A stretch of DNA of 64,000 nt from Saprospiraceae bacterium (GTDB lineage Bacteria > Bacteroidota > Bacteroidia > Chitinophagales > Saprospiraceae). Of this stretch, positions 1-64,000 are shown piece after piece; the first letter of the stretch is position 1, and each line of letters begins with the position of its first letter. The position numbers and the translations under genes were made by a program. The notes beneath the pieces are model-generated. The model was not told the DNA's origin. It was given only the letters and a program-made list of their open reading frames with translations, and made no database searches. Location of the stretch: the NCBI GenBank assembly GCA_016787525.1, contig JAEUUP010000129.1:1-64000 (forward strand), in the 5' to 3' direction.

Positions 1-1
1 T

Positions 2-109
2 AATCTCAAATCTTTCCCATTCAGCAAGCCCGCTTACGAAAAAAGCATCATCAAAATAGAATCAGGAAAGACAACTTATCTACCTGTCAAAACCTATTAT
101 TTGTTTTAG
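2..109 (+). CDS. C-terminal end of an unidentified gene cut by the window edge
   Basis: An open frame enters from the left edge and ends at a TAG at 107-109, leaving 35 residues that include KPAYEKSIIKIESGKT and end in TYYLF. The tail is too short to assign a family. The next gene is convergent on the minus strand, with a hairpin between them. Codon use looks ordinary for the window. Confidence 0.5.
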   Translation, partial: NLKSFPFSKPAYEKSIIKIESGKTTYLPVKTYYLF

Positions 110-125
110 TACACGAGGCTGTCTC

Positions 126-210
126 AAAAGGCACGAAGCAATTTTCATACAGAATTATATTTCGTTTTCGCAAAAATAGATTTATGAAATTTTAAAAATT
201 TTGTAAATCT
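126..210. repeat. Intergenic repeat with palindromic stem, first copy
   Basis: The sequence AAAGGCACGAAGCAAT (127-142) is followed by a long near-palindrome at 178-210 with arms AGATTTATGAAATTTT and AAAATTTTGTAAATCT. The same arrangement (AAAGGTACGAAGCAAT, then a TTTACGAAATTTT palindrome) occurs at 11174-11225, so this is a repeated intergenic element and not only a terminator. It sits between two convergent genes, where a transcript end is expected. Confidence 0.5.
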
Positions 211-277
211 GCATCTGGATCAAAATAATATTTTGAGCTAAAAATTTATCTTCTCCTTTTAATACAGCCTCAATATG

Positions 278-1453
278 CTATTTTGCAACCGAAAAACGAT
301 AAATCGTTGTGGTTGAATAAGTTTGATTGGGCTTCAAAGTTGTGGTTGGGAATTTTGACTGATTGGGCGAATCGGGATAATGCTCCGTTTCAAGGCAAAA
401 ACCAGAACGTTTTTTGTATATAACGCCACCTTTCCCTTTGATAGTGCCATCTAAAAAATTACCTGTGTAGAACTGAATGGCAGGCTCGGTAGTCAAAACT
501 TCCATTGCGCGACCGCTTTTGGGTTCATAAACGATAGCAGCGGAGCGCATGGCCCCCTCAGTATTTTGACCTTTCAGAATCCAAGCGTGGTCGTAACCAC
601 CACCGAATTTGATTTGCTCGTTCAGGGTATCATTGATTCTTGCCCCTATTTTTTGAGAGGTCAAAAAATCAAAGGGTGTTCCTTCAACAGACTTCAACTC
701 GCCTGTTGGTATCAAAGTTTTGTCAACAGGCAAGAATTTATCACAATTCAAGGCGATTTCATGGTCTAAAATGGTGTTATTCATATCGCCTGTGAGGTTG
801 AAATACGCGTGATTTGTCAAATTGACCACAGTGGTTTTGTCGGTTGTTGCACTGTATTCTATCTTCAAAGAATTGTCTTTCAATAAAGTATAGATAACTT
901 CAACGGATAAATTGCCTGGATAACCTTCTTCCATGTCCTTACTCACATAAGTCAATTTCAAAGTAGGTTGAGGAGATTCTACTATCATGGCATTCCACAC
1001 CACTTTGTCAAAACCTTTGATACCACCGTGTAAGTGATTTGCACCATTATTGGTTGCCAAAGTATAAGTTTTTCCTTCCAAACTGAATTTTCCTTTTGCA
1101 ATACGATTGCCATAACGCCCGACGATTGAGCCAAAATAAGGAACGCCTTTTTCGTATCCACTAATAGAATCACAACCCAAAGTGATGTCTTCGTATTTGC
1201 CGTTGCGATCAGGCGCAGTCCACGAAACGATAGTGCCGCCGTAGTTTGTAATCGTAACGGTCATCCCTGCCACGTTTTTAAGGGTGTAGAGGTCGAGCGA
1301 TTGACCGTCTTTGGTTTTGCCAAAAGACGATTTTTCGATAGTCGGCTGTTTGTTCAAATCTACAATTTGCGACGGTTGCTTTTGCTCAGGATTCTGTTTG
1401 CACGATGCTAAACTTAAAGCAGTTAAGGCTGAGAGGAATAGTATATTTTTCAT
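278..1453 (-). CDS. galM: Aldose 1-epimerase (mutarotase), exported lipoprotein
   Basis: This enzyme interconverts alpha and beta anomers of aldoses. The 391-residue product starts with a lipoprotein signal ending LASC (Cys18), so it should be anchored outside the cytoplasm. Family motifs are visible: ANHLHGG near residue 140 and NHAYFNL near 214 (catalytic histidines), and ETEHYPDSPNQ near the C-terminus (catalytic Glu and binding loop). Length fits family members that carry a leader. It lies close to the araA/symporter genes, which suggests preparation of arabinose or another aldose for uptake, although it is separated from them by a gene on the other strand. One TACTGAGGGG copy (554-563) encodes NTEG in a loop. 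Confidence 0.92.
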   Translation of the reverse strand: MKNILFLSALTALSLASCKQNPEQKQPSQIVDLNKQPTIEKSSFGKTKDGQSLDLYTLKNVAGMTVTITNYGGTIVSWTAPDRNGKYEDITLGCDSISGYEKGVPYFGSIVGRYGNRIAKGKFSLEGKTYTLATNNGANHLHGGIKGFDKVVWNAMIVESPQPTLKLTYVSKDMEEGYPGNLSVEVIYTLLKDNSLKIEYSATTDKTTVVNLTNHAYFNLTGDMNNTILDHEIALNCDKFLPVDKTLIPTGELKSVEGTPFDFLTSQKIGARINDTLNEQIKFGGGYDHAWILKGQNTEGAMRSAAIVYEPKSGRAMEVLTTEPAIQFYTGNFLDGTIKGKGGVIYKKRSGFCLETEHYPDSPNQSKFPTTTLKPNQTYSTTTIYRFSVAK

Positions 1454-1555
1454 TTTAAATAATTGATTTTTAACAGTTTAGTTTTTTATAAAATTATGAA
1501 AGTCTGAACCTAATTCCATTTTAGTGTGTTGTCTTTTAAAAACGGAAGTAGAAAC

Positions 1556-2533
1556 ATGAAAAAATTCATCAAAAAATTAGTCTTTAAATTCATTCTACAA
1601 AAGAAAAAAACGAGTGTACAAGCACTTGAATCTTATTCGGACTACCGATTTGCCAAAGGTTTTCGAGAACTAAAAATTGTCGTGACACAATCTGTCAAAG
1701 ATGCTTTTCTGATACTTTTAGGCATCGCTTCGGCCGCTTTTGGCTTAGAAAGTTTTCTGTTACCCAACAATTTTATTGACGGTGGCGCAACAGGTATTTC
1801 ATTGCTTATTGCAGAACTGACGGGTATTCCCTTGTATTTTCTGCTTATTGGCATCAATTTACCCTTTATTTTTATCGGCTATCATGTCATCGGTAAAGAA
1901 TTTGCAATCAAAACAGCTATTGCAATCAGTCTTTTGGCACTGTGTGTTGCTAACGTTCATTTTCCCGAAATCACACACGACAAGTTTTTAGTGGCACTTT
2001 TTGGTGGTGCTTTTCTCGGTGCGGGCATTGGCTTGTCGGTTCGTGGCGGTGCTGTCATTGACGGTACGGAGGTTTTAGCCATTTTTCTAAGTCGTAAATT
2101 CGGTGTTTCTATTGGTGACATTATCATCATTCTCAATGTCATTATCTTTTCTTTTGCCGCTTATGTTATGTCCATTGACACTGCTTTGTATGCCATGATA
2201 ACCTATTTGGCAGCATCGAAAACCCTCGATTTTGTGATTGATGGTATCGAAGAATATACAGCTGTGACTATTATTTCATGTCATTCAAAAGAAATTAAAG
2301 ATATGATAATCAATGAATTGGGTCACGGCGTTACGATTTATAAAGGTAAAGGCGGTTTTGGTAATCAAGGCGAAAAGAACAGTTTTGATATTCTTTACAC
2401 AGTCGTTACACGCCTTGAATTGAACCGCTTAAATACTGAAATCTTAAAAATTGACACCAACGCTTTTGTTGTGATGAGTACCGTCAAAGACACCAAAGGC
2501 GGTATGATAAAAAAACGACCTATGGCACATTAA
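1556..2533 (+). CDS. YitT-family membrane protein (DUF161 + DUF2179)
   Basis: The 325-residue protein has a positively charged N-terminus, then about five hydrophobic segments (LLGIASAAFGLESFLLPNNF; GGATGISLLI; later membrane helices). A soluble C-terminal DUF2179 domain of about 90 residues contains GHGVTIYKGKGGFG. This is the YitT/YebE architecture; transport function is unproven for the family. A GTG at 1526 would extend the frame by ten codons, but the ATG at 1556 has a purine-rich GGAAG upstream and is preferred. It is divergent from the mutarotase and followed by a strong terminator. Confidence 0.85.
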   Translation: MKKFIKKLVFKFILQKKKTSVQALESYSDYRFAKGFRELKIVVTQSVKDAFLILLGIASAAFGLESFLLPNNFIDGGATGISLLIAELTGIPLYFLLIGINLPFIFIGYHVIGKEFAIKTAIAISLLALCVANVHFPEITHDKFLVALFGGAFLGAGIGLSVRGGAVIDGTEVLAIFLSRKFGVSIGDIIIILNVIIFSFAAYVMSIDTALYAMITYLAASKTLDFVIDGIEEYTAVTIISCHSKEIKDMIINELGHGVTIYKGKGGFGNQGEKNSFDILYTVVTRLELNRLNTEILKIDTNAFVVMSTVKDTKGGMIKKRPMAH

Positions 2534-2547
2534 TAAAACAGTAAGAT

Positions 2548-2592
2548 AAAAAACAGCAAAAGTGATTTTCTTAAAAGCTTTTGCTGTTTTTT
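2548..2592. terminator. Bidirectional rho-independent terminator
   Basis: Perfect 15-nt arms AAAAAACAGCAAAAG (2548-2562) and CTTTTGCTGTTTTTT (2578-2592) flank a 15-nt loop. A-rich and T-rich flanks let it work in both directions between the convergent YitT and symporter genes. Confidence 0.85.
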
Positions 2593-2625
2593 CACCATAA
2601 ATTTGATTTATACTGAGGAGACCTT

Positions 2626-4245
2626 TTAACCCCTAAAACTAATCATCACATAAGCTACAATACCCAAAATAATGAGCGAAACCACAATATCACCCATACT
2701 GTAGCTACCACGATTGCTGTCTTTTTGCTCTTGTGACAAAGTACCAAAGGTCAAACCTTTGACTTGTTCTGAACTCGGTGCAGGCGTTAGTAAACTCACA
2801 CCAACACAGACTGCGATACAGAATAAGAAGAACCATGCAGCAAAAGTTAGAAAGTTCATATTACCAAAAGCGAACAAAAAACCATTTGGATCAAGCGACG
2901 ATTTGCTCAATTCTAAGACCAAACGAATGATTGCCACGCCAAGACCGACCAATAAAGTCGCCATTGCACCTTGCGAATTGATGCGTTTGAAGAATATACC
3001 CAACAAGAAAACAGCAGCAATCGGCGGTGCAATATAGGACTGAACGGATTGCAAATATTCGTACAAAACACCCGATATATTTTGCATAATTGGAATCCAT
3101 AAAATGCCCAAAATTACGACAATAGCGGTTGCAATACGCCCTACTTTGAGTAGTTTCGATTGCTCGGTTTCGGGATATAATTTTTGATAAACGTCCACCG
3201 TAAACAAGGTCGAACAAGAGTTGAAAACTGAAGCCAACGAACTCATCAACGCTGCCAACAAGCCAGCCCCAACAAGCCCCCTCAGTCCTGAAGGCATTTT
3301 TTGCATCAAAAGTGTCGCAAAAGCTTGGTCTGCCGTGTCGTATTGCAATTGTCCGCTATTTTTAAGCGACAAAGCAACGATGCCAGGGATTAGGAAAAGA
3401 AAAACAGGCATTAGTTTGAGTAACGCACCGAAGATTGTGCCACGCCGCCCCTCAGTAATATTTTGCGCTGCCAAAGCTCTTTGTACGATATATTGGTCTG
3501 TACACCAATACCACGTACCGACAATCGTACTCGTGATGACCAAAGGCAACCACGGGAAATTCGGGTCGCTGTTGGGTCGCCACATATTGAGGTAGCCTTC
3601 GGGCAAATTTGCCTTCACACCCGACCAGCCGCCTGCTTCTTTCAAACCGATATAAGTCAGTGTACCTGCGCCGATAACAATCAAAATCGTTTGCACAGCT
3701 TCCGTGTAAACCACTGCGCGCATACCGCCTAAAATCGTGTATGCGCCAGTCAAAATGACCGTAATCAATGCACCAAACCAAAAATCAATATGCAAAAGCG
3801 ACGAAATAACAATACCTCCTGCATAAATCGTCACAGAAACTTTTGTCATAACATAAGCCAACAAAGAAAAAGTCGTCAAAAACCAGCGTGTTTTTGAGTT
3901 GAAACGACGTTCCAAAAACTCTGGCATCGTAAAAACACCACTTCGGAGGTAAAAAGGTAGAAAAACCCAACCCAATGCCAATACGAGCCAAGCGTGTAGT
4001 TCATAAATCAACATCGGAATTTTGCCGCCCGCACCCGCACCAGCCAGACCGACAACGTGTTCAGAGCCAATATTTGATGCAAAAATAGACGCACCAACCA
4101 CAAACCAACCAATGCTGCGCCCTGCTAAAAAGTAGTCTTCAGTGTTTTTCGTTTCTTGTTTGATAACCCAAAAAGCAATACCCAATAAAAGAATAAAATA
4201 GCCAATAATGACCGACCAGTCTAATGTATCAAAGCCTTGTTGCAT
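2626..4245 (-). CDS. Sodium:solute symporter (SSS/SGLT family), probable arabinose importer
   Basis: This inner-membrane Na+/sugar cotransporter has 539 residues and about 14 hydrophobic helices. SSS signatures include EDYFLAGRSIGWFVVGASIF near residue 40, FTMPEFLERRF near 105, YTILGGMRAVVYTEAVQT near 178 and WYWCTDQYIVQRAL near 248. It lies 140 nt downstream of araA on the same strand, so L-arabinose is the likely substrate; this is inferred from context, as SSS substrate cannot be read from sequence. A palindrome at 4350-4380 separates it from araA, so it may depend on read-through or have its own promoter. One motif copy (3448-3457) encodes ITEG. Confidence 0.9.
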   Translation of the reverse strand: MQQGFDTLDWSVIIGYFILLLGIAFWVIKQETKNTEDYFLAGRSIGWFVVGASIFASNIGSEHVVGLAGAGAGGKIPMLIYELHAWLVLALGWVFLPFYLRSGVFTMPEFLERRFNSKTRWFLTTFSLLAYVMTKVSVTIYAGGIVISSLLHIDFWFGALITVILTGAYTILGGMRAVVYTEAVQTILIVIGAGTLTYIGLKEAGGWSGVKANLPEGYLNMWRPNSDPNFPWLPLVITSTIVGTWYWCTDQYIVQRALAAQNITEGRRGTIFGALLKLMPVFLFLIPGIVALSLKNSGQLQYDTADQAFATLLMQKMPSGLRGLVGAGLLAALMSSLASVFNSCSTLFTVDVYQKLYPETEQSKLLKVGRIATAIVVILGILWIPIMQNISGVLYEYLQSVQSYIAPPIAAVFLLGIFFKRINSQGAMATLLVGLGVAIIRLVLELSKSSLDPNGFLFAFGNMNFLTFAAWFFLFCIAVCVGVSLLTPAPSSEQVKGLTFGTLSQEQKDSNRGSYSMGDIVVSLIILGIVAYVMISFRG

Positions 4246-4349
4246 GATAAAAAGCGTTTTAAATTGTTAAAAGATTAGTTTCCGTTACGTTTTTGATGCG
4301 TTTTTATATTGTTTTTTTGATAAAATATACTGTTTTACTGAGGGATACA

Positions 4350-4380
4350 GAATTACTAAATTTTCAAAATTTAGTAATTC
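4350..4380. terminator. Palindromic hairpin between araA and symporter
   Basis: Arms GAATTACTAAATTTT and AAAATTTAGTAATTC are perfectly complementary around a single C. It follows the araA stop by a few bases on the minus strand. The long AT-rich stem without a clean U-tract could be an attenuator or mRNA processing site rather than a full terminator. Confidence 0.6.
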
Positions 4381-4385
4381 TTTCT

Positions 4386-5876
4386 CTATCTATAATACAT
4401 TTCATTCCACCGTAGCTCATTTTTCAATGAACGCAAATCAGTTTTTGCATCAATCACTACCGTTTCGAGGTTGAACATCGAAGCAAAATCTTCAAAATAT
4501 TCTGTCGTCAAATTCTGACTATAAACTGTGTGGTGTGCGCCACCTGCATAAATCCACGCCGCACAAGCCGTTGCCGTATCGGGTAAAGGTTGCCACAACA
4601 CCCTCGCAACAGGGAGTTTGGGCAGTTTTTCAAAAGGCTCAACAGCCTCTACTTCATTGATTAACAAGCGAAAACGGTTGCCCATGTCCATCAACGACAC
4701 ATTCAAAGCCGAGCCGCCTGACACATCGAACACCAAACGCACAGGGTCAGCTTTGCCACCAATACCCAACGGATGAATCTCGCAAGAAGCCTTGCCTTTG
4801 GCAATGGAAGGACAGATTTCGAGCATGTGTGCGCCCAAAACAAGGCGGTTTTCTGGGTCAAAATGATAGGTATAGTCTTCCATAAACGAATTGCCGCCTG
4901 CCATACCACTTGCCATCACTTTAGCTGCACGAACAATTGTTGCTGTTTTCCAATCACCTTCTCCGCCAAAACCATAGCCCGAAGCCATGAGTCGTTGCGA
5001 TGCGATGCCAGGCAACTGCACCAAACCATGCAGGTCTTCAAATGTATCTGTAAAGCCTTTGAAATCGCCATCTTCGAGAAAATAGCGCATACCCAATTCG
5101 ATTTTAGCCGCATCGCGCAGCGATTGATGTTGTGCGCCACCTTTGCGCAACGACGTTGCCAAGGTATATTCTGCATCATATTCTGCTACTAATTTGTCAA
5201 TATCGGCATCGCTGACATCATTCACCACTTTGACCAAATCGCCTACGCCATAACCATTGACTGAATAACCAAACGCCATTTCTGCTTCAACTTTATCCCC
5301 CTCAGTAACAGCCACTTGACGCATATTATCGCCAAAGCGACAGAATTTGCCGCCTTGCCAATCGAATCGAGCCGCCGCTGCCCGCATCCACACATTCAGA
5401 CGCTCGTGTACTGAGGGGTCCTGCCAATGCCCGACAACGACTTTACGATTCAACCGCAAACGAGTCATCATAAAACCAAACTCGCGGTCGCCATGTGCCG
5501 ATTGATTGAGGTTCATAAAATCCATGTCAATATCACCCCAAGGAATATCGCGATTGAATTGTGTATGCAAATGACACATCGGTTTTTGAAGCGATTGCAA
5601 ACCACGAATCCACATTTTAGCAGGCGAAAACGTGTGCATCCACGCCACAATGCCAATGCAATTAGCGTCTGTATTCGCCGCTTGACAGATTCTATAAATC
5701 TCATCGGGCGTTTTTACAACAGGCTTGAATGTCACTTGCACAGGTATTTTTTCCGACTGATTAAGTGCTTTTGCAATGGTTTTTGAGTGTTCGGCAACGG
5801 TTTTGAGCGTTTCTTCGCCGTATAAATGTTGGCTGCCTGTGACAAACCAAACTTCTAATTTTTTTAAATCAATCAT
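4386..5876 (-). CDS. araA: L-arabinose isomerase
   Basis: It converts L-arabinose to L-ribulose, the first step of cytoplasmic arabinose catabolism. The 496-residue product matches AraA over its whole length: [12 protein letters not shown] at the N-terminus, GGEGDWKTA and MEDYTYHF (metal-binding Glu positions), [12 protein letters not shown] and [10 protein letters not shown] (metal-binding His positions). All four expected metal ligands are present. A candidate AraR operator (5915-5931) lies 39 nt upstream of the start. The ribulokinase and epimerase are not in the window. Two TACTGAGGGG copies fall inside, encoding VTEG (5298) and DPSV (5409), the latter within the conserved GHWQDP segment. 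Confidence 0.97.
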
Positions 5877-5914
5877 AGAGTAAGTATGATGTATGAGTTA
5901 TGAAATATTTTTTT

Positions 5915-5931
5915 TGTGTTGTTCCGACACA
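5915..5931. promoter_or_regulatory. Candidate AraR operator upstream of araA
   Basis: The palindrome TGTGT-TGTTCCG-ACACA lies 39 nt before the araA start. The same 5-7-5 spacing occurs at 8905-8921 (upstream of the Nudix regulator) and 32574-32590 (upstream of GH51 arabinofuranosidase). The latter matches this site at 15 of 17 positions when read on the other strand. Confidence 0.6.
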
Positions 5932-5994
5932 TTTTTAGTTTTAAAAGTACCCCCTCAGTATTTAGAAGTTTCTTTCATAAAAATCTGCACCTCT

Positions 5995-6921
5995 TTATTG
6001 ACCTGTCTTGAGTATTTGAAAAATTCTATCTTTCTTTAACGATTCTCTCAACTCTCTTACATCACTAAAGTAGACTCGACCTAAATTGTTAATCGAATAT
6101 TCAAATAAAGAAAAAGGTGTCTCAATCCTGTTTTCATTAGATTTTTTCACGAAATAAACGTTTGATATTGCTTTTTCGACTTCATCAAAAACTTCTTTCT
6201 CTGTATGGTTTCTCAGCAATAATTGTCTTAGCAATATGACATTTGACTGGCTGCTGATGAATAAGTTTTCCATCGCTCTTTTTATTGCACTTGATGTATC
6301 GCCAATAGTCAAAAAATATTTTATAAAACGTTCTTCTATCATCATCTTCATCATATCGCTTCCATTACCACATTCAGTTGACGGGAAATACTTAGTCTCT
6401 GACAGAACAAGATAATCTAATGCCTTTTTGTAGTTTTTTCTTTTCATGGCTATTTCATTCAGCGCAATACAAGCATTGGAATTAGTTTTTGTAGGGTAAA
6501 AAAGTCCTTGAATAATTGGCGGACAATTTCCTACACTTTGAACTTCGAATAAAAAACCTTCATCGTTATTTAGTGTCTCTAAAACAGAATTTAATATCGT
6601 TTCGGCGGTAGATAAATTCCCTAAATCGGTATAAAGTTGACCTAATCTTACTTTCACAGTCTTGATATATACATTTTTAGGAAATTCTTTAACATACTGT
6701 TCCAATAAACTTATCGCTCCTATTGTATCTCCTTGACATAAATGTTTACTCGCTGTTTGAAACAATTTTCTTTGGATAGTAAAAACCGAATCATCCATTT
6801 CCCAAGGTAATATTGTATCTTTTTTATTTGGCGCAAAGTCAGGAAAAGCATCTTGATTTTGAGCTTTTACATTGCCGAGTGTGATATAAATAAGTGCAAA
6901 AATTAGTGGTAATGACTTCAT
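5995..6921 (-). CDS. Exported TPR-type protein of unknown function
   Basis: The 308-residue product has a signal peptide ending at NVKAQ (about residue 21). A helical stretch near residues 50-115 resembles tetratricopeptide repeats (GAISLLEQYVKEFPKN; LGQLYTDLGNLSTAETILNS). The rest is unassigned. It lies between araA and an acetyltransferase, all on the minus strand, but with a regulatory gap before araA, so it is not clearly part of the arabinose operon. It contains no TACTGAGGGG copy. Confidence 0.6.
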   Translation of the reverse strand: MKSLPLIFALIYITLGNVKAQNQDAFPDFAPNKKDTILPWEMDDSVFTIQRKLFQTASKHLCQGDTIGAISLLEQYVKEFPKNVYIKTVKVRLGQLYTDLGNLSTAETILNSVLETLNNDEGFLFEVQSVGNCPPIIQGLFYPTKTNSNACIALNEIAMKRKNYKKALDYLVLSETKYFPSTECGNGSDMMKMMIEERFIKYFLTIGDTSSAIKRAMENLFISSQSNVILLRQLLLRNHTEKEVFDEVEKAISNVYFVKKSNENRIETPFSLFEYSINNLGRVYFSDVRELRESLKKDRIFQILKTGQ

Positions 6922-6968
6922 TTTTAATCTTTTTGTCTTTCAAAACTTTGGTCAATAACGCCGATACA

Positions 6969-6978
6969 CCCCTCAGTA
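6969..6978 (-). repeat. TACTGAGGGG copy supplying a stop codon
   Basis: On the minus strand the acetyltransferase ends AAA TAC TGA GGG G, so the TGA stop (plus-strand 6973-6975) is inside the 10-mer. This is the only reading frame of the motif that would interrupt a gene, and here it is used as the gene end. Confidence 0.85.
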
Positions 6979-7533
6979 TTTCCTATCTTTTTGCAATAAG
7001 CCATAAATCACTGTATCTAAAAACTCGCCTTGCCAAAAGAAACTTTCTCTGAAATGTGCCTCTTTTACAAAGCCACATTTTAAAAGCAATCGCTCCGATG
7101 CCACATTTTTAGGGTCAATCACCGCCTCGATAGAGTGACAATTCATCTTCTCGAAAGCAAAATCTAAAATTGGCACTACCGCTTCGTAAGTAATGCCTTG
7201 TTGCCAATAATTCCGATTGAGTTGATAACCTACCTCTACTCGATAATCTTCTTTTTTAGGTCTATAAAATCCGACAGTACCTATCAATTTCGTCTCATTT
7301 TTGAACGAAATACCCCAAGCTAAGCCTTCCTTTTTCTCCATCATCTCTTGCATAGTTTGTATCAAGGCTGCAGCATCTTCCACCGTTTTTGCCAAGGGTC
7401 GTGGAATATATTCCATTACTGAGGGGTCAGAGCGCATCTCAAACATATCAGATGCATCGCTCAAAGTAATTTGCCGCAGCATCAAACGCTCGGTTTCCAT
7501 CGTTGGAAATATGTCAAAGTCAAGTTTTAGCAA
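6973..7533 (-). CDS. GNAT N-acetyltransferase (RimJ/RimL type)
   Basis: The 186-residue protein opens FPTMETERLMLRQITLSDA, the usual start of RimJ-like ribosomal-protein or small-molecule acetyltransferases. It has the acetyl-CoA region (VEVGYQLNRNYWQQGITYEA) and the C-terminal ASERLLLKCGFVKEA. The substrate is unknown. Its start overlaps the end of the upstream membrane-protein gene by 14 nt, indicating translational coupling; the IFPTMETER context supports the upstream ATG. One motif copy (7417-7426) encodes DPSV and a second provides the stop. Confidence 0.88.
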   Translation of the reverse strand: MLKLDFDIFPTMETERLMLRQITLSDASDMFEMRSDPSVMEYIPRPLAKTVEDAAALIQTMQEMMEKKEGLAWGISFKNETKLIGTVGFYRPKKEDYRVEVGYQLNRNYWQQGITYEAVVPILDFAFEKMNCHSIEAVIDPKNVASERLLLKCGFVKEAHFRESFFWQGEFLDTVIYGLLQKDRKY

Positions 7534-8053
7534 CTTTTGTAGGATTTAATAAGGTTAGGAATATCTTTTTAAAATCATAGAATCGGCACCAGCAAACGAT
7601 GATGACAATTAACACCAAAAAGCAATGATTAATCATTGAGGCATAACACTCTCCGTTATAAATTGAGCCTGAATATTGATGCCAATGCCATGGAAACAAC
7701 TTCTCTCCTATCGGCAAATTAAGGCTCAATTGTTTATTAATTATACTCGGCAATAAGTCAATCAAATCGGGAAATACTGTTCCCAAAAAAGACAAACCGA
7801 CTATGGATTTATACTTCTTGTCTGTCATAAAAACAAGAAATAGCATCAAACAAAAACTTAGAGCCACATCAATTTTAGAATTAATTGGATAACAATGTGG
7901 CATATAATCCATGATTCCATGTGAAAAAACACTTGTAATAAATGCTAACACACTTGTTACACCTATTTTCTTTTTCGATTGCTCAATTCTTTCGGTATCT
8001 GTCAGTAAAACTGAAACGCCAACAGCAACAGTTGTATGAAAAATTACATTCAT
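7520..8053 (-). CDS. Small integral membrane protein, possibly YdjM/DUF457-like
   Basis: The 177-residue protein has about four hydrophobic segments and scattered His/Asp residues in or near membranes (IFHTTVAVGVSV, SHGIMDYMPH, VFPDLIDLLP). This pattern resembles predicted membrane-bound metal-dependent hydrolases. The resemblance is weak and the function unassigned. It lies between the Nudix regulator and the acetyltransferase on the same strand and overlaps the latter. It is more AT-rich than its neighbours and has no motif copy. Confidence 0.5.
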   Translation of the reverse strand: MNVIFHTTVAVGVSVLLTDTERIEQSKKKIGVTSVLAFITSVFSHGIMDYMPHCYPINSKIDVALSFCLMLFLVFMTDKKYKSIVGLSFLGTVFPDLIDLLPSIINKQLSLNLPIGEKLFPWHWHQYSGSIYNGECYASMINHCFLVLIVIIVCWCRFYDFKKIFLTLLNPTKVAKT

Positions 8054-8081
8054 TCTTGATTCTTTTTTACCCCCTCAGTAA

Positions 8082-8780
8082 TCACATCACAGGGTCAGGC
8101 ATAAAATGCCAAAAAGAGTGAAATTTATCGGCATATCGTTCTTTGTCGAGGCGGTACAAAATCGCTTTTTTGGTTGCCGACTGCTCATTTTTTTCGCCTG
8201 TATCCATCAATAATTTGGTGGACAAAATTTTTCTGCTAAAATTTCGACGGTCTAATTCTCGGTCATAAATCGCCTCATACAGTTTGTGCAACTGCGGAAT
8301 GGAGAATTTTTCAGGCAACAATTCAAATCCAATTGGGTGCAAAGCTGCCTTATAGCGCAATTGTTCAAGTGCCAAATCCACCATTTTATCGTGGTCAAAA
8401 ATCAATTTTGGTTTGTCTTTTAGGCTAATCCAAACAGCATTGTGTGCTTTGACAGAATCCTCATCGTGGTCGTGAATATTAATCAACGCCGAGAAAGCCA
8501 CCGAAATCGTGCGTTCAACAGGATCGCGTTTCACTTCGCCAAAAGACTTTAGTTGTTCGACATAAATGTTTTCTAAACCCGTCAATTCGTATAAAATCCG
8601 TTTCGCACCATCCTCCAAATCTTCATTTTCATGAACAAAACCGCCCATCAGTGACCATTTTCCACGCTCAGGGGCAAAATTGCGCTTAACAAGCAGCAAT
8701 TTTAAAGACTCGCCATCGAAGCCAAAGATGATACAGTCTGTTGCAACCAAAAGGCGTGTCGGGTGTTCGTAATGTGTCAT
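8082..8780 (-). CDS. araR: AraR-type regulator: Nudix-like sensor plus winged helix
   Basis: The 232-residue protein has an N-terminal Nudix fold (about 8-150) and a C-terminal winged-helix region (about 150-232, with FELLPEKFSIPQLHKLYEAI and DRRNFSRKI). The Nudix box is degenerate: GFVHENEDLEDGAKRILYEL keeps G, the first E and R, but two catalytic glutamate positions are Ile and Leu. It should therefore bind a ligand rather than hydrolyse one. This is the architecture of the NrtR family and of Bacteroides AraR, the L-arabinose-responsive repressor. Proximity to araA and shared TGTGT-N7-ACAC palindromes support AraR. Ligand identity is inferred. Confidence 0.85.
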   Translation of the reverse strand: MTHYEHPTRLLVATDCIIFGFDGESLKLLLVKRNFAPERGKWSLMGGFVHENEDLEDGAKRILYELTGLENIYVEQLKSFGEVKRDPVERTISVAFSALINIHDHDEDSVKAHNAVWISLKDKPKLIFDHDKMVDLALEQLRYKAALHPIGFELLPEKFSIPQLHKLYEAIYDRELDRRNFSRKILSTKLLMDTGEKNEQSATKKAILYRLDKERYADKFHSFWHFMPDPVM

Positions 8781-8904
8781 AAAATAGTAGAAAATAATGA
8801 ATTTTGATGCGTTATATTTTTCAAATAGCGTTTTTTGTTCTAAAAAAACTTAAATTCGCCTAATTTTTTTTGATAAAGCAAAAGTAAAAACCAATTTTAA
8901 TTTT

Positions 8905-8921
8905 TGTGTCTTTGTGACACG
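8905..8921. promoter_or_regulatory. Candidate AraR operator upstream of the Nudix regulator
   Basis: TGTGT-CTTTGTG-ACACG, with the same half-sites and 7-nt spacer as the araA site, lies 125 nt before the regulator start, in the divergent gap (8781-9037) shared with the cupin gene. It is consistent with autoregulation. The rest of this gap is AT-rich with no other clear feature. Confidence 0.5.
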
Positions 8922-9037
8922 ATTTTTTTTAAATAAAGTCTCCTCTCTTTCAAAATAATTCTTTGAATTAGTATTTTGCTCATTCAGTCTTTTATCAGAC
9001 ATTTGCCCGATTAAAATTTCACTGCACTTTAAAAAAT

Positions 9038-9547
9038 ATGAAAAATTTAGACAAAGCAGAAAGACTCGAAGTGTTCAATCGCATCGAAAAAGAAGTAGAA
9101 ACACTCGGTTTCAGAATTGACAAACAAGACCGTTCACGTCCTTGGGGTGGCTTTTTCGTCATTGACGAATCGCAAGCCTCTCAGTTCATAGCACATTATT
9201 TTCCGCATTTATCTTTAAAAGACTTTGAAGGTTTTGATAAATTAAGTCCGAAAATCTTACTTGTTGCGCCTGAAAAACGCTTATCGTGGCAATATCACTT
9301 CCGTCGTGCCGAAATTTGGAAAGTTGTGGGTGGTACGGCAGGCGTTGTCATCAGCGATACGGACGAACAGACGGGACTGAAAAAATTAGCTTTGGGCGAC
9401 ATTGTCAATTTGCGGCAAGGTGAACGTCACCGTTTGGTTGGACTGGACGAATGGGGTATTATCGCCGAGATTTGGCAACACACCGACGCTGCCCATCCCT
9501 CTGACGAAGACGATATTGTGCGCGTACAAGACGATTTCGGGCGTTAA
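9038..9547 (+). CDS. Cupin, mannose-6-phosphate isomerase type II-like
   Basis: The 169-residue single-domain protein has the type II MPI/cupin core: RPWGGFFV, then SPKILLVAPEKRLSWQYHFR, RAEIWKVVGGTAGVV and a GERHRL metal-site segment. Stand-alone cupins of this kind act on sugar phosphates in some cases, but substrate is not shown here. It lies 12 nt upstream of tryptophan dioxygenase and probably shares its transcript; the functional link between the two is unclear. Confidence 0.75.
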   Translation: MKNLDKAERLEVFNRIEKEVETLGFRIDKQDRSRPWGGFFVIDESQASQFIAHYFPHLSLKDFEGFDKLSPKILLVAPEKRLSWQYHFRRAEIWKVVGGTAGVVISDTDEQTGLKKLALGDIVNLRQGERHRLVGLDEWGIIAEIWQHTDAAHPSDEDDIVRVQDDFGR

Positions 9548-9559
9548 ACGAATCAAACG

Positions 9560-10666
9560 ATGAAAAAATATTCGACCATTCACTATCAACAATATCTCGA
9601 ACTTGAACAACTCTTGTCCAGCCAAAAACCAAGAAGTGAGGAGTTAGGCGTGCCTGCACATGAGGAAATGTTGTTCATTATCGTGCATCAAGTGTATGAG
9701 CTTTGGTTCAAACAAATCATTCACGAATTAGACTCTGTTGTTGGTATGTTTTCTGACGATTTGGTTGATGAGCGCAGCATTGGAACAGCAGTGGCGCGAC
9801 TTGACCGCGTTATCGAAATCCAAAAACTGCTGATTGGTCAGATTCGCATCATGGAAACCATGACTCCTTTGGATTTTTTGGATTTTAGGAACTATCTTTT
9901 TCCTGCTTCGGGTTTCCAAAGTTTCCAGTTTAGGCTCATCGAAACCTTGCTGGGTTTAGAATCCAGTAAGCGATTGACTTATAACAATCAGCCTTATGAC
10001 TCAGTTTTTCCAGAAAAACAGCGCGATATACTGAGGGGTATCGAATCAGGGAAAACAATATTGCGGGCTGTTGAAGCATGGTTGGAGCGCACACCCTTTT
10101 TGGCATTCAAGGGTTTCGATTTTTTGGAAAACTACCGAAAAGCCGTCGCCACGATGTTGGATAAAGAAAAAAACGCCATTTTAGAAAGCGATTATCTGAC
10201 AGATAGTGAAAAAAGCATGCGTTTGAATATGCTGGGTTCGTCAGATAGTTATTTTCAGTCGGTTTTTGATGCGCAACAACACAATATACTGAGGGGGCAA
10301 GGGCGACTGAGTTTGTCGTACAAAGCGACGATTGCGGCTCTATTGATTACACTCTACAACGAAGAACCCATCCTCCAAATGCCATTCAATCTGCTGAAAC
10401 GATTGGTTGAAATTGATGAAAACTGGACAACTTGGCGGTATCGCCATGCTCAAATGGTGCGGCGCATGTTGGGTCAAAAAATAGGCACTGGAGGTTCTTC
10501 TGGTTTCAACTATTTGGCAGAAACAGCATCAAAACATCAAATTTTTAGCGATTTCCATAATCTTTCGACCTTGCTTATTCCTCGTTCAGAACTACCTCAG
10601 CTACCTAATGACGTGCGGAAAGAGTTAGGTTTCTATTTTTCAAAAGGAAAAAACGAGAGTGTTTAG
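9560..10666 (+). CDS. kynA: Tryptophan 2,3-dioxygenase
   Basis: This haem enzyme oxidises L-tryptophan to N-formylkynurenine. The 368-residue product carries the family hallmarks HYQQYLELEQLL, HEEMLFIIVHQVYELWFKQ (substrate pocket), METMTPLDFLDFRNYLFPAS and YRHAQMVRRMLG (axial haem His), followed by GTGGSSGFNYL. Length is somewhat above that of short bacterial TDOs. No other kynurenine-pathway gene is in the window. Two TACTGAGGGG copies (10029, 10287) are read in the ILRG frame. Confidence 0.95.
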   Translation: MKKYSTIHYQQYLELEQLLSSQKPRSEELGVPAHEEMLFIIVHQVYELWFKQIIHELDSVVGMFSDDLVDERSIGTAVARLDRVIEIQKLLIGQIRIMETMTPLDFLDFRNYLFPASGFQSFQFRLIETLLGLESSKRLTYNNQPYDSVFPEKQRDILRGIESGKTILRAVEAWLERTPFLAFKGFDFLENYRKAVATMLDKEKNAILESDYLTDSEKSMRLNMLGSSDSYFQSVFDAQQHNILRGQGRLSLSYKATIAALLITLYNEEPILQMPFNLLKRLVEIDENWTTWRYRHAQMVRRMLGQKIGTGGSSGFNYLAETASKHQIFSDFHNLSTLLIPRSELPQLPNDVRKELGFYFSKGKNESV

Positions 10667-10724
10667 TGTGGTGTTCTTAGCGTTCCGAACTATTTTATGA
10701 ACTATCTCGAAAAAATCATTCAAT

Positions 10725-11174
10725 ATGCTAACTATCATCAAAACAGATTCTGAAAATCCAGATTTCATAGCACTTGTTCGTTTGCTCGATGCTGAACTTG
10801 CTGAAAGAGATGGGGCAGAGCATTCATTTTATGCTCAATTCAACAAAATTGCAGCTATCAAACACGCTATTGTGCTGTATGATGACGGCAAACCAGTTGC
10901 TTGTGGTGCTATCAAATCTTTCGACGCTCAATCAATGGAAGTTAAACGGATGTACGTTTTGCCCGAATGCAGAAGCAAAGGCATTGCCTCGCAGATTCTG
11001 ACAAGTTTGGAACAATGGGCGCACGAATTGGGCTTTTCGCGCTGTGTTTTAGAAACGGGTAAAAAGCAACCTGAAGCCATTGCTTTGTATTTGAAAAATG
11101 GCTATACCATCACGCCAAATTATGGACAATATATTGGCATTGAGAATAGTGTATGTTTTGAAAAAGCTGTATAA
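10725..11174 (+). CDS. GNAT N-acetyltransferase
   Basis: The 149-residue protein shows the GNAT core: VACGAIKSF, then MEVKRMYVLPECRSKGIASQ (beta4 and acetyl-CoA loop), and YLKNGYTITPNYG at the end. The substrate is unknown. It follows tryptophan dioxygenase by 58 nt and is followed by a palindromic transcript end. The Q/RxxGxA loop is RSKGIA, which is intact. Confidence 0.85.
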   Translation: MLTIIKTDSENPDFIALVRLLDAELAERDGAEHSFYAQFNKIAAIKHAIVLYDDGKPVACGAIKSFDAQSMEVKRMYVLPECRSKGIASQILTSLEQWAHELGFSRCVLETGKKQPEAIALYLKNGYTITPNYGQYIGIENSVCFEKAV

Positions 11175-11225
11175 AAAGGTACGAAGCAATACAGGTTTAC
11201 GAAATTTTAAAATTTCGTAAACCTG
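11174..11225. repeat. Intergenic repeat with perfect palindrome, second copy
   Basis: AAAAGGTACGAAGCAAT (11174-11190) is followed by a perfect 34-bp palindrome at 11192-11225 with arms CAGGTTTACGAAATTTT and AAAATTTCGTAAACCTG. The leader and palindrome recur at 126-210. It lies between convergent genes and can serve as a bidirectional terminator. Confidence 0.65.
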
Positions 11226-11240
11226 CGCCCAATATTTTTA

Positions 11241-12887
11241 CTATCTCATCTCTTTCCAAGCATTGATCAAACCATTGGTTGAGCTGTCGAATTTTTCGAC
11301 TTTTTCATTCCCCCTCAGTACAGGCAAGATATTGTTGGCTAATTGTTTGCCCAATTCTACGCCCCATTGGTCGAAGCTGAAAATATTCCAAATCACGCCT
11401 TGCACAAATATTTTATGCTCGTACATCGCCACCAAGCTACCCAAAGTGCGCGGGTCAAGCTGTTTGAACAATATCGAATTGGTCGGGCGATTGCCTTTGA
11501 AAACCTTAAAAGGTACGAGTTTTTCGTAATCTTCGCGTTTTTTACCCGCTTTTTCAAATTCTGCCACCACTTGTTCTGCCGTTTTGCCTTCCATCAAAGC
11601 CTGCGTTTGCGCAAAAAAGTTAGACAATAATAAGGTGTGGTGGTCGCCAATCGGATTGTGGCTGATGGCTGGCGCGAGAAAATCGCAAGGAATCAAGCGT
11701 GTGCCTTGGTGAATGAGTTGATAAAAAGCGTGTTGTCCGTTCGTACCCGGTTCGCCCCAAATAATCGGTCCTGTCTGATAAGTGACTTCTACGCCGTTTC
11801 TGTCCACATATTTTCCGTTGCTTTCCATATTGCCTTGCTGAAAATAAGCGGCAAAACGGTGCATGTATTGGTCGTATGGCAAAATGGCTTCTGACTCTGC
11901 ATCGAAGAAATTGACGTACCAAATACCAATCAAAGCCAATAAAACGGGAATATTTTTCTCAAAACTCGCTGTTTGGAAGTGTTTATCCATCGCATAAAAG
12001 CCTTCTAACAATTTTTTGAAATTGTCAAAACCAATATTCAAAGCGATGGACAAACCGATGGCAGAAGTCAACGAATAGCGACCGCCGACCCAATCCCAAA
12101 AACCAAACATATTCTGTGCATCAATGCCGAACGCCACCGCCGCTTTTTCGTTTGTCGAAAGGGCGATGAAGTGTTTGGCGATGTGCGCCTCGTCTTTGGC
12201 TTCTGCTAAGAAAAATTGTCGTGCAGAATGAGCATTCGCCATCGTTTCTTGCGTCGTAAAAGTTTTGGAAGCAATCAAAAACAAGGTCGTTTCAAAATTG
12301 ATTTTTTTCAAAACCTCCGCCAAATGCGTGGCATCCACATTCGAGACAAAATGCACGTTGATGTGGTTGCTGTATGGTTTCAAGGCTTCGGTTATCATCA
12401 CTGGACCCAAATCTGAGCCGCCAATGCCGATATTGACCACATCTGTAATCGTTTTGCCTGTGTATCCTTTCCATTTTCCAGAAATGACACGCTCGCAAAA
12501 GCCTTCCATTTTTTTCAAAACCGCTTTCACATCGGGCATGACATCTTTGCCATCCATCAGAACGGGTTTAGTCGAGCGATTGCGCAAGGCTGTGTGCAGC
12601 ACCGCCCTCCCCTCAGTAGCGTTGATGGTTTCGCCCTTGAACATGGCATCAATTGCCGCTTTCAAGCCACATTCTTTTGCCAATTTGACGAGCAAAGCGC
12701 AGGTTTCTTTGGTCAGTATATTTTTTGAATAATCAATCAAAATCTCTTCAAAACGCAGCGAGAAGTCTTCAAAACGCTTCGGATTGTCCGCAAAAAGCGT
12801 TTTCATGTCTGTATTTTTAAGCGTTTTGTGGTGTTTTGCGAGCTTGCGCCAAGATTTGGTGGTGGTTGGATTTACCGTTGGAAACAT
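11241..12887 (-). CDS. pgi: Glucose-6-phosphate isomerase
   Basis: It interconverts glucose-6-phosphate and fructose-6-phosphate in glycolysis. The 548-residue, full-length product has [32 protein letters not shown] (phosphate binding), [28 protein letters not shown] and the C-terminal [14 protein letters not shown]. It is of the long eubacterial/eukaryotic type. A core central-metabolism gene here suggests the replicon is a chromosome or chromid. Two motif copies occur; the one at 12609 encodes part of the conserved TEGRAVLH segment, so the 10-mer is compatible with a conserved active-site region. Confidence 0.97.
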
Positions 12888-12978
12888 AATTTTGTATTGA
12901 TGAGTGATAAATTATGAATTAATTGGTTGTTCATTTTTAAGTTAAAGGAAGCACAAAAATAGGAAAGTATGTTATTTT

Positions 12979-13536
12979 TCATGAACTAAAACCAAAGTGG
13001 ATGATATAAAGCCCAGATTTAGTATCAACGATTATATCATCATTCATATGGTCAAATCCAAAAGAATAAAAGGTATCAATACCATCTATCTGTTTTGCAT
13101 CAATAATATCTTTTCCATTTAAGAAATCAAATATTTTATCAGCAACTATAAATTTCAAGGTATGAAACTTGTCAGATATAGTCGTTCTCTCAGGGCATGG
13201 ACCTGAAAATGTTGCCCAATATTCTGCTTTCACAATTATCTCATTTTTTAAATCTTTTATTGGGCTAAATGATAAATAATCTAAATCTCTATTTTGGTAG
13301 TATCTTCTTTCATTTGTTGAGCTATCTAAATAGTAAGGGTCAGTGTATGTTGGATTTCGAGATAAAATATTAAATACTTTTTCTTCCAAATTGTTTCCTC
13401 CAAAAGAATTCAAGAGATTAAAGTGAAAACAGCCGCCATTATTAACGCTTTCCTCTTGCATTTCACCAAGTAATTCATCAAATTCTTTGTGTTCTGGATA
13501 GCGTTCTAAATTAAATGCCTCGTGTAAAATACGCAT
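12979..13536 (-). CDS. Hypothetical protein
   Basis: The 185-residue product has no signal peptide or membrane segment and no motif I recognise. It is acidic and rich in aromatic residues, with the central stretch FSGPCPERTTISDKFHTLKF. Base composition is clearly more AT-rich than pgi and the reductase on either side, and it holds no TACTGAGGGG copy, which may point to later acquisition. Both neighbours are on the same strand, but gaps of about 90 nt suggest separate transcripts. Confidence 0.5.
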   Translation of the reverse strand: MRILHEAFNLERYPEHKEFDELLGEMQEESVNNGGCFHFNLLNSFGGNNLEEKVFNILSRNPTYTDPYYLDSSTNERRYYQNRDLDYLSFSPIKDLKNEIIVKAEYWATFSGPCPERTTISDKFHTLKFIVADKIFDFLNGKDIIDAKQIDGIDTFYSFGFDHMNDDIIVDTKSGLYIIHFGFSS

Positions 13537-13571
13537 TATTATTCGAGTTTTTAGAAATATTTTGATTTGAT

Positions 13572-13624
13572 AAGTCAGTCAAAATGCTCGGAGAATTTTA
13601 AAAACTCCTGAACACTTTGACTGA
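13572..13624 (-). terminator. Hairpin downstream of the aldo/keto reductase
   Basis: Imperfect arms beginning GTCAGTCAAA and ending TTTGACTGAC, with an inner GGAG/CTCC pairing around an AT loop, lie just after the reductase stop on the minus strand. Confidence 0.6.
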
Positions 13625-13634
13625 CAATGATATT

Positions 13635-14678
13635 TTACGGCGCAGGATTCGAAATCACCTTATGCACTTCATTGATGTCTTTCAAAATCTCATCGGACAG
13701 CAGAATATCTGCACTGCCAATATTTTCTTTCAATTGCGCCATCGAAGTTGCCCCGATGATATTTGCGGTTGTAAAAGGTTGTTGCGTCACAAAAGCAAGT
13801 GCCATCTGTGCCAAAGTCAAACCGTGTTTTTCAGCAATCGCTAAATAACGCGCCGTTGCTTCCCACGATTGTGGACTGTTGTAGCGGGGCAATTGTTTGA
13901 ATTGATTGATGCGGTCTTCTGGTTTGTCCAATTTTTTATGGTATTTGCCCGACAATAAGCCAAAACCCATCGGCGAATACGCTAAGAGACTCACTTTTTC
14001 GCGAATCGCACACTCTGCCAAGCCCACTTCAAAACTGCGATTCAACAAGCTATAAGGATTCTGAATACTGAGGGGTAGCGCAAATCCATGTTTTTCAGCC
14101 AAACGAATAAAGTGCATCAAACCCCAAGGTGTCTCATTCGATACGCCCCAATGACGGATTTTTCCTGCTTTTATCAAGTCCGCCATTGTCTCCAAAATTT
14201 GCAAAAAGTCATCTTCCCAAGCGTCATTGGGGTCATGCACATAGCCCAATTGACCAAAATAATTGGTTTTCCGAATCGGCCAATGCAATTGATAAACATC
14301 AATGTAATCCGTTTGCAAACGCTGTAAACTGCCTTCTAAAGCCGCATGAATCTGTTCTTGTGAAAAATTCAACTGATGATTGCGAATGAACGACAAGCCC
14401 GGCGAATAACCTGTAATCTTACTCGCTAAAACAATATCTGAACGTTTTCCCGTTTTTTTGAACCACGTTCCGATGATTTGCTCCGTTTTGCCATGCACTT
14501 CTTTGTTTGATGGCACGGCGTACATTTCGGCAGTATCAAAGAAATTAATGCCTTGTTCGACAGCATAATCCATCTGTTCGTGTCCTTCGGCTTCGGTGTT
14601 TTGTCTGCCCCACGTCATCGTGCCGAGGCAAATTTTGCTGACTTCGAGGTCAGTGCGTCCGAGTTTTCTGTATTGCAT
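13635..14678 (-). CDS. NADP(H)-dependent aldo/keto reductase (Tas-like)
   Basis: The 347-residue TIM-barrel oxidoreductase has the AKR tetrad: Asp and Tyr in FFDTAEMYAVP, Lys in VLASKITG and His in YQLHWPIR. Extra loop sequences and length match the Tas/YajO branch of AKRs. The substrate is unknown. It is a single-gene unit by spacing. A motif copy at 14066 is read in reverse as LPLS. Confidence 0.92.
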   Translation of the reverse strand: MQYRKLGRTDLEVSKICLGTMTWGRQNTEAEGHEQMDYAVEQGINFFDTAEMYAVPSNKEVHGKTEQIIGTWFKKTGKRSDIVLASKITGYSPGLSFIRNHQLNFSQEQIHAALEGSLQRLQTDYIDVYQLHWPIRKTNYFGQLGYVHDPNDAWEDDFLQILETMADLIKAGKIRHWGVSNETPWGLMHFIRLAEKHGFALPLSIQNPYSLLNRSFEVGLAECAIREKVSLLAYSPMGFGLLSGKYHKKLDKPEDRINQFKQLPRYNSPQSWEATARYLAIAEKHGLTLAQMALAFVTQQPFTTANIIGATSMAQLKENIGSADILLSDEILKDINEVHKVISNPAP

Positions 14679-14741
14679 ATTGTGTTATAAAAAGTTAAAA
14701 ATCAATGAATTGCGTATTTTTTTATTAAAACCTTAGAATGC

Positions 14742-14774
14742 ACATTTACGAAATCTCAAAGATTTCGCAAATGT
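14742..14774. repeat. Palindromic hairpin of the TACGAAAT family
   Basis: Arms ACATTTACGAAATCT and AGATTTCGCAAATGT flank a CAA loop. The core TACGAAAT with its mirror is shared with palindromes at 11192-11225 and 28334-28366. It lies just downstream of the DinB-like gene's stop on the minus strand and could be its terminator. Confidence 0.55.
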
Positions 14775-14807
14775 TGTTTTTTAAAAAATAATGACTAATG
14801 ACTACTT

Positions 14808-15257
14808 TTACTGAGGGGTATCCAACAACCGACGATGGTAGTTGATTTGCCCCAAATGATAGTTCAAATGACCCGATAAATGCACTAAAAAGTAATGCAC
14901 AGTCATGTCATAACCCAAAACATTTTCAGGATATTTGTCCGAAAAATCGTCATTTCGCATCGAACTGAGTGCCATTTCGACCACTTCTTTTGTACTTTCT
15001 ATCATCGCTAAAAGTTCTTTTTGCGCTATACCCGTCGCTGAAAATTCGAGGGGGCGATTGCGCTCATAGGGTATCCGCCCGATTTGACGACCCATGTATT
15101 CTTTCAAATTGCCAACCAAATGCAGACACAAATTGCCCGCAGGATTGGCTATACCTTCCGCTTTTTGCCACAAAACAGTTTCATCGGAATAGGCTGCAAT
15201 TTCTTTGTAAAGGCGGTTTAAGTCGCGGTTGTAGAGCGAAATGAATGCGTTTTTCAT
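14808..15257 (-). CDS. DinB-like four-helix protein (DUF1572)
   Basis: The 149-residue protein has the DinB/YfiT metal-site pattern, with His residues in NLCLHLVGNLKEY and HYFLVHLSGHLNYHLGQINY. Members are metal-binding, and some act as thiol transferases, but this subfamily is uncharacterised. Its start is only 7 nt after the serC stop, so the two are probably co-transcribed. The last codons CCT CAG TAA are formed by a TACTGAGGGG copy read in reverse (14809-14818), which contributes two bases of the stop. Confidence 0.85.
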   Translation of the reverse strand: MKNAFISLYNRDLNRLYKEIAAYSDETVLWQKAEGIANPAGNLCLHLVGNLKEYMGRQIGRIPYERNRPLEFSATGIAQKELLAMIESTKEVVEMALSSMRNDDFSDKYPENVLGYDMTVHYFLVHLSGHLNYHLGQINYHRRLLDTPQ

Positions 15258-15264
15258 TTTAAAA

Positions 15265-16338
15265 TTAATTTATTTTTTGCTCAAATTCTCTCATCAAATC
15301 CACCAAAATCTGCACACTTTCCAACGGCATCGCATTGTACATCGAAGCGCGAAAATCGCCCACGGTTGGAAAACCTTTGATGCCGACGACTCCATTTTGT
15401 TCTGCAAAGTCCAGAAAAGACTGCTCCAACTCAGGTTGATTGATGCGAAAACAAGCATTCATGGTCGAGCGGTCTTCTTTGACGATACTGGCTGTAAAAA
15501 GCGCATTTCTATCAATTTCATCGTATAAAAGAGTGGCTTTTTCATTGTTGTGTCGCTGCATTTCTGCTAAGCCGCCTTGTGCTTTTGTCCAACGCAGCGT
15601 CAACATTGAGACGTAAATTGGAAAAGTGGCGGCTGTGTGATACAACGATTGCGTTGAAACATGGGTTTTGTAGTCAAAAATGTGCGGGATCGTGCGTTTG
15701 ACCTTCCTATCGAGCATATCTTTTCGGACAATCACGCAAGTCGTTCCAGCCAAGCCAAAGTTTTTTTGTGCGCTGGCGAAAATGACCCCAAATTTATCCA
15801 AAGGCAAGGGTTTTGTCAAAAAATCGGAAGTCATATCAGCTACGAGCGGCACTTTTACTGAGGGGTACTCGTGGTATTGATTGCCATCAATGGTTTCGTT
15901 CGACACAACATGAAAATATTGTGTGCCGCGTGGCAACGCCCAATTTTTCGGGATTCTATCATAATTTGTCTCTTTTGAAGAACCCAAAACATGGACTTTA
16001 CAGATTTGCGCAGCTGCTTTTATGGCTTTTGTCGCCCAATAACCTGTGTCAACGACGGCGATGGCTTGTTGCGGGTTCACCAAATTCATGGGTGCAATAG
16101 CCAACTGCGCCGACGCGCCGCCCGTCATCCAAATCACCTCGAAATCAGGCGTTAAAGACAATAATTCTTTGACCAAATCTGTGGCTTCTTCGATGACTGC
16201 CATGATTTTCGGGCTGCGGTGGCTCATTTCCGCAAAAGACATGCCCGTACCTTGATATTCTTTCAAACTATCTGCTGCCTCTGCCAATACTGAGGGGGGT
16301 ATAACCGCAGGGCCGGGGCTGAAATTGTGGATTTTCAT
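15265..16338 (-). CDS. serC: Phosphoserine aminotransferase
   Basis: This PLP enzyme makes phosphoserine from 3-phosphohydroxypyruvate in serine biosynthesis and serves pyridoxine biosynthesis. The 357-residue, full-length product has HNFSPGPAVIP, GGASAQLAIAP and the PLP lysine in FASAQKNFGLAG, and ends FPTVGDFRASMYNAMPLESV. It leads a two-gene unit with the DinB-like protein. Two motif copies are read in reverse as PSV (15856 and 16288), the second within the N-terminal IPPSVLAEA. Confidence 0.96.
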   Translation of the reverse strand: MKIHNFSPGPAVIPPSVLAEAADSLKEYQGTGMSFAEMSHRSPKIMAVIEEATDLVKELLSLTPDFEVIWMTGGASAQLAIAPMNLVNPQQAIAVVDTGYWATKAIKAAAQICKVHVLGSSKETNYDRIPKNWALPRGTQYFHVVSNETIDGNQYHEYPSVKVPLVADMTSDFLTKPLPLDKFGVIFASAQKNFGLAGTTCVIVRKDMLDRKVKRTIPHIFDYKTHVSTQSLYHTAATFPIYVSMLTLRWTKAQGGLAEMQRHNNEKATLLYDEIDRNALFTASIVKEDRSTMNACFRINQPELEQSFLDFAEQNGVVGIKGFPTVGDFRASMYNAMPLESVQILVDLMREFEQKIN

Positions 16339-16348
16339 ACGTTTTTAT

Positions 16349-16699
16349 CTATTTTTTCATCATGCGCGAACGGTGCTGCACGCCCCAATCTGCCAATGTT
16401 TTTATCACATTTTCAAGCGTTTTACCATAAGGTGTTAATTCATATTCAACAGTCACAGGCTTGGTATCGAGTACGGTGCGATGCACTAACTCATTGATTT
16501 CCAAGTCTTGTAGCTCTTTTGAGAGCATTTTAGGTGTGATGCCCGTCACCTCGCGCTCCAACTCTTTGAAACGGTGTTTGCCACCTAAAGACAGCGCGCC
16601 AATGATTGAAATTTTCCATTTGCCACTCAAAATATCAAGTGCATCTCGCACAGCGAGCATCTGAATTGGACAGGCTTTTTGTTGTGCAACGGCTTTCAT
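16349..16699 (-). CDS. HxlR-family transcriptional regulator
   Basis: The 116-residue MarR/HxlR winged-helix protein has the typical CPIQMLAVRDALDILSGKWK opening (conserved Cys and GKW), then FKELEREVTGITPKMLSKEL (recognition helix) and YELTPYGKTLENVI. It is divergent from a QorB-like reductase, as in the YtfH/YtfG pair of E. coli. A perfect palindrome overlaps its own predicted -33 element, implying autorepression and co-control of the reductase by a redox or electrophile signal; this last point is inferred. Confidence 0.92.
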   Translation of the reverse strand: MKAVAQQKACPIQMLAVRDALDILSGKWKISIIGALSLGGKHRFKELEREVTGITPKMLSKELQDLEINELVHRTVLDTKPVTVEYELTPYGKTLENVIKTLADWGVQHRSRMMKK

Positions 16700-16724
16700 T
16701 GTTTCTCTTTTTTAAAATTTCGGA

Positions 16725-16756
16725 CAAATCTAAGGTGTTTTTTGATAGTATCCAAA
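16725..16756 (-). promoter_or_regulatory. Bacteroidota-type promoter of the HxlR gene
   Basis: Read on the minus strand, a -7 box TAGATTTG (16725-16732; consensus TAnnTTTG) and a -33 TTTG (16753-16756) are separated by 20 nt. The -33 box is the first part of the operator palindrome. Confidence 0.5.
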
Positions 16757-16776
16757 AGTATAGTGCTATACTTTTG
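16753..16776. promoter_or_regulatory. HxlR operator palindrome
   Basis: Perfect 11-bp arms CAAAAGTATAG and CTATACTTTTG flank TG. A second half-site, AAAGTATAG (16791-16799), follows toward qorB. The position between divergent genes and overlap with the hxlR promoter fit an operator for the HxlR protein. Confidence 0.7.
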
Positions 16777-16784
16777 TAAAGTAG

Positions 16785-16816
16785 TTGCTAAAGTATAGCA
16801 TATCAAATTACCTTTG
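16785..16816 (+). promoter_or_regulatory. Promoter of the QorB-like gene
   Basis: TTG at 16785-16787 and TACCTTTG at 16809-16816 are separated by 21 nt and match the Bacteroidota -33/-7 pattern. A second HxlR half-site lies between the two boxes. A TACTGAGGGG copy lies in the leader at 16839-16848. Confidence 0.55.
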
Positions 16817-16900
16817 CATCCTGATTTTTGAGCCGCGATACTGAGGGGGTCAAAAGTCAGTCACTCGATTGTTATTTTTTAATTTTAAAAACTAAAATTT

Positions 16901-17770
16901 ATGTTACTCATCACAGGTGCAACGGGACATTTGGGCAAAGCCACTATTCATTTTTTGTTGAAAAAAGGCGTTTCTGCCTCCAATATTGCTGCTTTGGTCA
17001 GAGACGAGGCAAAAGCGGCGGATTTAAAAGCATTGGGCATCACTCTGCGCAAAGGCGACTACAATGACCCCACTTCTTTGGAGGCGGCTTTTCAAGGTGT
17101 GGACAAACTGTTGCTTGTTTCGTCAAGCGATGTCGCTGACCGCACGACACAACATCTGAACGCTGTGAACGCCGCACAAAAAGCAGGTGTTAAACACATT
17201 CTCTACACCAGTTTTATGCAAAAACAGGGCGTTGAAACAGCCATTCCGTTTGTCGCTCAATCGCATATTGACACCGAAAAAGCCATCAAAGACTCTGGTT
17301 TGACTTATACTTTTTTGAGAAATAGCTTGTATATGGACGTTTTACCGATGTTTTTTGGCGAAAAAGTATTAGAAACAGGCATTTTTCTTCCATCAGGTAA
17401 TGGCAAAGCGGCTTATGTCACACGTTTGGATATAGCCGAAGGTACGGCACAAATTTTAGCAAGCGACGGTCATGAAAACAAAATTTATGACTTAACTGGC
17501 ACAAAAACTTATACTTTGCATGAGATTGCCGCTGTTTTGAGCGAACTTTCGGGCAAAACTGTGGCTTGTGCCGACCCAACTGAAGAACTTTACAAACAAG
17601 TGATGGTCGGGGCTAATGTGCACGAAGGTATTGTTGATTTTCTGGCGGGCTTTAGCAAAGCTATCAAAAATGATGAATTTGACTTGACCGACAATACGTT
17701 GGAATCGCTCATCGGAAGACCGTTGACAACGCCAAATGCGTATTTCCAAACGGTCTATTTCAATCAATAA
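16901..17770 (+). CDS. NmrA-family NAD(P)H:quinone oxidoreductase, QorB-like
   Basis: The 289-residue short-chain reductase has the N-terminal Rossmann motif ITGATGHLGKATI, then KGDYNDPTSLEAAFQGVDKL and YTFLRNSLYMDVLP, and fits the QOR2/YtfG group, which reduces quinones with NADPH. The divergent HxlR regulator and the shared operator region support regulation by quinone or electrophile stress. No motif copy lies in the coding region, although one is in its leader. Confidence 0.88.
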   Translation: MLLITGATGHLGKATIHFLLKKGVSASNIAALVRDEAKAADLKALGITLRKGDYNDPTSLEAAFQGVDKLLLVSSSDVADRTTQHLNAVNAAQKAGVKHILYTSFMQKQGVETAIPFVAQSHIDTEKAIKDSGLTYTFLRNSLYMDVLPMFFGEKVLETGIFLPSGNGKAAYVTRLDIAEGTAQILASDGHENKIYDLTGTKTYTLHEIAAVLSELSGKTVACADPTEELYKQVMVGANVHEGIVDFLAGFSKAIKNDEFDLTDNTLESLIGRPLTTPNAYFQTVYFNQ

Positions 17771-17777
17771 ATAACAA

Positions 17778-17810
17778 AACAAGGGTCAGATTTGACATTT
17801 GACCCTTGTT
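17778..17810 (+). terminator. Terminator after qorB
   Basis: Arms AACAAGGGTCA and TGACCCTTGTT flank an 11-nt loop, followed by a short T/A stretch. It ends about 20 nt before the start of the DsbA-family gene, which therefore probably uses its own promoter or read-through. Confidence 0.7.
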
Positions 17811-17829
17811 TAACAAGCAAAAAAGAAGA

Positions 17830-18519
17830 ATGAAAGTAGAAATTTGGTCAGATGTGATGTGTCCGTTTTGCTATATCGGCAAACGCAAATTTGAAAATGC
17901 CTTAGCAGAATTTGAGCATAAAGACAATGTTGAAGTCGTTTGGAAAAGTTTCCAACTCAATCCTTATCTGGAAACCGAACCCGATAAAAGCATCAACGAA
18001 TACCTCGCCGAGGCGAAAGGTTGGACTTTGCAACAAGCCAAAGAAGCCAATCAGTATGTGACCCAGGTGGCGCGGCAAGTCGGTTTGACCTACAATATGG
18101 ATAAGGCTGTGGTCGCCAATTCGTTCGATGCGCACCGTTTTTCGCATTTGGCAAAGCAACATGGCTTGCAAGATGCGGCAGAAGAACGCCTTTTCAAAGC
18201 CTATTTTACTGAGGGGGGCAATACGGCTGACCATGCGACTTTGGTTCAGTTGGGAACGGATATTGGGCTGGATGCGGCGGAAGTAAAAGCTGTTTTAGAA
18301 AGCGATAAATACAGTGATGAAGTCAAACACGATATTTTTGAAGCGCAACAGGTCGGTGTTCGCGGCGTTCCGTTTTTTGTTTTGAATAATAAATACGCCG
18401 TTTCGGGTGCGCAGGACAGTGCTTTATTTCTGCAAGCCTTGCGACAAACTTGGGCAGAAACAGAAAAAACGGTCATCTTTGCAGAAGGTTCGAGTTGCGA
18501 CTTGGACGGCAATTGCTAA
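17830..18519 (+). CDS. DsbA-family oxidoreductase, FrnE-like
   Basis: The 229-residue cytoplasmic thioredoxin-fold protein starts MKVEIWSDVMCPFCYIG with the CPFC redox pair. The rest (TVQLGTDIGLDAAEVKAVL-like helix region and GVRGVPFFVLNNKYAVSG with the cis-Pro) matches FrnE-type 2-hydroxychromene isomerase-like DsbA proteins. An in-frame ATG at 17806 lies inside the preceding terminator; the ATG at 17830 has AAGAAG before it and gives the family start. One motif copy (18207) encodes FTEGG. Confidence 0.9.
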   Translation: MKVEIWSDVMCPFCYIGKRKFENALAEFEHKDNVEVVWKSFQLNPYLETEPDKSINEYLAEAKGWTLQQAKEANQYVTQVARQVGLTYNMDKAVVANSFDAHRFSHLAKQHGLQDAAEERLFKAYFTEGGNTADHATLVQLGTDIGLDAAEVKAVLESDKYSDEVKHDIFEAQQVGVRGVPFFVLNNKYAVSGAQDSALFLQALRQTWAETEKTVIFAEGSSCDLDGNC

Positions 18520-18534
18520 TCAAAAACAAAGAAA

Positions 18535-19374
18535 ATGGATAACCGAAACGCTGTCATTCCTTTTGAAGGTAAAGAAATTAGAAAAATTTGGCATAAAGAG
18601 CAATGGTATTTTTCTGTTGTTGACATTATCGAAGTGTTAACCAATAGCTCTCAAGCGAATCGCTATTGGGCAGATTTGAAAAAACGGTCAGCAAAAGAAA
18701 GCGAACAACCCTTCGCATTTTGCGAACAGTTGAAATTGGCAGGTAAAGATGGTCGCCAACGCCTCACCGATTGCGCCCATACTGAGGGGGTACTGCGCAT
18801 AGTGATGTCAGTGCCGTCGCCAAAAGCTGAACCTTTGAAACTGTGGTTGGCACAGGTTGGGAATGAGCGTATTCAAGAAGTTGAAAATCCAGAAATAAGC
18901 GTTTCGAGGTTAACAGAATTGTACAAAGCCAAAGGATATGATGATGTATGGATTGGTAATCGCTTGAAAACCATTGGGATACGAAAAGAGTTGACCGATG
19001 AATGGCAAAAACGTGGGGTTAAAGAAAATTCTGAATACGCTATTTTGACTGCCGAAATTGCCAAAGCCACTTTTGGTCTTACACCCGCAGAACACGCCAA
19101 ACTCAAAGGTTTGGATAAACAAAATCTGCGCGACCACATGACCAATTTGGAACTTGTGTTCACGGCTTTAGGCGAGGAGGTCACGCGGCAATTGGCGATA
19201 AAAGACAATGCTCAAGGTTTTTCTCAAAATCACGAAGCGGCTATTCAAGGCGGCAGTTTTGCAGGCAATGCGCGCGCGCGTTTGGAAAGTGAAAAAGGCT
19301 TAAAAGTCGTTTCAACGGAGAATTTTTTAGGCTTAGAAACAACAAATAATAATTTACTTGAAGAAAAAGAATGA
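18535..19374 (+). CDS. BRO-N domain, phage-antirepressor-like protein
   Basis: The 279-residue protein has an N-terminal BRO-N/Ant domain (about 5-115: IRKIWHKEQWYFSVVDIIEV, then LKLWLAQVGNERIQE). A helical C-terminal region includes GLTPAEHAKLKGLDKQNLRD and HEAAIQGG. BRO-N domains bind DNA and are typical of prophage antirepressors, but stand-alone copies are common in bacterial chromosomes. No other phage gene is nearby, so it is either a remnant or a domesticated regulator. It starts 15 nt after the DsbA gene. One motif copy (18780) encodes HTEG. Confidence 0.85.
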   Translation: MDNRNAVIPFEGKEIRKIWHKEQWYFSVVDIIEVLTNSSQANRYWADLKKRSAKESEQPFAFCEQLKLAGKDGRQRLTDCAHTEGVLRIVMSVPSPKAEPLKLWLAQVGNERIQEVENPEISVSRLTELYKAKGYDDVWIGNRLKTIGIRKELTDEWQKRGVKENSEYAILTAEIAKATFGLTPAEHAKLKGLDKQNLRDHMTNLELVFTALGEEVTRQLAIKDNAQGFSQNHEAAIQGGSFAGNARARLESEKGLKVVSTENFLGLETTNNNLLEEKE

Positions 19375-19420
19375 TATGCACCCGTTTTTTATCCTAAAAC
19401 CATTTGCTCTTTAGTTAAAA

Positions 19421-20299
19421 ATGAATAGAAAAGATTTTTTAAAAACAATGATAACAACCGCAGGAGCCGTGTCGCTCGGTACATCCATAAAAGCTTTGTC
19501 TGAAAACTTGACAGAGCAAGATGAAAAAATGCCCGTCCTATTCATCGGTCATGGTAGCCCGATGAATGCCATCGAAAACAACGAATTTAGCCGCACTTGG
19601 TCAGCTTTGGCGCAAGATATGCCACGTCCAAAGGCGATTTTGTGCGTTTCGGCGCATTGGCTCACGCGTGGCACACACGTTACAGCGATGGAAAAACCCA
19701 AAACGATACACGATTTTGGTGGCTTTCCGAAAGCACTTTTCGATGTTGAATACCCTGCTGTCGGTAATCCAGAATTGGCAAAAGAAGTGGCTGCCAATAT
19801 CAAATCAACCACCGTTGGTTTGGATACTCAAGAGTGGGGCTTCGACCACGGCTCTTGGTCGGTGGTGCGCCCGATGTATCCCAATGCAGATATTCCGCTT
19901 TTGCAAATGAGTATTGACTACTACAAAGCCCCTCAGTATCACTACGATTTGGCGAAAGAATTGGCGTTTTTACGCAAAAAAGGCGTTCTCATTATCGGTA
20001 GTGGAAATATGGTGCATAATCTCGGCATGGCAACTTTTGGCAATTTGAACGGACCAGGCTACGATTGGGCAATCGAATTGAACGAAACTTTCAAGAAAAA
20101 AATCACCGATGGCGACCACAAACCGCTCATTGATTATCGGTCATTGGGCAAAGCGGCAGAGTTGGCCATTCCGACTCCTGACCACTACTACCCTCTTTTG
20201 TACAGCTTGGGTTTGCAAGAAAAAGATGAAAAAGTGAACATTTTTAATGATAAAGCGGTCGCTGGTTCTTTGACTATGACTTCGGTTAGAATTGGTTAA
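19421..20299 (+). CDS. ygiD: 4,5-DOPA extradiol dioxygenase-like protein (YgiD)
   Basis: The 292-residue protein of the LigB/DODA superfamily has FIGHGSPMNAIENN, SAHWLTRGTHVT, EWGFDHGSWSVVRPMYP and IGSGNMVHNLG, which provide the metal-binding His residues of this family. These enzymes open catechol rings such as DOPA. An N-terminal NRKDFLKTMITTAGAVSLG stretch looks like a Tat-type or short export signal, unusual for E. coli YgiD and suggesting a non-cytoplasmic location. It is followed by a terminator. One motif copy (19929) is read as APQY. Confidence 0.9.
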   Translation: MNRKDFLKTMITTAGAVSLGTSIKALSENLTEQDEKMPVLFIGHGSPMNAIENNEFSRTWSALAQDMPRPKAILCVSAHWLTRGTHVTAMEKPKTIHDFGGFPKALFDVEYPAVGNPELAKEVAANIKSTTVGLDTQEWGFDHGSWSVVRPMYPNADIPLLQMSIDYYKAPQYHYDLAKELAFLRKKGVLIIGSGNMVHNLGMATFGNLNGPGYDWAIELNETFKKKITDGDHKPLIDYRSLGKAAELAIPTPDHYYPLLYSLGLQEKDEKVNIFNDKAVAGSLTMTSVRIG

Positions 20300-20324
20300 T
20301 TAGTTGGTTATCAATTTTTTATAA

Positions 20325-20376
20325 AAATAAGCCTTTGCAATGAATATGTTGCGAAGGCTTATTTTTTACTGAGGGG
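20325..20376 (+). terminator. Terminator after ygiD, abutted by a TACTGAGGGG copy
   Basis: Stem AAATAAGCCTT and AAGGCTTATTT flanks a loop and is followed by a T-tract that runs directly into ACTGAGGGG. The motif (20367-20376) shares its first T with the U-tract. Another copy abuts the terminator at 56804-56841. Confidence 0.75.
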
Positions 20377-20498
20377 TAAAATATCTATCTGTCAAAATTA
20401 TGTCATCTCACCAAATATCGCAACCTAAAAAAGCACAACTCCGTGATGGGTAGTATTGAAACAAATCTCAATCATCATTTTAAACATCACACGAGCTT

Positions 20499-21149
20499 AT
20501 GCAACGCAAAGAATTTTTGAAACAAGGCTTCAAATTACTCGGTTTTGCCACCGTCGCACCATTAGTCACCTCTTGCAACAAAGACACAAGCAGTTCTTGT
20601 GGCACAGCTACACCGAGCGAAACGGCGGGACCTTACCCTACTAAAAACCCTGCTTCTTATGTCATCAAAGACATTCGTTCAGATAGAACAGGCGTACAAT
20701 TGACAGTCAAAATCACCATCAAAAAGGCTTCGGGTTCGGTACTTTCGGGCGCATTGGTGGATATTTGGCATTGTGACAAAGATGGAAACTATTCAGAATA
20801 TGGCAGTTTGACTTCGGTTCACTTCCTGCGTGGTCGTCAGGCGACAAATACTGAGGGGGTTGCTGAGTTCTTGACGATTTTCCCTGGTTGGTATTCGGGT
20901 CGTGCGCCGCATATCCACGTTCACATTTATGATGCAAGTGGCAACTCCTTGTTGGTGACTCAGATTGCCTTCCCAACAGATGTCTGCGATACAGTTTACA
21001 CCACGTCGAGTTACTACACGAAGGGCAAACAAGATACCTCGAATGCCAGCGACAATATATTCTCAGACTCATTGGACTGTGAAATGCCCACTGTCGCAGG
21101 CAGTATTTCGGGCGGTTATACGCTGACACATACGATTACGGTTTCTTAA
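20499..21149 (+). CDS. Intradiol ring-cleavage dioxygenase-like lipoprotein
   Basis: The 216-residue protein has the protocatechuate 3,4-dioxygenase beta-type core: ETAGPYPT (Fe-ligand Tyr), LVDIWHCDKDGNYSEY, FLRGRQATNTEG and APHIHVHIYD (Fe-ligand His). The N-terminus RKEFLKQGFKLLGFA ends at VTSC, so it should be exported and lipid-anchored. Secreted intradiol dioxygenase-like proteins are common in Bacteroidota and their aromatic substrate is unknown. The previous gene is an extradiol-type dioxygenase, so aromatic oxidation is a local theme. A motif copy (20849) encodes NTEG. Confidence 0.88.
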   Translation: MQRKEFLKQGFKLLGFATVAPLVTSCNKDTSSSCGTATPSETAGPYPTKNPASYVIKDIRSDRTGVQLTVKITIKKASGSVLSGALVDIWHCDKDGNYSEYGSLTSVHFLRGRQATNTEGVAEFLTIFPGWYSGRAPHIHVHIYDASGNSLLVTQIAFPTDVCDTVYTTSSYYTKGKQDTSNASDNIFSDSLDCEMPTVAGSISGGYTLTHTITVS

Positions 21150-21159
21150 AAGTTGTCTA

Positions 21160-21192
21160 AAAGTCGTCGAGGTTAGAAACCTCGACGACTTT
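21160..21192 (+). terminator. Terminator after intradiol dioxygenase gene
   Basis: 15-nt arms AAAGTCGTCGAGGTT and AACCTCGACGACTTT are complementary around a 3-nt loop, just downstream of the stop codon. Confidence 0.75.
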
Positions 21193-21229
21193 AAATTCGA
21201 TATTAAACGTTATAAAATCCACCAAAATC

Positions 21230-21943
21230 ATGGTTCAAACAGAAGCTAAAATTTATCTCTCGGAGCAACGTGGTTGCACGCAAACAGAAGCATTTCGCAG
21301 TTTTCATACATTCAATTTTGGTTCTTTTTTTCAAGAAAGTAAGAAAAATTGGGGCGTTTTGCAAACCATCAATGAAGAAACCTTGGTGGGCAATGGATGT
21401 ATTGAACAAGCAATTGAGGCACAAACAACGGTCGTTTTGTTGCCTATTGTTGGCACGATTGACGTTGCCAATGGCTATAATACTGAGGGGTCATACGCTG
21501 GTGTCGGTGAAGCCTATTTTTTCACAACTGTTGACGAAGATTGGTTGCGCGTGAGTAATCCCTACGAACGGGAAGAAGTCAGTTATTTACAAATACGTTT
21601 ACAAAACGCTGATTGTCAACCATATAATAACGAAACAATAACAAATTTTGCGTTTGAAAAATATAAAAATCGGCTTCTCCCCTACTGCCCACAAAAAGAA
21701 AAACAAACCGTTTGGGGCAGCATTGGGCAATTTGACGGGCGTGCAGAAAGTGTTTATTGTCTGAAAAATCCTCAAAATAACGTTTTTGTTTATGTTATCG
21801 AAGGTGTTTTTGAAGTGCAGAACCGTCTGCTTCATGCACGCGATGGTTTGGCATTGTGGCATTTAGAAACAGTGGAATTGGAAGCTCTGTCCAACGACGC
21901 TGTGATTTTATTGATTGAAATGGCTCAACCTTTTTCCTCTTGA
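21230..21943 (+). CDS. Pirin-like bicupin protein
   Basis: The 237-residue protein has the pirin/YhhW opening IYLSEQRGCTQTEAFRSFHT followed by FNFGSFF, GVLQTINEETLVGNG and a second cupin half (YVIEGVFEVQNRLLHARDGL). Pirins bind a metal and some have quercetinase activity. The usual N-cupin His pattern is only partly kept (one His in FHTFNF), so catalysis is doubtful. One motif copy (21481) encodes NTEG. Confidence 0.72.
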   Translation: MVQTEAKIYLSEQRGCTQTEAFRSFHTFNFGSFFQESKKNWGVLQTINEETLVGNGCIEQAIEAQTTVVLLPIVGTIDVANGYNTEGSYAGVGEAYFFTTVDEDWLRVSNPYEREEVSYLQIRLQNADCQPYNNETITNFAFEKYKNRLLPYCPQKEKQTVWGSIGQFDGRAESVYCLKNPQNNVFVYVIEGVFEVQNRLLHARDGLALWHLETVELEALSNDAVILLIEMAQPFSS

Positions 21944-22033
21944 AAACACGTTTTTGATTCAACTTTCATCATTTCTTATTTGTACTTTTGTTAAAAATGA
22001 AAAATCATTTCTAACATTTTCAAGTAAATAACG

Positions 22034-25000
22034 ATGAAAAACAAACCAATCCTCTGTCTTTTTCTCTTTTTTTTAGTTTTTTCAACAGCCATTAGTCAAA
22101 ATATTGACCCCTCAGTATTCAGCGCGATGAAGTGGCGTATGATTGGACCGCATCGGGGTGGTAGAACCGTCGGTGCAGTCGGCGTGCCGCAACAACCCAA
22201 TGTTTTTTACATCGGTGTCAACAACGGCGGTGTCTGGAAAACAACGGATTATGGTCGAACATGGCAACCCATTTTCGACGACCAACCCACAGGCTCGATT
22301 GGCGATGTGGTGGTTGCGCCCTCCAACCCCAATGTGCTGTATGTCGCAAGTGGCGAAGGGCTGCAACGTCCCGATTTGTCGGTCGGCGATGGCATTTACA
22401 AAACAACCGACGGCGGCAAAACGTGGGTCAACACAGGTCTGCGCGAAGCCCAGCAAATTGGCGGTTTAGCGATTGACCCAACAGATGAAAACCGTGTTTT
22501 TGCGGCTGTTTTAGGACATCCTTACGGTGCAAATACTGAGAGAGGCGTTTACAGAACTTTAGATGGCGGCAAATCGTGGGAACGTGTATATTATGTTGAT
22601 GAAAATACAGGGGCGATTCAAGTGGCGATTGACTCTAAAAATCCGCAAATCATCTATGCCGATATATGGGCTGGGCGGCAAGGACCTTGGGAAAATGGCG
22701 CATGGAATGGCTCAGAAAGCGGTTTGATTAAGTCAACCGATGGCGGCAAAACTTGGAAAAAACTCACCAATGGCTTGCCAACCACAGCGCAAGGTTTGAG
22801 TCGCATCGGATTTTGCATCGTGCCCAGCAATCCCAATCGTTTATATGCAACGGTTGATGCCCCCCCTCAGTATGGCGGCATTTACAGAAGCGATGATGCG
22901 GGGGAAAATTGGGTGAAAATGGACGGCGACCCGCGTCTTTGGGGTAGAGGAACGGATTTTGCGGAAATAAAAGCCGACCCTAAAAATGCAGATATTGTCT
23001 ATTCTGCCAACGTAGTTACTTGGAAATCAACGGATAGTGGCAAATCATGGAAGGCTTTTCGCGGCGCACCAGGCGGCGACGATTACCACCGTATTTGGAT
23101 AAATCCGAACAATTCCGACATTATTTTGATTGCCAGCGACCAAGGGGCTATCATTACTGTGAACGGTGGCGAGACTTTCAGTTCATGGTACAATCAACCG
23201 ACGGCACAGTTTTATCACGTCAGCACCGACAATTCTTTCCCATACAACGTGTTAGGAGGGCAACAAGAAAGCGGTTCGGTCAGTATCGCGTCGCGCAGCA
23301 ACGATGGGCAAGTCACTTTCCACGATTGGCATCCTGTGGGTGTGGAAGAATATGGTTACGTGGCAGCCGACCCACTCGACCCGAATATCATTTATGGTGG
23401 AAAAATTACGAAATTTGACAAACGCACGGGTCAAGTTCAGAATATCGCGCCCGAAGCCGTGCGTTCGGGTAAATATCGTTTCATACGGACAGCCCCCGTT
23501 TTGTTCTCCCCAGTGGACAATAAAACCTTGTATTTTGCGGGTAATGTATTGTTTAAAACCCAAAATGGTGGTCATTCGTGGGATATTATCAGCCCAGACT
23601 TGACCCGCGACAACTACAATGACATACCCCTCAGTATTGGCATTTATCGCAACGAAGATATGAAAAAAATGCCCCGACGCGGAGTCATTTACACCGTCGC
23701 CCCATCGCCCAAAGACATCAATACAATTTGGGCAGGAACAGACGACGGTTTGATACACGTCACCCGCGACGGGGGTAAAAATTGGCAAAATGTCACCCCA
23801 CCCGACCTCACTCCTTGGAGCAAAGTATCGCTCATAGATGCCAGCCATTTTGATGTCAACACAGCTTATGCGGCGGTCAATTGCATCCGTTTAGACGATA
23901 TGAAACCACATATTTTCCGCACAAAAGATGGGGGTAAAACATGGAAAGAAATCACCAACGGCTTGCCCAACGACCCCATAAATGTCGTTCGAGAAGACCC
24001 CAATCGCGCAGGATTACTGTTTGCGGGGTCCGAGCGGGCGGTTTATGTCTCTTTTGATGACGGTGAGCATTGGCAATCGCTGCGTTTGAATATGCCCGCC
24101 ACATCTATCCGTGATTTGGTTATCAAAAACGATGATATTGTCGTCGGTACGCATGGGCGGAGCTTTTGGATACTTGACGACATCACACCTTTGCGTCAAG
24201 CGACCCCCTCAGTAAAAACGGACGGTGCTACGCTTTTTGCGCCACAAACCGCTTACCGCGTTCGGTGGGATATGTGGACGGATACACCCCTACCCCAAGA
24301 AGAACCCGCAGGGCAAAATCCACCAGACGGTGCCATTATCAACTATTTTTTGAAGGAAAAAGCCGTTGGAGAAGTGGTTTTAGAGGTTTTTGATGCTTCT
24401 GGAAAGTCTATTCGCCGTTTTTCGAGCAACGACAAACCCTATACAAAGCCACAAGACAACGTGCCAGATTATTGGGTACGTCCGCAGCAAATCCTATCGG
24501 GTACTGAGGGGGGGCATCGTTTTGTTTGGGATTTGCACTATACGCCTTTGGACGTGCCTGCCTCCTACCCCATCAGCGCAATTTATAAAAACACCGCTCC
24601 AGACCCAACCTCGCCGTGGGTTTTGGCTGGCAATTATACCGTAAAATTGACCGTCAACGGCAAAACTTATACTCAGCCTTTGACAGTCAAAATGGACCCT
24701 CGTGTGAAAACTTCAGTTGAAGATTTGAAAAAACAACACGATTTATCGGTTCAATGCTACGAAGGTTTGAAACAAATCACTCAATCTAAAGCCGAGGTAA
24801 AAAAGACACGCGAAGAGTTGAAAAGCCTCATTTCCGTCGCAAAAACGCCATTATCCGACGAATTGAAACGTTTTGATGCAGACTTAGTGGCATTTGAAGC
24901 CACAAATCAAGGCGGTGTTCCTAACTTCAATCGTCAAGAATCGGCATTGGCAAGTATTATGAACATTTTACAAGATGCCGACATGCCGCCCACGAGTCAA

Positions 25001-25135
25001 GCCATAACTGCCACAGAAATTGAAACGCAGAAACTAAAGGATTTGGTAGAAAAACTGCACACCTTGAAATCTGAGCGTACAAAATCGCTGAATGATTCGC
25101 TCAAAAAAGCAAAAATGAAACCTCTTAGCAATTAA
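22034..25135 (+). CDS. Large exported Asp-box (BNR) propeller protein, VPS10/sortilin-like
   Basis: The 1033-residue protein has a signal peptide (ends near FSTAISQ) and many Asp-box repeats of the S/TxDxGxxW type, for example TTDYGRTW, TTDGGKTW, TLDGGKSW, STDGGKTW, STDSGKSW, TRDGGKNW and TKDGGKTW. They form one or two beta-propellers over residues ~35-710. The C-terminal third has a beta domain and a helical tail rich in Lys and Glu (about 900-1033). Such proteins are annotated as BNR or sortilin-domain glycosidase-like, but catalysis is unproven. It carries five TACTGAGGGG copies, the most of any gene here, in three frames. Confidence 0.85.
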   Translation: MKNKPILCLFLFFLVFSTAISQNIDPSVFSAMKWRMIGPHRGGRTVGAVGVPQQPNVFYIGVNNGGVWKTTDYGRTWQPIFDDQPTGSIGDVVVAPSNPNVLYVASGEGLQRPDLSVGDGIYKTTDGGKTWVNTGLREAQQIGGLAIDPTDENRVFAAVLGHPYGANTERGVYRTLDGGKSWERVYYVDENTGAIQVAIDSKNPQIIYADIWAGRQGPWENGAWNGSESGLIKSTDGGKTWKKLTNGLPTTAQGLSRIGFCIVPSNPNRLYATVDAPPQYGGIYRSDDAGENWVKMDGDPRLWGRGTDFAEIKADPKNADIVYSANVVTWKSTDSGKSWKAFRGAPGGDDYHRIWINPNNSDIILIASDQGAIITVNGGETFSSWYNQPTAQFYHVSTDNSFPYNVLGGQQESGSVSIASRSNDGQVTFHDWHPVGVEEYGYVAADPLDPNIIYGGKITKFDKRTGQVQNIAPEAVRSGKYRFIRTAPVLFSPVDNKTLYFAGNVLFKTQNGGHSWDIISPDLTRDNYNDIPLSIGIYRNEDMKKMPRRGVIYTVAPSPKDINTIWAGTDDGLIHVTRDGGKNWQNVTPPDLTPWSKVSLIDASHFDVNTAYAAVNCIRLDDMKPHIFRTKDGGKTWKEITNGLPNDPINVVREDPNRAGLLFAGSERAVYVSFDDGEHWQSLRLNMPATSIRDLVIKNDDIVVGTHGRSFWILDDITPLRQATPSVKTDGATLFAPQTAYRVRWDMWTDTPLPQEEPAGQNPPDGAIINYFLKEKAVGEVVLEVFDASGKSIRRFSSNDKPYTKPQDNVPDYWVRPQQILSGTEGGHRFVWDLHYTPLDVPASYPISAIYKNTAPDPTSPWVLAGNYTVKLTVNGKTYTQPLTVKMDPRVKTSVEDLKKQHDLSVQCYEGLKQITQSKAEVKKTREELKSLISVAKTPLSDELKRFDADLVAFEATNQGGVPNFNRQESALASIMNILQDADMPPTSQAITATEIETQKLKDLVEKLHTLKSERTKSLNDSLKKAKMKPLSN

Positions 25136-25159
25136 TTCGATATTCGTCGAAATACTTTA
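25136..25159. promoter_or_regulatory. Candidate SdpR-type operator, distal copy
   Basis: TTCGATATTCGTCGAAATAC (from 25136) closely repeats the element at 25210-25233, 74 bp away. Both contain a GAAATA half-site preceded by a TCGATAT box. Two such copies before an ArsR-type gene suggest an operator pair. Confidence 0.5.
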
Positions 25160-25209
25160 GTCATTAGTCGTCAATTTATCGGGCGGCTATTGACTAAGGG
25201 GTCAGTTAT

Positions 25210-25233
25210 TTCGATATTTGTAGAAATATTTAA
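25210..25233. promoter_or_regulatory. Candidate SdpR-type operator, proximal copy
   Basis: TTCGATATTTGTAGAAATAT (from 25210) lies 11 nt before the regulator start and repeats the element at 25136-25159. Confidence 0.5.
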
Positions 25234-25243
25234 TTAAAGAACA

Positions 25244-25498
25244 ATGAACATTCTTTTCAAAGCTTTAAACGACCCAATCCGACGGCAAATTTTGGAATTG
25301 CTCAAGGAACACAATATGTCGGCAGGTGACATTTCCGACCGATTTGATGTCGGGAAACCGACTATCTCACATCATTTGGATTTGCTGCGGCAAGCACACT
25401 TGGTCAATTCGGAGAAAGACGGTCAATTCATCATTTATTCTCTAAATACAACTGTTTTGGACGAAATAATGAAGTGGCTTTTAGACTTAAAAAAATAA
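25244..25498 (+). CDS. ArsR-family repressor, SdpR-like
   Basis: The 84-residue winged-helix protein has ALNDPIRRQILELLKEH and GKPTISHHLDLLRQAHLV (recognition helix), and ends MKWLLDLKK. It lacks the metal-binding CxC of arsenic sensors, which fits the SdpR/YozB autorepressor group. It is followed 32 nt later by an SdpI-like membrane protein, reproducing the Bacillus sdpRI signalling/immunity pair without a toxin gene. Confidence 0.88.
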   Translation: MNILFKALNDPIRRQILELLKEHNMSAGDISDRFDVGKPTISHHLDLLRQAHLVNSEKDGQFIIYSLNTTVLDEIMKWLLDLKK

Positions 25499-25529
25499 AA
25501 TTTATACAATACTTTAAATTTATAAAAAA

Positions 25530-26180
25530 ATGAAAACCAATGCTTTGATTCGTTTTTTGAGCGTAACTCTATTGGTGACAGCACCCTTTATCTATTTAGC
25601 TACCATTTGGCAGCAGTTACCCGACAAAGTGCCTACTCATTTTGGTATGGACGGCAGACCCGATGGTTTCAGTACAAAGGTTGGTGCATTAGTTCCTATT
25701 TTTATGGTTATGTTGGTGACTTTGGGTGTTTATTTTCTCATAAAAAACATTGATAAAATTGACCCAAAAAGGTCGCAAAACAGTTCCAAAGAAACATTCG
25801 ACAAAATGGCTATGTTGATACTCGTGTTCATGAGTGGATTGGCGTTGTACATTGTTCATTCGATGTTGACCGCACAAACAGGTGGCTTTTTATTTGTCAT
25901 ATTGGGCTTGTTTTTCGCAGGTTTAGGCAATTTTATGCACAGCATACAACCCAACTACTTTGTCGGTTTGCGCTTACCTTGGACTTTAGAAAATGAAGAC
26001 AATTGGCGCAAAACACACCAATTAGCTGGCAAAATGTGGTTTTTTGGCGGTTTACTGATAGCCATAGCGGCTTTGTTACTACCTGAATCCGCTACTTTGA
26101 TTTTAATGCTCGTTTCTATTCTTGTGATGTGTTTGATTCCTTCTATCTATTCTTACAGGTTGTATAAAACAAGTATCTAA
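25530..26180 (+). CDS. SdpI-family membrane protein (DUF1648)
   Basis: The 216-residue protein has about six membrane helices. The N-terminal part has the DUF1648 signature PDKVPTHFGMDGRPDGF and the C-terminal half has the SdpI region QPNYFVGLRLPWTLENEDNW followed by RKTHQLAGKMW. In Bacillus, SdpI gives immunity to SdpC and sequesters the repressor SdpR. Here it probably works with the SdpR-like gene upstream. No SdpC-like gene is visible, so the cue is unknown. Confidence 0.88.
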   Translation: MKTNALIRFLSVTLLVTAPFIYLATIWQQLPDKVPTHFGMDGRPDGFSTKVGALVPIFMVMLVTLGVYFLIKNIDKIDPKRSQNSSKETFDKMAMLILVFMSGLALYIVHSMLTAQTGGFLFVILGLFFAGLGNFMHSIQPNYFVGLRLPWTLENEDNWRKTHQLAGKMWFFGGLLIAIAALLLPESATLILMLVSILVMCLIPSIYSYRLYKTSI

Positions 26181-26186
26181 TAAAAC

Positions 26187-26219
26187 AATGACCCGATGAG
26201 TACGGCTCATCGGGTCATT
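26187..26219. terminator. Bidirectional terminator between sdpI-like and CE8-PL10 genes
   Basis: 14-nt arms AATGACCCGATGAG and CTCATCGGGTCATT flank a 5-nt loop between convergent genes. Confidence 0.8.
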
Positions 26220-26238
26220 CCTTCCGTTTAAAAATCTG

Positions 26239-28302
26239 CTATTTGCCCCATTTCTCTTGCCATTTTGGGTATTTCTTTTCAATCAAACTACGCCCATCGT
26301 TCACATACCAAGCATAACCTGTGCGTCTTTCGTGTTCGATGTCAGTCATTTTATCTTTTTTAATGCCGTCACGACCACAGAAAAAAGGCTTGTGCGTGTC
26401 CAAATCATAAAATCTCGCCCAAATAACCGAAGTTTCGTCTTTGACCAAGACACGATCTTTCCCTTTTGGTTGGGTGGCATCTTCAATATCTTTCACGTTG
26501 TAACCCACAATTTTTATGGAATCTAAAAACTGTACGCCCGCTTGAATGGCTCGTTTTACTGAGGGGGTCGGATTGTTCAAGCTCATCAAAAATTCGATGA
26601 TACCGACACTCTCTTTACCACTCAGAGAAACCAATTCAAATGCTCTTGCCTTGGTTGGTTTGAGCGTTTTGTAATCGTGTTGCGCGCACCAAATGGTCAA
26701 TCTGCCTTTGCTCACAATCTGCGTTTTAAGAATAACATCTATGCCCAAATCAACGGCATGTTGCGCTTCTTTGCGGTATTTTTCACCCACTTTTTCAAAT
26801 GGAACTTTGGCATCGGCAATGGCTTTCAGCGTTTTCAAAACGTTGACCATCGCATCGTCGTTGAATGTAATGTGCTTCCGATAACCGCTTGTATCGGGGA
26901 AAAATTGCGGAAAACCGCCATTTTTATATTGCATTTTGAGCAAATAAGCAATGCCTTGCTCCGCCGCAACTTTGTATTTTTCGTTTTGAGTTTCGTTATA
27001 AATCTTTGCTAAATACTGAATTTCGCGATTGGTTGCGCCATTATCAATCGTTGCATCGTTGCGCCCTATTTCGTCTTTCACGGTTGCTGTGAAAGCATCT
27101 GTCCAAACCTTGTCATACTGAGGGGGTTGTGTTTTACCGTCAATTGTTTTTGACCAGCCACCATTTTTGCGTTGTGCGATGAGCATTTTGTCGGCAATTT
27201 CATTCGTTTTGCTGTTGCCACTGTTGTCAATTTTTGTAGATGCGTTGGCAACAGGTGGCAAAGCATATTCTGCTCTGATTTTTTGAATGGGCATATCCCA
27301 ATAAGGTTTTAATGTCCAATCTAAGTCAATCTTTTCAGCCAATTCTTTTGTTATATTGTCTTTATGCCAAGCAAAATCCCCGCCTTCGCGATGACAATTG
27401 AAATAGTTCACCCTTTTGCCCCAACGCAGAGTCGTGTCTTTTCGGACTTGATAAATATCATCGTCTGCCATATCTTTTGAAAATTGGCAATTGATGAGAA
27501 AAAATTGAGCATCTCGATGAAACCGACCTAATTTATAGCCTTTATCACCTACAAATTGACTGTTTTTTATCACCGTTTTTGCTGTTTCATTGGCTGTTCC
27601 GTCGTGCCAGATGGCAGCGTTGAGGTTGTGGCAAATGAAGTAACAATTTTCGGCATAAGCCCAACCACGCGGGCAGTAGAAGTCAACAGCCCCTTCCATC
27701 GTGCAATTTTGAAACAAAAACGAGCCGTTATCAACGTCCCACGGACTGACGGTATCGCCACCCCATGAGTGGAAATTGCAATTTTTGAACGTCAAACGTT
27801 GGCACGGAGGCATACAACGCAAAGCGAACTGATGCCCATCTTTGTGGGTCACTTTGGCAACGCCTTTGCACATAAACGTCGAATCACCTTGTGCTGTAAA
27901 ACCAAAATCGTTGACGACAATGAGATTTTCGAGTGTAATGTCGCTGGCACGGATATTCAGGGTTGCAGCACCCCAATCGTCTGGATTGTCGCAGCGAAAC
28001 ATTTCTCGTGAGATGGAATAGACGATTTTTACACCTCCATCTGTCCATTGGCCACCCAATTTGGGCGCAACCTCCCCCCTCAGTATCAAGCCACTTTTGG
28101 AGAGAAAAACCTTCTCGCGATACGTTCCTTTTTTGATAAAAATGACCGTCGAACGAGCTGCCACAGAGTCCTTGACGCTTTCGACAGCGGCTTGAATACT
28201 TGTGAAATCGCCGCTACCATCTGCTGCCACTGTGATGGTTGTCTTTTCTGTTTTAAAAGAAAAAAATGAAAGTAGAAATATGATTAAATAATTCATTGTC
28301 AA
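26239..28302 (-). CDS. CE8 pectin methylesterase fused to PL10 pectate lyase
   Basis: The 687-residue exported protein has two catalytic modules. Residues ~20-340 are a CE8-like right-handed beta-helix (VAADGSGDFTSIQAAVESV, then GAVDFYCPRGWAYAENC in place of the usual GxVDFIFG). Residues ~360-687 are a PL10 pectate lyase (NGGWSKTI, TIDNGATNREIQYLAKIY, KHITFNDDAMVNVLK, RRTGYAWY). Demethylation and beta-elimination of homogalacturonan would be joined in one polypeptide. It lies 70 nt downstream of the GH105 gene and probably shares its operator. Three motif copies lie inside. Confidence 0.9.
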   Translation of the reverse strand: MTMNYLIIFLLSFFSFKTEKTTITVAADGSGDFTSIQAAVESVKDSVAARSTVIFIKKGTYREKVFLSKSGLILRGEVAPKLGGQWTDGGVKIVYSISREMFRCDNPDDWGAATLNIRASDITLENLIVVNDFGFTAQGDSTFMCKGVAKVTHKDGHQFALRCMPPCQRLTFKNCNFHSWGGDTVSPWDVDNGSFLFQNCTMEGAVDFYCPRGWAYAENCYFICHNLNAAIWHDGTANETAKTVIKNSQFVGDKGYKLGRFHRDAQFFLINCQFSKDMADDDIYQVRKDTTLRWGKRVNYFNCHREGGDFAWHKDNITKELAEKIDLDWTLKPYWDMPIQKIRAEYALPPVANASTKIDNSGNSKTNEIADKMLIAQRKNGGWSKTIDGKTQPPQYDKVWTDAFTATVKDEIGRNDATIDNGATNREIQYLAKIYNETQNEKYKVAAEQGIAYLLKMQYKNGGFPQFFPDTSGYRKHITFNDDAMVNVLKTLKAIADAKVPFEKVGEKYRKEAQHAVDLGIDVILKTQIVSKGRLTIWCAQHDYKTLKPTKARAFELVSLSGKESVGIIEFLMSLNNPTPSVKRAIQAGVQFLDSIKIVGYNVKDIEDATQPKGKDRVLVKDETSVIWARFYDLDTHKPFFCGRDGIKKDKMTDIEHERRTGYAWYVNDGRSLIEKKYPKWQEKWGK

Positions 28303-28333
28303 TGATTTATTGATATTTTATCTTGGATAATGA

Positions 28334-28366
28334 ACATGTACGAAATCTTTGAGATTTCGTACATGT
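28334..28366. repeat. Palindromic hairpin of the TACGAAAT family
   Basis: Arms ACATGTACGAAATCT and AGATTTCGTACATGT flank a 3-nt loop. It lies between the GH105 gene and the CE8-PL10 gene on the minus strand. Similar palindromes lie at 11192-11225 and 14742-14774. Inside an operon it could act as a processing site or partial terminator. Confidence 0.55.
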
Positions 28367-28372
28367 AGGCTT

Positions 28373-30313
28373 TTACTTCGTCAGAGACCACCGTGCCAAG
28401 CCACGAGCCGCTTTAAAATTGTCAAAATCCGCAGGCAATTTGCGACCGTCGAGGTATTCGTTGTAAATCCAAGGGTCGCCCAAAGCAAATACACGACCTT
28501 TGCCATATTTAGCAACTGCAAAAATCACATCGCCCGAAGGTGCTGTAAAAACGGATTCAGCAGGTTTTTGAATATTGAGAACTGATAATTCTTTCACATA
28601 TATCTTTTTAGCATCTCCAAAAATGGGATGATTACCACTGAGCATAAAAGTACCGTCGGGATAGTTGTCGTTTTTGACAAAATTGATGCACTTGTCCGTG
28701 AAGGTGATACCAAATTCCGTTGCCAATTTATTGAAATGTGGGATTTCACAGTTCGACGTATCGTTTGCCAACAAAATCAATGTACCCCCTTTTTTGACCC
28801 AGTTTTTAATGATTTTCACACTCGCATCATCCATAAAATGCGGGTTTTCGGTCTCTTTTTTCGTATCAGGGTCAACGATGATGTAAACCGATGCGCCCTT
28901 GAGGTTCGATACTGAGGGGGCATCTTGGATGGGTTTCATTTTCGCACCAAATTGATTGAAAATATTGCCCAAAACATGATAACCTGGGTGCATACGATCG
29001 TCCAAAGTATAGTGAAAACGCTCTGGCTGACCATCAAAGCCCTTGCGATACTCATTGTTGAAATAGTAGTCCAATGCCACTGTTTTACCTGTACCGACAG
29101 GAGCATCCTTGGCTCGTTCCATCTCCAAACACAGATTGATGAAAGGGCCAACCCCTTTCAAATCATTCTGGCGGATGGGTTCTTTGATATAATATTCGTA
29201 ACTGCCATCGCGATAAGGATTGCCACCTAAACCACTTACAGATACTGTTTTTTCTAAATTGACCGAACCGTCGGCATTTTTAGTGACAAAATTTCTCAAA
29301 ATACCTTCGTAGCCTTTGACTGCTGCTGCCCAATATTTGGCAGGCAAAACGCCTAAACGCACACCTTTTGCCAAAGCAAGAGACAACATAGCTGTCCCAG
29401 AAGCTTCGCGGTAGTTGCCTGCATCGCCTGCCCTTTCCATCACTTGCCACCAGCACCCCTCAGTATCTTGGATTTTGACAACCGCTTCAGCCAAACGATT
29501 CAAAATAGCCGTCAATTCGCCTCTTCGTGGGTGATTTTCGGGCATATAGTCCAGCACATCAACGATGGCAACCGCATACCAACCCATCGCTCTATCCCAA
29601 AAATGAGGTGATTGTCCTGTGGTTTTATTTGCCCATTTTTGTTCTTTCGACTCGTCCCAACCGTGGTACAACAAACCCGTTTTAGGGTCACGAGCGTTTT
29701 GTTCCATCCAGACAAAATGGTTAACAATATCTGTCCAATTGTCTTCTTTGAACAATTTACTGTATTCGGCATAAAATGGTTGTGCCATGTACAAACCATC
29801 GAGCCACATTTGATGTGGATATATTTTTTTGTGCCAAAAACCACCTTGTTTGGTGCGTGGATGCGTTTTGAGTTGCCCCCTCAGTAAATCAGCCGCTTTT
29901 TTATATTTGTCTTTCCCCAAAACACTGTACAAAGTCAAACATTGACGACCCGGTGTCACGAGGTCAATATTGTATTCTTCACCCGAATAAGTGCGGATTG
30001 AGCCATCGTTATTGATATAAAAATCCATATTTTTTTGAATATACTCAAAGTAAACGCCTTTACCTGTTCGCAACCACGCATTTTCAAAGGCATTCAGAAC
30101 CACGCCCATTTCGTAGTTCCAACGGGCGATTTTACCTTTCCCTTCTTTGGCATAGTGAATCGAATCTTTGTGTTCGCGCATGATGGTCTGCATCATACGC
30201 TCTGACATGGGTAAGTCCTGCGCGAATATTGCCTCGGTATTCAAAAACAGGAAAACGGATAGGAGAATTTTTTGTATTGATGTCATTTTTAAAACTTTAT
30301 TTTGCTCAATCAA
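28373..30313 (-). CDS. GH105 unsaturated rhamnogalacturonyl hydrolase with C-terminal DUF4350-like domain
   Basis: It should remove unsaturated uronic acid from the ends of rhamnogalacturonan oligosaccharides released by lyases. The 646-residue exported protein has an (alpha/alpha)6 GH105 barrel (about 40-400) with LLYHGWDESKEQKWAN (catalytic Asp), SPHFWDRAMGWYAVA and SGTAMLSLALAKGVRLG. It continues into an alpha/beta domain of about 230 residues (VYIIVDPDTKKE; GGTLILLANDTSNCEIPHF) of DUF4350/GATase-like type. A LacI-type operator lies 61 nt upstream. Three motif copies are present. Confidence 0.9.
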   Translation of the reverse strand: MIEQNKVLKMTSIQKILLSVFLFLNTEAIFAQDLPMSERMMQTIMREHKDSIHYAKEGKGKIARWNYEMGVVLNAFENAWLRTGKGVYFEYIQKNMDFYINNDGSIRTYSGEEYNIDLVTPGRQCLTLYSVLGKDKYKKAADLLRGQLKTHPRTKQGGFWHKKIYPHQMWLDGLYMAQPFYAEYSKLFKEDNWTDIVNHFVWMEQNARDPKTGLLYHGWDESKEQKWANKTTGQSPHFWDRAMGWYAVAIVDVLDYMPENHPRRGELTAILNRLAEAVVKIQDTEGCWWQVMERAGDAGNYREASGTAMLSLALAKGVRLGVLPAKYWAAAVKGYEGILRNFVTKNADGSVNLEKTVSVSGLGGNPYRDGSYEYYIKEPIRQNDLKGVGPFINLCLEMERAKDAPVGTGKTVALDYYFNNEYRKGFDGQPERFHYTLDDRMHPGYHVLGNIFNQFGAKMKPIQDAPSVSNLKGASVYIIVDPDTKKETENPHFMDDASVKIIKNWVKKGGTLILLANDTSNCEIPHFNKLATEFGITFTDKCINFVKNDNYPDGTFMLSGNHPIFGDAKKIYVKELSVLNIQKPAESVFTAPSGDVIFAVAKYGKGRVFALGDPWIYNEYLDGRKLPADFDNFKAARGLARWSLTK

Positions 30314-30373
30314 TTTTTTACATGACTAAAAATCGAACAAATCTAATCTTACAAAGCATAGTTTTTAAATTGA

Positions 30374-30394
30374 GTTGCGAAAACGTTTCCGAAA
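30374..30394. promoter_or_regulatory. Candidate LacI-type operator before the GH105 gene
   Basis: The element TTGCGAAAACGTTTCCG (30375-30391) has the AACGTT centre of LacI-family operators. Over the full 21 bp it matches the site before the CE12-GH28 gene (54460-54480, other strand) at 19 positions. It is 61 nt upstream of the GH105 start. Confidence 0.65.
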
Positions 30395-30416
30395 GTGCAA
30401 TATATTTTTAAAAACG

Positions 30417-30453
30417 ACAGACCCGATTCGAGTTTGTGTCGAATCGGGTCTGT
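30417..30453 (-). terminator. Terminator after the GH51 gene
   Basis: Arms ACAGACCCGATTCG and CGAATCGGGTCTGT flank a 9-nt loop, downstream of the GH51 stop on the minus strand. A one-mismatch copy of the interspersed motif (CCCCTCAGTC, 30457-30466) abuts it. Confidence 0.8.
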
Positions 30454-30475
30454 TATCCCCTCAGTCTAAAAATTT

Positions 30476-32497
30476 TTAGAATATTTTTAGTTTGATAACC
30501 GTAAACGAATACGGTTCGAGTGTCAACGCCACGTTTTTACCTTTTATATCCATTGTCGTTTCTTTAGGCGCGATTACTGAGGGGTTATCCAAAGAATTAA
30601 CGGCTTCGAGGTCATCACTTTTCAAGATAAGTAAGTGACCTTTTGTATCAAATTTTGTGTTGCCATCCAATTTAATCTCCGCTTTTTGAGCTTTACCAAG
30701 CGTATTGACGATTTTAACAATCAACTCACCTGTGTTTTTATCTTTTGTCGCAGAAGCATACAAACTGTCCTGACCCGTTGCAGGCGCATTGTTTTTATAC
30801 AAAATGGGGATAACTTGCGTGCCTTTGTTGGTAGAAAACATCTTTTGCACTTGATAGTTGGCAGTGCCATACGAGCGCAAATTGTCCACCCAAATCAAAT
30901 TTGGTGTCCATTGCCAACCGTCAATATGTGCAAACAAAGGTGCATACGAAGCCATATTCACCACATCGGCATTGCGTTCCAAACCTGTTAAAAAAGCGGC
31001 TTCGGCGATGGCTGTACGCCAATTGTTTTTGTTGTTGACATCAACGGTTTGCACGCTTTGCCCTGCGTATTCGCCTGCAAAAACCTTCGACACACTCTTG
31101 CGGTCATACGAATCGTAGCGATTGGCATTGCTCAAAAACCATTCGGGACGACGATAGTAGTGTTCGTCAATCAAATCGGCTTTCATTTTGCGCAATTCAC
31201 CATTCAGATAGTTGAATCGCTCGCCATCGGGGTCTGTGCCACTGCTGCATACGAGTTTGATGGTCGGATATTTATCCTTTATGGCTTTTTGGAACAACGC
31301 CAAACGCTCGATATACTGAGGGCCCCAGTTTTCGTTGCCGATACCCATCATTTTGAGATTAAATGGTTCTGGATGACCCATTTTTGCGCGCAATGCACCC
31401 CAAGTTGTGTTGACAGCACCATTGGCAAACTCCACTAAATCCAAAGCATCTTGAATATAAGGGTCAATTTCGTCGAGGTGTGCCATTTCAGCAGAATTAA
31501 ATTGGCAGGACATGCCACAGTTCAGAATGGGCAGAGGCTCTGCACCAATATCTTCGGCAATTTGGAAATATTCAAAAAAACCTAAGCCAAACGTTTGATA
31601 ATAATCGGGCGTTGGGCGATGTGCAAACTCAAAATTCCAGCGATTGACCAATACTTGCCTGTCTTCAACTGCCCCAACCGTTTTTTTCCATTGGTAACGT
31701 TGCGACAAATCGTTGCCTTCAACAATACAACCACCTGGAAAACGAATAAACCCAGGTTTCAAATCCGCCAAAAGCTGTATCATATCTGCCCGCATACCGC
31801 CCTTGCGACCTTTCCAAGTATCGGACGGAAATAACGAAACAATGTCTAAATCAAGCATACCCGTACCTTCAAACCAGATATTGAACTTGCCTTTAACGGC
31901 CCCCTCAGTAGTTGTAAAATTGGATTCAACTTTTGTCCATTTTTCGCCCCCCTCAGTATTCGGGAAAGTCAATTCACCTTTACCAATGACTTCATTCTTT
32001 TCGTTCAATAATTCGAGATGCGCTTTTACAGCAGCATTGGTTGCTCTGTAAAAAACAGAAAAATCGTACCGCAGCCCTTTTTTGATACCCATACCTCTAA
32101 AACCTTCATTTTGCAAGCCCAAATCACCTTTTTTATGATTATTGAGTACGATGTGCAAGTAGCGTGGATTGTTGGCATTTTTCTCTTTACGCGATAGTAT
32201 TTGCAGTTCTTTCTCTGCTGCCACAGGAATTTGCCATGAGTATTCCGTCGTGTTTTTGGGTCGCATCACTTTCCATCCCATCATGGGTTTGAAAAATTCA
32301 AACGAACGATTTTTGATGAGTTCGGCATACATGCCCCCGTCCGCACCGAGATTGATGTCTTCAAAAAAAACACCCCACATGGTGGGTTGTACATCAGCGG
32401 TTGTTTTGTCCGTTTGTACTGTAAAGATGGCTGGATTTTGCGCATCAGAAGACTTAAAAGAGAAAAAAAGAATGAGAAAAACGCACAATTGTTTCAT
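30476..32497 (-). CDS. GH51 alpha-L-arabinofuranosidase, exported
   Basis: It cleaves L-arabinofuranose from arabinan or arabinoxylan side chains. The 673-residue product has a signal peptide (ends SSDAQ), an N-terminal strand region with a CBM4-like insert (about 100-240) and the GH51 barrel: MWGVFFEDINLGADGG, FIRFPGGCIVEGND, GIGNENWGPQY (acid/base Glu) and KVFAGEYA (nucleophile Glu). A candidate AraR operator lies 77 nt upstream, linking it to araA. Three motif copies occur, two only 48 bp apart in the insert (31901, 31949). Confidence 0.93.
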   Translation of the reverse strand: MKQLCVFLILFFSFKSSDAQNPAIFTVQTDKTTADVQPTMWGVFFEDINLGADGGMYAELIKNRSFEFFKPMMGWKVMRPKNTTEYSWQIPVAAEKELQILSRKEKNANNPRYLHIVLNNHKKGDLGLQNEGFRGMGIKKGLRYDFSVFYRATNAAVKAHLELLNEKNEVIGKGELTFPNTEGGEKWTKVESNFTTTEGAVKGKFNIWFEGTGMLDLDIVSLFPSDTWKGRKGGMRADMIQLLADLKPGFIRFPGGCIVEGNDLSQRYQWKKTVGAVEDRQVLVNRWNFEFAHRPTPDYYQTFGLGFFEYFQIAEDIGAEPLPILNCGMSCQFNSAEMAHLDEIDPYIQDALDLVEFANGAVNTTWGALRAKMGHPEPFNLKMMGIGNENWGPQYIERLALFQKAIKDKYPTIKLVCSSGTDPDGERFNYLNGELRKMKADLIDEHYYRRPEWFLSNANRYDSYDRKSVSKVFAGEYAGQSVQTVDVNNKNNWRTAIAEAAFLTGLERNADVVNMASYAPLFAHIDGWQWTPNLIWVDNLRSYGTANYQVQKMFSTNKGTQVIPILYKNNAPATGQDSLYASATKDKNTGELIVKIVNTLGKAQKAEIKLDGNTKFDTKGHLLILKSDDLEAVNSLDNPSVIAPKETTMDIKGKNVALTLEPYSFTVIKLKIF

Positions 32498-32557
32498 CTA
32501 AATACAATGCTTTTGATTCAAAAAAAGAAAATAAACAGGTGAAAGTAAAACGTTTTT

Positions 32558-33085
32558 TCAATAGTTCGATAATTGTGTCGGAAAAACACTTTTATAAAAT
32601 GCCAGCTTTTCATCAAAACGCATCGCAGCATACAAAGGCGAGGGCGAAGGCAAAGCCACACAAGGCTGATATGGATACCATTTTTGAAAAATTTGAGCAA
32701 CTGCCTTGCCTGTGCAGAACACATTTTTAATGTCTTTTTGAGCAAAAAGCGCATCGAATTCGGCTTTATTCCATTCGATGTCCGTCAAATCACTGTCTAA
32801 ATTAGAGTTTTTTTTGCGGCGACAGGCTTTGACAAGGTCAATCAAGCCGATATTGTGTTGTGTCATCAATGCTTTTTTTTCATCTCTCGTTCTCAATTCG
32901 ACACCATACAGAGCCGCCATGATGCGCCAAAATTGATTGCGCCCACCATAACTGAACGCCAATGTATCCGCTGCATTTTCAGCAGAAGTGCGTTGCGAAA
33001 ATTGTCGCCCTGGGAATGTGCCAACGACTAAAAACTGCACATTTTCAGGTAAAAAACTGCCGAAAGGGTGATGTTCTAAATCCAT
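32558..33085 (-). CDS. Uracil-DNA glycosylase superfamily protein
   Basis: The 175-residue protein starts MDLEHHPFGSFLPENVQFLV. It has the UDG-fold motif 1 VVGTFPGRQF and a motif 2-like LPSPSP near the C-terminus, with a central GLIDLVKACRRKKNSN. It resembles the small glycosylase-like/MUG group rather than classical Ung. The open frame extends to 33229, but the ATG at 33085 gives the family start and leaves the region ahead of it free for regulatory sites. Its 3' end contains the candidate AraR operator for GH51. Confidence 0.7.
   Translation of the reverse strand: MDLEHHPFGSFLPENVQFLVVGTFPGRQFSQRTSAENAADTLAFSYGGRNQFWRIMAALYGVELRTRDEKKALMTQHNIGLIDLVKACRRKKNSNLDSDLTDIEWNKAEFDALFAQKDIKNVFCTGKAVAQIFQKWYPYQPCVALPSPSPLYAAMRFDEKLAFYKSVFPTQLSNY
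32574..32590. promoter_or_regulatory. Candidate AraR operator upstream of GH51
   Basis: TGTGT-CGGAAAA-ACACT lies in the 3' end of the glycosylase gene, 77 nt before the GH51 start. Read on the minus strand it matches the araA site at 15 of 17 positions. Confidence 0.5.
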
Positions 33086-33121
33086 TTTCAAAGGTAAAAA
33101 AGTCTGACAAAACCATTGGAA

Positions 33122-33142
33122 TTTCGGGAACGTTACCGACGA
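33122..33142. promoter_or_regulatory. Candidate LacI-type operator upstream of susC
   Basis: TTTCGGGAACGTTACCG (33122-33138) shares the CGGrAACGTT core with the operators at 30374 and 54460 but is less exact. A second half-like element, CCGAAACGTT, follows at 33158-33167. Both lie in the gap between the glycosylase and susC. Confidence 0.4.
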
Positions 33143-33323
33143 ATCACATCGGTAACTCCGAAACGTTATATAATTTTGGACTTTGATTAAGCAAGTAAAA
33201 ATAATTCTTTGATAACACGAACTTATCAAATTATCATTTGTACACTCGAAAGAGCCCCCTCAGTATTTTTAGAAAAAATTGATAAAAACACTGCATTATT
33301 CACTGGAAAACAAAGTTTTTGAC

Positions 33324-36300
33324 ATGAAAAAAATCCTAACGCTCATTTTCTTTTTCGGCTGTTTTTCCTCGGCTCTCATCGCCCAGCGAACAGTGACTGG
33401 AAAGGTTACAGATGCCCTGACAGGCGAATCCTTGCCCAGCGTATCCATTGTATTGGATGGCACGACCAAGGGTACTATCTCCGATTTGGATGGTAATTTC
33501 TCTTTAAATGTACCTACTGAGGGGGGGACTCTGACGTTTAGTTTTGTTGGGTACGTCGCTCAAAAAGTATCTATTGGCAATCAGTCGAAGTTCGATATTG
33601 CCCTTATCTCTGACTCAAAGGTGCTGGACGAAGTGGTGGCGATTGGCTACGAAACGGTTAATAAGCGCGATGTGATGGGTTCAGTTTCATCTGTCAATGC
33701 CAAACAGCTCAAAGATATTCCTATTACCAATGCTGCTGAGGCACTTGCAGGTCGTTTGGCAGGTGTACAAGTGACAACTACTGAGGGGTCTCCCGGTGCC
33801 GATGTCGTCATTCGCGTGCGTGGTGGTGGCTCGATTACACAAGATAATTCGCCTATTTATATCGTAGATGGTATTCAGGTCGAGAATGCTTTGTCTGTCA
33901 TTTCTCCCCAAGACATTGCTTCTATTGACGTTTTGAAAGATGCTTCAACCACAGCGATTTACGGTGCAAGGGGTGCCAATGGTGTGGTTATCATCACAAC
34001 GAAATCAGGCAAAAAAGGACGTACTTCTGTGACTTACAACGGCTCATTTGGTTATCGCCAAATTGCAAAAACGATGGATGTGCTTGACCCTTACGAGTTT
34101 GTACAATGGCAATACGAGCGTGCTTGGTTGAACAGCGATACAGCGACTTTCAACCGCACTTATGGCTCAACTTGGGATACACTCGGCGTTTACAAAAATT
34201 ATGAACCTGTCAACTGGCAAGACAAGGTGTTTGGTGGAAAAGCGGGTTATCAAAATCACAATTTGAGCATATCTGGTGGTAGTGACAAAACGACTTACAG
34301 CATCAGTTTGACACGCAACGATGAAGCTGGTATTCAGATTGAGTCGGGTTTTGTGCGTAACTTATTGAATATGAAGTTCAACCACAAAGCCAGCGACCGT
34401 TTCCAATTTGGCATTGGCGCACGTTATACCAATCAGACCATCAAAGGTATTGGGACGAGCAGTTCTGGTACGCGTACGACTAACCGTTTGCGCCATGCTA
34501 TTACGTACCGCCCTTATTTAACAACTGCGGAAGGTGAAAACGATGAGTTTTTTGATGAAGATTTGTTTTTGCGCTCGTCGCAAGTTACCAATCCAATTGT
34601 GATGGCAAAAGCTGAATATCGCCGCCGTTACAGTAATTCGTTGAACCTAAACGGTAATTTTGCACTTAATTTGACCAAAAACTTAGTTTTCCGTTCGACA
34701 TTTGGTTACGATAAAGGAGACCAAAGGAATAATGTTTTTTATACTAAAATAACAGGTACTGCACGCAATTTCGGCAGTCAACCTGTGGCAACCATTGGCA
34801 CACAAGAAAGCGAAACAATCAATAACTCAAACACTTTGAGCTATTCAACTGAGATTGCGAAAGGTCATCAAATCTCAATTTTAGTAGGTCAAGAGTTGTA
34901 TCAGACAAGATTTAAGCAGTTGGGTATGGAAACACGTTATTTCCCAACTGATATAGACCCAGAAAAAGCCTTGGCAAACATGAGTTTGGGTTCACCGCCA
35001 ACAGGTACGTCACAACCTTTTCCAACGAGTTTTGAATCGCCATTTAGCCGTATTTTCTCTTATTTTGGTCGTGTCAACTACGATTTCAGCAAACGCTTTT
35101 TGGCAAGTTTCTCAGTCCGTGCTGACCGTTCGAGCAAGTTTTTGTACGAAAACGGCCAATTATTATTCCCTTCTGGTAATATTGCTTGGCGTTTTTCGGA
35201 AGAGAAATTCTTGAAAAATAATAAAGTTTTGACAGATGGTAAATTGCGTATGGGCTTTGGTACGGCAGGGAACAATCGTATTGGCGATTTATTGTATCGT
35301 CAGTTGTATGGTGTAACGGGTTTGACGGCTATTAATCACTCAGTCGTACCTGGTTTTGCACCAACGGCTTTGGCTAATCCTGATTTGAGATGGGAAAGTA
35401 CACAATCGCAAAATATCGGTTTGGACTTAGGCTTTTTCCAAAATCGCATTCAGTTGACTGTTGATGCTTATCAAAACAAAGGTAATGACCTCTTATTGGC
35501 TGTTGCTATCCCACCAACATCTGGTTATTCTTCACAATTGAAAAACGTAGGTGCAACATCGAACAAAGGTCTTGAAATTCAATTAGTTGGCGACATCGTT
35601 AAGAAAAAAGACTTTACATGGAACTCCAGTTTCAATATTTCATTCAATCGCAATCGCGTGGAAAGTTTGGGTGGTTTGACACAACAAACACGTAACTCTG
35701 GATGGCAAGGATCGGATGGTGCAGACGATTATTTAGTAAAAGTCGGCGAGCCTGTTGGCTTGATGTACGGTTTTGTCACGGATGGTTTCTACACAACTGC
35801 TGATTTTGACTATAATGCAACGACTAAAGTTTACACTTTGAAAACAGGCGTTCCAAGTTCTGTCAACTTCGCAGGCACTTTGCGCCCAGGTTCTCTAAAA
35901 ATCAAAGACATCAACGGCGATGGTCTTATCACAACCGATGGCGACCGCACTGTGATTGGCAATGCAACGCCTAACTACATTGGCGGTTGGAACAACCAAT
36001 TCATGTACAAAGGTTTCGATTTGAGTGTGTTTGTCAACTTTGTCGTGGGTAATGATATTTATAATGCGAATAATATCGAATGGACAGATGGTAGTTTTAC
36101 AAACCTCAATATATTGGCAAAAATGCGTGACCGCTATCGTTATATTGACGACAAAGGCAACTATGTCCGTGACCCAGAAGGCTTGAATGCACTCAATGCC
36201 AATGCCAAAATCTGGTCACCAGCCAATGCCAACCGCTTTTTTGTGAAATCAACTGATATTGAAGACGGTTCTTTCTTGCGTATCAATAACGTGACTTTGG

Positions 36301-36512
36301 GTTACACTTTGCCACCAGCTTTGACCCAAAAAGTAAAAATTCAAAGCCTACGTATCTTCGGTACAGTCAACAATTTGAAAGTATTTACCAATTATTCAGG
36401 TTATGACCCAGAGGTAACTGCTCGTAACTCTGACCCATTGACACCGGGCGTTGATTTTGCGGCTTACCCTCGCGCACGCGTTTTCGTAGCGGGTGTTAAT
36501 GCAACGTTCTAA
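33324..36512 (+). CDS. SusC/RagA TonB-dependent outer-membrane transporter
   Basis: The 1062-residue protein forms the outer-membrane pore for oligosaccharide import. A signal peptide (ends SSALIAQ) is followed by a CarboxypepD_reg-like domain (TVTGKVTDALTGESLPSVSI; about 25-105), then the TonB box/plug (AEALAGRLAGVQVTTTEGSP, VIRVRGGGSI, DVLKDASTTAIYGARGANGV) and a ~22-strand barrel. The ATG at 33324 is chosen over 33279 because it gives a clean signal peptide. Flanking pectin and arabinan enzymes suggest a pectin-derived substrate. The two motif copies lie in the first ~470 nt (33515, 33779); the remaining 2.7 kb has none. Confidence 0.95.
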   Translation: MKKILTLIFFFGCFSSALIAQRTVTGKVTDALTGESLPSVSIVLDGTTKGTISDLDGNFSLNVPTEGGTLTFSFVGYVAQKVSIGNQSKFDIALISDSKVLDEVVAIGYETVNKRDVMGSVSSVNAKQLKDIPITNAAEALAGRLAGVQVTTTEGSPGADVVIRVRGGGSITQDNSPIYIVDGIQVENALSVISPQDIASIDVLKDASTTAIYGARGANGVVIITTKSGKKGRTSVTYNGSFGYRQIAKTMDVLDPYEFVQWQYERAWLNSDTATFNRTYGSTWDTLGVYKNYEPVNWQDKVFGGKAGYQNHNLSISGGSDKTTYSISLTRNDEAGIQIESGFVRNLLNMKFNHKASDRFQFGIGARYTNQTIKGIGTSSSGTRTTNRLRHAITYRPYLTTAEGENDEFFDEDLFLRSSQVTNPIVMAKAEYRRRYSNSLNLNGNFALNLTKNLVFRSTFGYDKGDQRNNVFYTKITGTARNFGSQPVATIGTQESETINNSNTLSYSTEIAKGHQISILVGQELYQTRFKQLGMETRYFPTDIDPEKALANMSLGSPPTGTSQPFPTSFESPFSRIFSYFGRVNYDFSKRFLASFSVRADRSSKFLYENGQLLFPSGNIAWRFSEEKFLKNNKVLTDGKLRMGFGTAGNNRIGDLLYRQLYGVTGLTAINHSVVPGFAPTALANPDLRWESTQSQNIGLDLGFFQNRIQLTVDAYQNKGNDLLLAVAIPPTSGYSSQLKNVGATSNKGLEIQLVGDIVKKKDFTWNSSFNISFNRNRVESLGGLTQQTRNSGWQGSDGADDYLVKVGEPVGLMYGFVTDGFYTTADFDYNATTKVYTLKTGVPSSVNFAGTLRPGSLKIKDINGDGLITTDGDRTVIGNATPNYIGGWNNQFMYKGFDLSVFVNFVVGNDIYNANNIEWTDGSFTNLNILAKMRDRYRYIDDKGNYVRDPEGLNALNANAKIWSPANANRFFVKSTDIEDGSFLRINNVTLGYTLPPALTQKVKIQSLRIFGTVNNLKVFTNYSGYDPEVTARNSDPLTPGVDFAAYPRARVFVAGVNATF

Positions 36513-36628
36513 ATCAAGGCTATTTACTTTATCGCTCAATAAGCAACAAACAATCATAAATAGTCAATACCACCCCCCTCAGTATTTTCACAATTTTTTG
36601 ATAATCAATACATTAAATTGGTTTAAAA

Positions 36629-38446
36629 ATGAAAAATAATAAATTAAGCATCATAAAAATCGCACTATTGTCCATCGTTTTATTAACTGCCAATAGCTGC
36701 AAAGATTTCATGGAGGTTCAACCTGTTTCGCAATACAGCATTTCACAGGTTTTTTCTGACGTTTCCAACGCCACAACTGCCGTTTATGGCGTTTACGACG
36801 AACTCATGGGCGATAATGGCTATGGCATTCGTATCAACATGTACTATCCTTACGACTCAGACGAGATGATATGCTCTGGCAACCTTGATAATGGTCGTCG
36901 CGGTATCGGTCGCTACCAATTATTGCTCAGTAATATCGAAATCCGTAACCCATTCCTACAACTTTATAGAGGTATTGAAAAGGCAAATTTGTGTATTGAG
37001 CAAATTCCGTTGATGAAACAATACACTGGTGGTACAGCAGCAGACCAAAAAGCACTAAAACGCTTGCATGGTGAGGCTTTGACTTTACGGGCTATCTTCT
37101 ACTTTGAGTTGATTCGCAACTGGGGCGATGTGCCTGCTCCAATGACTCCTGCTTATACCCGCTCTGACTTATTTGAGCTACAAACAAATCGCGACGAGAC
37201 CTATGATAAACTCATCGCAGACTTAAAAACAGCTTCGGATTTATTGCCTTGGCGTACGGAAGTTGCGCGCAATGAACGCATTACAAAAGGTGGCGCGAAA
37301 GCCTTGCGTGCCAGAATGGCATTGCACCGTGGTGGTTTTTCACTCCGTTCGGACAGTAAGACAATGGAACGTCGTTCAAATTATCTCGACTATTACAAAA
37401 TCGCTCGCGATGAATGTGCAGAGTTGATGGCAAATCGCAATCAACACACCCTTGTGCCAAGTTATGAAGATATTTGGAAAAAATATGTTACACAATTTAC
37501 TGCTGACCCTCAATATGAACTCATGATTGAGTTTGGTGCAGGTGGTGGCAACAGTAACTCCGACAGTCGTATGGGCAACTACGATGGTCCTGCTTTGAAC
37601 AACGCTTCACGGTATGGCGCAGGTGGTGGTGGTATCATTCCTTTGCCCAACTACTACTACGCATTCGATACGCTCGATACACGTCGCGATGTCACTATTA
37701 CGAACTACACTGTTCCTTCTGCAACCAATATCAAATCCACTCGTCGTATCAGTGAATTGAACACAGGTAAATATCGCCGCGACTGGCGTGTGCCTTTACT
37801 CCCTGGCACTGTATTGAATGTCGGTTACAACTGGGTTTATTTGCGTTTTTCTGATGTTTTGTTGATGTTTGCAGAAGCTGAAAATGAAATCAATGGCAAT
37901 CCAACACCCGCAGCAATTGCCGCTTATGAAGAAGTAAAAAAACGGGCTTATGGTGCTAATGCTTCAAAAATAGGTGCAACACCAACGACTAAAGACGATT
38001 TCTTCAATGCCATTGTTAAAGAGCGTTGGTTGGAATTTGGCGGTGAAGCCATTCGCAAGTATGACCTGATTCGTTGGAATATGCTGGGTTCAAAAATTGC
38101 AGAGGCGCGCCAAGCTATGAATGATATTCGCGATGCCAAAGCACCAACGTATACCAATGTACCAGATACAATTTGGTGGCGCAACGTAGGTGAAGAAATC
38201 CAATTTTATCCAGAAACATTGGGGTCAAAACATCCATTTAACGTTGCTAAACAAAAACCAAACCCTACAACGGGTTGGACAGCTTTGGTTTGGCGTGGGT
38301 ATTTGAGCAGCAATGTCATTGACAGCAAACCTCTCAGTCAGGCGTTTGCGAGTTTCTTTACAGCAAATAAAAGTGAGTTATTCCCATTTGACCAAGCAAC
38401 GATGGACGCTTATCAAGGAAAGCTGAAACAGAATCCGAATTATTAA
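36629..38446 (+). CDS. SusD/RagB outer-membrane glycan-binding lipoprotein
   Basis: The 605-residue partner of the SusC protein captures glycan at the cell surface. It has a lipoprotein signal ending LTANSC, then FSDVSNATTAVYGVYDELMG and LHGEALTLRAIFYFELIRNW (TPR-like helix typical of SusD). The C-terminal RagB part has YLRFSDVLLMFAEAENEIN and KERWLEFGGEAIRKYDLIRW. It begins 117 nt after susC; a motif copy (36575) lies in that gap, but none lies in the gene. Substrate specificity cannot be read directly. Confidence 0.95.
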   Translation: MKNNKLSIIKIALLSIVLLTANSCKDFMEVQPVSQYSISQVFSDVSNATTAVYGVYDELMGDNGYGIRINMYYPYDSDEMICSGNLDNGRRGIGRYQLLLSNIEIRNPFLQLYRGIEKANLCIEQIPLMKQYTGGTAADQKALKRLHGEALTLRAIFYFELIRNWGDVPAPMTPAYTRSDLFELQTNRDETYDKLIADLKTASDLLPWRTEVARNERITKGGAKALRARMALHRGGFSLRSDSKTMERRSNYLDYYKIARDECAELMANRNQHTLVPSYEDIWKKYVTQFTADPQYELMIEFGAGGGNSNSDSRMGNYDGPALNNASRYGAGGGGIIPLPNYYYAFDTLDTRRDVTITNYTVPSATNIKSTRRISELNTGKYRRDWRVPLLPGTVLNVGYNWVYLRFSDVLLMFAEAENEINGNPTPAAIAAYEEVKKRAYGANASKIGATPTTKDDFFNAIVKERWLEFGGEAIRKYDLIRWNMLGSKIAEARQAMNDIRDAKAPTYTNVPDTIWWRNVGEEIQFYPETLGSKHPFNVAKQKPNPTTGWTALVWRGYLSSNVIDSKPLSQAFASFFTANKSELFPFDQATMDAYQGKLKQNPNY

Positions 38447-38489
38447 CGTGTTCAAACTGGGTTTTTGAACATTCAACGATAGGATTTAA

Positions 38490-38528
38490 AAATGGCTTAG
38501 ATGAATAAAACCATCTAAGCCGTTTTTT
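38490..38528. terminator. Terminator at the end of the susCD transcript
   Basis: Arms GGCTTAGATG (38494-38503) and CATCTAAGCC (38512-38521), with A- and T-runs on both sides, lie between convergent susD and moeB-like genes. Confidence 0.8.
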
Positions 38529-38534
38529 ATGGAA

Positions 38535-39629
38535 TCAATATCCATCAATGCCACCTTTTAAATTCCACAAATTATCAAATCCCAATTTCTCTAATTGAGC
38601 GATAGCTTTTGCACTTCTTGCACCACTTTTACAATGCACCACGACTTTTTTGTTTTTCTCAATCAAACCTACTTTTTCACTCAATATACTGAGGGGTATC
38701 AACACGCCGCCCAAATTCCTTACTTCGTATTCATAAGGTTCTCTCACATCAATCAACTGGAAATCAATATTTTGTGCTTGTAGTTCACGCAATTCTTCTG
38801 CCGACATTTCTTTTATACCCCCCTCAGTATTTTTAGGTTTATAACCACAAAACACGTCGTAGTCAATCAATTCTGTGATGGGCGCAAGGTTAGGATTTTT
38901 ATTTACTTTCAAAATACGGGTCATAAAACTTGCTGCATCAAATACAAAAAGCCGACCTGCTAATGGCTCACCAACACCTGTCAAAACCTTTATGACTTCT
39001 GAGGCTTGCATCGAACCAATGATGCCTGGCAAAACACCTAAAACACCACCTTCTGCACAATCAGGTACTAAACCCGCAGGCGGTGGTGAAGGGAATAAAT
39101 CGCGGTAGTTCACACCTCGTTCGCCATTTTTTGAAAAATTAAAAACGGATACTTGTCCTTCAAATCGAAAAATCGAAGCATATACATTCACTTTTCCTGT
39201 GATAACACAAGCATCGTTGACCAAATAGCGGGTTTGAAAATTATCTGTTCCATCTGCTACAACATCGTATTTTGACACCAAATCGAGCGCATTTTCTTTT
39301 GTCAAAGGAGAAAAATAAGTGTCAATTTCGATGTATGGATTCATTGCTAACAGTTTTCTTTTTGCCGTTTCTGCTTTCGATTGTCCAATATCAGCAACTG
39401 TATAGAGGACTTGTCGTTGCAGATTAGAGACATCTACCACATCGGGGTCAATGATACCGATGCGACCCACACCTGCTGCTGCCAAATACAACAACATCGG
39501 ACTACCTAAACCACCTGCACCAACGACTAAAACAGAACTGTTTTTCAATCGCTTCTGCCCTTCCATACCGAACTCAGGCAAAGCAAAATGACGGGCATAT
39601 CGCGCCAATTCTTCTTTTAAAAAATCCAC
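38535..39629 (-). CDS. moeB: MoeB/ThiF-type adenylyltransferase with C-terminal rhodanese domain
   Basis: It activates the C-terminus of a sulfur-carrier protein (MoaD or ThiS) by adenylation. Residues ~5-250 form the E1-like domain with VVGAGGLGSPMLLYLAAAGV (nucleotide binding), DTDNFQ-like GTDNFQTRYLVND and PDCAEGGVLGVLPG. Residues ~275-364 are a rhodanese domain with active-site loop HCKSGARS, which can supply sulfur. It follows a MobA-like gene by 12 nt, so molybdopterin synthesis is the likely pathway. Two motif copies flank the linker and the rhodanese start (NTEG, PLS). Confidence 0.9.
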   Translation of the reverse strand: MDFLKEELARYARHFALPEFGMEGQKRLKNSSVLVVGAGGLGSPMLLYLAAAGVGRIGIIDPDVVDVSNLQRQVLYTVADIGQSKAETAKRKLLAMNPYIEIDTYFSPLTKENALDLVSKYDVVADGTDNFQTRYLVNDACVITGKVNVYASIFRFEGQVSVFNFSKNGERGVNYRDLFPSPPPAGLVPDCAEGGVLGVLPGIIGSMQASEVIKVLTGVGEPLAGRLFVFDAASFMTRILKVNKNPNLAPITELIDYDVFCGYKPKNTEGGIKEMSAEELRELQAQNIDFQLIDVREPYEYEVRNLGGVLIPLSILSEKVGLIEKNKKVVVHCKSGARSAKAIAQLEKLGFDNLWNLKGGIDGY

Positions 39630-39641
39630 TTCTTATGGGTT

Positions 39642-40778
39642 TTATTGTGTCAATAAATTTAAAACACTGTCTCGCTCTTCGGGTGTGTTCACATTCGTCA
39701 AAGCATCTGATACTGAGGGGGTCAATAATTCGATGTCGGAGTTTATCAAAACTTTGCGTGGACAATTGATGCCTTGTGCCAAAAACTGTAACAAAACAGG
39801 ATAAGCACTCGGTTCCCAAATGGCAATCAATGGCTCTGGAAAGCCTTCTTTTGATTCTGGACTCCGAAACGATGTCGCTATTTTATGTTCGTTCCTGTTT
39901 TCTATCAAAAATTCTAAAGTGGATTCGTCCAAAAGAGGTAAATCGCACGCTACTGCCAACCACGCTGCATTAGGGTCTTGTCGAAAAGCAGATAATAAGG
40001 CTCCATAAGGACCCAAATCGAGAAAAGTATCTGTTATTGTTTCATAATTTTGTGAAAATTCTGTCTTTTGTTCTGCTCGGCAACTGATATGCGGCTCAAT
40101 ATCTAAGCCCCTCAGTATGTCGGCTAAAAAAGCAAATTGTGGTTGACCATGATAGTCCAAAAAAGCTTTGTCGGCACCCATGCGTGTGCTTTTACCGCCC
40201 GCTAATATCAAGCCTTTTATGGGCGTTTTTGATACATTTAAGGTCAAAAACTCAGCTATTTTATTTGTTTCTTGAATATTAAAAACAGGAATGTCAGCCC
40301 AGTGAGGCAAATGGCTTTTCAAAAAATCGGGAATTAATTTATGCTCATTGTCAAGTGATAAAAAGGCATCAACTTGAGTCAAACGGTCGAGCTTTCGGCT
40401 CAGACTTTCCATTTTTTTAGGGTCAAGCACAATCAATTGGCGTTTTGCCGAAAAATGATTGCCATTGACTAATACAATATCTGTTTCATTGAAAAAGGGC
40501 CTGAACTGGAAAGGCGTGAGTTGTCCCTTAAAATCGAAGCGATGATAGCCAATTTTGTCTGTATAAACGGTATCAAAAGACAAATTTGCACCTTCATCGC
40601 CTGCTTTGTGGTCAGCATCAATATAAGCCGTTTTATACTGAGGGGTCAGTTCTTCGGACAATTCTAAAGCTAATTTTTGAATATTGCCGCAAGGTGTTCC
40701 GATGATTGCCCATTCATTGCGACCAAAATTACCCAGATTGGGTTTGGTCATTTTAGCATGTTTTTGATGCTTTTCCAT
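39642..40778 (-). CDS. mobA: MobA-type molybdenum cofactor guanylyltransferase with extra N-terminal domain
   Basis: Residues ~187-378 are a MobA nucleotidyltransferase: LILAGGKSTRMGADKAFLDY, then ACDLPLLDEST. The first ~185 residues resemble a MobB-like NTPase fold (WAIIGTPCGN, YIDADHKAGDE, IVLVNGNHF), but the expected P-loop GxxGxGK/T is replaced by GTPCGN. This looks like a degenerate or non-hydrolytic domain. Start could be the first ATG or MTKPNLG ten codons in. It leads a two-gene unit with moeB. No molybdoenzyme is in the window. Three motif copies are present. Confidence 0.85.
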   Translation of the reverse strand: MEKHQKHAKMTKPNLGNFGRNEWAIIGTPCGNIQKLALELSEELTPQYKTAYIDADHKAGDEGANLSFDTVYTDKIGYHRFDFKGQLTPFQFRPFFNETDIVLVNGNHFSAKRQLIVLDPKKMESLSRKLDRLTQVDAFLSLDNEHKLIPDFLKSHLPHWADIPVFNIQETNKIAEFLTLNVSKTPIKGLILAGGKSTRMGADKAFLDYHGQPQFAFLADILRGLDIEPHISCRAEQKTEFSQNYETITDTFLDLGPYGALLSAFRQDPNAAWLAVACDLPLLDESTLEFLIENRNEHKIATSFRSPESKEGFPEPLIAIWEPSAYPVLLQFLAQGINCPRKVLINSDIELLTPSVSDALTNVNTPEERDSVLNLLTQ

Positions 40779-40826
40779 TCTTTTTTGATTTAAACAGTCG
40801 TAGAATGGACAAAATTAGTAAAAAAA

Positions 40827-40860
40827 AACTTGGTGCAAGATTGAATCCTTGCACCAAGTT
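40827..40860 (-). terminator. Terminator after the TPR/barrel gene
   Basis: 13-nt arms AACTTGGTGCAAG and CTTGCACCAAGTT flank an 8-nt loop; read on the minus strand it is followed by a T-run. Confidence 0.85.
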
Positions 40861-40885
40861 GTCGGAACAGATACAATTCCTCTGT

Positions 40886-42643
40886 TTACCAACCAAATCC
40901 TACTGTCACACCCATACGCATCGTAAAACTAAAGTAAGACGGCTTTCGATTGGCAATAAGCGCATCGTCAATTTGATATTTGTCATTGTTCCAAACTGTT
41001 CCGTTTCCTCCATCAAATTTATTGTAAGCTGCGCCAAGACCAAAAAAAGCATCAATACCCACTTGTCGCAAATACATCATACCCAAATTGAGCATCAAAA
41101 CATACTGATTGGTCGTCGGGTTAAAGGTCTGATTCGATGAGCGATTGGTTGTTTTATCTAAAACGGAAACTGTTTTTTCGTCAAAATTGCGGTGATTGTA
41201 AGCCAATAGAATGCCCGTATAGGTGCTACCACTTGATTTGCCAAAACTCGAATTATGCCCTTTTTTATAGGCAATGTGTGTAAAGTAACCATTCCAACGA
41301 TGTGTTGGCACATCATGAATTTCACGTAAATCCAAATCAAAAGTATTTTCCTTTTTATTTGTTACTTTCAAATAAGAAAACTCGACTAACGAATTTTTAG
41401 AACCAAAATTGACCACACCACCAAAATCACCAAAGAAAAGTGGAAACATATTAGCCCCAAGATAAAAATGCCCGTCGCGATTGTTCCGACGACGTTGTCT
41501 TTCAGCTTCTTCTTCTGCTTTCTTTTTATCTGCTAAACATTTTTCGTTTTTGACACGCCATTCTTGCGATTTGGCAGTATTGCCAAATAAAGCATAATCG
41601 TCAGAAATTTCTTTCAAAATCACACAATCGGTACTCGAATTGTAACCATTTGCCTTTTTTTCGAGTGCCGCCAAACCCAATTTCATCAACTTATCTTTTG
41701 CAGCTGGGTTGGTTTTCAATTGTGTTTTAACATAGCTGAGAGCCTCGTTCACGCTTTTATTGTCTGCAATCGCAATATCGTAAAAGCGCAATAATAAGTT
41801 TTCATCGCGATTGGCTACTGTACTATAAATTTTTGCAGCATCGGCACAGAGAGTTGATTTTTGAGCCAAATTAGGTTTGGTATTCAATACTTTTTCTAAT
41901 GTTCGCGCATTACTGAGGGGGGATGGATATTTATTGTCCGCAATTGTTTTATGTTCGGCTTCACCCAAATCGTTGGTATATAACTTCATGGTTTGAACAG
42001 CGTAACCAGCTAACTCCTCATCGAATCTGCCTAATTTAGTTAATGCCACAATAGATTTATCGTAGGCTATGTACTTTAACCAGTTTGTCGAATGCGGTGA
42101 ATTGATTGTTTTTTTTGCATAAACCAGCACTTCTTCATATTTGCTCAGTGCAGTCAATAACTCGGCCATACTTGTATAATATTCGGACAAAGTAGGCAGG
42201 AAATTGGTGTGGTTTACAATATAGTTCTTTGTCAAATCCACAAATTTATAGCGCAATGGGAACATATTGGCATCGGTATATCGCTCAAATTCGTCGCTAA
42301 TCGCTTTCATTTCGTTGTATGCTTTTTGCGTTTCACCTTTGATGCCATAGGTAAAACCCAATTTATACCTAAAATTCACTTTGAAATAGCGAGCTGTTTT
42401 GATTTGCTCGGCAGTGCCGTTGTCTATCACTTTGTTGAGTAAAGCTGTGCCATCGTTGACCCTTTTTTGAATACTTTGCAATACTTCGGGCGTAATATCG
42501 GCGGGTTTACTGAGGGGACGCATATACTCTGCCAATGCGTTGTACATAACAATGGCAGATTCTAAATTTTGCTCCAATGTTTGTGAAAAACTAAATGTGG
42601 GCAAGAGAAAAAAGCAGCAGCAAATGAGTAGATTATTCTTCAT
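40886..42643 (-). CDS. Exported TPR-like protein with C-terminal outer-membrane barrel
   Basis: The 585-residue protein has a signal peptide (ends FSFSQ). It has a helical repeat region (about 20-370: GFTYGIKGETQKAYNEMKAI, YEEVLVYAKKTIN), then a charged linker (KKKAEEEAERQRRRNNRDG) and a ~190-residue beta-rich part ending in aromatic Trp (GVTVGFGW), the usual end of outer-membrane barrels. No known family was recognised. It may be an envelope assembly or sensing protein. Two motif copies, both read in reverse as PLS, are in the helical part. Confidence 0.6.
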   Translation of the reverse strand: MKNNLLICCCFFLLPTFSFSQTLEQNLESAIVMYNALAEYMRPLSKPADITPEVLQSIQKRVNDGTALLNKVIDNGTAEQIKTARYFKVNFRYKLGFTYGIKGETQKAYNEMKAISDEFERYTDANMFPLRYKFVDLTKNYIVNHTNFLPTLSEYYTSMAELLTALSKYEEVLVYAKKTINSPHSTNWLKYIAYDKSIVALTKLGRFDEELAGYAVQTMKLYTNDLGEAEHKTIADNKYPSPLSNARTLEKVLNTKPNLAQKSTLCADAAKIYSTVANRDENLLLRFYDIAIADNKSVNEALSYVKTQLKTNPAAKDKLMKLGLAALEKKANGYNSSTDCVILKEISDDYALFGNTAKSQEWRVKNEKCLADKKKAEEEAERQRRRNNRDGHFYLGANMFPLFFGDFGGVVNFGSKNSLVEFSYLKVTNKKENTFDLDLREIHDVPTHRWNGYFTHIAYKKGHNSSFGKSSGSTYTGILLAYNHRNFDEKTVSVLDKTTNRSSNQTFNPTTNQYVLMLNLGMMYLRQVGIDAFFGLGAAYNKFDGGNGTVWNNDKYQIDDALIANRKPSYFSFTMRMGVTVGFGW

Positions 42644-42940
42644 GTAAAAACGGTTTTATGGTGAAATAAAAATTTAGCGACATCAAAAATATATGTTTTT
42701 TAAAAATTTCAAAACAAAAAAAAAGTGATTCTCGTCATCCTCCTTTATTTTATGTACAAAAAAAATGCCTAAAAGAGGCGAGAGACACTCCTTTCAAGAC
42801 CTACTTGGGCAAAAAACCTTCGTTTCCACTGTGATAATTTGATTTTTTTTCAAAAAAAGTGAAAACTGCCTTGTTGATAACTAATATTTGACCATATTTC
42901 GGACAAAAACAGAGTATTACCAATTTATAAAAAAAGTAGA

Positions 42941-44302
42941 ATGAAAAGAAAAGACTTCATCAAAACCACAACTTTAGGTGCAGCCTCACTCGCTGTCTTA
43001 CCTACCCATTCCCTTTTCTCAATATCCAAATCCATAGCTGACAAAGTGCGTGTGGCACTCATCGGTGTTGGCGCAAGGGGTTTAGGACACCTCGATTTGG
43101 TACTTCGTCGTGCTGATGTGGACGTAGTTGCTATTTGTGATGTGGACGACCGAACACTCACTAAGGCTAAAGAAATGGTTACAAAATCGGGAAAAACCAT
43201 GCCTCAAGTATTTACAGGAGATAATTATGCCTGGAAAAAAATGTTGGAAATCAAGGACTTAGATGCCGTTATCATTTCAACGCCTTGGGAATGGCACAAA
43301 CCGATGATTATCGGTTCTTTGGAAGCTGGTATCAAATATGTGGGGACGGAAGTTATTTTGGGTATTACACTTCAAGACCATTGGGATGTGGTTCACGCTG
43401 CTGAAAAACACAATGCCCATGTGATGATGTTGGAGAATGTTTGCTATCGTCGCGATGTCATTGCTGTATTAAACATGGTTAGACAAGGCCTATTCGGTGA
43501 AATCATTCACCTTCAAGGCGGTTATCAACACGACTTGCGCGAGGTCAAATTCAACGACGGCAAAGGCTATTATGGCAACGGCGTTGAATACGGCGACAAA
43601 GGTTACTCGGAAGCCAAATGGCGGACAAACCATTCGCAATTCCGCAATGGCGATTTGTATCCAACGCATGGCATTGGACCCATTGCACACTATGCCAATA
43701 TCAATCGCGGCAATCGGTTTATGACTTTGAGTTCATTTTCTACAAAGGCGCGCGGGTTGCACAATCATATTGTCAAAAAAGGCAGTGCATCACACCCTAA
43801 TGCCAAAGTCAACTTCAAATTGGGTGATGTGGTAACAACGCAAATCAGTTGTGCCAATGGCGAAACGGTGTTTTTACAACACGATACCAATTTGCCTCGC
43901 CCCTACTCTCTCGGCTTTAGAGTGCAAGGTACTGAGGGGTTGTGGATGGATGTGAATAAGAGCATCTATATCGAAGATAAAGCGAAAAAAGCACACACTT
44001 GGGACGAAGCCAAACCTTGGCTCGACCAATACGACCATCCACTTTGGAAAAAATATGGTTCAGATGCACAAGGCGCAGGGCATGGTGGCATGGACTTTTT
44101 CGTGATTCACTCATTCATCGAATCGGCAAAACGCAAAACGCCGACTCAAATGGATGTGTACGATGCGGCTGTCTGGAGTGCCATCACACCTTTGAGCGAA
44201 CAATCTATTGATTTGGGCAACGAAACGGTGGAGTTTCCTGACTTTACAGGTGGGCAATGGATGTATCGGAAGCCTGTTTTTGCTTTGGGGGATGATTATT
44301 AG
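42941..44302 (+). CDS. GH109-type Gfo/Idh/MocA protein (alpha-N-acetylgalactosaminidase-like)
   Basis: The 453-residue protein has a Tat-like leader (RKDFIKTTTLGAASLAVLP), then a Rossmann NAD domain (VRVALIGVGARGLGHLDLVL). The C-terminal domain contains WRTNHSQFRNGDLYPTHG and IGPIAHYANINRGNRF, characteristic of GH109. These enzymes use NAD+ to hydrolyse alpha-linked GalNAc. A NahK-like N-acetylhexosamine kinase follows beyond a repeat region, which supports amino-sugar use. The 297-bp gap before it is AT-rich with no clear feature. Its 3' end and terminator are duplicated just downstream (44372-44457). Confidence 0.88.
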   Translation: MKRKDFIKTTTLGAASLAVLPTHSLFSISKSIADKVRVALIGVGARGLGHLDLVLRRADVDVVAICDVDDRTLTKAKEMVTKSGKTMPQVFTGDNYAWKKMLEIKDLDAVIISTPWEWHKPMIIGSLEAGIKYVGTEVILGITLQDHWDVVHAAEKHNAHVMMLENVCYRRDVIAVLNMVRQGLFGEIIHLQGGYQHDLREVKFNDGKGYYGNGVEYGDKGYSEAKWRTNHSQFRNGDLYPTHGIGPIAHYANINRGNRFMTLSSFSTKARGLHNHIVKKGSASHPNAKVNFKLGDVVTTQISCANGETVFLQHDTNLPRPYSLGFRVQGTEGLWMDVNKSIYIEDKAKKAHTWDEAKPWLDQYDHPLWKKYGSDAQGAGHGGMDFFVIHSFIESAKRKTPTQMDVYDAAVWSAITPLSEQSIDLGNETVEFPDFTGGQWMYRKPVFALGDDY

Positions 44303-44457
44303 ATTGAGGGCAACGTATCGGATTCCTTAAAGGAATCCGATACGTGAATCACTTTCTGTCCAAACTCGATATATCGGAAGCCTGTTTTTGCTTTGGGAGA
44401 TGATTATTAGATTGAGGGCAACGTATCGGATTCCTTTAAGGAATCCGATACGTGAAT
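44264..44457. repeat. Direct duplication of the GH109 gene end and terminator (86-bp repeats, 108-bp period)
   Basis: Copy 1 (44264-44349) includes the last 13 codons, the stop and a perfect hairpin with arms CGTATCGGATTCCTT and AAGGAATCCGATACG. Copy 2 (44372-44457) repeats it with only two substitutions, leaving an orphan gene tail and a second terminator. One substitution is the central base of the hairpin (A in one copy, T in the other). Confidence 0.9.
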
Positions 44458-45066
44458 TATTTTACATTAGAAACTGCTATAAAACAGCACTTGATTGGAA
44501 AAAACCTATGTTGCCTATGTGGTAAAAATTGTCATTTAGGCTCATTTTGATATTGGGAAACCTATATTGCAACCTTACCAAACCTATATCGCAACCTTAC
44601 CAAACCTATGTCGCAACCTTACCAAACCTATATCGCAACCTTACATATCCTATGTTGCAACCTTACATATCCTATATCGCAACCTTACATATCCTATATT
44701 GCAACCTTACCAAACCTATATCGCAACCTTACCAAACCTATATCGCAACCTTACATATCCTATGTTGCAACCTTACTAAACAGATGTAAAATCCTATTGA
44801 AATCGTAGAATTTTAGGGCATTATTATACAAAAATCAGTGTTTAAGAGTAAAGCATGATGGTTGATAGCCATTCTTGGTAAAAATAAAATAACTGTTTTA
44901 AAAAAAAATTATAATTTTTGCCAATTCTTACAAAACGCCCCCTCTCCCTCCGAAGGAGTCCCTTTGGGAAAGGAGTGCTTCGGACAGTAAAACTGAACGC
45001 CAACGGGGTGAATTATAAAAAATTAGATTCAAAAAATATCTTTAGCAACCATATTTTGGAAATAAA
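44458..45066. other. Non-coding region around the tandem array
   Basis: About 600 bp lacks a believable gene. It holds the 22-bp array (44561-44780) and an AT-rich stretch (44800-44930). A short GC-rich patch at 44938-45012 has small inverted repeats (CTCCCTCCGAAGGAG; CCCTTTGGG), possibly a remnant of a dispersed intergenic element. The next gene starts at 45067. Confidence 0.6.
44561..44780. repeat. 22-bp tandem repeat array, ten units
   Basis: Ten head-to-tail 22-bp units share CCTAT-R-T-Y-GCAACCTTAC and end either in CAAA (units 1-3, 7, 8) or ATAT (units 4-6, 9); unit 10 ends TAAA. The period is not a multiple of three, so the open frames across it are artefacts. There are no unique spacers, so it is not CRISPR. 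The period equals that of the replication iterons at 50624-50733, but the sequence differs. Confidence 0.9.
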
Positions 45067-46086
45067 ATGCTTCAAACCATCTTAAAATCTTATAACTTAG
45101 ACATAAATGCTGTAAAAATCACACCTTTTGGCAGCGGTCTCATCAATCACACATGGCGGATTGAGGGGCAACAGCAAGTCTATATTTTACAGCGCATCAA
45201 CGATGCTGTTTTCAAAAATCCTCAAAATATAGCCGACAATATCCAACTCATAGGCGAACACTTACGGATACATTCTCCCGATTATCTTTTTGTTTCGCCC
45301 ATCAAAAATACTGAGGGGTCGGAAATGACAATTTCAGATGATGGCTTTTTCAGACTCTTTCCGTTTGTCGAAGGTTCACATTCGATTGATGTGGTCACAA
45401 CACCCGAACAAGCTTTTGAAGCTGCGCGACAATTCGGTCAATTCACGTTTTTACTGAGGGGTATCGAAATATCAAAAATCAAAACAACGATTCCTCAATT
45501 TCACGATTTGAGTCTGCGCTATCGCCAATTTCAAGAGGCATTGGTCAAAGGAAACAAGGCACGCATCGAAGAAGCCCAAGAGTGGATTAGAAAAATAGAA
45601 AAAAATGTGGATATTGTCCACGTTTTTGAAAACATAAAAACCAATACAGAATTTAAATTACGCATCACACACCACGATACTAAGATAAGTAATGTGCTGT
45701 TCGATAAAAACGATAAAGGTTTGTGTGTCATTGATTTAGACACTATCATGGCAGGTTATTTTATCAGCGATGTTGGCGATATGATGCGCACTTATTTGTC
45801 ACCAGTAAGTGAAGAAGAGATTGATTTTAGCCAAATTACGGTCAGAAAAGACTTTTATCAAGCCATTACTGAGGGGTATTTCTCAGAAATGAAAAATGCT
45901 CTGACAACGACGGAAAAACAGTATTTTGCCTATTCAGGAGAGTTTATGATTTATATGCAAGCCCTGCGTTTTTTAACAGATTATCTGAACGATGATGCCT
46001 ACTATGGTGCAAAATATCCAAAACATAATCTCAATAGAGCAATAAATCAATTAGTTTTGTTGCATGAAATACAGTTGAGTTATTGA
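45067..46086 (+). CDS. NahK-like N-acetylhexosamine 1-kinase (APH-fold sugar kinase)
   Basis: The 339-residue APH-fold kinase has FGSGLINHTWRIE, YILQRINDAVFKNPQNIADN, the catalytic loop ITHHDTKISNVLFD and the metal site VIDLDTIMAGYFISDVGD. These match N-acetylhexosamine 1-kinases more than antibiotic kinases, which lack the LQRIN and DTIM segments. It would phosphorylate GalNAc or GlcNAc at C1, following on from the GH109 enzyme upstream. A LacI regulator begins 50 nt downstream. It holds three motif copies within 570 bp (TEG, LRG, TEG). Confidence 0.85.
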   Translation: MLQTILKSYNLDINAVKITPFGSGLINHTWRIEGQQQVYILQRINDAVFKNPQNIADNIQLIGEHLRIHSPDYLFVSPIKNTEGSEMTISDDGFFRLFPFVEGSHSIDVVTTPEQAFEAARQFGQFTFLLRGIEISKIKTTIPQFHDLSLRYRQFQEALVKGNKARIEEAQEWIRKIEKNVDIVHVFENIKTNTEFKLRITHHDTKISNVLFDKNDKGLCVIDLDTIMAGYFISDVGDMMRTYLSPVSEEEIDFSQITVRKDFYQAITEGYFSEMKNALTTTEKQYFAYSGEFMIYMQALRFLTDYLNDDAYYGAKYPKHNLNRAINQLVLLHEIQLSY

Positions 46087-46136
46087 TAAAGTATTATTTC
46101 TGATGAGAAAAATACAAAACTGAAATTTGGAAGGCA

Positions 46137-47156
46137 ATGAAAAATAATAAAAACATAACAATCAAGCATATCGCCCAAACACTCGGTATTTCGACTTCCA
46201 CTGTCTCTCGTGCGCTACACGATGCCTACGATGTCAGTCCCGAAACAAGGCGAAAAGTAATGGCTTTGGCAGAAGAATTGGATTACAAACCCAATCCGTA
46301 TGCCGTTAGTCTGGTTAAACAAAATACAAAAATCATTGGTGTTTTGTTACCCGAAATTGCTGTTTATTATTTTTCGATGGTGGTAAAAGGCATTCAAGAC
46401 GTGGCTTATAGTGTGGGCTACAATACGATGTTCTTCATTTCAGGAGAATCGTTGGAGAGAGAAAAAACCATTCTTAAAAATTTAAATGTCAATAGTTTAG
46501 ATGGTCTTCTGGTCTCAGTTTCAGCAGAAACCAATACGTCTGAGCATTTCAAAAAACTCATAGATAAAGGTCTCCCTATTGTTTTTTTCGACCGCGTTTT
46601 AGACGATATTCACACCTCGAAAGTCATTCAAGACGATTATCAAGGTGCATTTATGGCAACCCAACATTTGATTCAGCAAGGATTTACACGTATTGCTCAT
46701 TTGGGTGGTCCCAAAGGCATCAATATTACCCAACAACGGTTGCAAGGTTATCTTGATGCACTGACCGAAAGTGGTTTACCGATTAGAAAAAACTATATCA
46801 CACACTCTGGCTTAACAGAAGAAAATGGTGTAGAAGACATGTCTAAGTTGTTAGCTATCAAACCTTTACCTGATGCTTTGTTTTGTGTAAACGACCGAAA
46901 AGCCATTGGAGCAATGTTGGCACTGAAACGTTATGGCTATAAAGTACCTCAACATATGGGTATTATTGGCTTTCAAAATGCACCTATTTCAGAGGTTGTT
47001 ACGCCCAGTTTGACAACAATTGAACAAACGGCTTATGAAATCGGCGCAAAAAGTTGTCAACTACTACTCGACCATATTAAAACGCCTGATATGGAACCAC
47101 AAACCGTTGTGATGCCAACAAGACTCATCGTTCGAGAATCGAGTAGAAAAACCTAA
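46137..47156 (+). CDS. LacI-family transcriptional regulator
   Basis: The 339-residue protein has an N-terminal HTH (ITIKHIAQTLGISTSTVSRA, then LHDAYDVSPETRRKVM and a hinge helix LDYKPNPYAVSLV). A periplasmic-binding-protein-like sensor domain follows (IIGVLLPEIAVYYFSMVVKG; HLGGPKGINITQQRLQGYLD). The context suggests control of amino-sugar genes. However, the AACGTT operators visible in the window lie before pectin genes, so it may regulate those instead. Neither is proven. No motif copy lies in this gene. Confidence 0.92.
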   Translation: MKNNKNITIKHIAQTLGISTSTVSRALHDAYDVSPETRRKVMALAEELDYKPNPYAVSLVKQNTKIIGVLLPEIAVYYFSMVVKGIQDVAYSVGYNTMFFISGESLEREKTILKNLNVNSLDGLLVSVSAETNTSEHFKKLIDKGLPIVFFDRVLDDIHTSKVIQDDYQGAFMATQHLIQQGFTRIAHLGGPKGINITQQRLQGYLDALTESGLPIRKNYITHSGLTEENGVEDMSKLLAIKPLPDALFCVNDRKAIGAMLALKRYGYKVPQHMGIIGFQNAPISEVVTPSLTTIEQTAYEIGAKSCQLLLDHIKTPDMEPQTVVMPTRLIVRESSRKT

Positions 47157-47178
47157 TTTTCTGTCAAAAAACAAAGCT

Positions 47179-48696
47179 ATGTTACCTATTTTCCATCGTT
47201 TTCGCCATCAATTCGAGCATCAAGTGAAACACCTTAGTGTGTTCATCAGTATGTTGTTCCCATTAAGTTTATTGTTTTTTATAGCTTTTGAGCATTTTTT
47301 CTCTCCCATTTCAGACCTCGCTTGGCTCAAAGCAACCAACGATTTGCGCACACAAACAGACGTACTGTCTGTTATAATTGGCACAATGACAACAATTGTT
47401 ATCACGGTTTTTTCTATCACAATGGTTGCTATTCAATTAACTTCACAGCAGTTTTCGCCACGTATTCTACGTCTTTTTCTACTCAATGACAATAAGATAC
47501 AACGGTTTTTAGGTATTTTCATAGGTGCAATAGGCTATTCACTGTTACTCAAAATCTTACCTTTTTTCTTACCCAACGCTCCCCTCAGTATGGCAACCTT
47601 TTTTATCATTGCCATCAGCGTTTATGCCATTGTTTGGTTTTTACCACGTCTTATTATGCACGTTGCTGACAATGTGAATGTGGCAAGTATCACTCAGCGC
47701 ATCAAAAACAATACAATCATTGAAATTGAGGCATTGTATCAAGATTTTTGGAAAATGGGTGACGCTCTGACCTACAAACGAGACCATCTCGATAAGTCGA
47801 AAGAACAAATTGTCTTGCGTTCGCCCTTTGAAAGTGGTTACTTGGATGATGTGGACTATAAAAAACTATCTGAAATCTTTACCCAATTCCAAAAAAAGCA
47901 CAGCGATCTACCACCTTTTCGCCTTTTTCAAATGCCATTAGTCGGTGAATTTATTATGAAAGATACAACAGAATTATTGGTTATCGAAATAGAACAAATC
48001 AACGACAATCAAAAAAGTACACTGTATCAGTTTTTACAAAAAACAGCCCCCTCAGTATTCAATATCCAAAAGTACCGCAGTTATACCAACGACATAACTT
48101 ATGGCATTCGTCAACTGGTTGACATAGCTATCAAAGCCATTTCACCTGCTGTCAATGACCCAACGACCTGTCTCAACTGTTTAGACTACTTGGGCGATAT
48201 TATTCGGCAATTGGCAGTTCGTCGGTTTCCATCTTCTGAGACACAATCTTTGAAAGGGAAATCTATTTTTGTCAACGAAATCACATTTGAAGAAGCTATG
48301 GACTTAGCTTTCGACCAGATTTTTCACTGGGGCAAAGGCGACCCTGTTGTTCTCAAAAGGTTGATACAAACTATTCGTCATATTTTACCTGTCGTCGAAA
48401 ATCCTTATCATCTGGCTTTACTAATTCAACAAGTTGATGACATGGCTATTCGTTCACATCTGACTCAAAATAATGTATGCACTAAAGAGTCACATGATAG
48501 TATAATGTTGGAAATATCAAAATTTGAGAAAAAAGTTCAACAACACTGTCTCACATTAGAGCAGAAGGGAATATTAGGCTATTATGCTAAAAACAATTCA
48601 CCAAAAGAGTCCACAAACTCCGAAACACGTAGTGCTGAAATCCACGCCATTCAATTTTTGCAAAGTAAAATAGCTCATACTGAGGGGTCTATTTAA
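47179..48696 (+). CDS. DUF2254 family membrane protein
   Basis: The 505-residue protein has about four N-terminal membrane helices (LFPLSLLFFIAFEHFF; LSVIIGTMTTIVITVFSITM) with the family stretch AIQLTSQQFSPRILRLFL. A large cytoplasmic part follows, including YTNDITYGIRQLVDIAIKAI and SPAVNDPTTCLNCLDYLG. The function of DUF2254 is unknown. It follows the LacI gene by 22 nt. Three motif copies occur; the last (48678) encodes the C-terminal HTEGSI. Confidence 0.85.
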   Translation: MLPIFHRFRHQFEHQVKHLSVFISMLFPLSLLFFIAFEHFFSPISDLAWLKATNDLRTQTDVLSVIIGTMTTIVITVFSITMVAIQLTSQQFSPRILRLFLLNDNKIQRFLGIFIGAIGYSLLLKILPFFLPNAPLSMATFFIIAISVYAIVWFLPRLIMHVADNVNVASITQRIKNNTIIEIEALYQDFWKMGDALTYKRDHLDKSKEQIVLRSPFESGYLDDVDYKKLSEIFTQFQKKHSDLPPFRLFQMPLVGEFIMKDTTELLVIEIEQINDNQKSTLYQFLQKTAPSVFNIQKYRSYTNDITYGIRQLVDIAIKAISPAVNDPTTCLNCLDYLGDIIRQLAVRRFPSSETQSLKGKSIFVNEITFEEAMDLAFDQIFHWGKGDPVVLKRLIQTIRHILPVVENPYHLALLIQQVDDMAIRSHLTQNNVCTKESHDSIMLEISKFEKKVQQHCLTLEQKGILGYYAKNNSPKESTNSETRSAEIHAIQFLQSKIAHTEGSI

Positions 48697-49144
48697 GCTT
48701 ATTTTTTTGTGGTTTAGTTTTACATCTTCAAACAACTCTAATCAAAATTATCTCGTTAATCTCCTTATTTTCTTTCCAACTGTACAAAAACGGCACTCGG
48801 TAAAAACACCAAATAAGCCGTTTTTACTTTTCATCCCGATAACTTTAGGCAAAGCTGTTTTTAATGGCTAAAATGAAAAATAAATAAATAAATTTTCAAT
48901 TGATTCTTCTATTGATTCTCACAAAATCGCTTATCAACCTTTGATTCTCGCCAATTATTTAAATAAAACGGTATTTACTTACATAAGTATTTATATAAAA
49001 AGGTAAAAAGCTATTTACACAAATAAATTTTAAGGTAAAAAATTATTTGTGTAAATAAATAAACCAATATTTATACAAATAGCTAAAAAAATATTTCGCT
49101 ATTTATGTAAATAGTGGTTTATTTGCCCTTAAAAACAATTTGAT
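48697..49144. other. AT-rich region upstream of parA with repeated palindromic sites
   Basis: There is no gene. After an AT-rich stretch, at least four copies of a palindrome related to GCTATTTAYRYAAATAGC lie at 49010-49027, 49043-49059, 49069-49083 and 49098-49114, with a related longer element near 48972-49000. Two more lie after the parG-like gene (50316-50332, 50336-50350). They are the likely binding sites of the RHH protein and may serve as operator and centromere (parS/parH) of the partition system. Confidence 0.7.
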
Positions 49145-49807
49145 ATGATAATTTCTTCTATTTCGTACAAAGGTGGTGTTGGAAAAAGCACCTTAGCTCA
49201 AAATTTAGCCGTGGCATTAGCCCTCGACAACCACAAAGTGTGCATCATTGATGCGGACGAAGCAGCTGCGACGACACGCTGGTTTGCCATACGACAAGAA
49301 GCTCAAGCCGAGCCATTTGTGAATGTCGTACAAATGACCGAAGCCAAAGCTATTATCCCCTCAGTAAAAGCACTGTACAAAGACTACGATGCCATCATTA
49401 TTGACGGCCCACCGAGTTTGTTCCCCATCGTGAGCAAAATCATGCTCCTGAGCCACATTATCCTAATCCCGATTGTGCCTAAGGGCGGTTCCGATTATTG
49501 GGTAACGGAAGATTTTTTAGTGCGTTACAATGAAGTACAGGAAGAAAAAGAGGAGCGTACACCCGCCTATTTTTTACTCAATATGTACAAAGAGTCCTTC
49601 AACTTACACAAAGCTGTTGTCGCAGGATTGACAAATTTAGGCGAGCAGTATGGTGTTCATTTTCTCAAAAGCAAGTTGCACGAGCGTGTAGCGTATGGCG
49701 AATCAAACGTAAAAGGGGTTTCCGTGATGGAATATACTGACCCACGAGCGCAAAAAGAAATCAGAAGTTTGATGCAAGAAATCGTAGAAATTGCTCAAAA
49801 ATCATAG
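49145..49807 (+). CDS. parA: ParA-family partition ATPase (ParF-like)
   Basis: The 220-residue Walker-type ATPase has the deviant Walker A KGGVGKST near residue 10, Walker A' IIDADEAAATTRWF and Walker B IIIDGPPSL. Its small size and lack of an N-terminal HTH place it with ParF/type Ib partition ATPases. An RHH partner follows 24 nt downstream. It moves replicons along the nucleoid by ATP cycling. It carries one interspersed motif copy (49357, IIPSVKAL), so the module is not foreign to the motif. Confidence 0.93.
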   Translation: MIISSISYKGGVGKSTLAQNLAVALALDNHKVCIIDADEAAATTRWFAIRQEAQAEPFVNVVQMTEAKAIIPSVKALYKDYDAIIIDGPPSLFPIVSKIMLLSHIILIPIVPKGGSDYWVTEDFLVRYNEVQEEKEERTPAYFLLNMYKESFNLHKAVVAGLTNLGEQYGVHFLKSKLHERVAYGESNVKGVSVMEYTDPRAQKEIRSLMQEIVEIAQKS

Positions 49808-49831
49808 TTTTCACTCTTAAAAAGCAAAAAA

Positions 49832-50296
49832 ATGTCAAAAATTAAAGATTTGGGATTGAATCTTGTACCAACGAGATTACCCAAAAAAAACATCGTGGAA
49901 ACTGCCAAAGCAGAAGAAATTGCGACTAAAATTCACTCACCTGTGGTAGAACCACCCGTGCAATCAACAGAACCCGTTGTTCCAGATTCTGAACCTATTC
50001 TAACAGAAAAATCTGAAATAATTACAAAACCAGAGACTGAACAACCCAAATCAACACCGAAAAGTGCGATTCCAAAAAATACAAATAAAACAAAGGAGTC
50101 TAACCAATTGGTAAAATCTACCATAAAAAAACGAGTAGCACGGACTTTGATAGAAGATCCTAATGCGGTACGAAAAACGAGTTTCGACTTTCCTGTGGCT
50201 CTTTACCGCGCTATGAAAATTCGTTTGGCAGAGGACGGTGTGTCTATGCGCGATTATGTCATAGGATTGATTGAAGATGATTTGAACAGTCGTTAA
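49832..50296 (+). CDS. ParG-like ribbon-helix-helix partition protein
   Basis: The 154-residue protein has a long, disordered Pro/Glu/Ser/Lys-rich N-terminal region. Its C-terminal RHH fold has strand KTSFDFP, helix VALYRAMKIRLAEDG and helix VSMRDYVIGLIEDDL. Position after a ParF-like ATPase and flanking palindromes fit a centromere-binding and autorepressor protein. Longer than ParG (about 76 aa) owing to the N-terminal tail, which may stimulate the ATPase. No motif copy. Confidence 0.82.
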   Translation: MSKIKDLGLNLVPTRLPKKNIVETAKAEEIATKIHSPVVEPPVQSTEPVVPDSEPILTEKSEIITKPETEQPKSTPKSAIPKNTNKTKESNQLVKSTIKKRVARTLIEDPNAVRKTSFDFPVALYRAMKIRLAEDGVSMRDYVIGLIEDDLNSR

Positions 50297-50623
50297 ATAC
50301 CGTTTTATATAATCAGCTATTTAAGTATTTAGGGGTTTATATAAATAGCTGTTTCATACTTTCTATTCCTAATAGTTTGGTAACCTTTAGCTAGAGTATT
50401 GATTCCTGTTGTTGCACGCAATTACAAGTAGAATAGGGTAGGAGCTACTATATGTGTGTGCAAAAAAATCGGCGTGGTGCAAAATGACAACAAAAAACCT
50501 AAAGAATTTTTAAAAATACCGACACACCGAGCTTTGTTTGTTTTTAATAATTTTTTTAGAGCTTTTTATTTAGTTTTTTAGACTACCCCTAATAAATTGC
50601 TAATCAATTTTTTATGAAAGTTT

Positions 50624-50733
50624 TATACAAGTGTATTGGGGCTGTTATACAAGTGTATTGGGGTTGCTATACAAGAAAAATGGGGTTGCTATACAAGCAT
50701 ATTGGGGCTGTTATACAAGTATATTGGGGTTGT
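50624..50733. repeat. Replication iterons, five tandem 22-bp units
   Basis: Units start at 50624, 50646, 50668, 50690 and 50712. Consensus is TATACAAGTRTATTGGGG followed by YTGY; unit 3 diverges in the middle (AAAAA). A sixth, isolated unit lies at 50844-50865 and a partial TATACAAG occurs at 50741. Period 22 bp, about two helical turns, and location before a Rep_3 gene are typical of iterons bound by the initiator. Confidence 0.9.
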
Positions 50734-50843
50734 TGCTTTTTATACAAGCCGTTTACTTTAAACTTATATAAACACTCAAAAAGGGCTTTTAAAGACCTAA
50801 AAACGCCATTTAGTTTTAGCTTTTTCACGACTTTTGAATCAAA

Positions 50844-50865
50844 TATACAAGTATATTGGGGTTGT
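50844..50865. repeat. Isolated iteron close to rep
   Basis: A full copy of the 22-bp iteron (TATACAAGTATATTGGGG then TTGT) is placed about 138 nt before the rep start. A separate copy near the gene suggests autoregulation of rep by its product. Confidence 0.75.
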
Positions 50866-51003
50866 TTCGAGAGATGCAAATAATTATAAATCAGTATTTT
50901 ATAGAAGAATTGTTTCCTTATTTAAAAATGAAAATTATCTTTTTATACAAGAATAATTTTTCTGTCTTATATAATTCTTCGATATTGTGCCAAAATAGGA
51001 AAC

Positions 51004-52482
51004 ATGGCTAAGAAAAAAACAGAAAATATTATAGATGACTTGCAAAACAACCCCGATTATGTTGTTTTGAATAACCCTTTGGCTGTACCTAAGTTTGTGC
51101 GCAAGATTAGCCGAGGCAAAGAACGCTCGCTGAGCGAAGTTTATACACCTAAGATATTTTTTGAAATTGTGTCGCGTTTGACCCCAATGCACTTAGATAC
51201 TGAGGGGAATGATTATGTGAAGTTAGATTTTTCGATAAGTGAATTTTTAACGGCTTCGGGTGCAAAAAACTCAAAAAATTTCTATCGCCATATTCTAGAT
51301 TGTATAGATTTGTTGCAGACAACGCAGGTCAAGTGGGAAGATACAGAGTACAATTACGGTATGTCTGTTATTCCGTTCTACAAACACGAAAAAAATAGCG
51401 GGGTTGTGGAAATTCACGTCAACAAAGAGTTGGTAAGAACTGTTTTAGCCGTGACTCAGCACGAGCATTTTAGTTTTTTGAAAAAATACTTGTTCCGTTT
51501 GGACAACGCGCAGGCAATAAAAATTTTTCCCTTCCTGTTGAGTTGGCGCAATCGAGGTATGGTGGAGATGAAGTTAGAGGCATTTAAGAAAAAATTTGGC
51601 TACGATACTGAGGGGTATAAAATTTTTAGCAATCTGGAAAAATATGTGATTGTCCCTGCTGTCAACGAAATTAATGAAAAAACGGAACTCACTGTTTCAT
51701 ATGAAAAATTAGGTGATAATTTGGATGGTAAGCGTCCGCGCATCACAGGCTTAAGATTTTTCATTGTGGAACGGAAAAGCCAAAAGCAGTTGCCCCAAAC
51801 CACAAAAATCGTTGAAAATCAAACAGTTTTGATGTTAGAGAAAGTAGATGATAAGAGTTATTGGAACGAAATTTTTCGTGTTTTCCGATTGTTTGAAAAA
51901 ACTCTAATTGAAGATGAGGTGCGTATTTTGGTGACAGGTTTGAGCAGCTTGGGTAGCGCAGAGTCGGTTTTGGAAGCTGTTTTATATGCCGAAGAAGAAC
52001 AAGAACGCCGTCGAAAACAAGGAAAACCTTTGATTGAGAATTTTAGAGGTTTTATCATCGCAGGCATTCCTCGTGGGATGGGTAAAGGGATTTTAGTCGA
52101 AAAAGAAGCAAAACAAAAGCAAAATGCCGAACTTAAAGCCCGAAAAGCGCAATCAGAACAATTAGAACGTTGGAAAAATGAAGCGGATGAATGGATTGAA
52201 CGCTATCGCTTGGCCGTGAATGAAGTCATCAGAACCACAGCGACGGATGCAGAAAAGGAAAATGTTGCCGAAATACTGAGGGGGTCTTCTTCGATTTATA
52301 AAGACAAAACAGTGGATGACTTCCGTAATAAAATGTTTATTCACGCTTTTATCTCTAAATTTATTGAAGTTTATGCACCCCGATTCGAACCACTAAAGCC
52401 ACAATTTGAGCCACAATTTGAAGCCTTAAAACTAAAAATAAGAGCATTTGATCCTTCTTATCGAAAAAAACTGGCGTATTGA
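51004..52482 (+). CDS. Replication initiator protein, Rep_3 family
   Basis: The 492-residue initiator has two winged-helix domains, as in RepE/Pi. N-terminal segments are VPKFVRKISRGKERSLSEVY and LDFSISEFLTASGAKNSKNF; the second domain has LFRLDNAQAIKIFPFLLSWR and MVEMKLEAFKKKFGYDTEGY. A long, charged C-terminal extension (about 270-492) is more than usual for the family (often 230-330 aa) and contains a coiled-coil-like stretch. It binds the upstream iterons. Three motif copies occur inside (two DTEG, one ILRG). Confidence 0.92.
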   Translation: MAKKKTENIIDDLQNNPDYVVLNNPLAVPKFVRKISRGKERSLSEVYTPKIFFEIVSRLTPMHLDTEGNDYVKLDFSISEFLTASGAKNSKNFYRHILDCIDLLQTTQVKWEDTEYNYGMSVIPFYKHEKNSGVVEIHVNKELVRTVLAVTQHEHFSFLKKYLFRLDNAQAIKIFPFLLSWRNRGMVEMKLEAFKKKFGYDTEGYKIFSNLEKYVIVPAVNEINEKTELTVSYEKLGDNLDGKRPRITGLRFFIVERKSQKQLPQTTKIVENQTVLMLEKVDDKSYWNEIFRVFRLFEKTLIEDEVRILVTGLSSLGSAESVLEAVLYAEEEQERRRKQGKPLIENFRGFIIAGIPRGMGKGILVEKEAKQKQNAELKARKAQSEQLERWKNEADEWIERYRLAVNEVIRTTATDAEKENVAEILRGSSSIYKDKTVDDFRNKMFIHAFISKFIEVYAPRFEPLKPQFEPQFEALKLKIRAFDPSYRKKLAY

Positions 52483-52547
52483 TAACTCTCATACTGAGGG
52501 GTGTCTTTGGGCTTTTCAGCAAGTGTTCAAACACAATTCAAAACAGC

Positions 52548-54458
52548 ATGAAATTCATTTTTTCCATATTCTTCATTGGTTTGGCTTCTGTTGTGTCAGC
52601 ACAGTTGAGATTTGAAGTTGTTAAATACCCTGAATTTTTGACACAAGAAAAGCGATTGTTTATAGCCACAGATTTTAATAATTGGGACCCAAGTAGTGAA
52701 GAATATGAGTTAAAAAAAGATGGCAAAGGCGTTTTTAGTATCACTTTACCTGATACCTTTCGATATTTTGAATATAAGTTTACACAAGGTTCGTGGCTAT
52801 CGTCAGAAGGAGGTCCAAATGGCTATGCACGTCCCAATCGTATTTATGAAAAAAGTAGTTCTGACACATCGAAAACAATAAAAATTGCGATTGAAACATG
52901 GGAAACTGTCCCTCAATATGAGTTCATCGTTTCTGGTTTACCTAAAAATACACCGCATGATGCTCATATATTCATTGCAGGCAATTTCAATTCTTGGAAT
53001 CCGTCTGACCCCAATTTTCGTTTGAAAAAGCAGTTGGATGGCTCTTATCGCATCTTAGTTTATTCGCAATTACCGAAATTAGAGTATAAATTCACACGTG
53101 GTTCGTGGGAATCAGTAGAAGGTCGCAGCAGTGGTAAGGCGCGCCCCAATCGTATTTTTACCAAAAACAGCTCAATGAGGAATAAAATTGCAGATATTGA
53201 GATTCTGAGTTGGGAGGATTTGACGGGTACATTCAATTATTATTCAATCTATGATATTTTACTGCTTTTTGCCGCTCTTCAAGGTCTTTTATTCATCATT
53301 GCTATACCGGGTATTCAAGATTACAATCGCCTTGCCAATCGGTGGTTGTTGATTTTGATGGGTTTTGTGTCGGTTTTGACTTTCATTCGTGTGATGTGGA
53401 CACATCGTGAAATAGCTGAGAACTACCCTAAGATTCAACTTTTGCCTGATTTCATACTCTTGATATATGCACCATTGTTTTACTTTTATTTACAAAAACT
53501 GCTTTTTCAGTCTCAAAAACTTGCTGTCAAGCGAGCACTTCATTTTATACCTGTGCTTCTTCAGTTTTTTGTCTATTTGCCCTACTTTTTGATGGATGCT
53601 CGGATTTTAAAACTCAAAATTGTGAATCAAGATACGGATCTGCAAATTGTTTTTGGTGGCGTGGGACTTATTGGCTTGATTGCAAATGCCTATTATTGGG
53701 CTTTATCGTTTAAAGCTATTCGGGTTTACAAAGAACAATACCAAACGCGATACTCTTACGAGCAAAGCCTACACTATCTCAACACAGTGTTAGCAATACA
53801 AGCTATTTGCCTTGTTTTGTGGCTATTTACAGGCATTCTCTATCTATTCGGAGGTTTTGTATTTGCCCAAAATAGTGATATTATGGAAAAAAGTATAGAT
53901 GTGATTTGGCTGGTTTTCTCAACTATCAACTATTTTTTAGGGTACTACGCCATCCATCAGCCCGAAGTTTTCAAAATGCCGCAACCCGAAGAACTGCTCA
54001 AAGAAGAGCCGACTTCTGTCATTGAAGCCATTTCTGAAAAAATACGTACCAAGCCGACCCCCTCAGTATCAGTAGCAAAAGAAAAGGTATGGGATGAGAA
54101 TTTGACCGTACAAAAAGAAAAAATTGAAGACTATTTGAAAAAAAGCCGCGCTTATTCAAATCCAAACTTGTCGCTCAACGAATTGGCTGCTAAGTTGAAA
54201 ATGCCACCACACACCTTATCAAAAATCATAAACGATGGTTTTGGGGTCAATTTTTTCGATTTTATCAACAGCTACCGCATCGAGGAGTTCAAAAAACTGG
54301 TGCATGACCCACGTTACAAGAACCAAACTTTTTTAGCGATTGCCTTTGAAGTGGGTTTTAATTCAAAAACAGCTTTTAATCGTTCATTTAAAAAAATGAC
54401 CAACCAAACGCCACGCGACTATATATTAGGTGTCAACGAACAGGTTGAAGAAGCCTAA
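52548..54458 (+). CDS. Membrane-bound AraC-family regulator with two N-terminal CBM48-like domains
   Basis: From a signal peptide (ends VVSAQ) the 636-residue protein has two tandem ~100-residue repeats, each with FNNWDP or FNSWNP, KYKF/EYKFT and a terminal GxARPNRI. These resemble glycogen-binding (AMPK/CBM48) folds. About seven membrane helices follow (about 230-460) and then a C-terminal AraC HTH (LSLNELAAKLKMPPHTLSKI; FLAIAFEVGFNSKTAFNRSF). Outside sensing of a glycan and direct control of transcription at the membrane is inferred. The frame is open from 52479, but the ATG at 52548 gives the signal peptide. One motif copy (54059) lies in the linker. Confidence 0.85.
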   Translation: MKFIFSIFFIGLASVVSAQLRFEVVKYPEFLTQEKRLFIATDFNNWDPSSEEYELKKDGKGVFSITLPDTFRYFEYKFTQGSWLSSEGGPNGYARPNRIYEKSSSDTSKTIKIAIETWETVPQYEFIVSGLPKNTPHDAHIFIAGNFNSWNPSDPNFRLKKQLDGSYRILVYSQLPKLEYKFTRGSWESVEGRSSGKARPNRIFTKNSSMRNKIADIEILSWEDLTGTFNYYSIYDILLLFAALQGLLFIIAIPGIQDYNRLANRWLLILMGFVSVLTFIRVMWTHREIAENYPKIQLLPDFILLIYAPLFYFYLQKLLFQSQKLAVKRALHFIPVLLQFFVYLPYFLMDARILKLKIVNQDTDLQIVFGGVGLIGLIANAYYWALSFKAIRVYKEQYQTRYSYEQSLHYLNTVLAIQAICLVLWLFTGILYLFGGFVFAQNSDIMEKSIDVIWLVFSTINYFLGYYAIHQPEVFKMPQPEELLKEEPTSVIEAISEKIRTKPTPSVSVAKEKVWDENLTVQKEKIEDYLKKSRAYSNPNLSLNELAAKLKMPPHTLSKIINDGFGVNFFDFINSYRIEEFKKLVHDPRYKNQTFLAIAFEVGFNSKTAFNRSFKKMTNQTPRDYILGVNEQVEEA

Positions 54459-54459
54459 A

Positions 54460-54480
54460 TCTCGGAAACGTTCTCGCAAC
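54460..54480. promoter_or_regulatory. Candidate LacI-type operator before the CE12-GH28 gene
   Basis: TCGGAAACGTTCTCGCAA (54462-54479) is the reverse complement of a near-copy (19 of 21 positions over the full element) of the operator at 30374-30394 before the GH105 gene. It lies 98 nt before the start of the next gene. Confidence 0.65.
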
Positions 54481-54577
54481 TATTGTCTTTGCACTGCTTT
54501 TCTGAAACTAAATTTGCCTAACTACTTCGATTATATATGAATTTGGCTTTTGGTTTCTAAACAATAAGAATTGCATT

Positions 54578-56794
54578 ATGAAAAATATCATTTCTGTTTT
54601 TTATCACAAATCTGTCAGAGCAGGTTTGTGCCTTTCTGTCCTCGCTCTCATGTTGGCATGGACTTTACCTGACGACAAACCAACCGTTTTCTTGTGTGGC
54701 GACTCCACAATGGCAAACAAAGCACTCATTGATGCACCTGAAACAGGGTGGGGGATGGTTTTTCCTGAGTTTTTCACAGATGCAGTGCGCATCGAAAATC
54801 ATGCGGTCAATGGACGCTCAACCAAAAGTTTCCGAACGTTGGGGCATTGGAAAGGGGTGATGGATAAAGTGAAACAAGGCGACTATGTGGTTCTGCAATT
54901 TGGGCATAATGACCAAAAAGAAGGCGATACAACACGTTATGCAGCCCCACAAACCGACTACAAAAAGAACCTAACCCGATTTATTGAAGAAATAAAAGCC
55001 AAAGGAGCAAATCCTATTTTGGCTACTCCCGTCAATCGTCGCAAATTCGATGACAAAGGTGTCTTCGTAGATCAACATGGAGAGTACCCCTCAGTAGTGC
55101 GGGCTTTGGCGAAAGAACTGCACATTCCACTATTGGATATGCACCAAAAAAGCCAAAAAGTGATAGAAGCACATGGTGTAGAAGGGTCGAAAAATATTTT
55201 TATGCACTTCATCGGTGGTTATTACCTTAAACACCCAAAAGGTATCGAAGACAATACCCATTTCAGTCGTTACGGTGCTGAATTGATGGCAAGTTTGGCA
55301 GCCGAATCTTTGGTTGAAATAGGTCATCCGTTGCGTAGTTTTCTAAAAAAATCCCCTTTTGAAGAAAAATATGCTTTTGAACTGCCTAAAATTTGCTTGC
55401 CCGCTTTTCGGCGCGATACATACAATATTGTCCGTTATGGCGCAAAACCCGATGGCGTGACACTCAATACGCAAGCCATCAATCAAGCCATTGATATGGC
55501 ACACCAAGCAGGCGGAGGTGTGGTACTCATTCCCTCGGGTGTGTGGTTGACGGCAGGCATCGTCTTGAAGAGTAACGTCAATTTACATCTGAACAAAGGT
55601 GCATTGGTGCTTTTCACCGACGATAAAAAGGCATTTCCATTGGTTGTCGCAACCTATGAAGGTGTTGAAACCTATCGCTGTCAAGCACCTATTTCAGCAA
55701 CAGATGCTGAAAATATTGCCGTTACAGGCGACGGAATCTTCGATGGCAACGGGCAAGTGTGGCGTATGCTCAAACGCAGTAAAGTAAATGAGGCCGAATG
55801 GAAAAAAATAACGGCTCTCAAAGGAGGTGTTTTTGATGAGAAAAAAGAAAACTGGTACCCTTCCGAACAGTCCTACAAAGGCAATCAATGGTATAAGCCA
55901 GGACTTTTGATGTCGTCGAAAGAAGAATATGAAACCATACATGACTTTTTGCGCCCCAATATGGTGGTCATCAATCGGTGCAAAAAAGTATTGCTCGAAG
56001 GCGTTACGTTCCAAAACTCACCTGCGTGGACAATGCACCCACTCTTGACGGAACATTTGACCATCAGAAATGTACTGTCGAAAGCACCGAGTTTTGCTCA
56101 AAATAGTGATGCTTTGGACTTAGAGTCGTGCCGCAACGTTCTTGTTGAAGGCTGCCATTTCGATGTAGGCGATGATGGCATCACGCTCAAGTCTGGGCGC
56201 GACGAATTTGGTCGAAAAAGAGGTATTCCTACCGAAAATGTCATCATCAAAGACACCAAAGTGTATCAAGCACATGGCGGATTTGTGATTGGCTCCGAAA
56301 TGTCAGGTGGTGTACGCAATATTTTTGTATCCAATTGCACATTCATGGGTTCAGATATTGGCTTACGTTTCAAAACCACACGCGGTAGGGGCGGAATTGT
56401 CGAAAATATATACATTTCAGATATTACCATGAGCGATATTCCAGCCGAAGCTATTTTGTTCGATATGTACTACAACGGCAAAGAAGCGGCAGAAGCACTC
56501 AAAAACCCACAAGGCGATCTAAAACCTGTCAACGAAGGGACCCCTCAGTTCCGCAACTTCTTTATTCGCAACATCACTTGCCGTGGGGCGCAATATGGCG
56601 TTTTTGTTCAAGGGTTGCCTGAAATGAATGTGCAGAATGTTGTGATTGAGAATGCCGTTCTACAAGCCAAAAAAGCCATGTTCTGTACAGCAGGGGAGGG
56701 CATTCAGTTAAAAAATGTACAGTTTATTGCAGAAGAGAAAGACATCAAAGTGGTTAATAGTAAAAAAGTTGTAGTCAACGGGGTCAAATATTGA
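54578..56794 (+). CDS. CE12 acetylesterase fused to GH28 polygalacturonase
   Basis: The 738-residue exported protein has an SGNH-hydrolase module (about 30-250) with GDSTMANKA (nucleophile Ser), QFGHNDQKEG and DNTHFSRYG (catalytic Asp/His), as in rhamnogalacturonan acetylesterases (CE12). The GH28 beta-helix (about 275-738) has QNSDALDLESC, DVGDDGITLKSGRD and HGGFVIGSEMSGG with the catalytic Asp and His residues. Deacetylation and hydrolysis of pectin backbone would be coupled. It is flanked upstream by a LacI-type operator. One full motif copy (55087) and one one-mismatch copy (56541) are inside. Confidence 0.92.
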   Translation: MKNIISVFYHKSVRAGLCLSVLALMLAWTLPDDKPTVFLCGDSTMANKALIDAPETGWGMVFPEFFTDAVRIENHAVNGRSTKSFRTLGHWKGVMDKVKQGDYVVLQFGHNDQKEGDTTRYAAPQTDYKKNLTRFIEEIKAKGANPILATPVNRRKFDDKGVFVDQHGEYPSVVRALAKELHIPLLDMHQKSQKVIEAHGVEGSKNIFMHFIGGYYLKHPKGIEDNTHFSRYGAELMASLAAESLVEIGHPLRSFLKKSPFEEKYAFELPKICLPAFRRDTYNIVRYGAKPDGVTLNTQAINQAIDMAHQAGGGVVLIPSGVWLTAGIVLKSNVNLHLNKGALVLFTDDKKAFPLVVATYEGVETYRCQAPISATDAENIAVTGDGIFDGNGQVWRMLKRSKVNEAEWKKITALKGGVFDEKKENWYPSEQSYKGNQWYKPGLLMSSKEEYETIHDFLRPNMVVINRCKKVLLEGVTFQNSPAWTMHPLLTEHLTIRNVLSKAPSFAQNSDALDLESCRNVLVEGCHFDVGDDGITLKSGRDEFGRKRGIPTENVIIKDTKVYQAHGGFVIGSEMSGGVRNIFVSNCTFMGSDIGLRFKTTRGRGGIVENIYISDITMSDIPAEAILFDMYYNGKEAAEALKNPQGDLKPVNEGTPQFRNFFIRNITCRGAQYGVFVQGLPEMNVQNVVIENAVLQAKKAMFCTAGEGIQLKNVQFIAEEKDIKVVNSKKVVVNGVKY

Positions 56795-56795
56795 C

Positions 56796-56805
56796 CCCCT
56801 CAGTA
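56796..56805 (-). repeat. TACTGAGGGG copy abutting a terminator
   Basis: The motif begins 2 nt after the CE12-GH28 stop and overlaps the first bases of the terminator stem at 56804. Compare the arrangement at 20367-20376. Confidence 0.85.
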
Positions 56806-56841
56806 TGACGAGCCAAAATTCTCTCCTTTGGCTCGTCATAT
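56804..56841 (+). terminator. Terminator after the CE12-GH28 gene
   Basis: Arms ATGACGAGCCAAA and TTTGGCTCGTCAT flank a 10-12 nt loop directly behind the gene. Confidence 0.75.
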
Positions 56842-57102
56842 CATCCAATTCCTGCCAAAAACCCGTGCCGATGTGCTGCACAACGCTTCATTTCGTTTCA
56901 TAGACACTTCATTTAAGTTTTTATACGCTTTATTATCCTAAATTTCGATAACGATACTGAGGGGTGCATCTTTGCACCATCAAAAGCGAAAACAAATTTT
57001 TATTGCCAATGAAACAGCTTTGCCTCGCTTTTGCCATGAAGCCAATGAAAATGTTTTTTTTAAATCCAATTGTTTAACAAATTTAATTTTTTTTAAAAAC
57101 CA

Positions 57103-58116
57103 GTGAAACAGATTAGAAACCTTTTCGCCGCCCTCATAGTGGTGGCAACAACAGCTATTGCTTGTGAAAAAGAAACCCTTCAACCACAAAACCCGCAGCA
57201 CAACACCGAAGTAGATTACAGCCCACCACAGAGCAATATCATTCATTTGCGTTCTGGAAGTTCGGTGAACACCCAGACGGTTACGTTCACCAATGCCAGT
57301 GGTTTGACTTTATCAGCCAGATTGGTGACACCTAACAACATACAGCCCAATGAAAAATTGCCTGCTATGGTTATTTTGCACGGTTGTGGTGGCATGTGGA
57401 GCAACGACAATCCTGCGAATGGCATGAAAAACAATTTCAACGAATGGGCCTCAGAATTCAGTGCGCGCCGCATTGTGGCGTTGTTTATTGACAGTTATGT
57501 GCCACGTAACCTTGTTGAATTTTGTGAAAAAAATCCAACCAACGACACGATTTGCTCACCTGCTTACGAGCGCACAAAAGACCCTTATGCAGGTTTGGCT
57601 TATTTGAAAACATTGAGTTATGTGGACGGTAGTCGTATTGGTATGATGGGTTTTTCGCACGGTGGTTCTACGGCTCTTTCGGCCATCGTTGATGCGCCTT
57701 ATGTTACTAAATCACTTTGGACTGTGAGCTACAAAATTGATAGTACAACGACTTTCAAAGACACAGTATCTGCTCCTGTTGCCAAACCCACCACAGGTGG
57801 ATTCAAAACGGCTATTGCTTACTATCCTGGAGCGGGTTTCTTTGGTTATTACGGTAGCACCACAGACTATAAAGTTGGTAAATACCGCAATTATGCGCCC
57901 ACTTTGATTTTAGGTGCTGCCAAAGACCCTCTATTGCCTGCTACAAGGGTGTTGAAAGACAAAGCTGTGTATCACAATGGTCAAACCATCGAATTGGTAG
58001 AATACGCTAATGCCAACCATTCTTTCGATGAAGCGACTACTTCTGGAACAGATGACTTTACTGCTAAAGAAGCAGCTCGAACAAAAGTCTGGAGTTGGTT
58101 GACAACTAACTTGTAA
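57103..58116 (+). CDS. Dienelactone hydrolase-family lipoprotein
   Basis: The 337-residue alpha/beta hydrolase starts at a GTG and has a lipoprotein signal ending TTAIAC. It has the oxyanion region VILHGCGGMW, the nucleophile elbow GFSHGGS (Ser) and a C-terminal ANHSFDE (His). The family hydrolyses small esters or lactones; the substrate is unknown. Proximity to pectin enzymes could suggest a role in removing ester groups, but this is weak. An interspersed motif copy (56955) lies upstream. Confidence 0.8.
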   Translation: MKQIRNLFAALIVVATTAIACEKETLQPQNPQHNTEVDYSPPQSNIIHLRSGSSVNTQTVTFTNASGLTLSARLVTPNNIQPNEKLPAMVILHGCGGMWSNDNPANGMKNNFNEWASEFSARRIVALFIDSYVPRNLVEFCEKNPTNDTICSPAYERTKDPYAGLAYLKTLSYVDGSRIGMMGFSHGGSTALSAIVDAPYVTKSLWTVSYKIDSTTTFKDTVSAPVAKPTTGGFKTAIAYYPGAGFFGYYGSTTDYKVGKYRNYAPTLILGAAKDPLLPATRVLKDKAVYHNGQTIELVEYANANHSFDEATTSGTDDFTAKEAARTKVWSWLTTNL

Positions 58117-58209
58117 AAGTGCTAATTTGATACCGACGTAAAAAAGTGCTAAAACGTTGGGGAAATTTTAATAGTTTGCCCAACGTAATTATTTGATTTT
58201 CATAGATTT

Positions 58210-58242
58210 AGATTTAGGGAAATTTTAAATTTTCCTAAATCT
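58210..58242. terminator. AT-rich palindrome downstream of the hydrolase
   Basis: The near-palindrome AGATTTAGGGAAATTT with AAATTTTCCTAAATCT belongs to the group of long AT-rich hairpins found after several genes here. Confidence 0.5.
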
Positions 58243-58272
58243 GGGTAACAATTTAATGTCGGTATTAAAATC

Positions 58273-58325
58273 TAAACTGATAAAGCCTCGATTTTCGTGA
58301 TAGAAAATCGAGGCTTTATCAGTTT
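58273..58325. terminator. Strong bidirectional terminator between convergent genes
   Basis: Very long arms, AAACTGATAAAGCCTCGATT (extending to TTC) and the complementary GAAAATCGAGGCTTTATCAG, flank a short loop between the hydrolase and the LytTR regulator. Confidence 0.85.
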
Positions 58326-58359
58326 ATAAATGCTTAGGAGCATTTAAAGATACTCAGTT

Positions 58360-59133
58360 TTAACGCTCCCACCAACGTTTGAAGGCGGGGGCTTTTTCGC
58401 GACTAATATCTTGAGACATACTGAGGGGGGCCTTTAAATGCAAAACCAATTTTTGATTTTCTAAAGGTTTGATACTTTGAATGGCATCAATGTGAATGAT
58501 ACTTTGGCGATTGGCACGGTAATAAAACTTAGGATTCAGCAATTCTTCGATTTCATCAAGCGTGGTATAATCGGTGATGAAACGCTCACCGCTGAATGTG
58601 TAGATATAAATCAAACTATCGCGCAGAAAAAGGGCAATGTCTTTGGTCATAATCGGTACCCAATTGCGTTTGACGCTGACCACAAATTTTTCCTTATAGA
58701 TAGGTATTTTTTTATCATTACTTTGGATGGTTTGCATGAGGTCGGGTAGGGTATTGGGCGCGCTATCCATACTACCGATGATAAGGCGTGCTTTTTGAAT
58801 AGCCTTTTTCAAGTCTTCGGCATCAACAGGCTTGAGCAAATAATCAATGCCATTGACTTTGAACGCTCTGACAGCATACTCATCATAAGCGGTTGTGAAA
58901 ATGATGGGACATTTAAGCTGAAAATGTTCAAAAAGTTCAAAACTGATACCATCGCTGAGTTGAATATCCATAAACATCAAGTCTGGTTCAGCGTTGTTGA
59001 GCAGCCAGCGTTTGGCTGTTTTGAGACTGGGTAGAATCTCAATAACTTGAACATCGTCGGCGACAGCCGTTATTTTACTGTGCAATTGGCGTGCAATGAG
59101 TGATTCGTCTTCAATAATTATCGCTTTTATCAT
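58360..59133 (-). CDS. LytTR-family response regulator
   Basis: The 257-residue regulator has a receiver domain (IIIEDESLIARQLHSKI; phospho-acceptor Asp in LMFMDIQLSDG; Lys in YLLKPVD) and a C-terminal LytTR DNA-binding domain (about 155-257: YRANRQSIIHIDAIQSIKPL). It overlaps the end of the sensor gene by 4 nt, indicating translational coupling. Targets are unknown, as no LytTR direct repeats were identified. One motif copy (58419), APLSMSQ, near the C-terminus. Confidence 0.93.
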   Translation of the reverse strand: MIKAIIIEDESLIARQLHSKITAVADDVQVIEILPSLKTAKRWLLNNAEPDLMFMDIQLSDGISFELFEHFQLKCPIIFTTAYDEYAVRAFKVNGIDYLLKPVDAEDLKKAIQKARLIIGSMDSAPNTLPDLMQTIQSNDKKIPIYKEKFVVSVKRNWVPIMTKDIALFLRDSLIYIYTFSGERFITDYTTLDEIEELLNPKFYYRANRQSIIHIDAIQSIKPLENQKLVLHLKAPLSMSQDISREKAPAFKRWWER

Positions 59134-62100
59134 AAGAGTGGAATTTTTACAATGAAATGAGTGTCGTTTTCTATTATCTCAACAGGTGTATTGGTGAGGT
59201 AACGATAGAGATTGACAAAATTGACCAAACCTCGTTTGTTGCTCGTGGCAACAAAGTTTTTCTTTTGCAAATTGTTGCGCACAATAAGCGTTTGCCCCCC
59301 CTCTCCAGTAGGAGTTCTTTGAACAGTATTTTCGGTAAAAATATCAATCACCAGCGGTGTTTCGCTGTCAATGATATTGTGTTTCATAGCATTCTCGATG
59401 AGATTTTGGAGGGTTACAGGCACTATTTTTTGTTGCAAAGCCATTTCAGAAACAGTGATATTGACAATCAATCCTTCTTCAAAACGCGTTTTTTGCAGTT
59501 TTACAAAGTTTTCAGCAAACTTAATTTCATCGCTGAGCTGTACCGTTTCAGATTCACTGCTTTTGAGGATATACCGATATGTTTTACTCAAACTTTCTAA
59601 GAAATCGTTGGCAATTTTGCTATCAATCTGAATCAAACTACTGAGGGAGGTCAATGAGTTGAACAGAAAATGTGGATTGAGCTGTTGTTTCAAACCTTCG
59701 TACTGCATCACTGATTTTTCTTTTTCGAGCAATTGAGCCTTGCGTTGTAAGTCGGCAAGTCGCTCTCTTTGCTCGTTGCGATTGCGCCAATAAGCATAAA
59801 CTAAACCACCGAACAAGGCAAACCACAAAGCCCAAAACCAAAAAGACTTGTAGAAAACCACATCCACATGCACATCAATTGTTTTTTCTTCAACCTGCCA
59901 ATCATTCACATTGAGGCTGGCTTTGTAGCGAAACGTATAGTTGCCGCCCGACAAATTGGTGTAAACAACCTTTGGGTCTTGTGTAATATGCCATTCTGTG
60001 TCGAATCCATCGAGTTTGTAGGCAAACCACGTTTGTGAGGGATTGAAATAATTGAGAGCTACCAGATTGAGCGAAATGGAGTTTTCATGTGGTTGAAGTT
60101 TAATAGCAATATGTGCTCCACCGTCATCTTCCACCAATTGCTTTTCTACGTTTGCCGCAGAAAAATGCGAAATATAGCAATTGAGTTTGCGCTTTTCAGT
60201 TGTATAATTCAATGGATTGAAACGGATATAACCTTTTTGTGTGGGCATAATGATGTCGCCCGAAGACGTTGTATAGCTTTCATGTTCTGTAAATGCCAAT
60301 GTGGGCAAACCATCTTGCAGACCAAAATGCGTAAAACTTTGACGACTGCTGTCCAAAAGCATTAAGCCACGGGTTGTACCAATCCAAATGCGATTCAAGG
60401 CATCCACAGCGAGACAAGACGCGGAATTACTACACAGTCCATTATCAGTGTTGTAAGTTTTGAATAAGTTGGTTTCGACGTTGATTTCCGTCACACCATG
60501 GCTTGTTGCAATCCAAATATGACCATTTAGGTCTTCTTTGATGGACATAACCAGATTGCCTGCGATGGAATTGACACCGTTACTTTTCCAATGGTACGTT
60601 TTTTGAGTGTTAGGGTCGTACATGCCCAAGCCTTTCTCACTGAAACCCAACCAATACCGTCCTTTGCTGTCGTGTAGAAACGACCAACCTTCTAAGCCCA
60701 CAAAGCGTTTCAAATAAGGATGTTCGCTAATGCTCTTCAAGGTCAGAGTTTGAGGGTCGAATTGATAATAACCATCGCCATCTATTGTTGAAAACCAAAA
60801 CTGATTATTTCTATCCTTAAATAAACGCATATAACTCAATTTAGGCAATTGTTTGTCAAAAAACAGCATTTTGCTGGTCTGAGTATCGTATCGGTTAAGT
60901 CCTTTCGACGTGACGACCCAGATATTGTCTTGATTGTCGCTTATGACTTGTCGGATAGAGTTGTAGGCGATGACTGGAGGTTTGTTGAGTTCATTGCGCC
61001 ATTCACGATAGGTTTTTGTTTTTATATCGTATTTCGACACGCCATCCACTGCTCCAAACCACAGGTTTTTGTCCTTGTCTTCTACCACAGAGCGCGCCCA
61101 ACGACGGCTTCGGATGCCGAAATCTTTGCCAAAAGGCAAAATGGTTTCAAATAGATTGCGTTCGGGGTGGAAATAGTTGATGCCTTCATTGCCACCGAGC
61201 CAAATAGTGCCTTCTTTGTCGCAAAAAATGCTCAAATGCACATTGCACGACGGAGTCCAAGTCTTTTGTTCATCCAATACATATTGCTTAAAACCATTGG
61301 TTTCAGGCAGATATTGCAACAAACCAATGTGTTTGGTACTAATCCAAATACCGTTTTTCTTATCTTTAAGAACGAAATACTCTCTTGACAAAGCAGGGTC
61401 AAGAGTCAGTAAAGGCGCATCATAGACTTCCAAATCTTGAAAATCAGCCGTCAACCGCACAACTTTGGGCATACTCAAAGTGGTTAACCACAAACGATTC
61501 TGTTCGTCGAAACCCAACGACCCAATGGATAAATTGCCAATAGACGCAGTTTTGATACTGAGGGGTAGCTTCCACGCTTTTTCTGTACCACAATCAAAAA
61601 CAATGATACCTTGATCCGAACCAATGTACAAACGGTTGTCTTTCAAAACAGCTTCTGTTAAAGGCGCAGCTAACAAACTATCTTTTTCACCATATCGAAC
61701 AGTTTTATTACTGAGGGGGGTATATTTAATCAGACCTTTGTCTGTCATCATAAAAATATCTTTACCCATCGCTATCATGCGATAAATAGTTAGTCCGTTG
61801 AAGGTTTCAATGCGATTAAAATTGTTTTTAGCATAGTTTAACTCCGCCAAACCACTGTCGAACCCAAAAAACAAACGTCCCGACCCATCTGTCACCATGC
61901 TGTAAACGATGCCCGACAAAGGCGAGTGATTGTTGCCTGAACGATAGGCGTATGTTCTGATTTTTTGCCCATCGTACCGATTCAATGCCCCCAAACTACC
62001 GAACCACATATAGCCCCACTTGTCCTGCCCAATCATCTGTATATGCCCATCGTGCAAACCATCGGCAACCGTTAGGTGTCGAAAGCTAATGGGTGGCGTT

Positions 62101-62162
62101 TGTCCATAAAGACTGATCCAACTCAACCAACAAATGAGAAAAAAAGGTAGAGCTTTAGTCAT
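59130..62162 (-). CDS. LytS-type sensor kinase with two-component propeller sensor
   Basis: The ~1010-residue protein has a signal peptide (ends SLYGQ) and a periplasmic double propeller (about 25-650) made of repeats such as MWFGSLGALNRYD, IWISTKHIGLLQY, IWLGGNEGINYF and IWIGTTRGLMLLD. A Y_Y_Y domain, one membrane helix and a HisKA_7TM/LytS kinase (QLNPHFLFNSLTSLSSLIQI with His, then ENAMKHNI) follow. The ATG at 62162 is preferred to 62186, which would overlap the globin. Two motif copies are within the first ~600 nt, and the remaining 2.4 kb has none; one one-mismatch copy is at 59639. Confidence 0.93.
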   Translation of the reverse strand: MTKALPFFLICWLSWISLYGQTPPISFRHLTVADGLHDGHIQMIGQDKWGYMWFGSLGALNRYDGQKIRTYAYRSGNNHSPLSGIVYSMVTDGSGRLFFGFDSGLAELNYAKNNFNRIETFNGLTIYRMIAMGKDIFMMTDKGLIKYTPLSNKTVRYGEKDSLLAAPLTEAVLKDNRLYIGSDQGIIVFDCGTEKAWKLPLSIKTASIGNLSIGSLGFDEQNRLWLTTLSMPKVVRLTADFQDLEVYDAPLLTLDPALSREYFVLKDKKNGIWISTKHIGLLQYLPETNGFKQYVLDEQKTWTPSCNVHLSIFCDKEGTIWLGGNEGINYFHPERNLFETILPFGKDFGIRSRRWARSVVEDKDKNLWFGAVDGVSKYDIKTKTYREWRNELNKPPVIAYNSIRQVISDNQDNIWVVTSKGLNRYDTQTSKMLFFDKQLPKLSYMRLFKDRNNQFWFSTIDGDGYYQFDPQTLTLKSISEHPYLKRFVGLEGWSFLHDSKGRYWLGFSEKGLGMYDPNTQKTYHWKSNGVNSIAGNLVMSIKEDLNGHIWIATSHGVTEINVETNLFKTYNTDNGLCSNSASCLAVDALNRIWIGTTRGLMLLDSSRQSFTHFGLQDGLPTLAFTEHESYTTSSGDIIMPTQKGYIRFNPLNYTTEKRKLNCYISHFSAANVEKQLVEDDGGAHIAIKLQPHENSISLNLVALNYFNPSQTWFAYKLDGFDTEWHITQDPKVVYTNLSGGNYTFRYKASLNVNDWQVEEKTIDVHVDVVFYKSFWFWALWFALFGGLVYAYWRNRNEQRERLADLQRKAQLLEKEKSVMQYEGLKQQLNPHFLFNSLTSLSSLIQIDSKIANDFLESLSKTYRYILKSSESETVQLSDEIKFAENFVKLQKTRFEEGLIVNITVSEMALQQKIVPVTLQNLIENAMKHNIIDSETPLVIDIFTENTVQRTPTGEGGQTLIVRNNLQKKNFVATSNKRGLVNFVNLYRYLTNTPVEIIENDTHFIVKIPLL

Positions 62163-62169
62163 TTGATTT

Positions 62170-62577
62170 TTATTTTGCAGCTTCAATCATTGTTTCAGAA
62201 AGGATGGTGTAGCATTTTTTCCAAGCCGCTTCCACTTCATCGTTCCAGTCATCATCCAAACCTTGTTTCAGTGTCCACAACAAAGCATCACCCACCAATT
62301 TATAATGTCCTTCTTTCACGCCATACCCTTTATGTCTGACAGCCAAATGCCGAACCGTATCAATCAACTCGTGGAATCTGTCCAATCGAGCTACAATAAG
62401 GTTGAACATAGTTACTACTTTCACATTTTGTTCAGTCATGTCGTTGGGAAACATTTTTCGCACGCTCGGATTGTCAAGAAACAACTTTGAGTAGAAAGCA
62501 TCGGCGATGACTTCAGGTCGGACATGTCGAAAATGCGCCCACGACGATTTGACTAATTTGATTTCGTTTTCTGTCAT
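62170..62577 (-). CDS. Single-domain globin
   Basis: The 135-residue haem protein resembles the globin domain of flavohaemoglobins and the Vitreoscilla type: TENEIKLVKSSWAHFRHVRP at the N-terminus, MFPNDM, then proximal His in HLAVRHKGYGVKEGHY. The frame is open to 62625, but MTENEIKLVKSSW (62577) is the family start. It may bind O2 or NO. It lies 8 nt upstream of the sensor kinase, so the two-component system is likely co-transcribed with it, suggesting a signal linked to oxygen or nitrosative stress; this is inferred. Confidence 0.88.
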   Translation of the reverse strand: MTENEIKLVKSSWAHFRHVRPEVIADAFYSKLFLDNPSVRKMFPNDMTEQNVKVVTMFNLIVARLDRFHELIDTVRHLAVRHKGYGVKEGHYKLVGDALLWTLKQGLDDDWNDEVEAAWKKCYTILSETMIEAAK

Positions 62578-62872
62578 AACACAATAAATTGAGCATAAAC
62601 GGAATGCTTTTCTGCAAATATCCATGAAGTTTACTAAAAAGCGGCAAACATTTTATGCGAAGCGTAGCGAACTTCAAATAAACCGTTGTACAACAACTGT
62701 CAGATTGAGCCAGTCGAAGAGCCGATTTTACTGAGGGGGTAAATAATAGTCGAGCAAAAAAGCCGAAGCATCGAAAAGCAAGGAAAAAAATAAGCATAGA
62801 ATAAAAAAAACAAAAAGAAACGCTTTTCTTTACCAGTGGTTTTAAGTGTAAAATCAACTAAATTTTATCAAA

Positions 62873-63385
62873 ATGAAAAAGAAACTTTTATTAGGTTTAG
62901 CGGCTGTTTTGGTCATCATTCAGTTTTTCCCTATCACAAAAAACAATTCAGATGACCAACTTTATGATATTTCAAAAGCCTACGACGTGCCAGAGGAGGT
63001 CGCAGGTATTTTAAAAGTGGCTTGCAACGATTGCCACAGCAACAAAACAGAATATCCTTGGTATGCCAAAATCCAACCCGTAGCTTGGTGGCTGCAACAC
63101 CACGTGGATGAAGGCAAACGCGAACTCAACTTTTCAGAATTTACAACCCGTAAAATTGCTGTTCAGAACCATAAATTGGAAGAAATCGTCGAACAAGTGG
63201 AGGCAAATGAGATGCCTTTGCCCTCTTATACTTGGTTGGGTTTACATTCTGGAGCAAAACTGAGTGCAGAGCAAAAGCAAAAACTCATCACTTGGGCAAA
63301 AGCGCAAATGGACACTTTGAAAGCACACTATCCAGCCGATAGTTTGATATTGAAACGACCACAAGGCCCGCCACCAGCTCACTAG
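62873..63385 (+). CDS. Haem-binding domain protein (Haem_bd, CxxCH)
   Basis: The 170-residue protein has an N-terminal membrane segment or signal (LLLGLAAVLVIIQFFPI) followed by a haem c attachment motif in ACNDCHSNKTEYPWYAKIQP and WWLQHHVDEGKRELNFSEF. This is the Haem_bd family, found as small periplasmic c-type cytochrome-like proteins in Bacteroidota. Haem binding is expected from CNDCH. It is divergent from the globin. The 295-bp gap contains one motif copy (62729). Confidence 0.88.
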   Translation: MKKKLLLGLAAVLVIIQFFPITKNNSDDQLYDISKAYDVPEEVAGILKVACNDCHSNKTEYPWYAKIQPVAWWLQHHVDEGKRELNFSEFTTRKIAVQNHKLEEIVEQVEANEMPLPSYTWLGLHSGAKLSAEQKQKLITWAKAQMDTLKAHYPADSLILKRPQGPPPAH

Positions 63386-63402
63386 AATTGGGATTGAAAA
63401 AG

Positions 63403-63440
63403 ATAAAACCTTGCAAAAACGGTGTATTTTGCAAGGTTTT
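63403..63440 (+). terminator. Terminator after the haem-binding gene
   Basis: Arms AAAACCTTGCAAAA and TTTTGCAAGGTTTT flank a 10-nt loop. Confidence 0.8.
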
Positions 63441-63463
63441 GTACTCACTAAAAGCACTTAACA

Positions 63464-64000
63464 ATGAAAAACTATTTCTTTTTCATACTCTTATTTGCTT
63501 TAAGCTGCACAAATATAAGTGAGCCGAAAAAAGCAGAAGAGTCACCTAAAAAAGCAGTAAGCTTTGAACAACTCTCAGGGAAGTATGGCTTATTTACTGA
63601 GGGGTTGAATGGTCCGATGGATAAATGTGTTAAATCCGAGGGCGATAAAATCACGATGACAGCGGGTAAAGAAACCGATTTTTTTATTGAACCTGGGTCG
63701 CCTCCATACGAATTTGCCAACGCGCCTTTGCTTTTGATGCCCGTTGACAATACCAAACCTTTTACTTTTTCATTCAAAACGACACCTGTTCACACCGTCA
63801 AATACGATGCAGGCATGGCTTTTTTGTATGTGGATAATAAGCATTGGCTCAAATTCGCCTTTGAAGCAGATGAAAGACTCAATCACCGCCTCGTCACCGT
63901 GAAAACAAAAGACTTTTCGGACGACAATAACCATGATGCTGTTAAAAGCAGCAGCGTATTTATGAAAATCTCATCTGATACGAAAGTGGTTGGTTTTTAT
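63464..64000 (+). CDS. DUF1349 domain lipoprotein, cut by the window edge
   Basis: The first 179 codons are present. There is a lipoprotein signal (FFILLFALSC), and then a beta-rich domain with KETDFFIEPGSPPYEFANAP and AGMAFLYVDNKHWLKFAFE, matching DUF1349 (concanavalin-like fold). These are often linked to carbohydrate use, without known catalysis. One motif copy (63595) encodes FTEG. The 3' end is beyond the window. Confidence 0.8.
   Translation, partial: MKNYFFFILLFALSCTNISEPKKAEESPKKAVSFEQLSGKYGLFTEGLNGPMDKCVKSEGDKITMTAGKETDFFIEPGSPPYEFANAPLLLMPVDNTKPFTFSFKTTPVHTVKYDAGMAFLYVDNKHWLKFAFEADERLNHRLVTVKTKDFSDDNNHDAVKSSSVFMKISSDTKVVGFY

What the first reader, a model, noticed from the sequence alone, without database searches (positions are those of the whole stretch)
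554..63604. A hugely over-represented, non-palindromic 10-mer, TACTGAGGGG: candidate DNA-uptake sequence or other genome-wide recognition signal
About 69 exact copies occur in 64 kb over both strands (41 plus, 28 minus), one per ~0.93 kb. Random expectation for a given 10-mer on two strands is about 2 x 64000 / 4^10, or 0.12. The length, asymmetry and spacing are like the uptake sequences of Neisseria (DUS) and Haemophilus (USS), roughly one per kb. Cyanobacterial HIP1 has a similar density but is palindromic. I know of no such signal described in Bacteroidota. Alternatives are a Chi-like recombination site, a methylation or restriction site, or a nucleoid-protein site. The flanks show an extended consensus, WTACTGAGGGG(G0-3)T.
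Basis: partly seen in the sequence, partly recalled or inferred. Interest (0 to 1): 0.95.

Follow-up and report, generated by a model that had tools for sequence, protein, structure and literature searches.

The report
Self-DNA uptake tag in Bacteroidota
A bacterium that is probably a Bacteroidota carries 6,920 copies of one 10-letter DNA word, far more evenly spread than chance and set in DNA with a 10.5-letter A+T rhythm, which likely labels its own DNA so that its kin would take it up and recombine it.

Summary
Markov models expect below 1 copy in 922 kb where 938 occur. None of 656 other genomes of the same order exceeds 14 copies, but even the only held "genus mate" is distant (ComEC 38% identical). 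A Pasteurellaceae-type USS genome run through the same scripts also has helically phased A+T flanks and, more weakly, such spacing. Best reading: an uptake-signal-like self-recognition site maintained by biased uptake and recombination. It is not filed under USS/DUS: no type IV pilus ATPase over cut-off, prepilin or secretin was found; ComEC is present. A DNA-wrapping protein is the main rival. Uptake itself is untested.

The parts
554..563 (-). TACTGAGGGG copy 1
3448..3457 (-). TACTGAGGGG copy 2
5298..5307 (-). TACTGAGGGG copy 3
5409..5418 (+). TACTGAGGGG copy 4
5951..5960 (-). TACTGAGGGG copy 5
6969..6978 (-). TACTGAGGGG copy 6
7417..7426 (+). TACTGAGGGG copy 7
8071..8080 (-). TACTGAGGGG copy 8
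10029..10038 (+). TACTGAGGGG copy 9
10287..10296 (+). TACTGAGGGG copy 10
11311..11320 (-). TACTGAGGGG copy 11
12609..12618 (-). TACTGAGGGG copy 12
14066..14075 (+). TACTGAGGGG copy 13
14809..14818 (+). TACTGAGGGG copy 14
15856..15865 (+). TACTGAGGGG copy 15
16288..16297 (+). TACTGAGGGG copy 16
16839..16848 (+). TACTGAGGGG copy 17
18207..18216 (+). TACTGAGGGG copy 18
18780..18789 (+). TACTGAGGGG copy 19
19929..19938 (-). TACTGAGGGG copy 20
20367..20376 (+). TACTGAGGGG copy 21
20849..20858 (+). TACTGAGGGG copy 22
21481..21490 (+). TACTGAGGGG copy 23
22108..22117 (-). TACTGAGGGG copy 24
22863..22872 (-). TACTGAGGGG copy 25
23627..23636 (-). TACTGAGGGG copy 26
24205..24214 (-). TACTGAGGGG copy 27
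24502..24511 (+). TACTGAGGGG copy 28
26557..26566 (+). TACTGAGGGG copy 29
27116..27125 (+). TACTGAGGGG copy 30
28076..28085 (-). TACTGAGGGG copy 31
28910..28919 (+). TACTGAGGGG copy 32
29456..29465 (-). TACTGAGGGG copy 33
29877..29886 (-). TACTGAGGGG copy 34
30575..30584 (+). TACTGAGGGG copy 35
31901..31910 (-). TACTGAGGGG copy 36
31949..31958 (-). TACTGAGGGG copy 37
33256..33265 (-). TACTGAGGGG copy 38
33515..33524 (+). TACTGAGGGG copy 39
33779..33788 (+). TACTGAGGGG copy 40
36575..36584 (-). TACTGAGGGG copy 41
38687..38696 (+). TACTGAGGGG copy 42
38820..38829 (-). TACTGAGGGG copy 43
39711..39720 (+). TACTGAGGGG copy 44
40108..40117 (-). TACTGAGGGG copy 45
40636..40645 (+). TACTGAGGGG copy 46
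41911..41920 (+). TACTGAGGGG copy 47
42508..42517 (+). TACTGAGGGG copy 48
43930..43939 (+). TACTGAGGGG copy 49
45309..45318 (+). TACTGAGGGG copy 50
45452..45461 (+). TACTGAGGGG copy 51
45867..45876 (+). TACTGAGGGG copy 52
47581..47590 (-). TACTGAGGGG copy 53
48048..48057 (-). TACTGAGGGG copy 54
48678..48687 (+). TACTGAGGGG copy 55
49357..49366 (-). TACTGAGGGG copy 56
51198..51207 (+). TACTGAGGGG copy 57
51606..51615 (+). TACTGAGGGG copy 58
52274..52283 (+). TACTGAGGGG copy 59
52492..52501 (+). TACTGAGGGG copy 60
54059..54068 (-). TACTGAGGGG copy 61
55087..55096 (-). TACTGAGGGG copy 62
56796..56805 (-). TACTGAGGGG copy 63
56955..56964 (+). TACTGAGGGG copy 64
58419..58428 (+). TACTGAGGGG copy 65
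61556..61565 (+). TACTGAGGGG copy 66
61709..61718 (+). TACTGAGGGG copy 67
62729..62738 (+). TACTGAGGGG copy 68
63595..63604 (+). TACTGAGGGG copy 69; averaged over 581 copies of the genome the core sits in A+T-phased flanks that reach about 66 bp upstream and 115 bp downstream

Best explanation
The word TACTGAGGGG, present 6,920 times on both strands of this 7.27-Mb genome and flanked by A+T-rich steps every 10.5 bp, is likely the core of an uptake-signal-like self-DNA tag that would be recognised at the cell surface by a receptor not yet known and would spread and persist because DNA carrying it is taken up and recombined more often. Shown here: the enrichment, the strict core, the phased flanks, the distance-dependent spacing, the mild shortage in coding DNA, presence of ComEC, and no detectable pilus ATPase over cut-off, prepilin or secretin. 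Inferred: that the cell is naturally competent, that a surface receptor reads the core while the phased flanks ease bending of the DNA during entry, that ComEC carries the strand inwards, and that drive by biased uptake, not direct benefit of each site, keeps the copies. The outer-membrane machine would have to be other than a type IV pilus.
For: Density one per 1.05 kb, balanced strands. Same-script comparison with a genome (G911, unnamed) that holds 1,270 copies of the Pasteurellaceae USS core AAGTGCGGT: its 435 fetched sites also have helically phased A+T flanks (10.5-bp power 104 downstream and 11.7 upstream; largest of 300 control draws 3.5), against 17 downstream and 85 upstream for 583 own sites (largest control 3.0). 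The strong side lies 5' of TACTGAGGGG, that is 3' of CCCCTCAGTA, a layout like USS read on the other strand. Chance of a next copy rises from 0.15 per kb within 50 bp to 1.6 per kb at 1-2 kb; in G911 it goes from 0.2-0.4 per kb at 50-500 bp to 0.65-0.90 beyond 1 kb. Coding shortage: 728 of 938 copies in called genes against 805 expected; 15 copies in 26.3 kb of three small integrase contigs, 0.57 per kb. Flank phasing holds separately for copies on the gene's strand, against it, and between genes. ComEC present. Literature: R. anatipestifer (Bacteroidota) is naturally competent although no T4P or T4SS homologues were found (PMC6533540, passages); R. columbina prefers its own DNA (PMC7965970, section 16 read); in H. 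influenzae, rigid and slightly bent AT tracts beside the USS core go with better uptake (PMC7811141, passages).
Against: No type IV pilus ATPase over the cut-off, no prepilin, no secretin in this genome. ComEC is in 12 of 12 family genomes tested, so it does not mark this species. No other genome with this word (656 others) and no comparable dispersed word in the 49 other genomes sampled. Close inverted pairs are not enriched, unlike G911, where 35 of 427 gaps are under 50 bp. One-mismatch copies are rarer (89 to 583) than in G911 (260 to 435). The G911 flanks are not a perfect match: two blocks about 12 bp apart (power 120 at 12 bp and 127 at 14 bp, above 104 at 10.5) and no rhythm beyond +40 (0.7), whereas the own rhythm goes on; the spacing effect in G911 is weaker (Weibull shape 1.05 against 1.46; beyond 500 bp not distinguishable from random). 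Four other contigs with integrase hits have ordinary density, 0.96-1.10 per kb. No receptor found.
Confidence: 0.55

Rival explanations
1. The word is the binding core of an abundant DNA-wrapping protein (a nucleoid-architecture protein, or a topoisomerase with unusual specificity) that needs a site about every kilobase; the phased flanks are its wrapped DNA.
For: The rhythm spans roughly 180 bp and is carried by WW and AA/TT steps, as expected for wrapped DNA, and reaches further than in the USS genome; neighbours under 100 bp are rare, 11 gaps against a mean of 57 in simulation; in published maps gyrase sites have 10-11-bp periodic GC flanks (PMC12393610, PMC12324340, passages).
Against: The published E. 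coli gyrase motif is 130 bp with a 36-bp aperiodic centre and palindromic core preferences, whereas here the rhythm is strongest right beside an asymmetric core (-24 to -4). Spacing regularity goes beyond the footprint: gaps beyond 300 bp, less 300, have CV 0.83, below all 5,000 exponential simulations. A USS genome shows phased flanks too.
Confidence: 0.24
2. A Chi-like site that switches a RecBCD/AddAB-type nuclease from degradation to repair.
For: G-rich 3' half, high density, genome-wide.
Against: No clear polarity: 476 copies on the G-rich strand, 449 on the other; 374 with and 354 against the gene. Chi is read on unwound single strands (recalled), so 10.5-bp phased duplex flanks are unexpected. 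RecBCD/AddAB genes were not searched.
Confidence: 0.08
3. A methylation, restriction or phage-defence label (modified or bound self-DNA is spared).
For: Would also favour a word present throughout self-DNA; the window's contig, which carries a Rep3-type initiator, bears it at full density.
Against: Restriction sites are as a rule avoided, not enriched (recalled); phased flanks of 180 bp are not expected of a methylase site; no methylation data to test.
Confidence: 0.05
4. A tiny mobile or inserted element, or an assembly artefact.
For: Few mutated copies (89 one-mismatch to 583 exact in 555 kb) could mean a recent burst.
Against: No clear target-site duplication in 180 copies: 3-base matches 4 against 3.7 in shuffled pairs, 4-base 3 against 1.1, none longer; zero of 728 genic copies in the one frame that would put a stop in the gene; in three proteins aligned to 120 homologues each, the ten copies bring no inserted residues that the displayed homologues lack.
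Confidence: 0.03

Closest known systems
Uptake signal sequence (USS) of Pasteurellaceae, Hin type (AAGTGCGGT)
   Same: Short asymmetric core about once per 1-1.5 kb on both strands; helically phased A+T flanks strong on one side of the core; chance of a next copy rises with distance; measured in the same scripts on genome G911, whose kind is inferred from its 1,270 copies.
   Different: Unrelated core; longer phasing; stricter core; more even spacing; no close inverted pairs; no type IV pilus ATPase over cut-off, prepilin or secretin found; other phylum.
DNA uptake sequence (DUS) of Neisseriaceae (GCCGTCTGAA; word recalled)
   Same: 10-bp asymmetric word at similar density on both strands (1,892 copies in N. 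meningitidis, PMC7811141, passage).
   Different: Unrelated word; its receptor ComP is a type IV minor pilin (PMC12061091, abstract start in listing); flank phasing of DUS could not be measured, no DUS-rich genome among 369 drawn.
HIP1 of cyanobacteria (GCGATCGC)
   Same: Genome-wide dispersed word.
   Different: HIP1 is palindromic and linked to orphan methylases (PMC4390886, abstract start in listing); this word is asymmetric.
Gyrase site motif (Topo-Seq)
   Same: 10-11-bp periodic composition in flanks (passages).
   Different: 36-bp aperiodic centre and palindromic core preference; here the rhythm abuts a strict asymmetric core.
Chi sites (features recalled)
   Same: G-rich short word, genome-wide.
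   Different: No clear strand polarity here; phased duplex flanks.

Membership tests
USS/DUS uptake sequences | Over-represented asymmetric 9-12-bp word, about one per kb, both strands | tested here: met
   6,920 copies, 3,457/3,463; reversed control 3
USS/DUS uptake sequences | Helically phased A+T flanks beside the core (USS) | tested here: met
   10.5-bp power 85 and 17 against control maximum 3.0; G911 USS 11.7 and 104; extent and exact period differ
USS/DUS uptake sequences | Under-represented in coding DNA | tested here: met
   728 of 938 in called genes against 805 expected; the effect is mild
USS/DUS uptake sequences | Under-represented in newly acquired DNA | tested here: inconclusive
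   15 copies in 26.3 kb of three small integrase contigs (0.57 per kb), but four other contigs with integrase hits have 0.96-1.10 per kb
USS/DUS uptake sequences | Type IV pilus machine with secretin and minor-pilin receptor | tested here: not met
   PF00437: four matches in G000, all partial and below cut-off; over it in 3 of 12 genomes, none of them G000, by partial matches in frames of 875-984 aa; PF07963 0 of 12 genomes; PF00263 0 of 12; the assembly is 98% complete
USS/DUS uptake sequences | ComEC inner-membrane channel | tested here: met
   G000:C7:138523-139329, PF03772 E 4.4e-55, DUF4131 + Competence domains in 687 of 722 residues; also in 11 of 11 other family genomes tested
USS/DUS uptake sequences | Close inverted pairs (terminator-like) as in many USS/DUS genomes | tested here: not met
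   Of 43 gaps under 200 bp, 13 are between opposite strands; G911 has 35 of 427 gaps under 50 bp (their orientation was not counted)
USS/DUS uptake sequences | Shared word or dialects among close relatives | tested here: inconclusive
   0-14 copies in 656 other genomes; 49 sampled genomes without a like word; but no close relative is held
USS/DUS uptake sequences | Preferential uptake of DNA that carries the word | not testable with these tools
   Needs an experiment
Chi | Polarity with replication or strand skew | tested here: not met
   476 versus 449 copies by GC skew
HIP1 | Palindromic octamer | tested here: not met
   TACTGAGGGG is not palindromic (sequence)
Gyrase site motif | Periodic arms separated by a 36-bp aperiodic centre | tested here: not met
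   Rhythm strongest at -24 to -4 beside the core

The most novel reading that the evidence does not exclude
A third, independently evolved self-DNA recognition system for natural transformation: a Bacteroidota lineage that tags its genome with about 7,000 bendable 10-bp signals and imports tagged DNA through an outer-membrane machine that is neither a type IV pilus nor any secretin-based system.
Probability: 0.45. Interest if true: 0.93.

Novelty: new variant of a known kind. Interest (0 to 1): 0.88.

Why it matters
In the papers seen here, uptake sequences are described from Pasteurellaceae and Neisseriaceae. A word of equal density in a Bacteroidota would show that self-tagging evolved again, without pili, and would give a direct handle on the unknown outer-membrane DNA importer of Bacteroidota such as R. 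anatipestifer, which transforms although no T4P or T4SS homologues were found (PMC6533540): whatever protein binds this word with phased flanks is a candidate receptor. It also offers a test of whether bent flanks are a general requirement of uptake signals. If it proves to be a wrapping protein instead, it would be the most sequence-specific bacterial chromatin signal that I know of (recalled judgement).

Tried and rejected
Early misreading: one search listed about 30 forward hits in a row on contig C6; one search showed both strands; the list prints only the first places of each strand. Tandem or mobile origin: no clear target-site duplication, no copies in the stop-bearing frame. First estimate of almost no coding shortage (150 of 181 against 155 expected) was replaced by the larger count (728 of 938 against 805). 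Dialect hunt: 8 family genomes and 40 of family and order, 18-20 kb each, and 120 kb of G001: no dispersed word of this kind; the G294 word GATACAGG comes mostly (9 of 12) from three runs of three spaced 492-501 bp and the G001 words are clustered. Homologue peptides: in the sortilin-like, GH88 and PGI proteins the closest metagenomic homologues often share the peptides that the word encodes. I first read this as a clade sharing the word; since the sites were chosen by the query, shared ancestry explains it as well, and peptides at other sites are not clearly in excess, so it is left open. A DUS comparison failed: none of 369 drawn genomes is rich in GCCGTCTGAA. Mirror-dyad search gave several near-equal centres and is not used. 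Rfam on seven own loci, three of them the small integrase contigs: no match.

Full report
Observation. The window holds 69 exact copies of TACTGAGGGG, 41 on + and 28 on -. The genome (G000, 7,267,541 bases in 169 contigs; the window is C98:1-64000) holds 3,457 + 3,463 = 6,920; the word read backwards occurs 3 times. In 922 kb fetched from ten contigs there are 938 copies, while Markov models of order 2 to 5 trained with the word masked expect 0.2 to 0.8; it is the commonest 10-mer there. Only 62 of 439,453 pairs of copies have flanks at least 70% alike, so the copies are not pieces of longer repeats.

Where it is found. I counted the word in 119, 398 and 396 genomes of the same genus, family and order (overlapping draws, handles G000 to G656, so 656 other genomes; the family and order draws are samples of larger groups). 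None has more than 14 copies. The only held genome of the same genus has 3, but it is far away: its ComEC is 38% identical to the own one, and the 14 own genes of 686 that match 120 kb of it over at least 80% of their length do so at 28 to 76% identity. So the held genomes cannot say whether close relatives share the word. Named organisms among the protein matches are Bacteroidota; for phosphoglucose isomerase, six of the eight entries with an organism name are Saprospiraceae MAGs, the best at 83%, while other proteins give Chitinophagaceae, Spirosoma and others. The phylum and family are inferences from these names.

Core. In 555 kb there are 583 exact copies and 89 one-mismatch copies. Of the 89, 34 change the first T, 21 the eighth base and 16 the tenth; the second to sixth bases (ACTGA) take 4. 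In the same script the USS core of genome G911 has 435 exact and 260 one-mismatch copies.

Flanks. The base before the core is A in 60% and T in 24%; the base after is G in 60% and T in 34% of 583. Further out A+T content oscillates with a 10.5-bp period locked to the core: peaks near -1, -11, -22, -33, -43, -54 and -65, and near +15, +25, +36, +46, +58, +67 and +78, fading beyond about +115 (581 copies; the outer peaks are weak one by one). Power at 10.5 bp is 90 upstream (-40 to -2) and 17 downstream; the largest of 500 random draws is 4.8 and 3.6. With 938 copies it is 7.6 at -80 to -42, 6.2 at +80 to +118 and 1.7 at -110 to -80. WW and AA/TT steps carry it, TA does not. It holds for 374 copies on the gene's strand, 354 against it and 210 between genes, so codons do not cause it.

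Spacing. Over 928 gaps (mean 973 bp) the CV is 0.72, below all of 5,000 exponential simulations. The chance of a next copy is 0.15 per kb within 50 bp, 0.5 at 100-200 bp, 0.8-0.9 at 200-500 bp, 1.2 at 500-1,000 bp and 1.6 at 1-2 kb, with a dip to 1.1 at 2-2.5 kb and about 2 beyond. Gaps beyond 300 bp, less 300, still have CV 0.83, so steric exclusion alone does not explain it. Of 43 gaps below 200 bp, 30 join copies on the same strand and 13 on opposite strands: no terminator-like inverted pairs in excess.

Genes. I called 686 genes by open frames and hexamer score (rough; no trained gene finder). 728 of 938 copies lie inside, 805 expected: 0.92 per kb in coding and 1.6 per kb in non-coding DNA (my arithmetic). 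Five frames are used (263, 173, 116, 111, 65); the sixth, which would put TGA in frame, has none. In three proteins with ten copies (sortilin-like, GH88, PGI) aligned to 120 sequences each (121 with the query for PGI), the encoded peptide is shared, the query included, by 18, 28, 22, 29 and 1, by 12, 8 and 9 and by 13 and 9 sequences, largely among the closer homologues. So copies mostly sit where close homologues already have fitting residues, and at least one (GTEG at residue 823 of the 1,033-aa protein) changed them. Three small contigs with integrase genes (C43, C11, C10; 26.3 kb; C10 and C11 look alike) hold 15 copies, 0.57 per kb, but the four other contigs with integrase hits (C7, C86, C36, C99) have 0.96 to 1.10. 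Of the longest gaps looked at, one holds a signal-recognition-type GTPase gene and one a STAND NTPase gene in DNA of 30% GC; others hold ordinary genes.

Yardstick. To ask what a real uptake sequence looks like in the same scripts I drew 369 genomes of the class of a Dyella genome and counted AAGTGCGGT; one, G911 (2.0 Mb), has 1,270. In 676 kb of it, 435 sites have strong A+T blocks at +11 to +15 and +23 to +27 and weaker 10.5-bp phasing upstream (power 104 and 11.7; largest of 300 control draws 3.5). The downstream blocks are about 12 bp apart (power is higher still at 12 and 14 bp) and nothing is left beyond +40. Its gaps, apart from 35 of 427 under 50 bp, show a like but weaker rise in chance with distance, 0.2-0.4 per kb at 50-500 bp to 0.65-0.90 beyond 1 kb; beyond 500 bp it cannot be told from random. 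That G911 is a Pasteurellaceae is inferred from the word count. So phased flanks and distance-dependent spacing are shared between the new word and a known kind of uptake sequence, and the new word differs by a stricter core, longer phasing, more even spacing and no close pairs.

Machinery. ComEC is present with the DUF4131 and Competence domains (687 of 722 residues read, the first ones lie beyond the fetched piece), but it is in 12 of 12 family genomes. T2SSE ATPase matches in G000 are four, partial and below the family's cut-off; three other family genomes pass it narrowly with partial matches in frames of 875-984 aa, which I take for other AAA ATPases. Prepilin N_methyl 0 of 12, Secretin 0 of 12. 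These searches ring in 14, 8 and 6 of 14 control genomes. By these tests there is no type IV pilus or secretin. R. anatipestifer is a published case of a competent Bacteroidota without T4P or T4SS homologues (PMC6533540, passages). R. columbina DNA competes for its own uptake while R. anatipestifer and E. coli DNA at equal amount do not; a k-mer hunt there in three Flavobacteriaceae lists only A+T-rich words, whose role the authors leave open (PMC7965970, section 16). In H. influenzae the rigid, slightly bent AT tracts beside the core are held to help uptake, and USS are scarcer in coding, rRNA and new DNA; modelling of drive by biased uptake is cited there (PMC7811141, passages).

Reading. 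The simplest account that covers the strict core, the phased flanks, the absence of strand polarity, the even spread and the shortage in genes is a self-DNA tag for uptake, kept by drive. What does not fit is the missing pilus machine, so I do not file it under USS or DUS. The main rival is a wrapping protein. E. coli gyrase has periodic arms but with a 36-bp aperiodic centre (PMC12393610, passages), which is not what is seen. Chi is disfavoured by strand balance (476 to 449).

Novelty. Searches of the open PMC library gave no description of this word (18 papers with the letters; by title and abstract start none concerns a bacterial genome signal) and no uptake sequence in Bacteroidota. Lists were capped at 20 of 26, 15 of 86 and 20 of 203 papers and seen as titles and abstract starts; of PMC2346458 I read the first of three parts. 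Subscription papers and preprints outside that library were not searched.

Noticed in passing
window 50623-50734 and 51004-52482: A 22-bp tandem repeat (5 copies) lies just upstream of a gene with Rep3 initiator domains, like the iterons of a plasmid origin; the window's contig may be a plasmid or second replicon, yet it carries the word at full density (1.12 per kb over 104 kb).
   Followed up: partly
window 44260-44463 and 44558-44781: A 108-bp unit repeated about twice and a 22-bp array of about 10 copies (AAACCTATATCGCAACCTTACC) between called genes.
   Followed up: no
window 26239-38446 and 54578-56794: Pectin/arabinan use genes: pectate lyase, GH88, arabinofuranosidase, SusC/SusD-type pair, GH28; L-arabinose isomerase and a NUDIX regulator with an AraR-like domain at 4386-8780.
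   Followed up: no
L266:11500-15426 and L253:1436-3916: STAND NTPase genes (one with an FGE-sulfatase domain) in word-poor DNA, one stretch at 30% GC, suggesting acquired islands.
   Followed up: partly
L040, L042 and L044 (G001): Clustered repeats around the hairpin-like word GGTGCTACGCACC in the genome labelled same genus; this genome is far from the window's own (ComEC 38% identical).
   Followed up: partly
L165 (G294): GATACAGG in three runs of three spaced 492-501 bp, a sign of a large repeated gene or protein repeat.
   Followed up: partly
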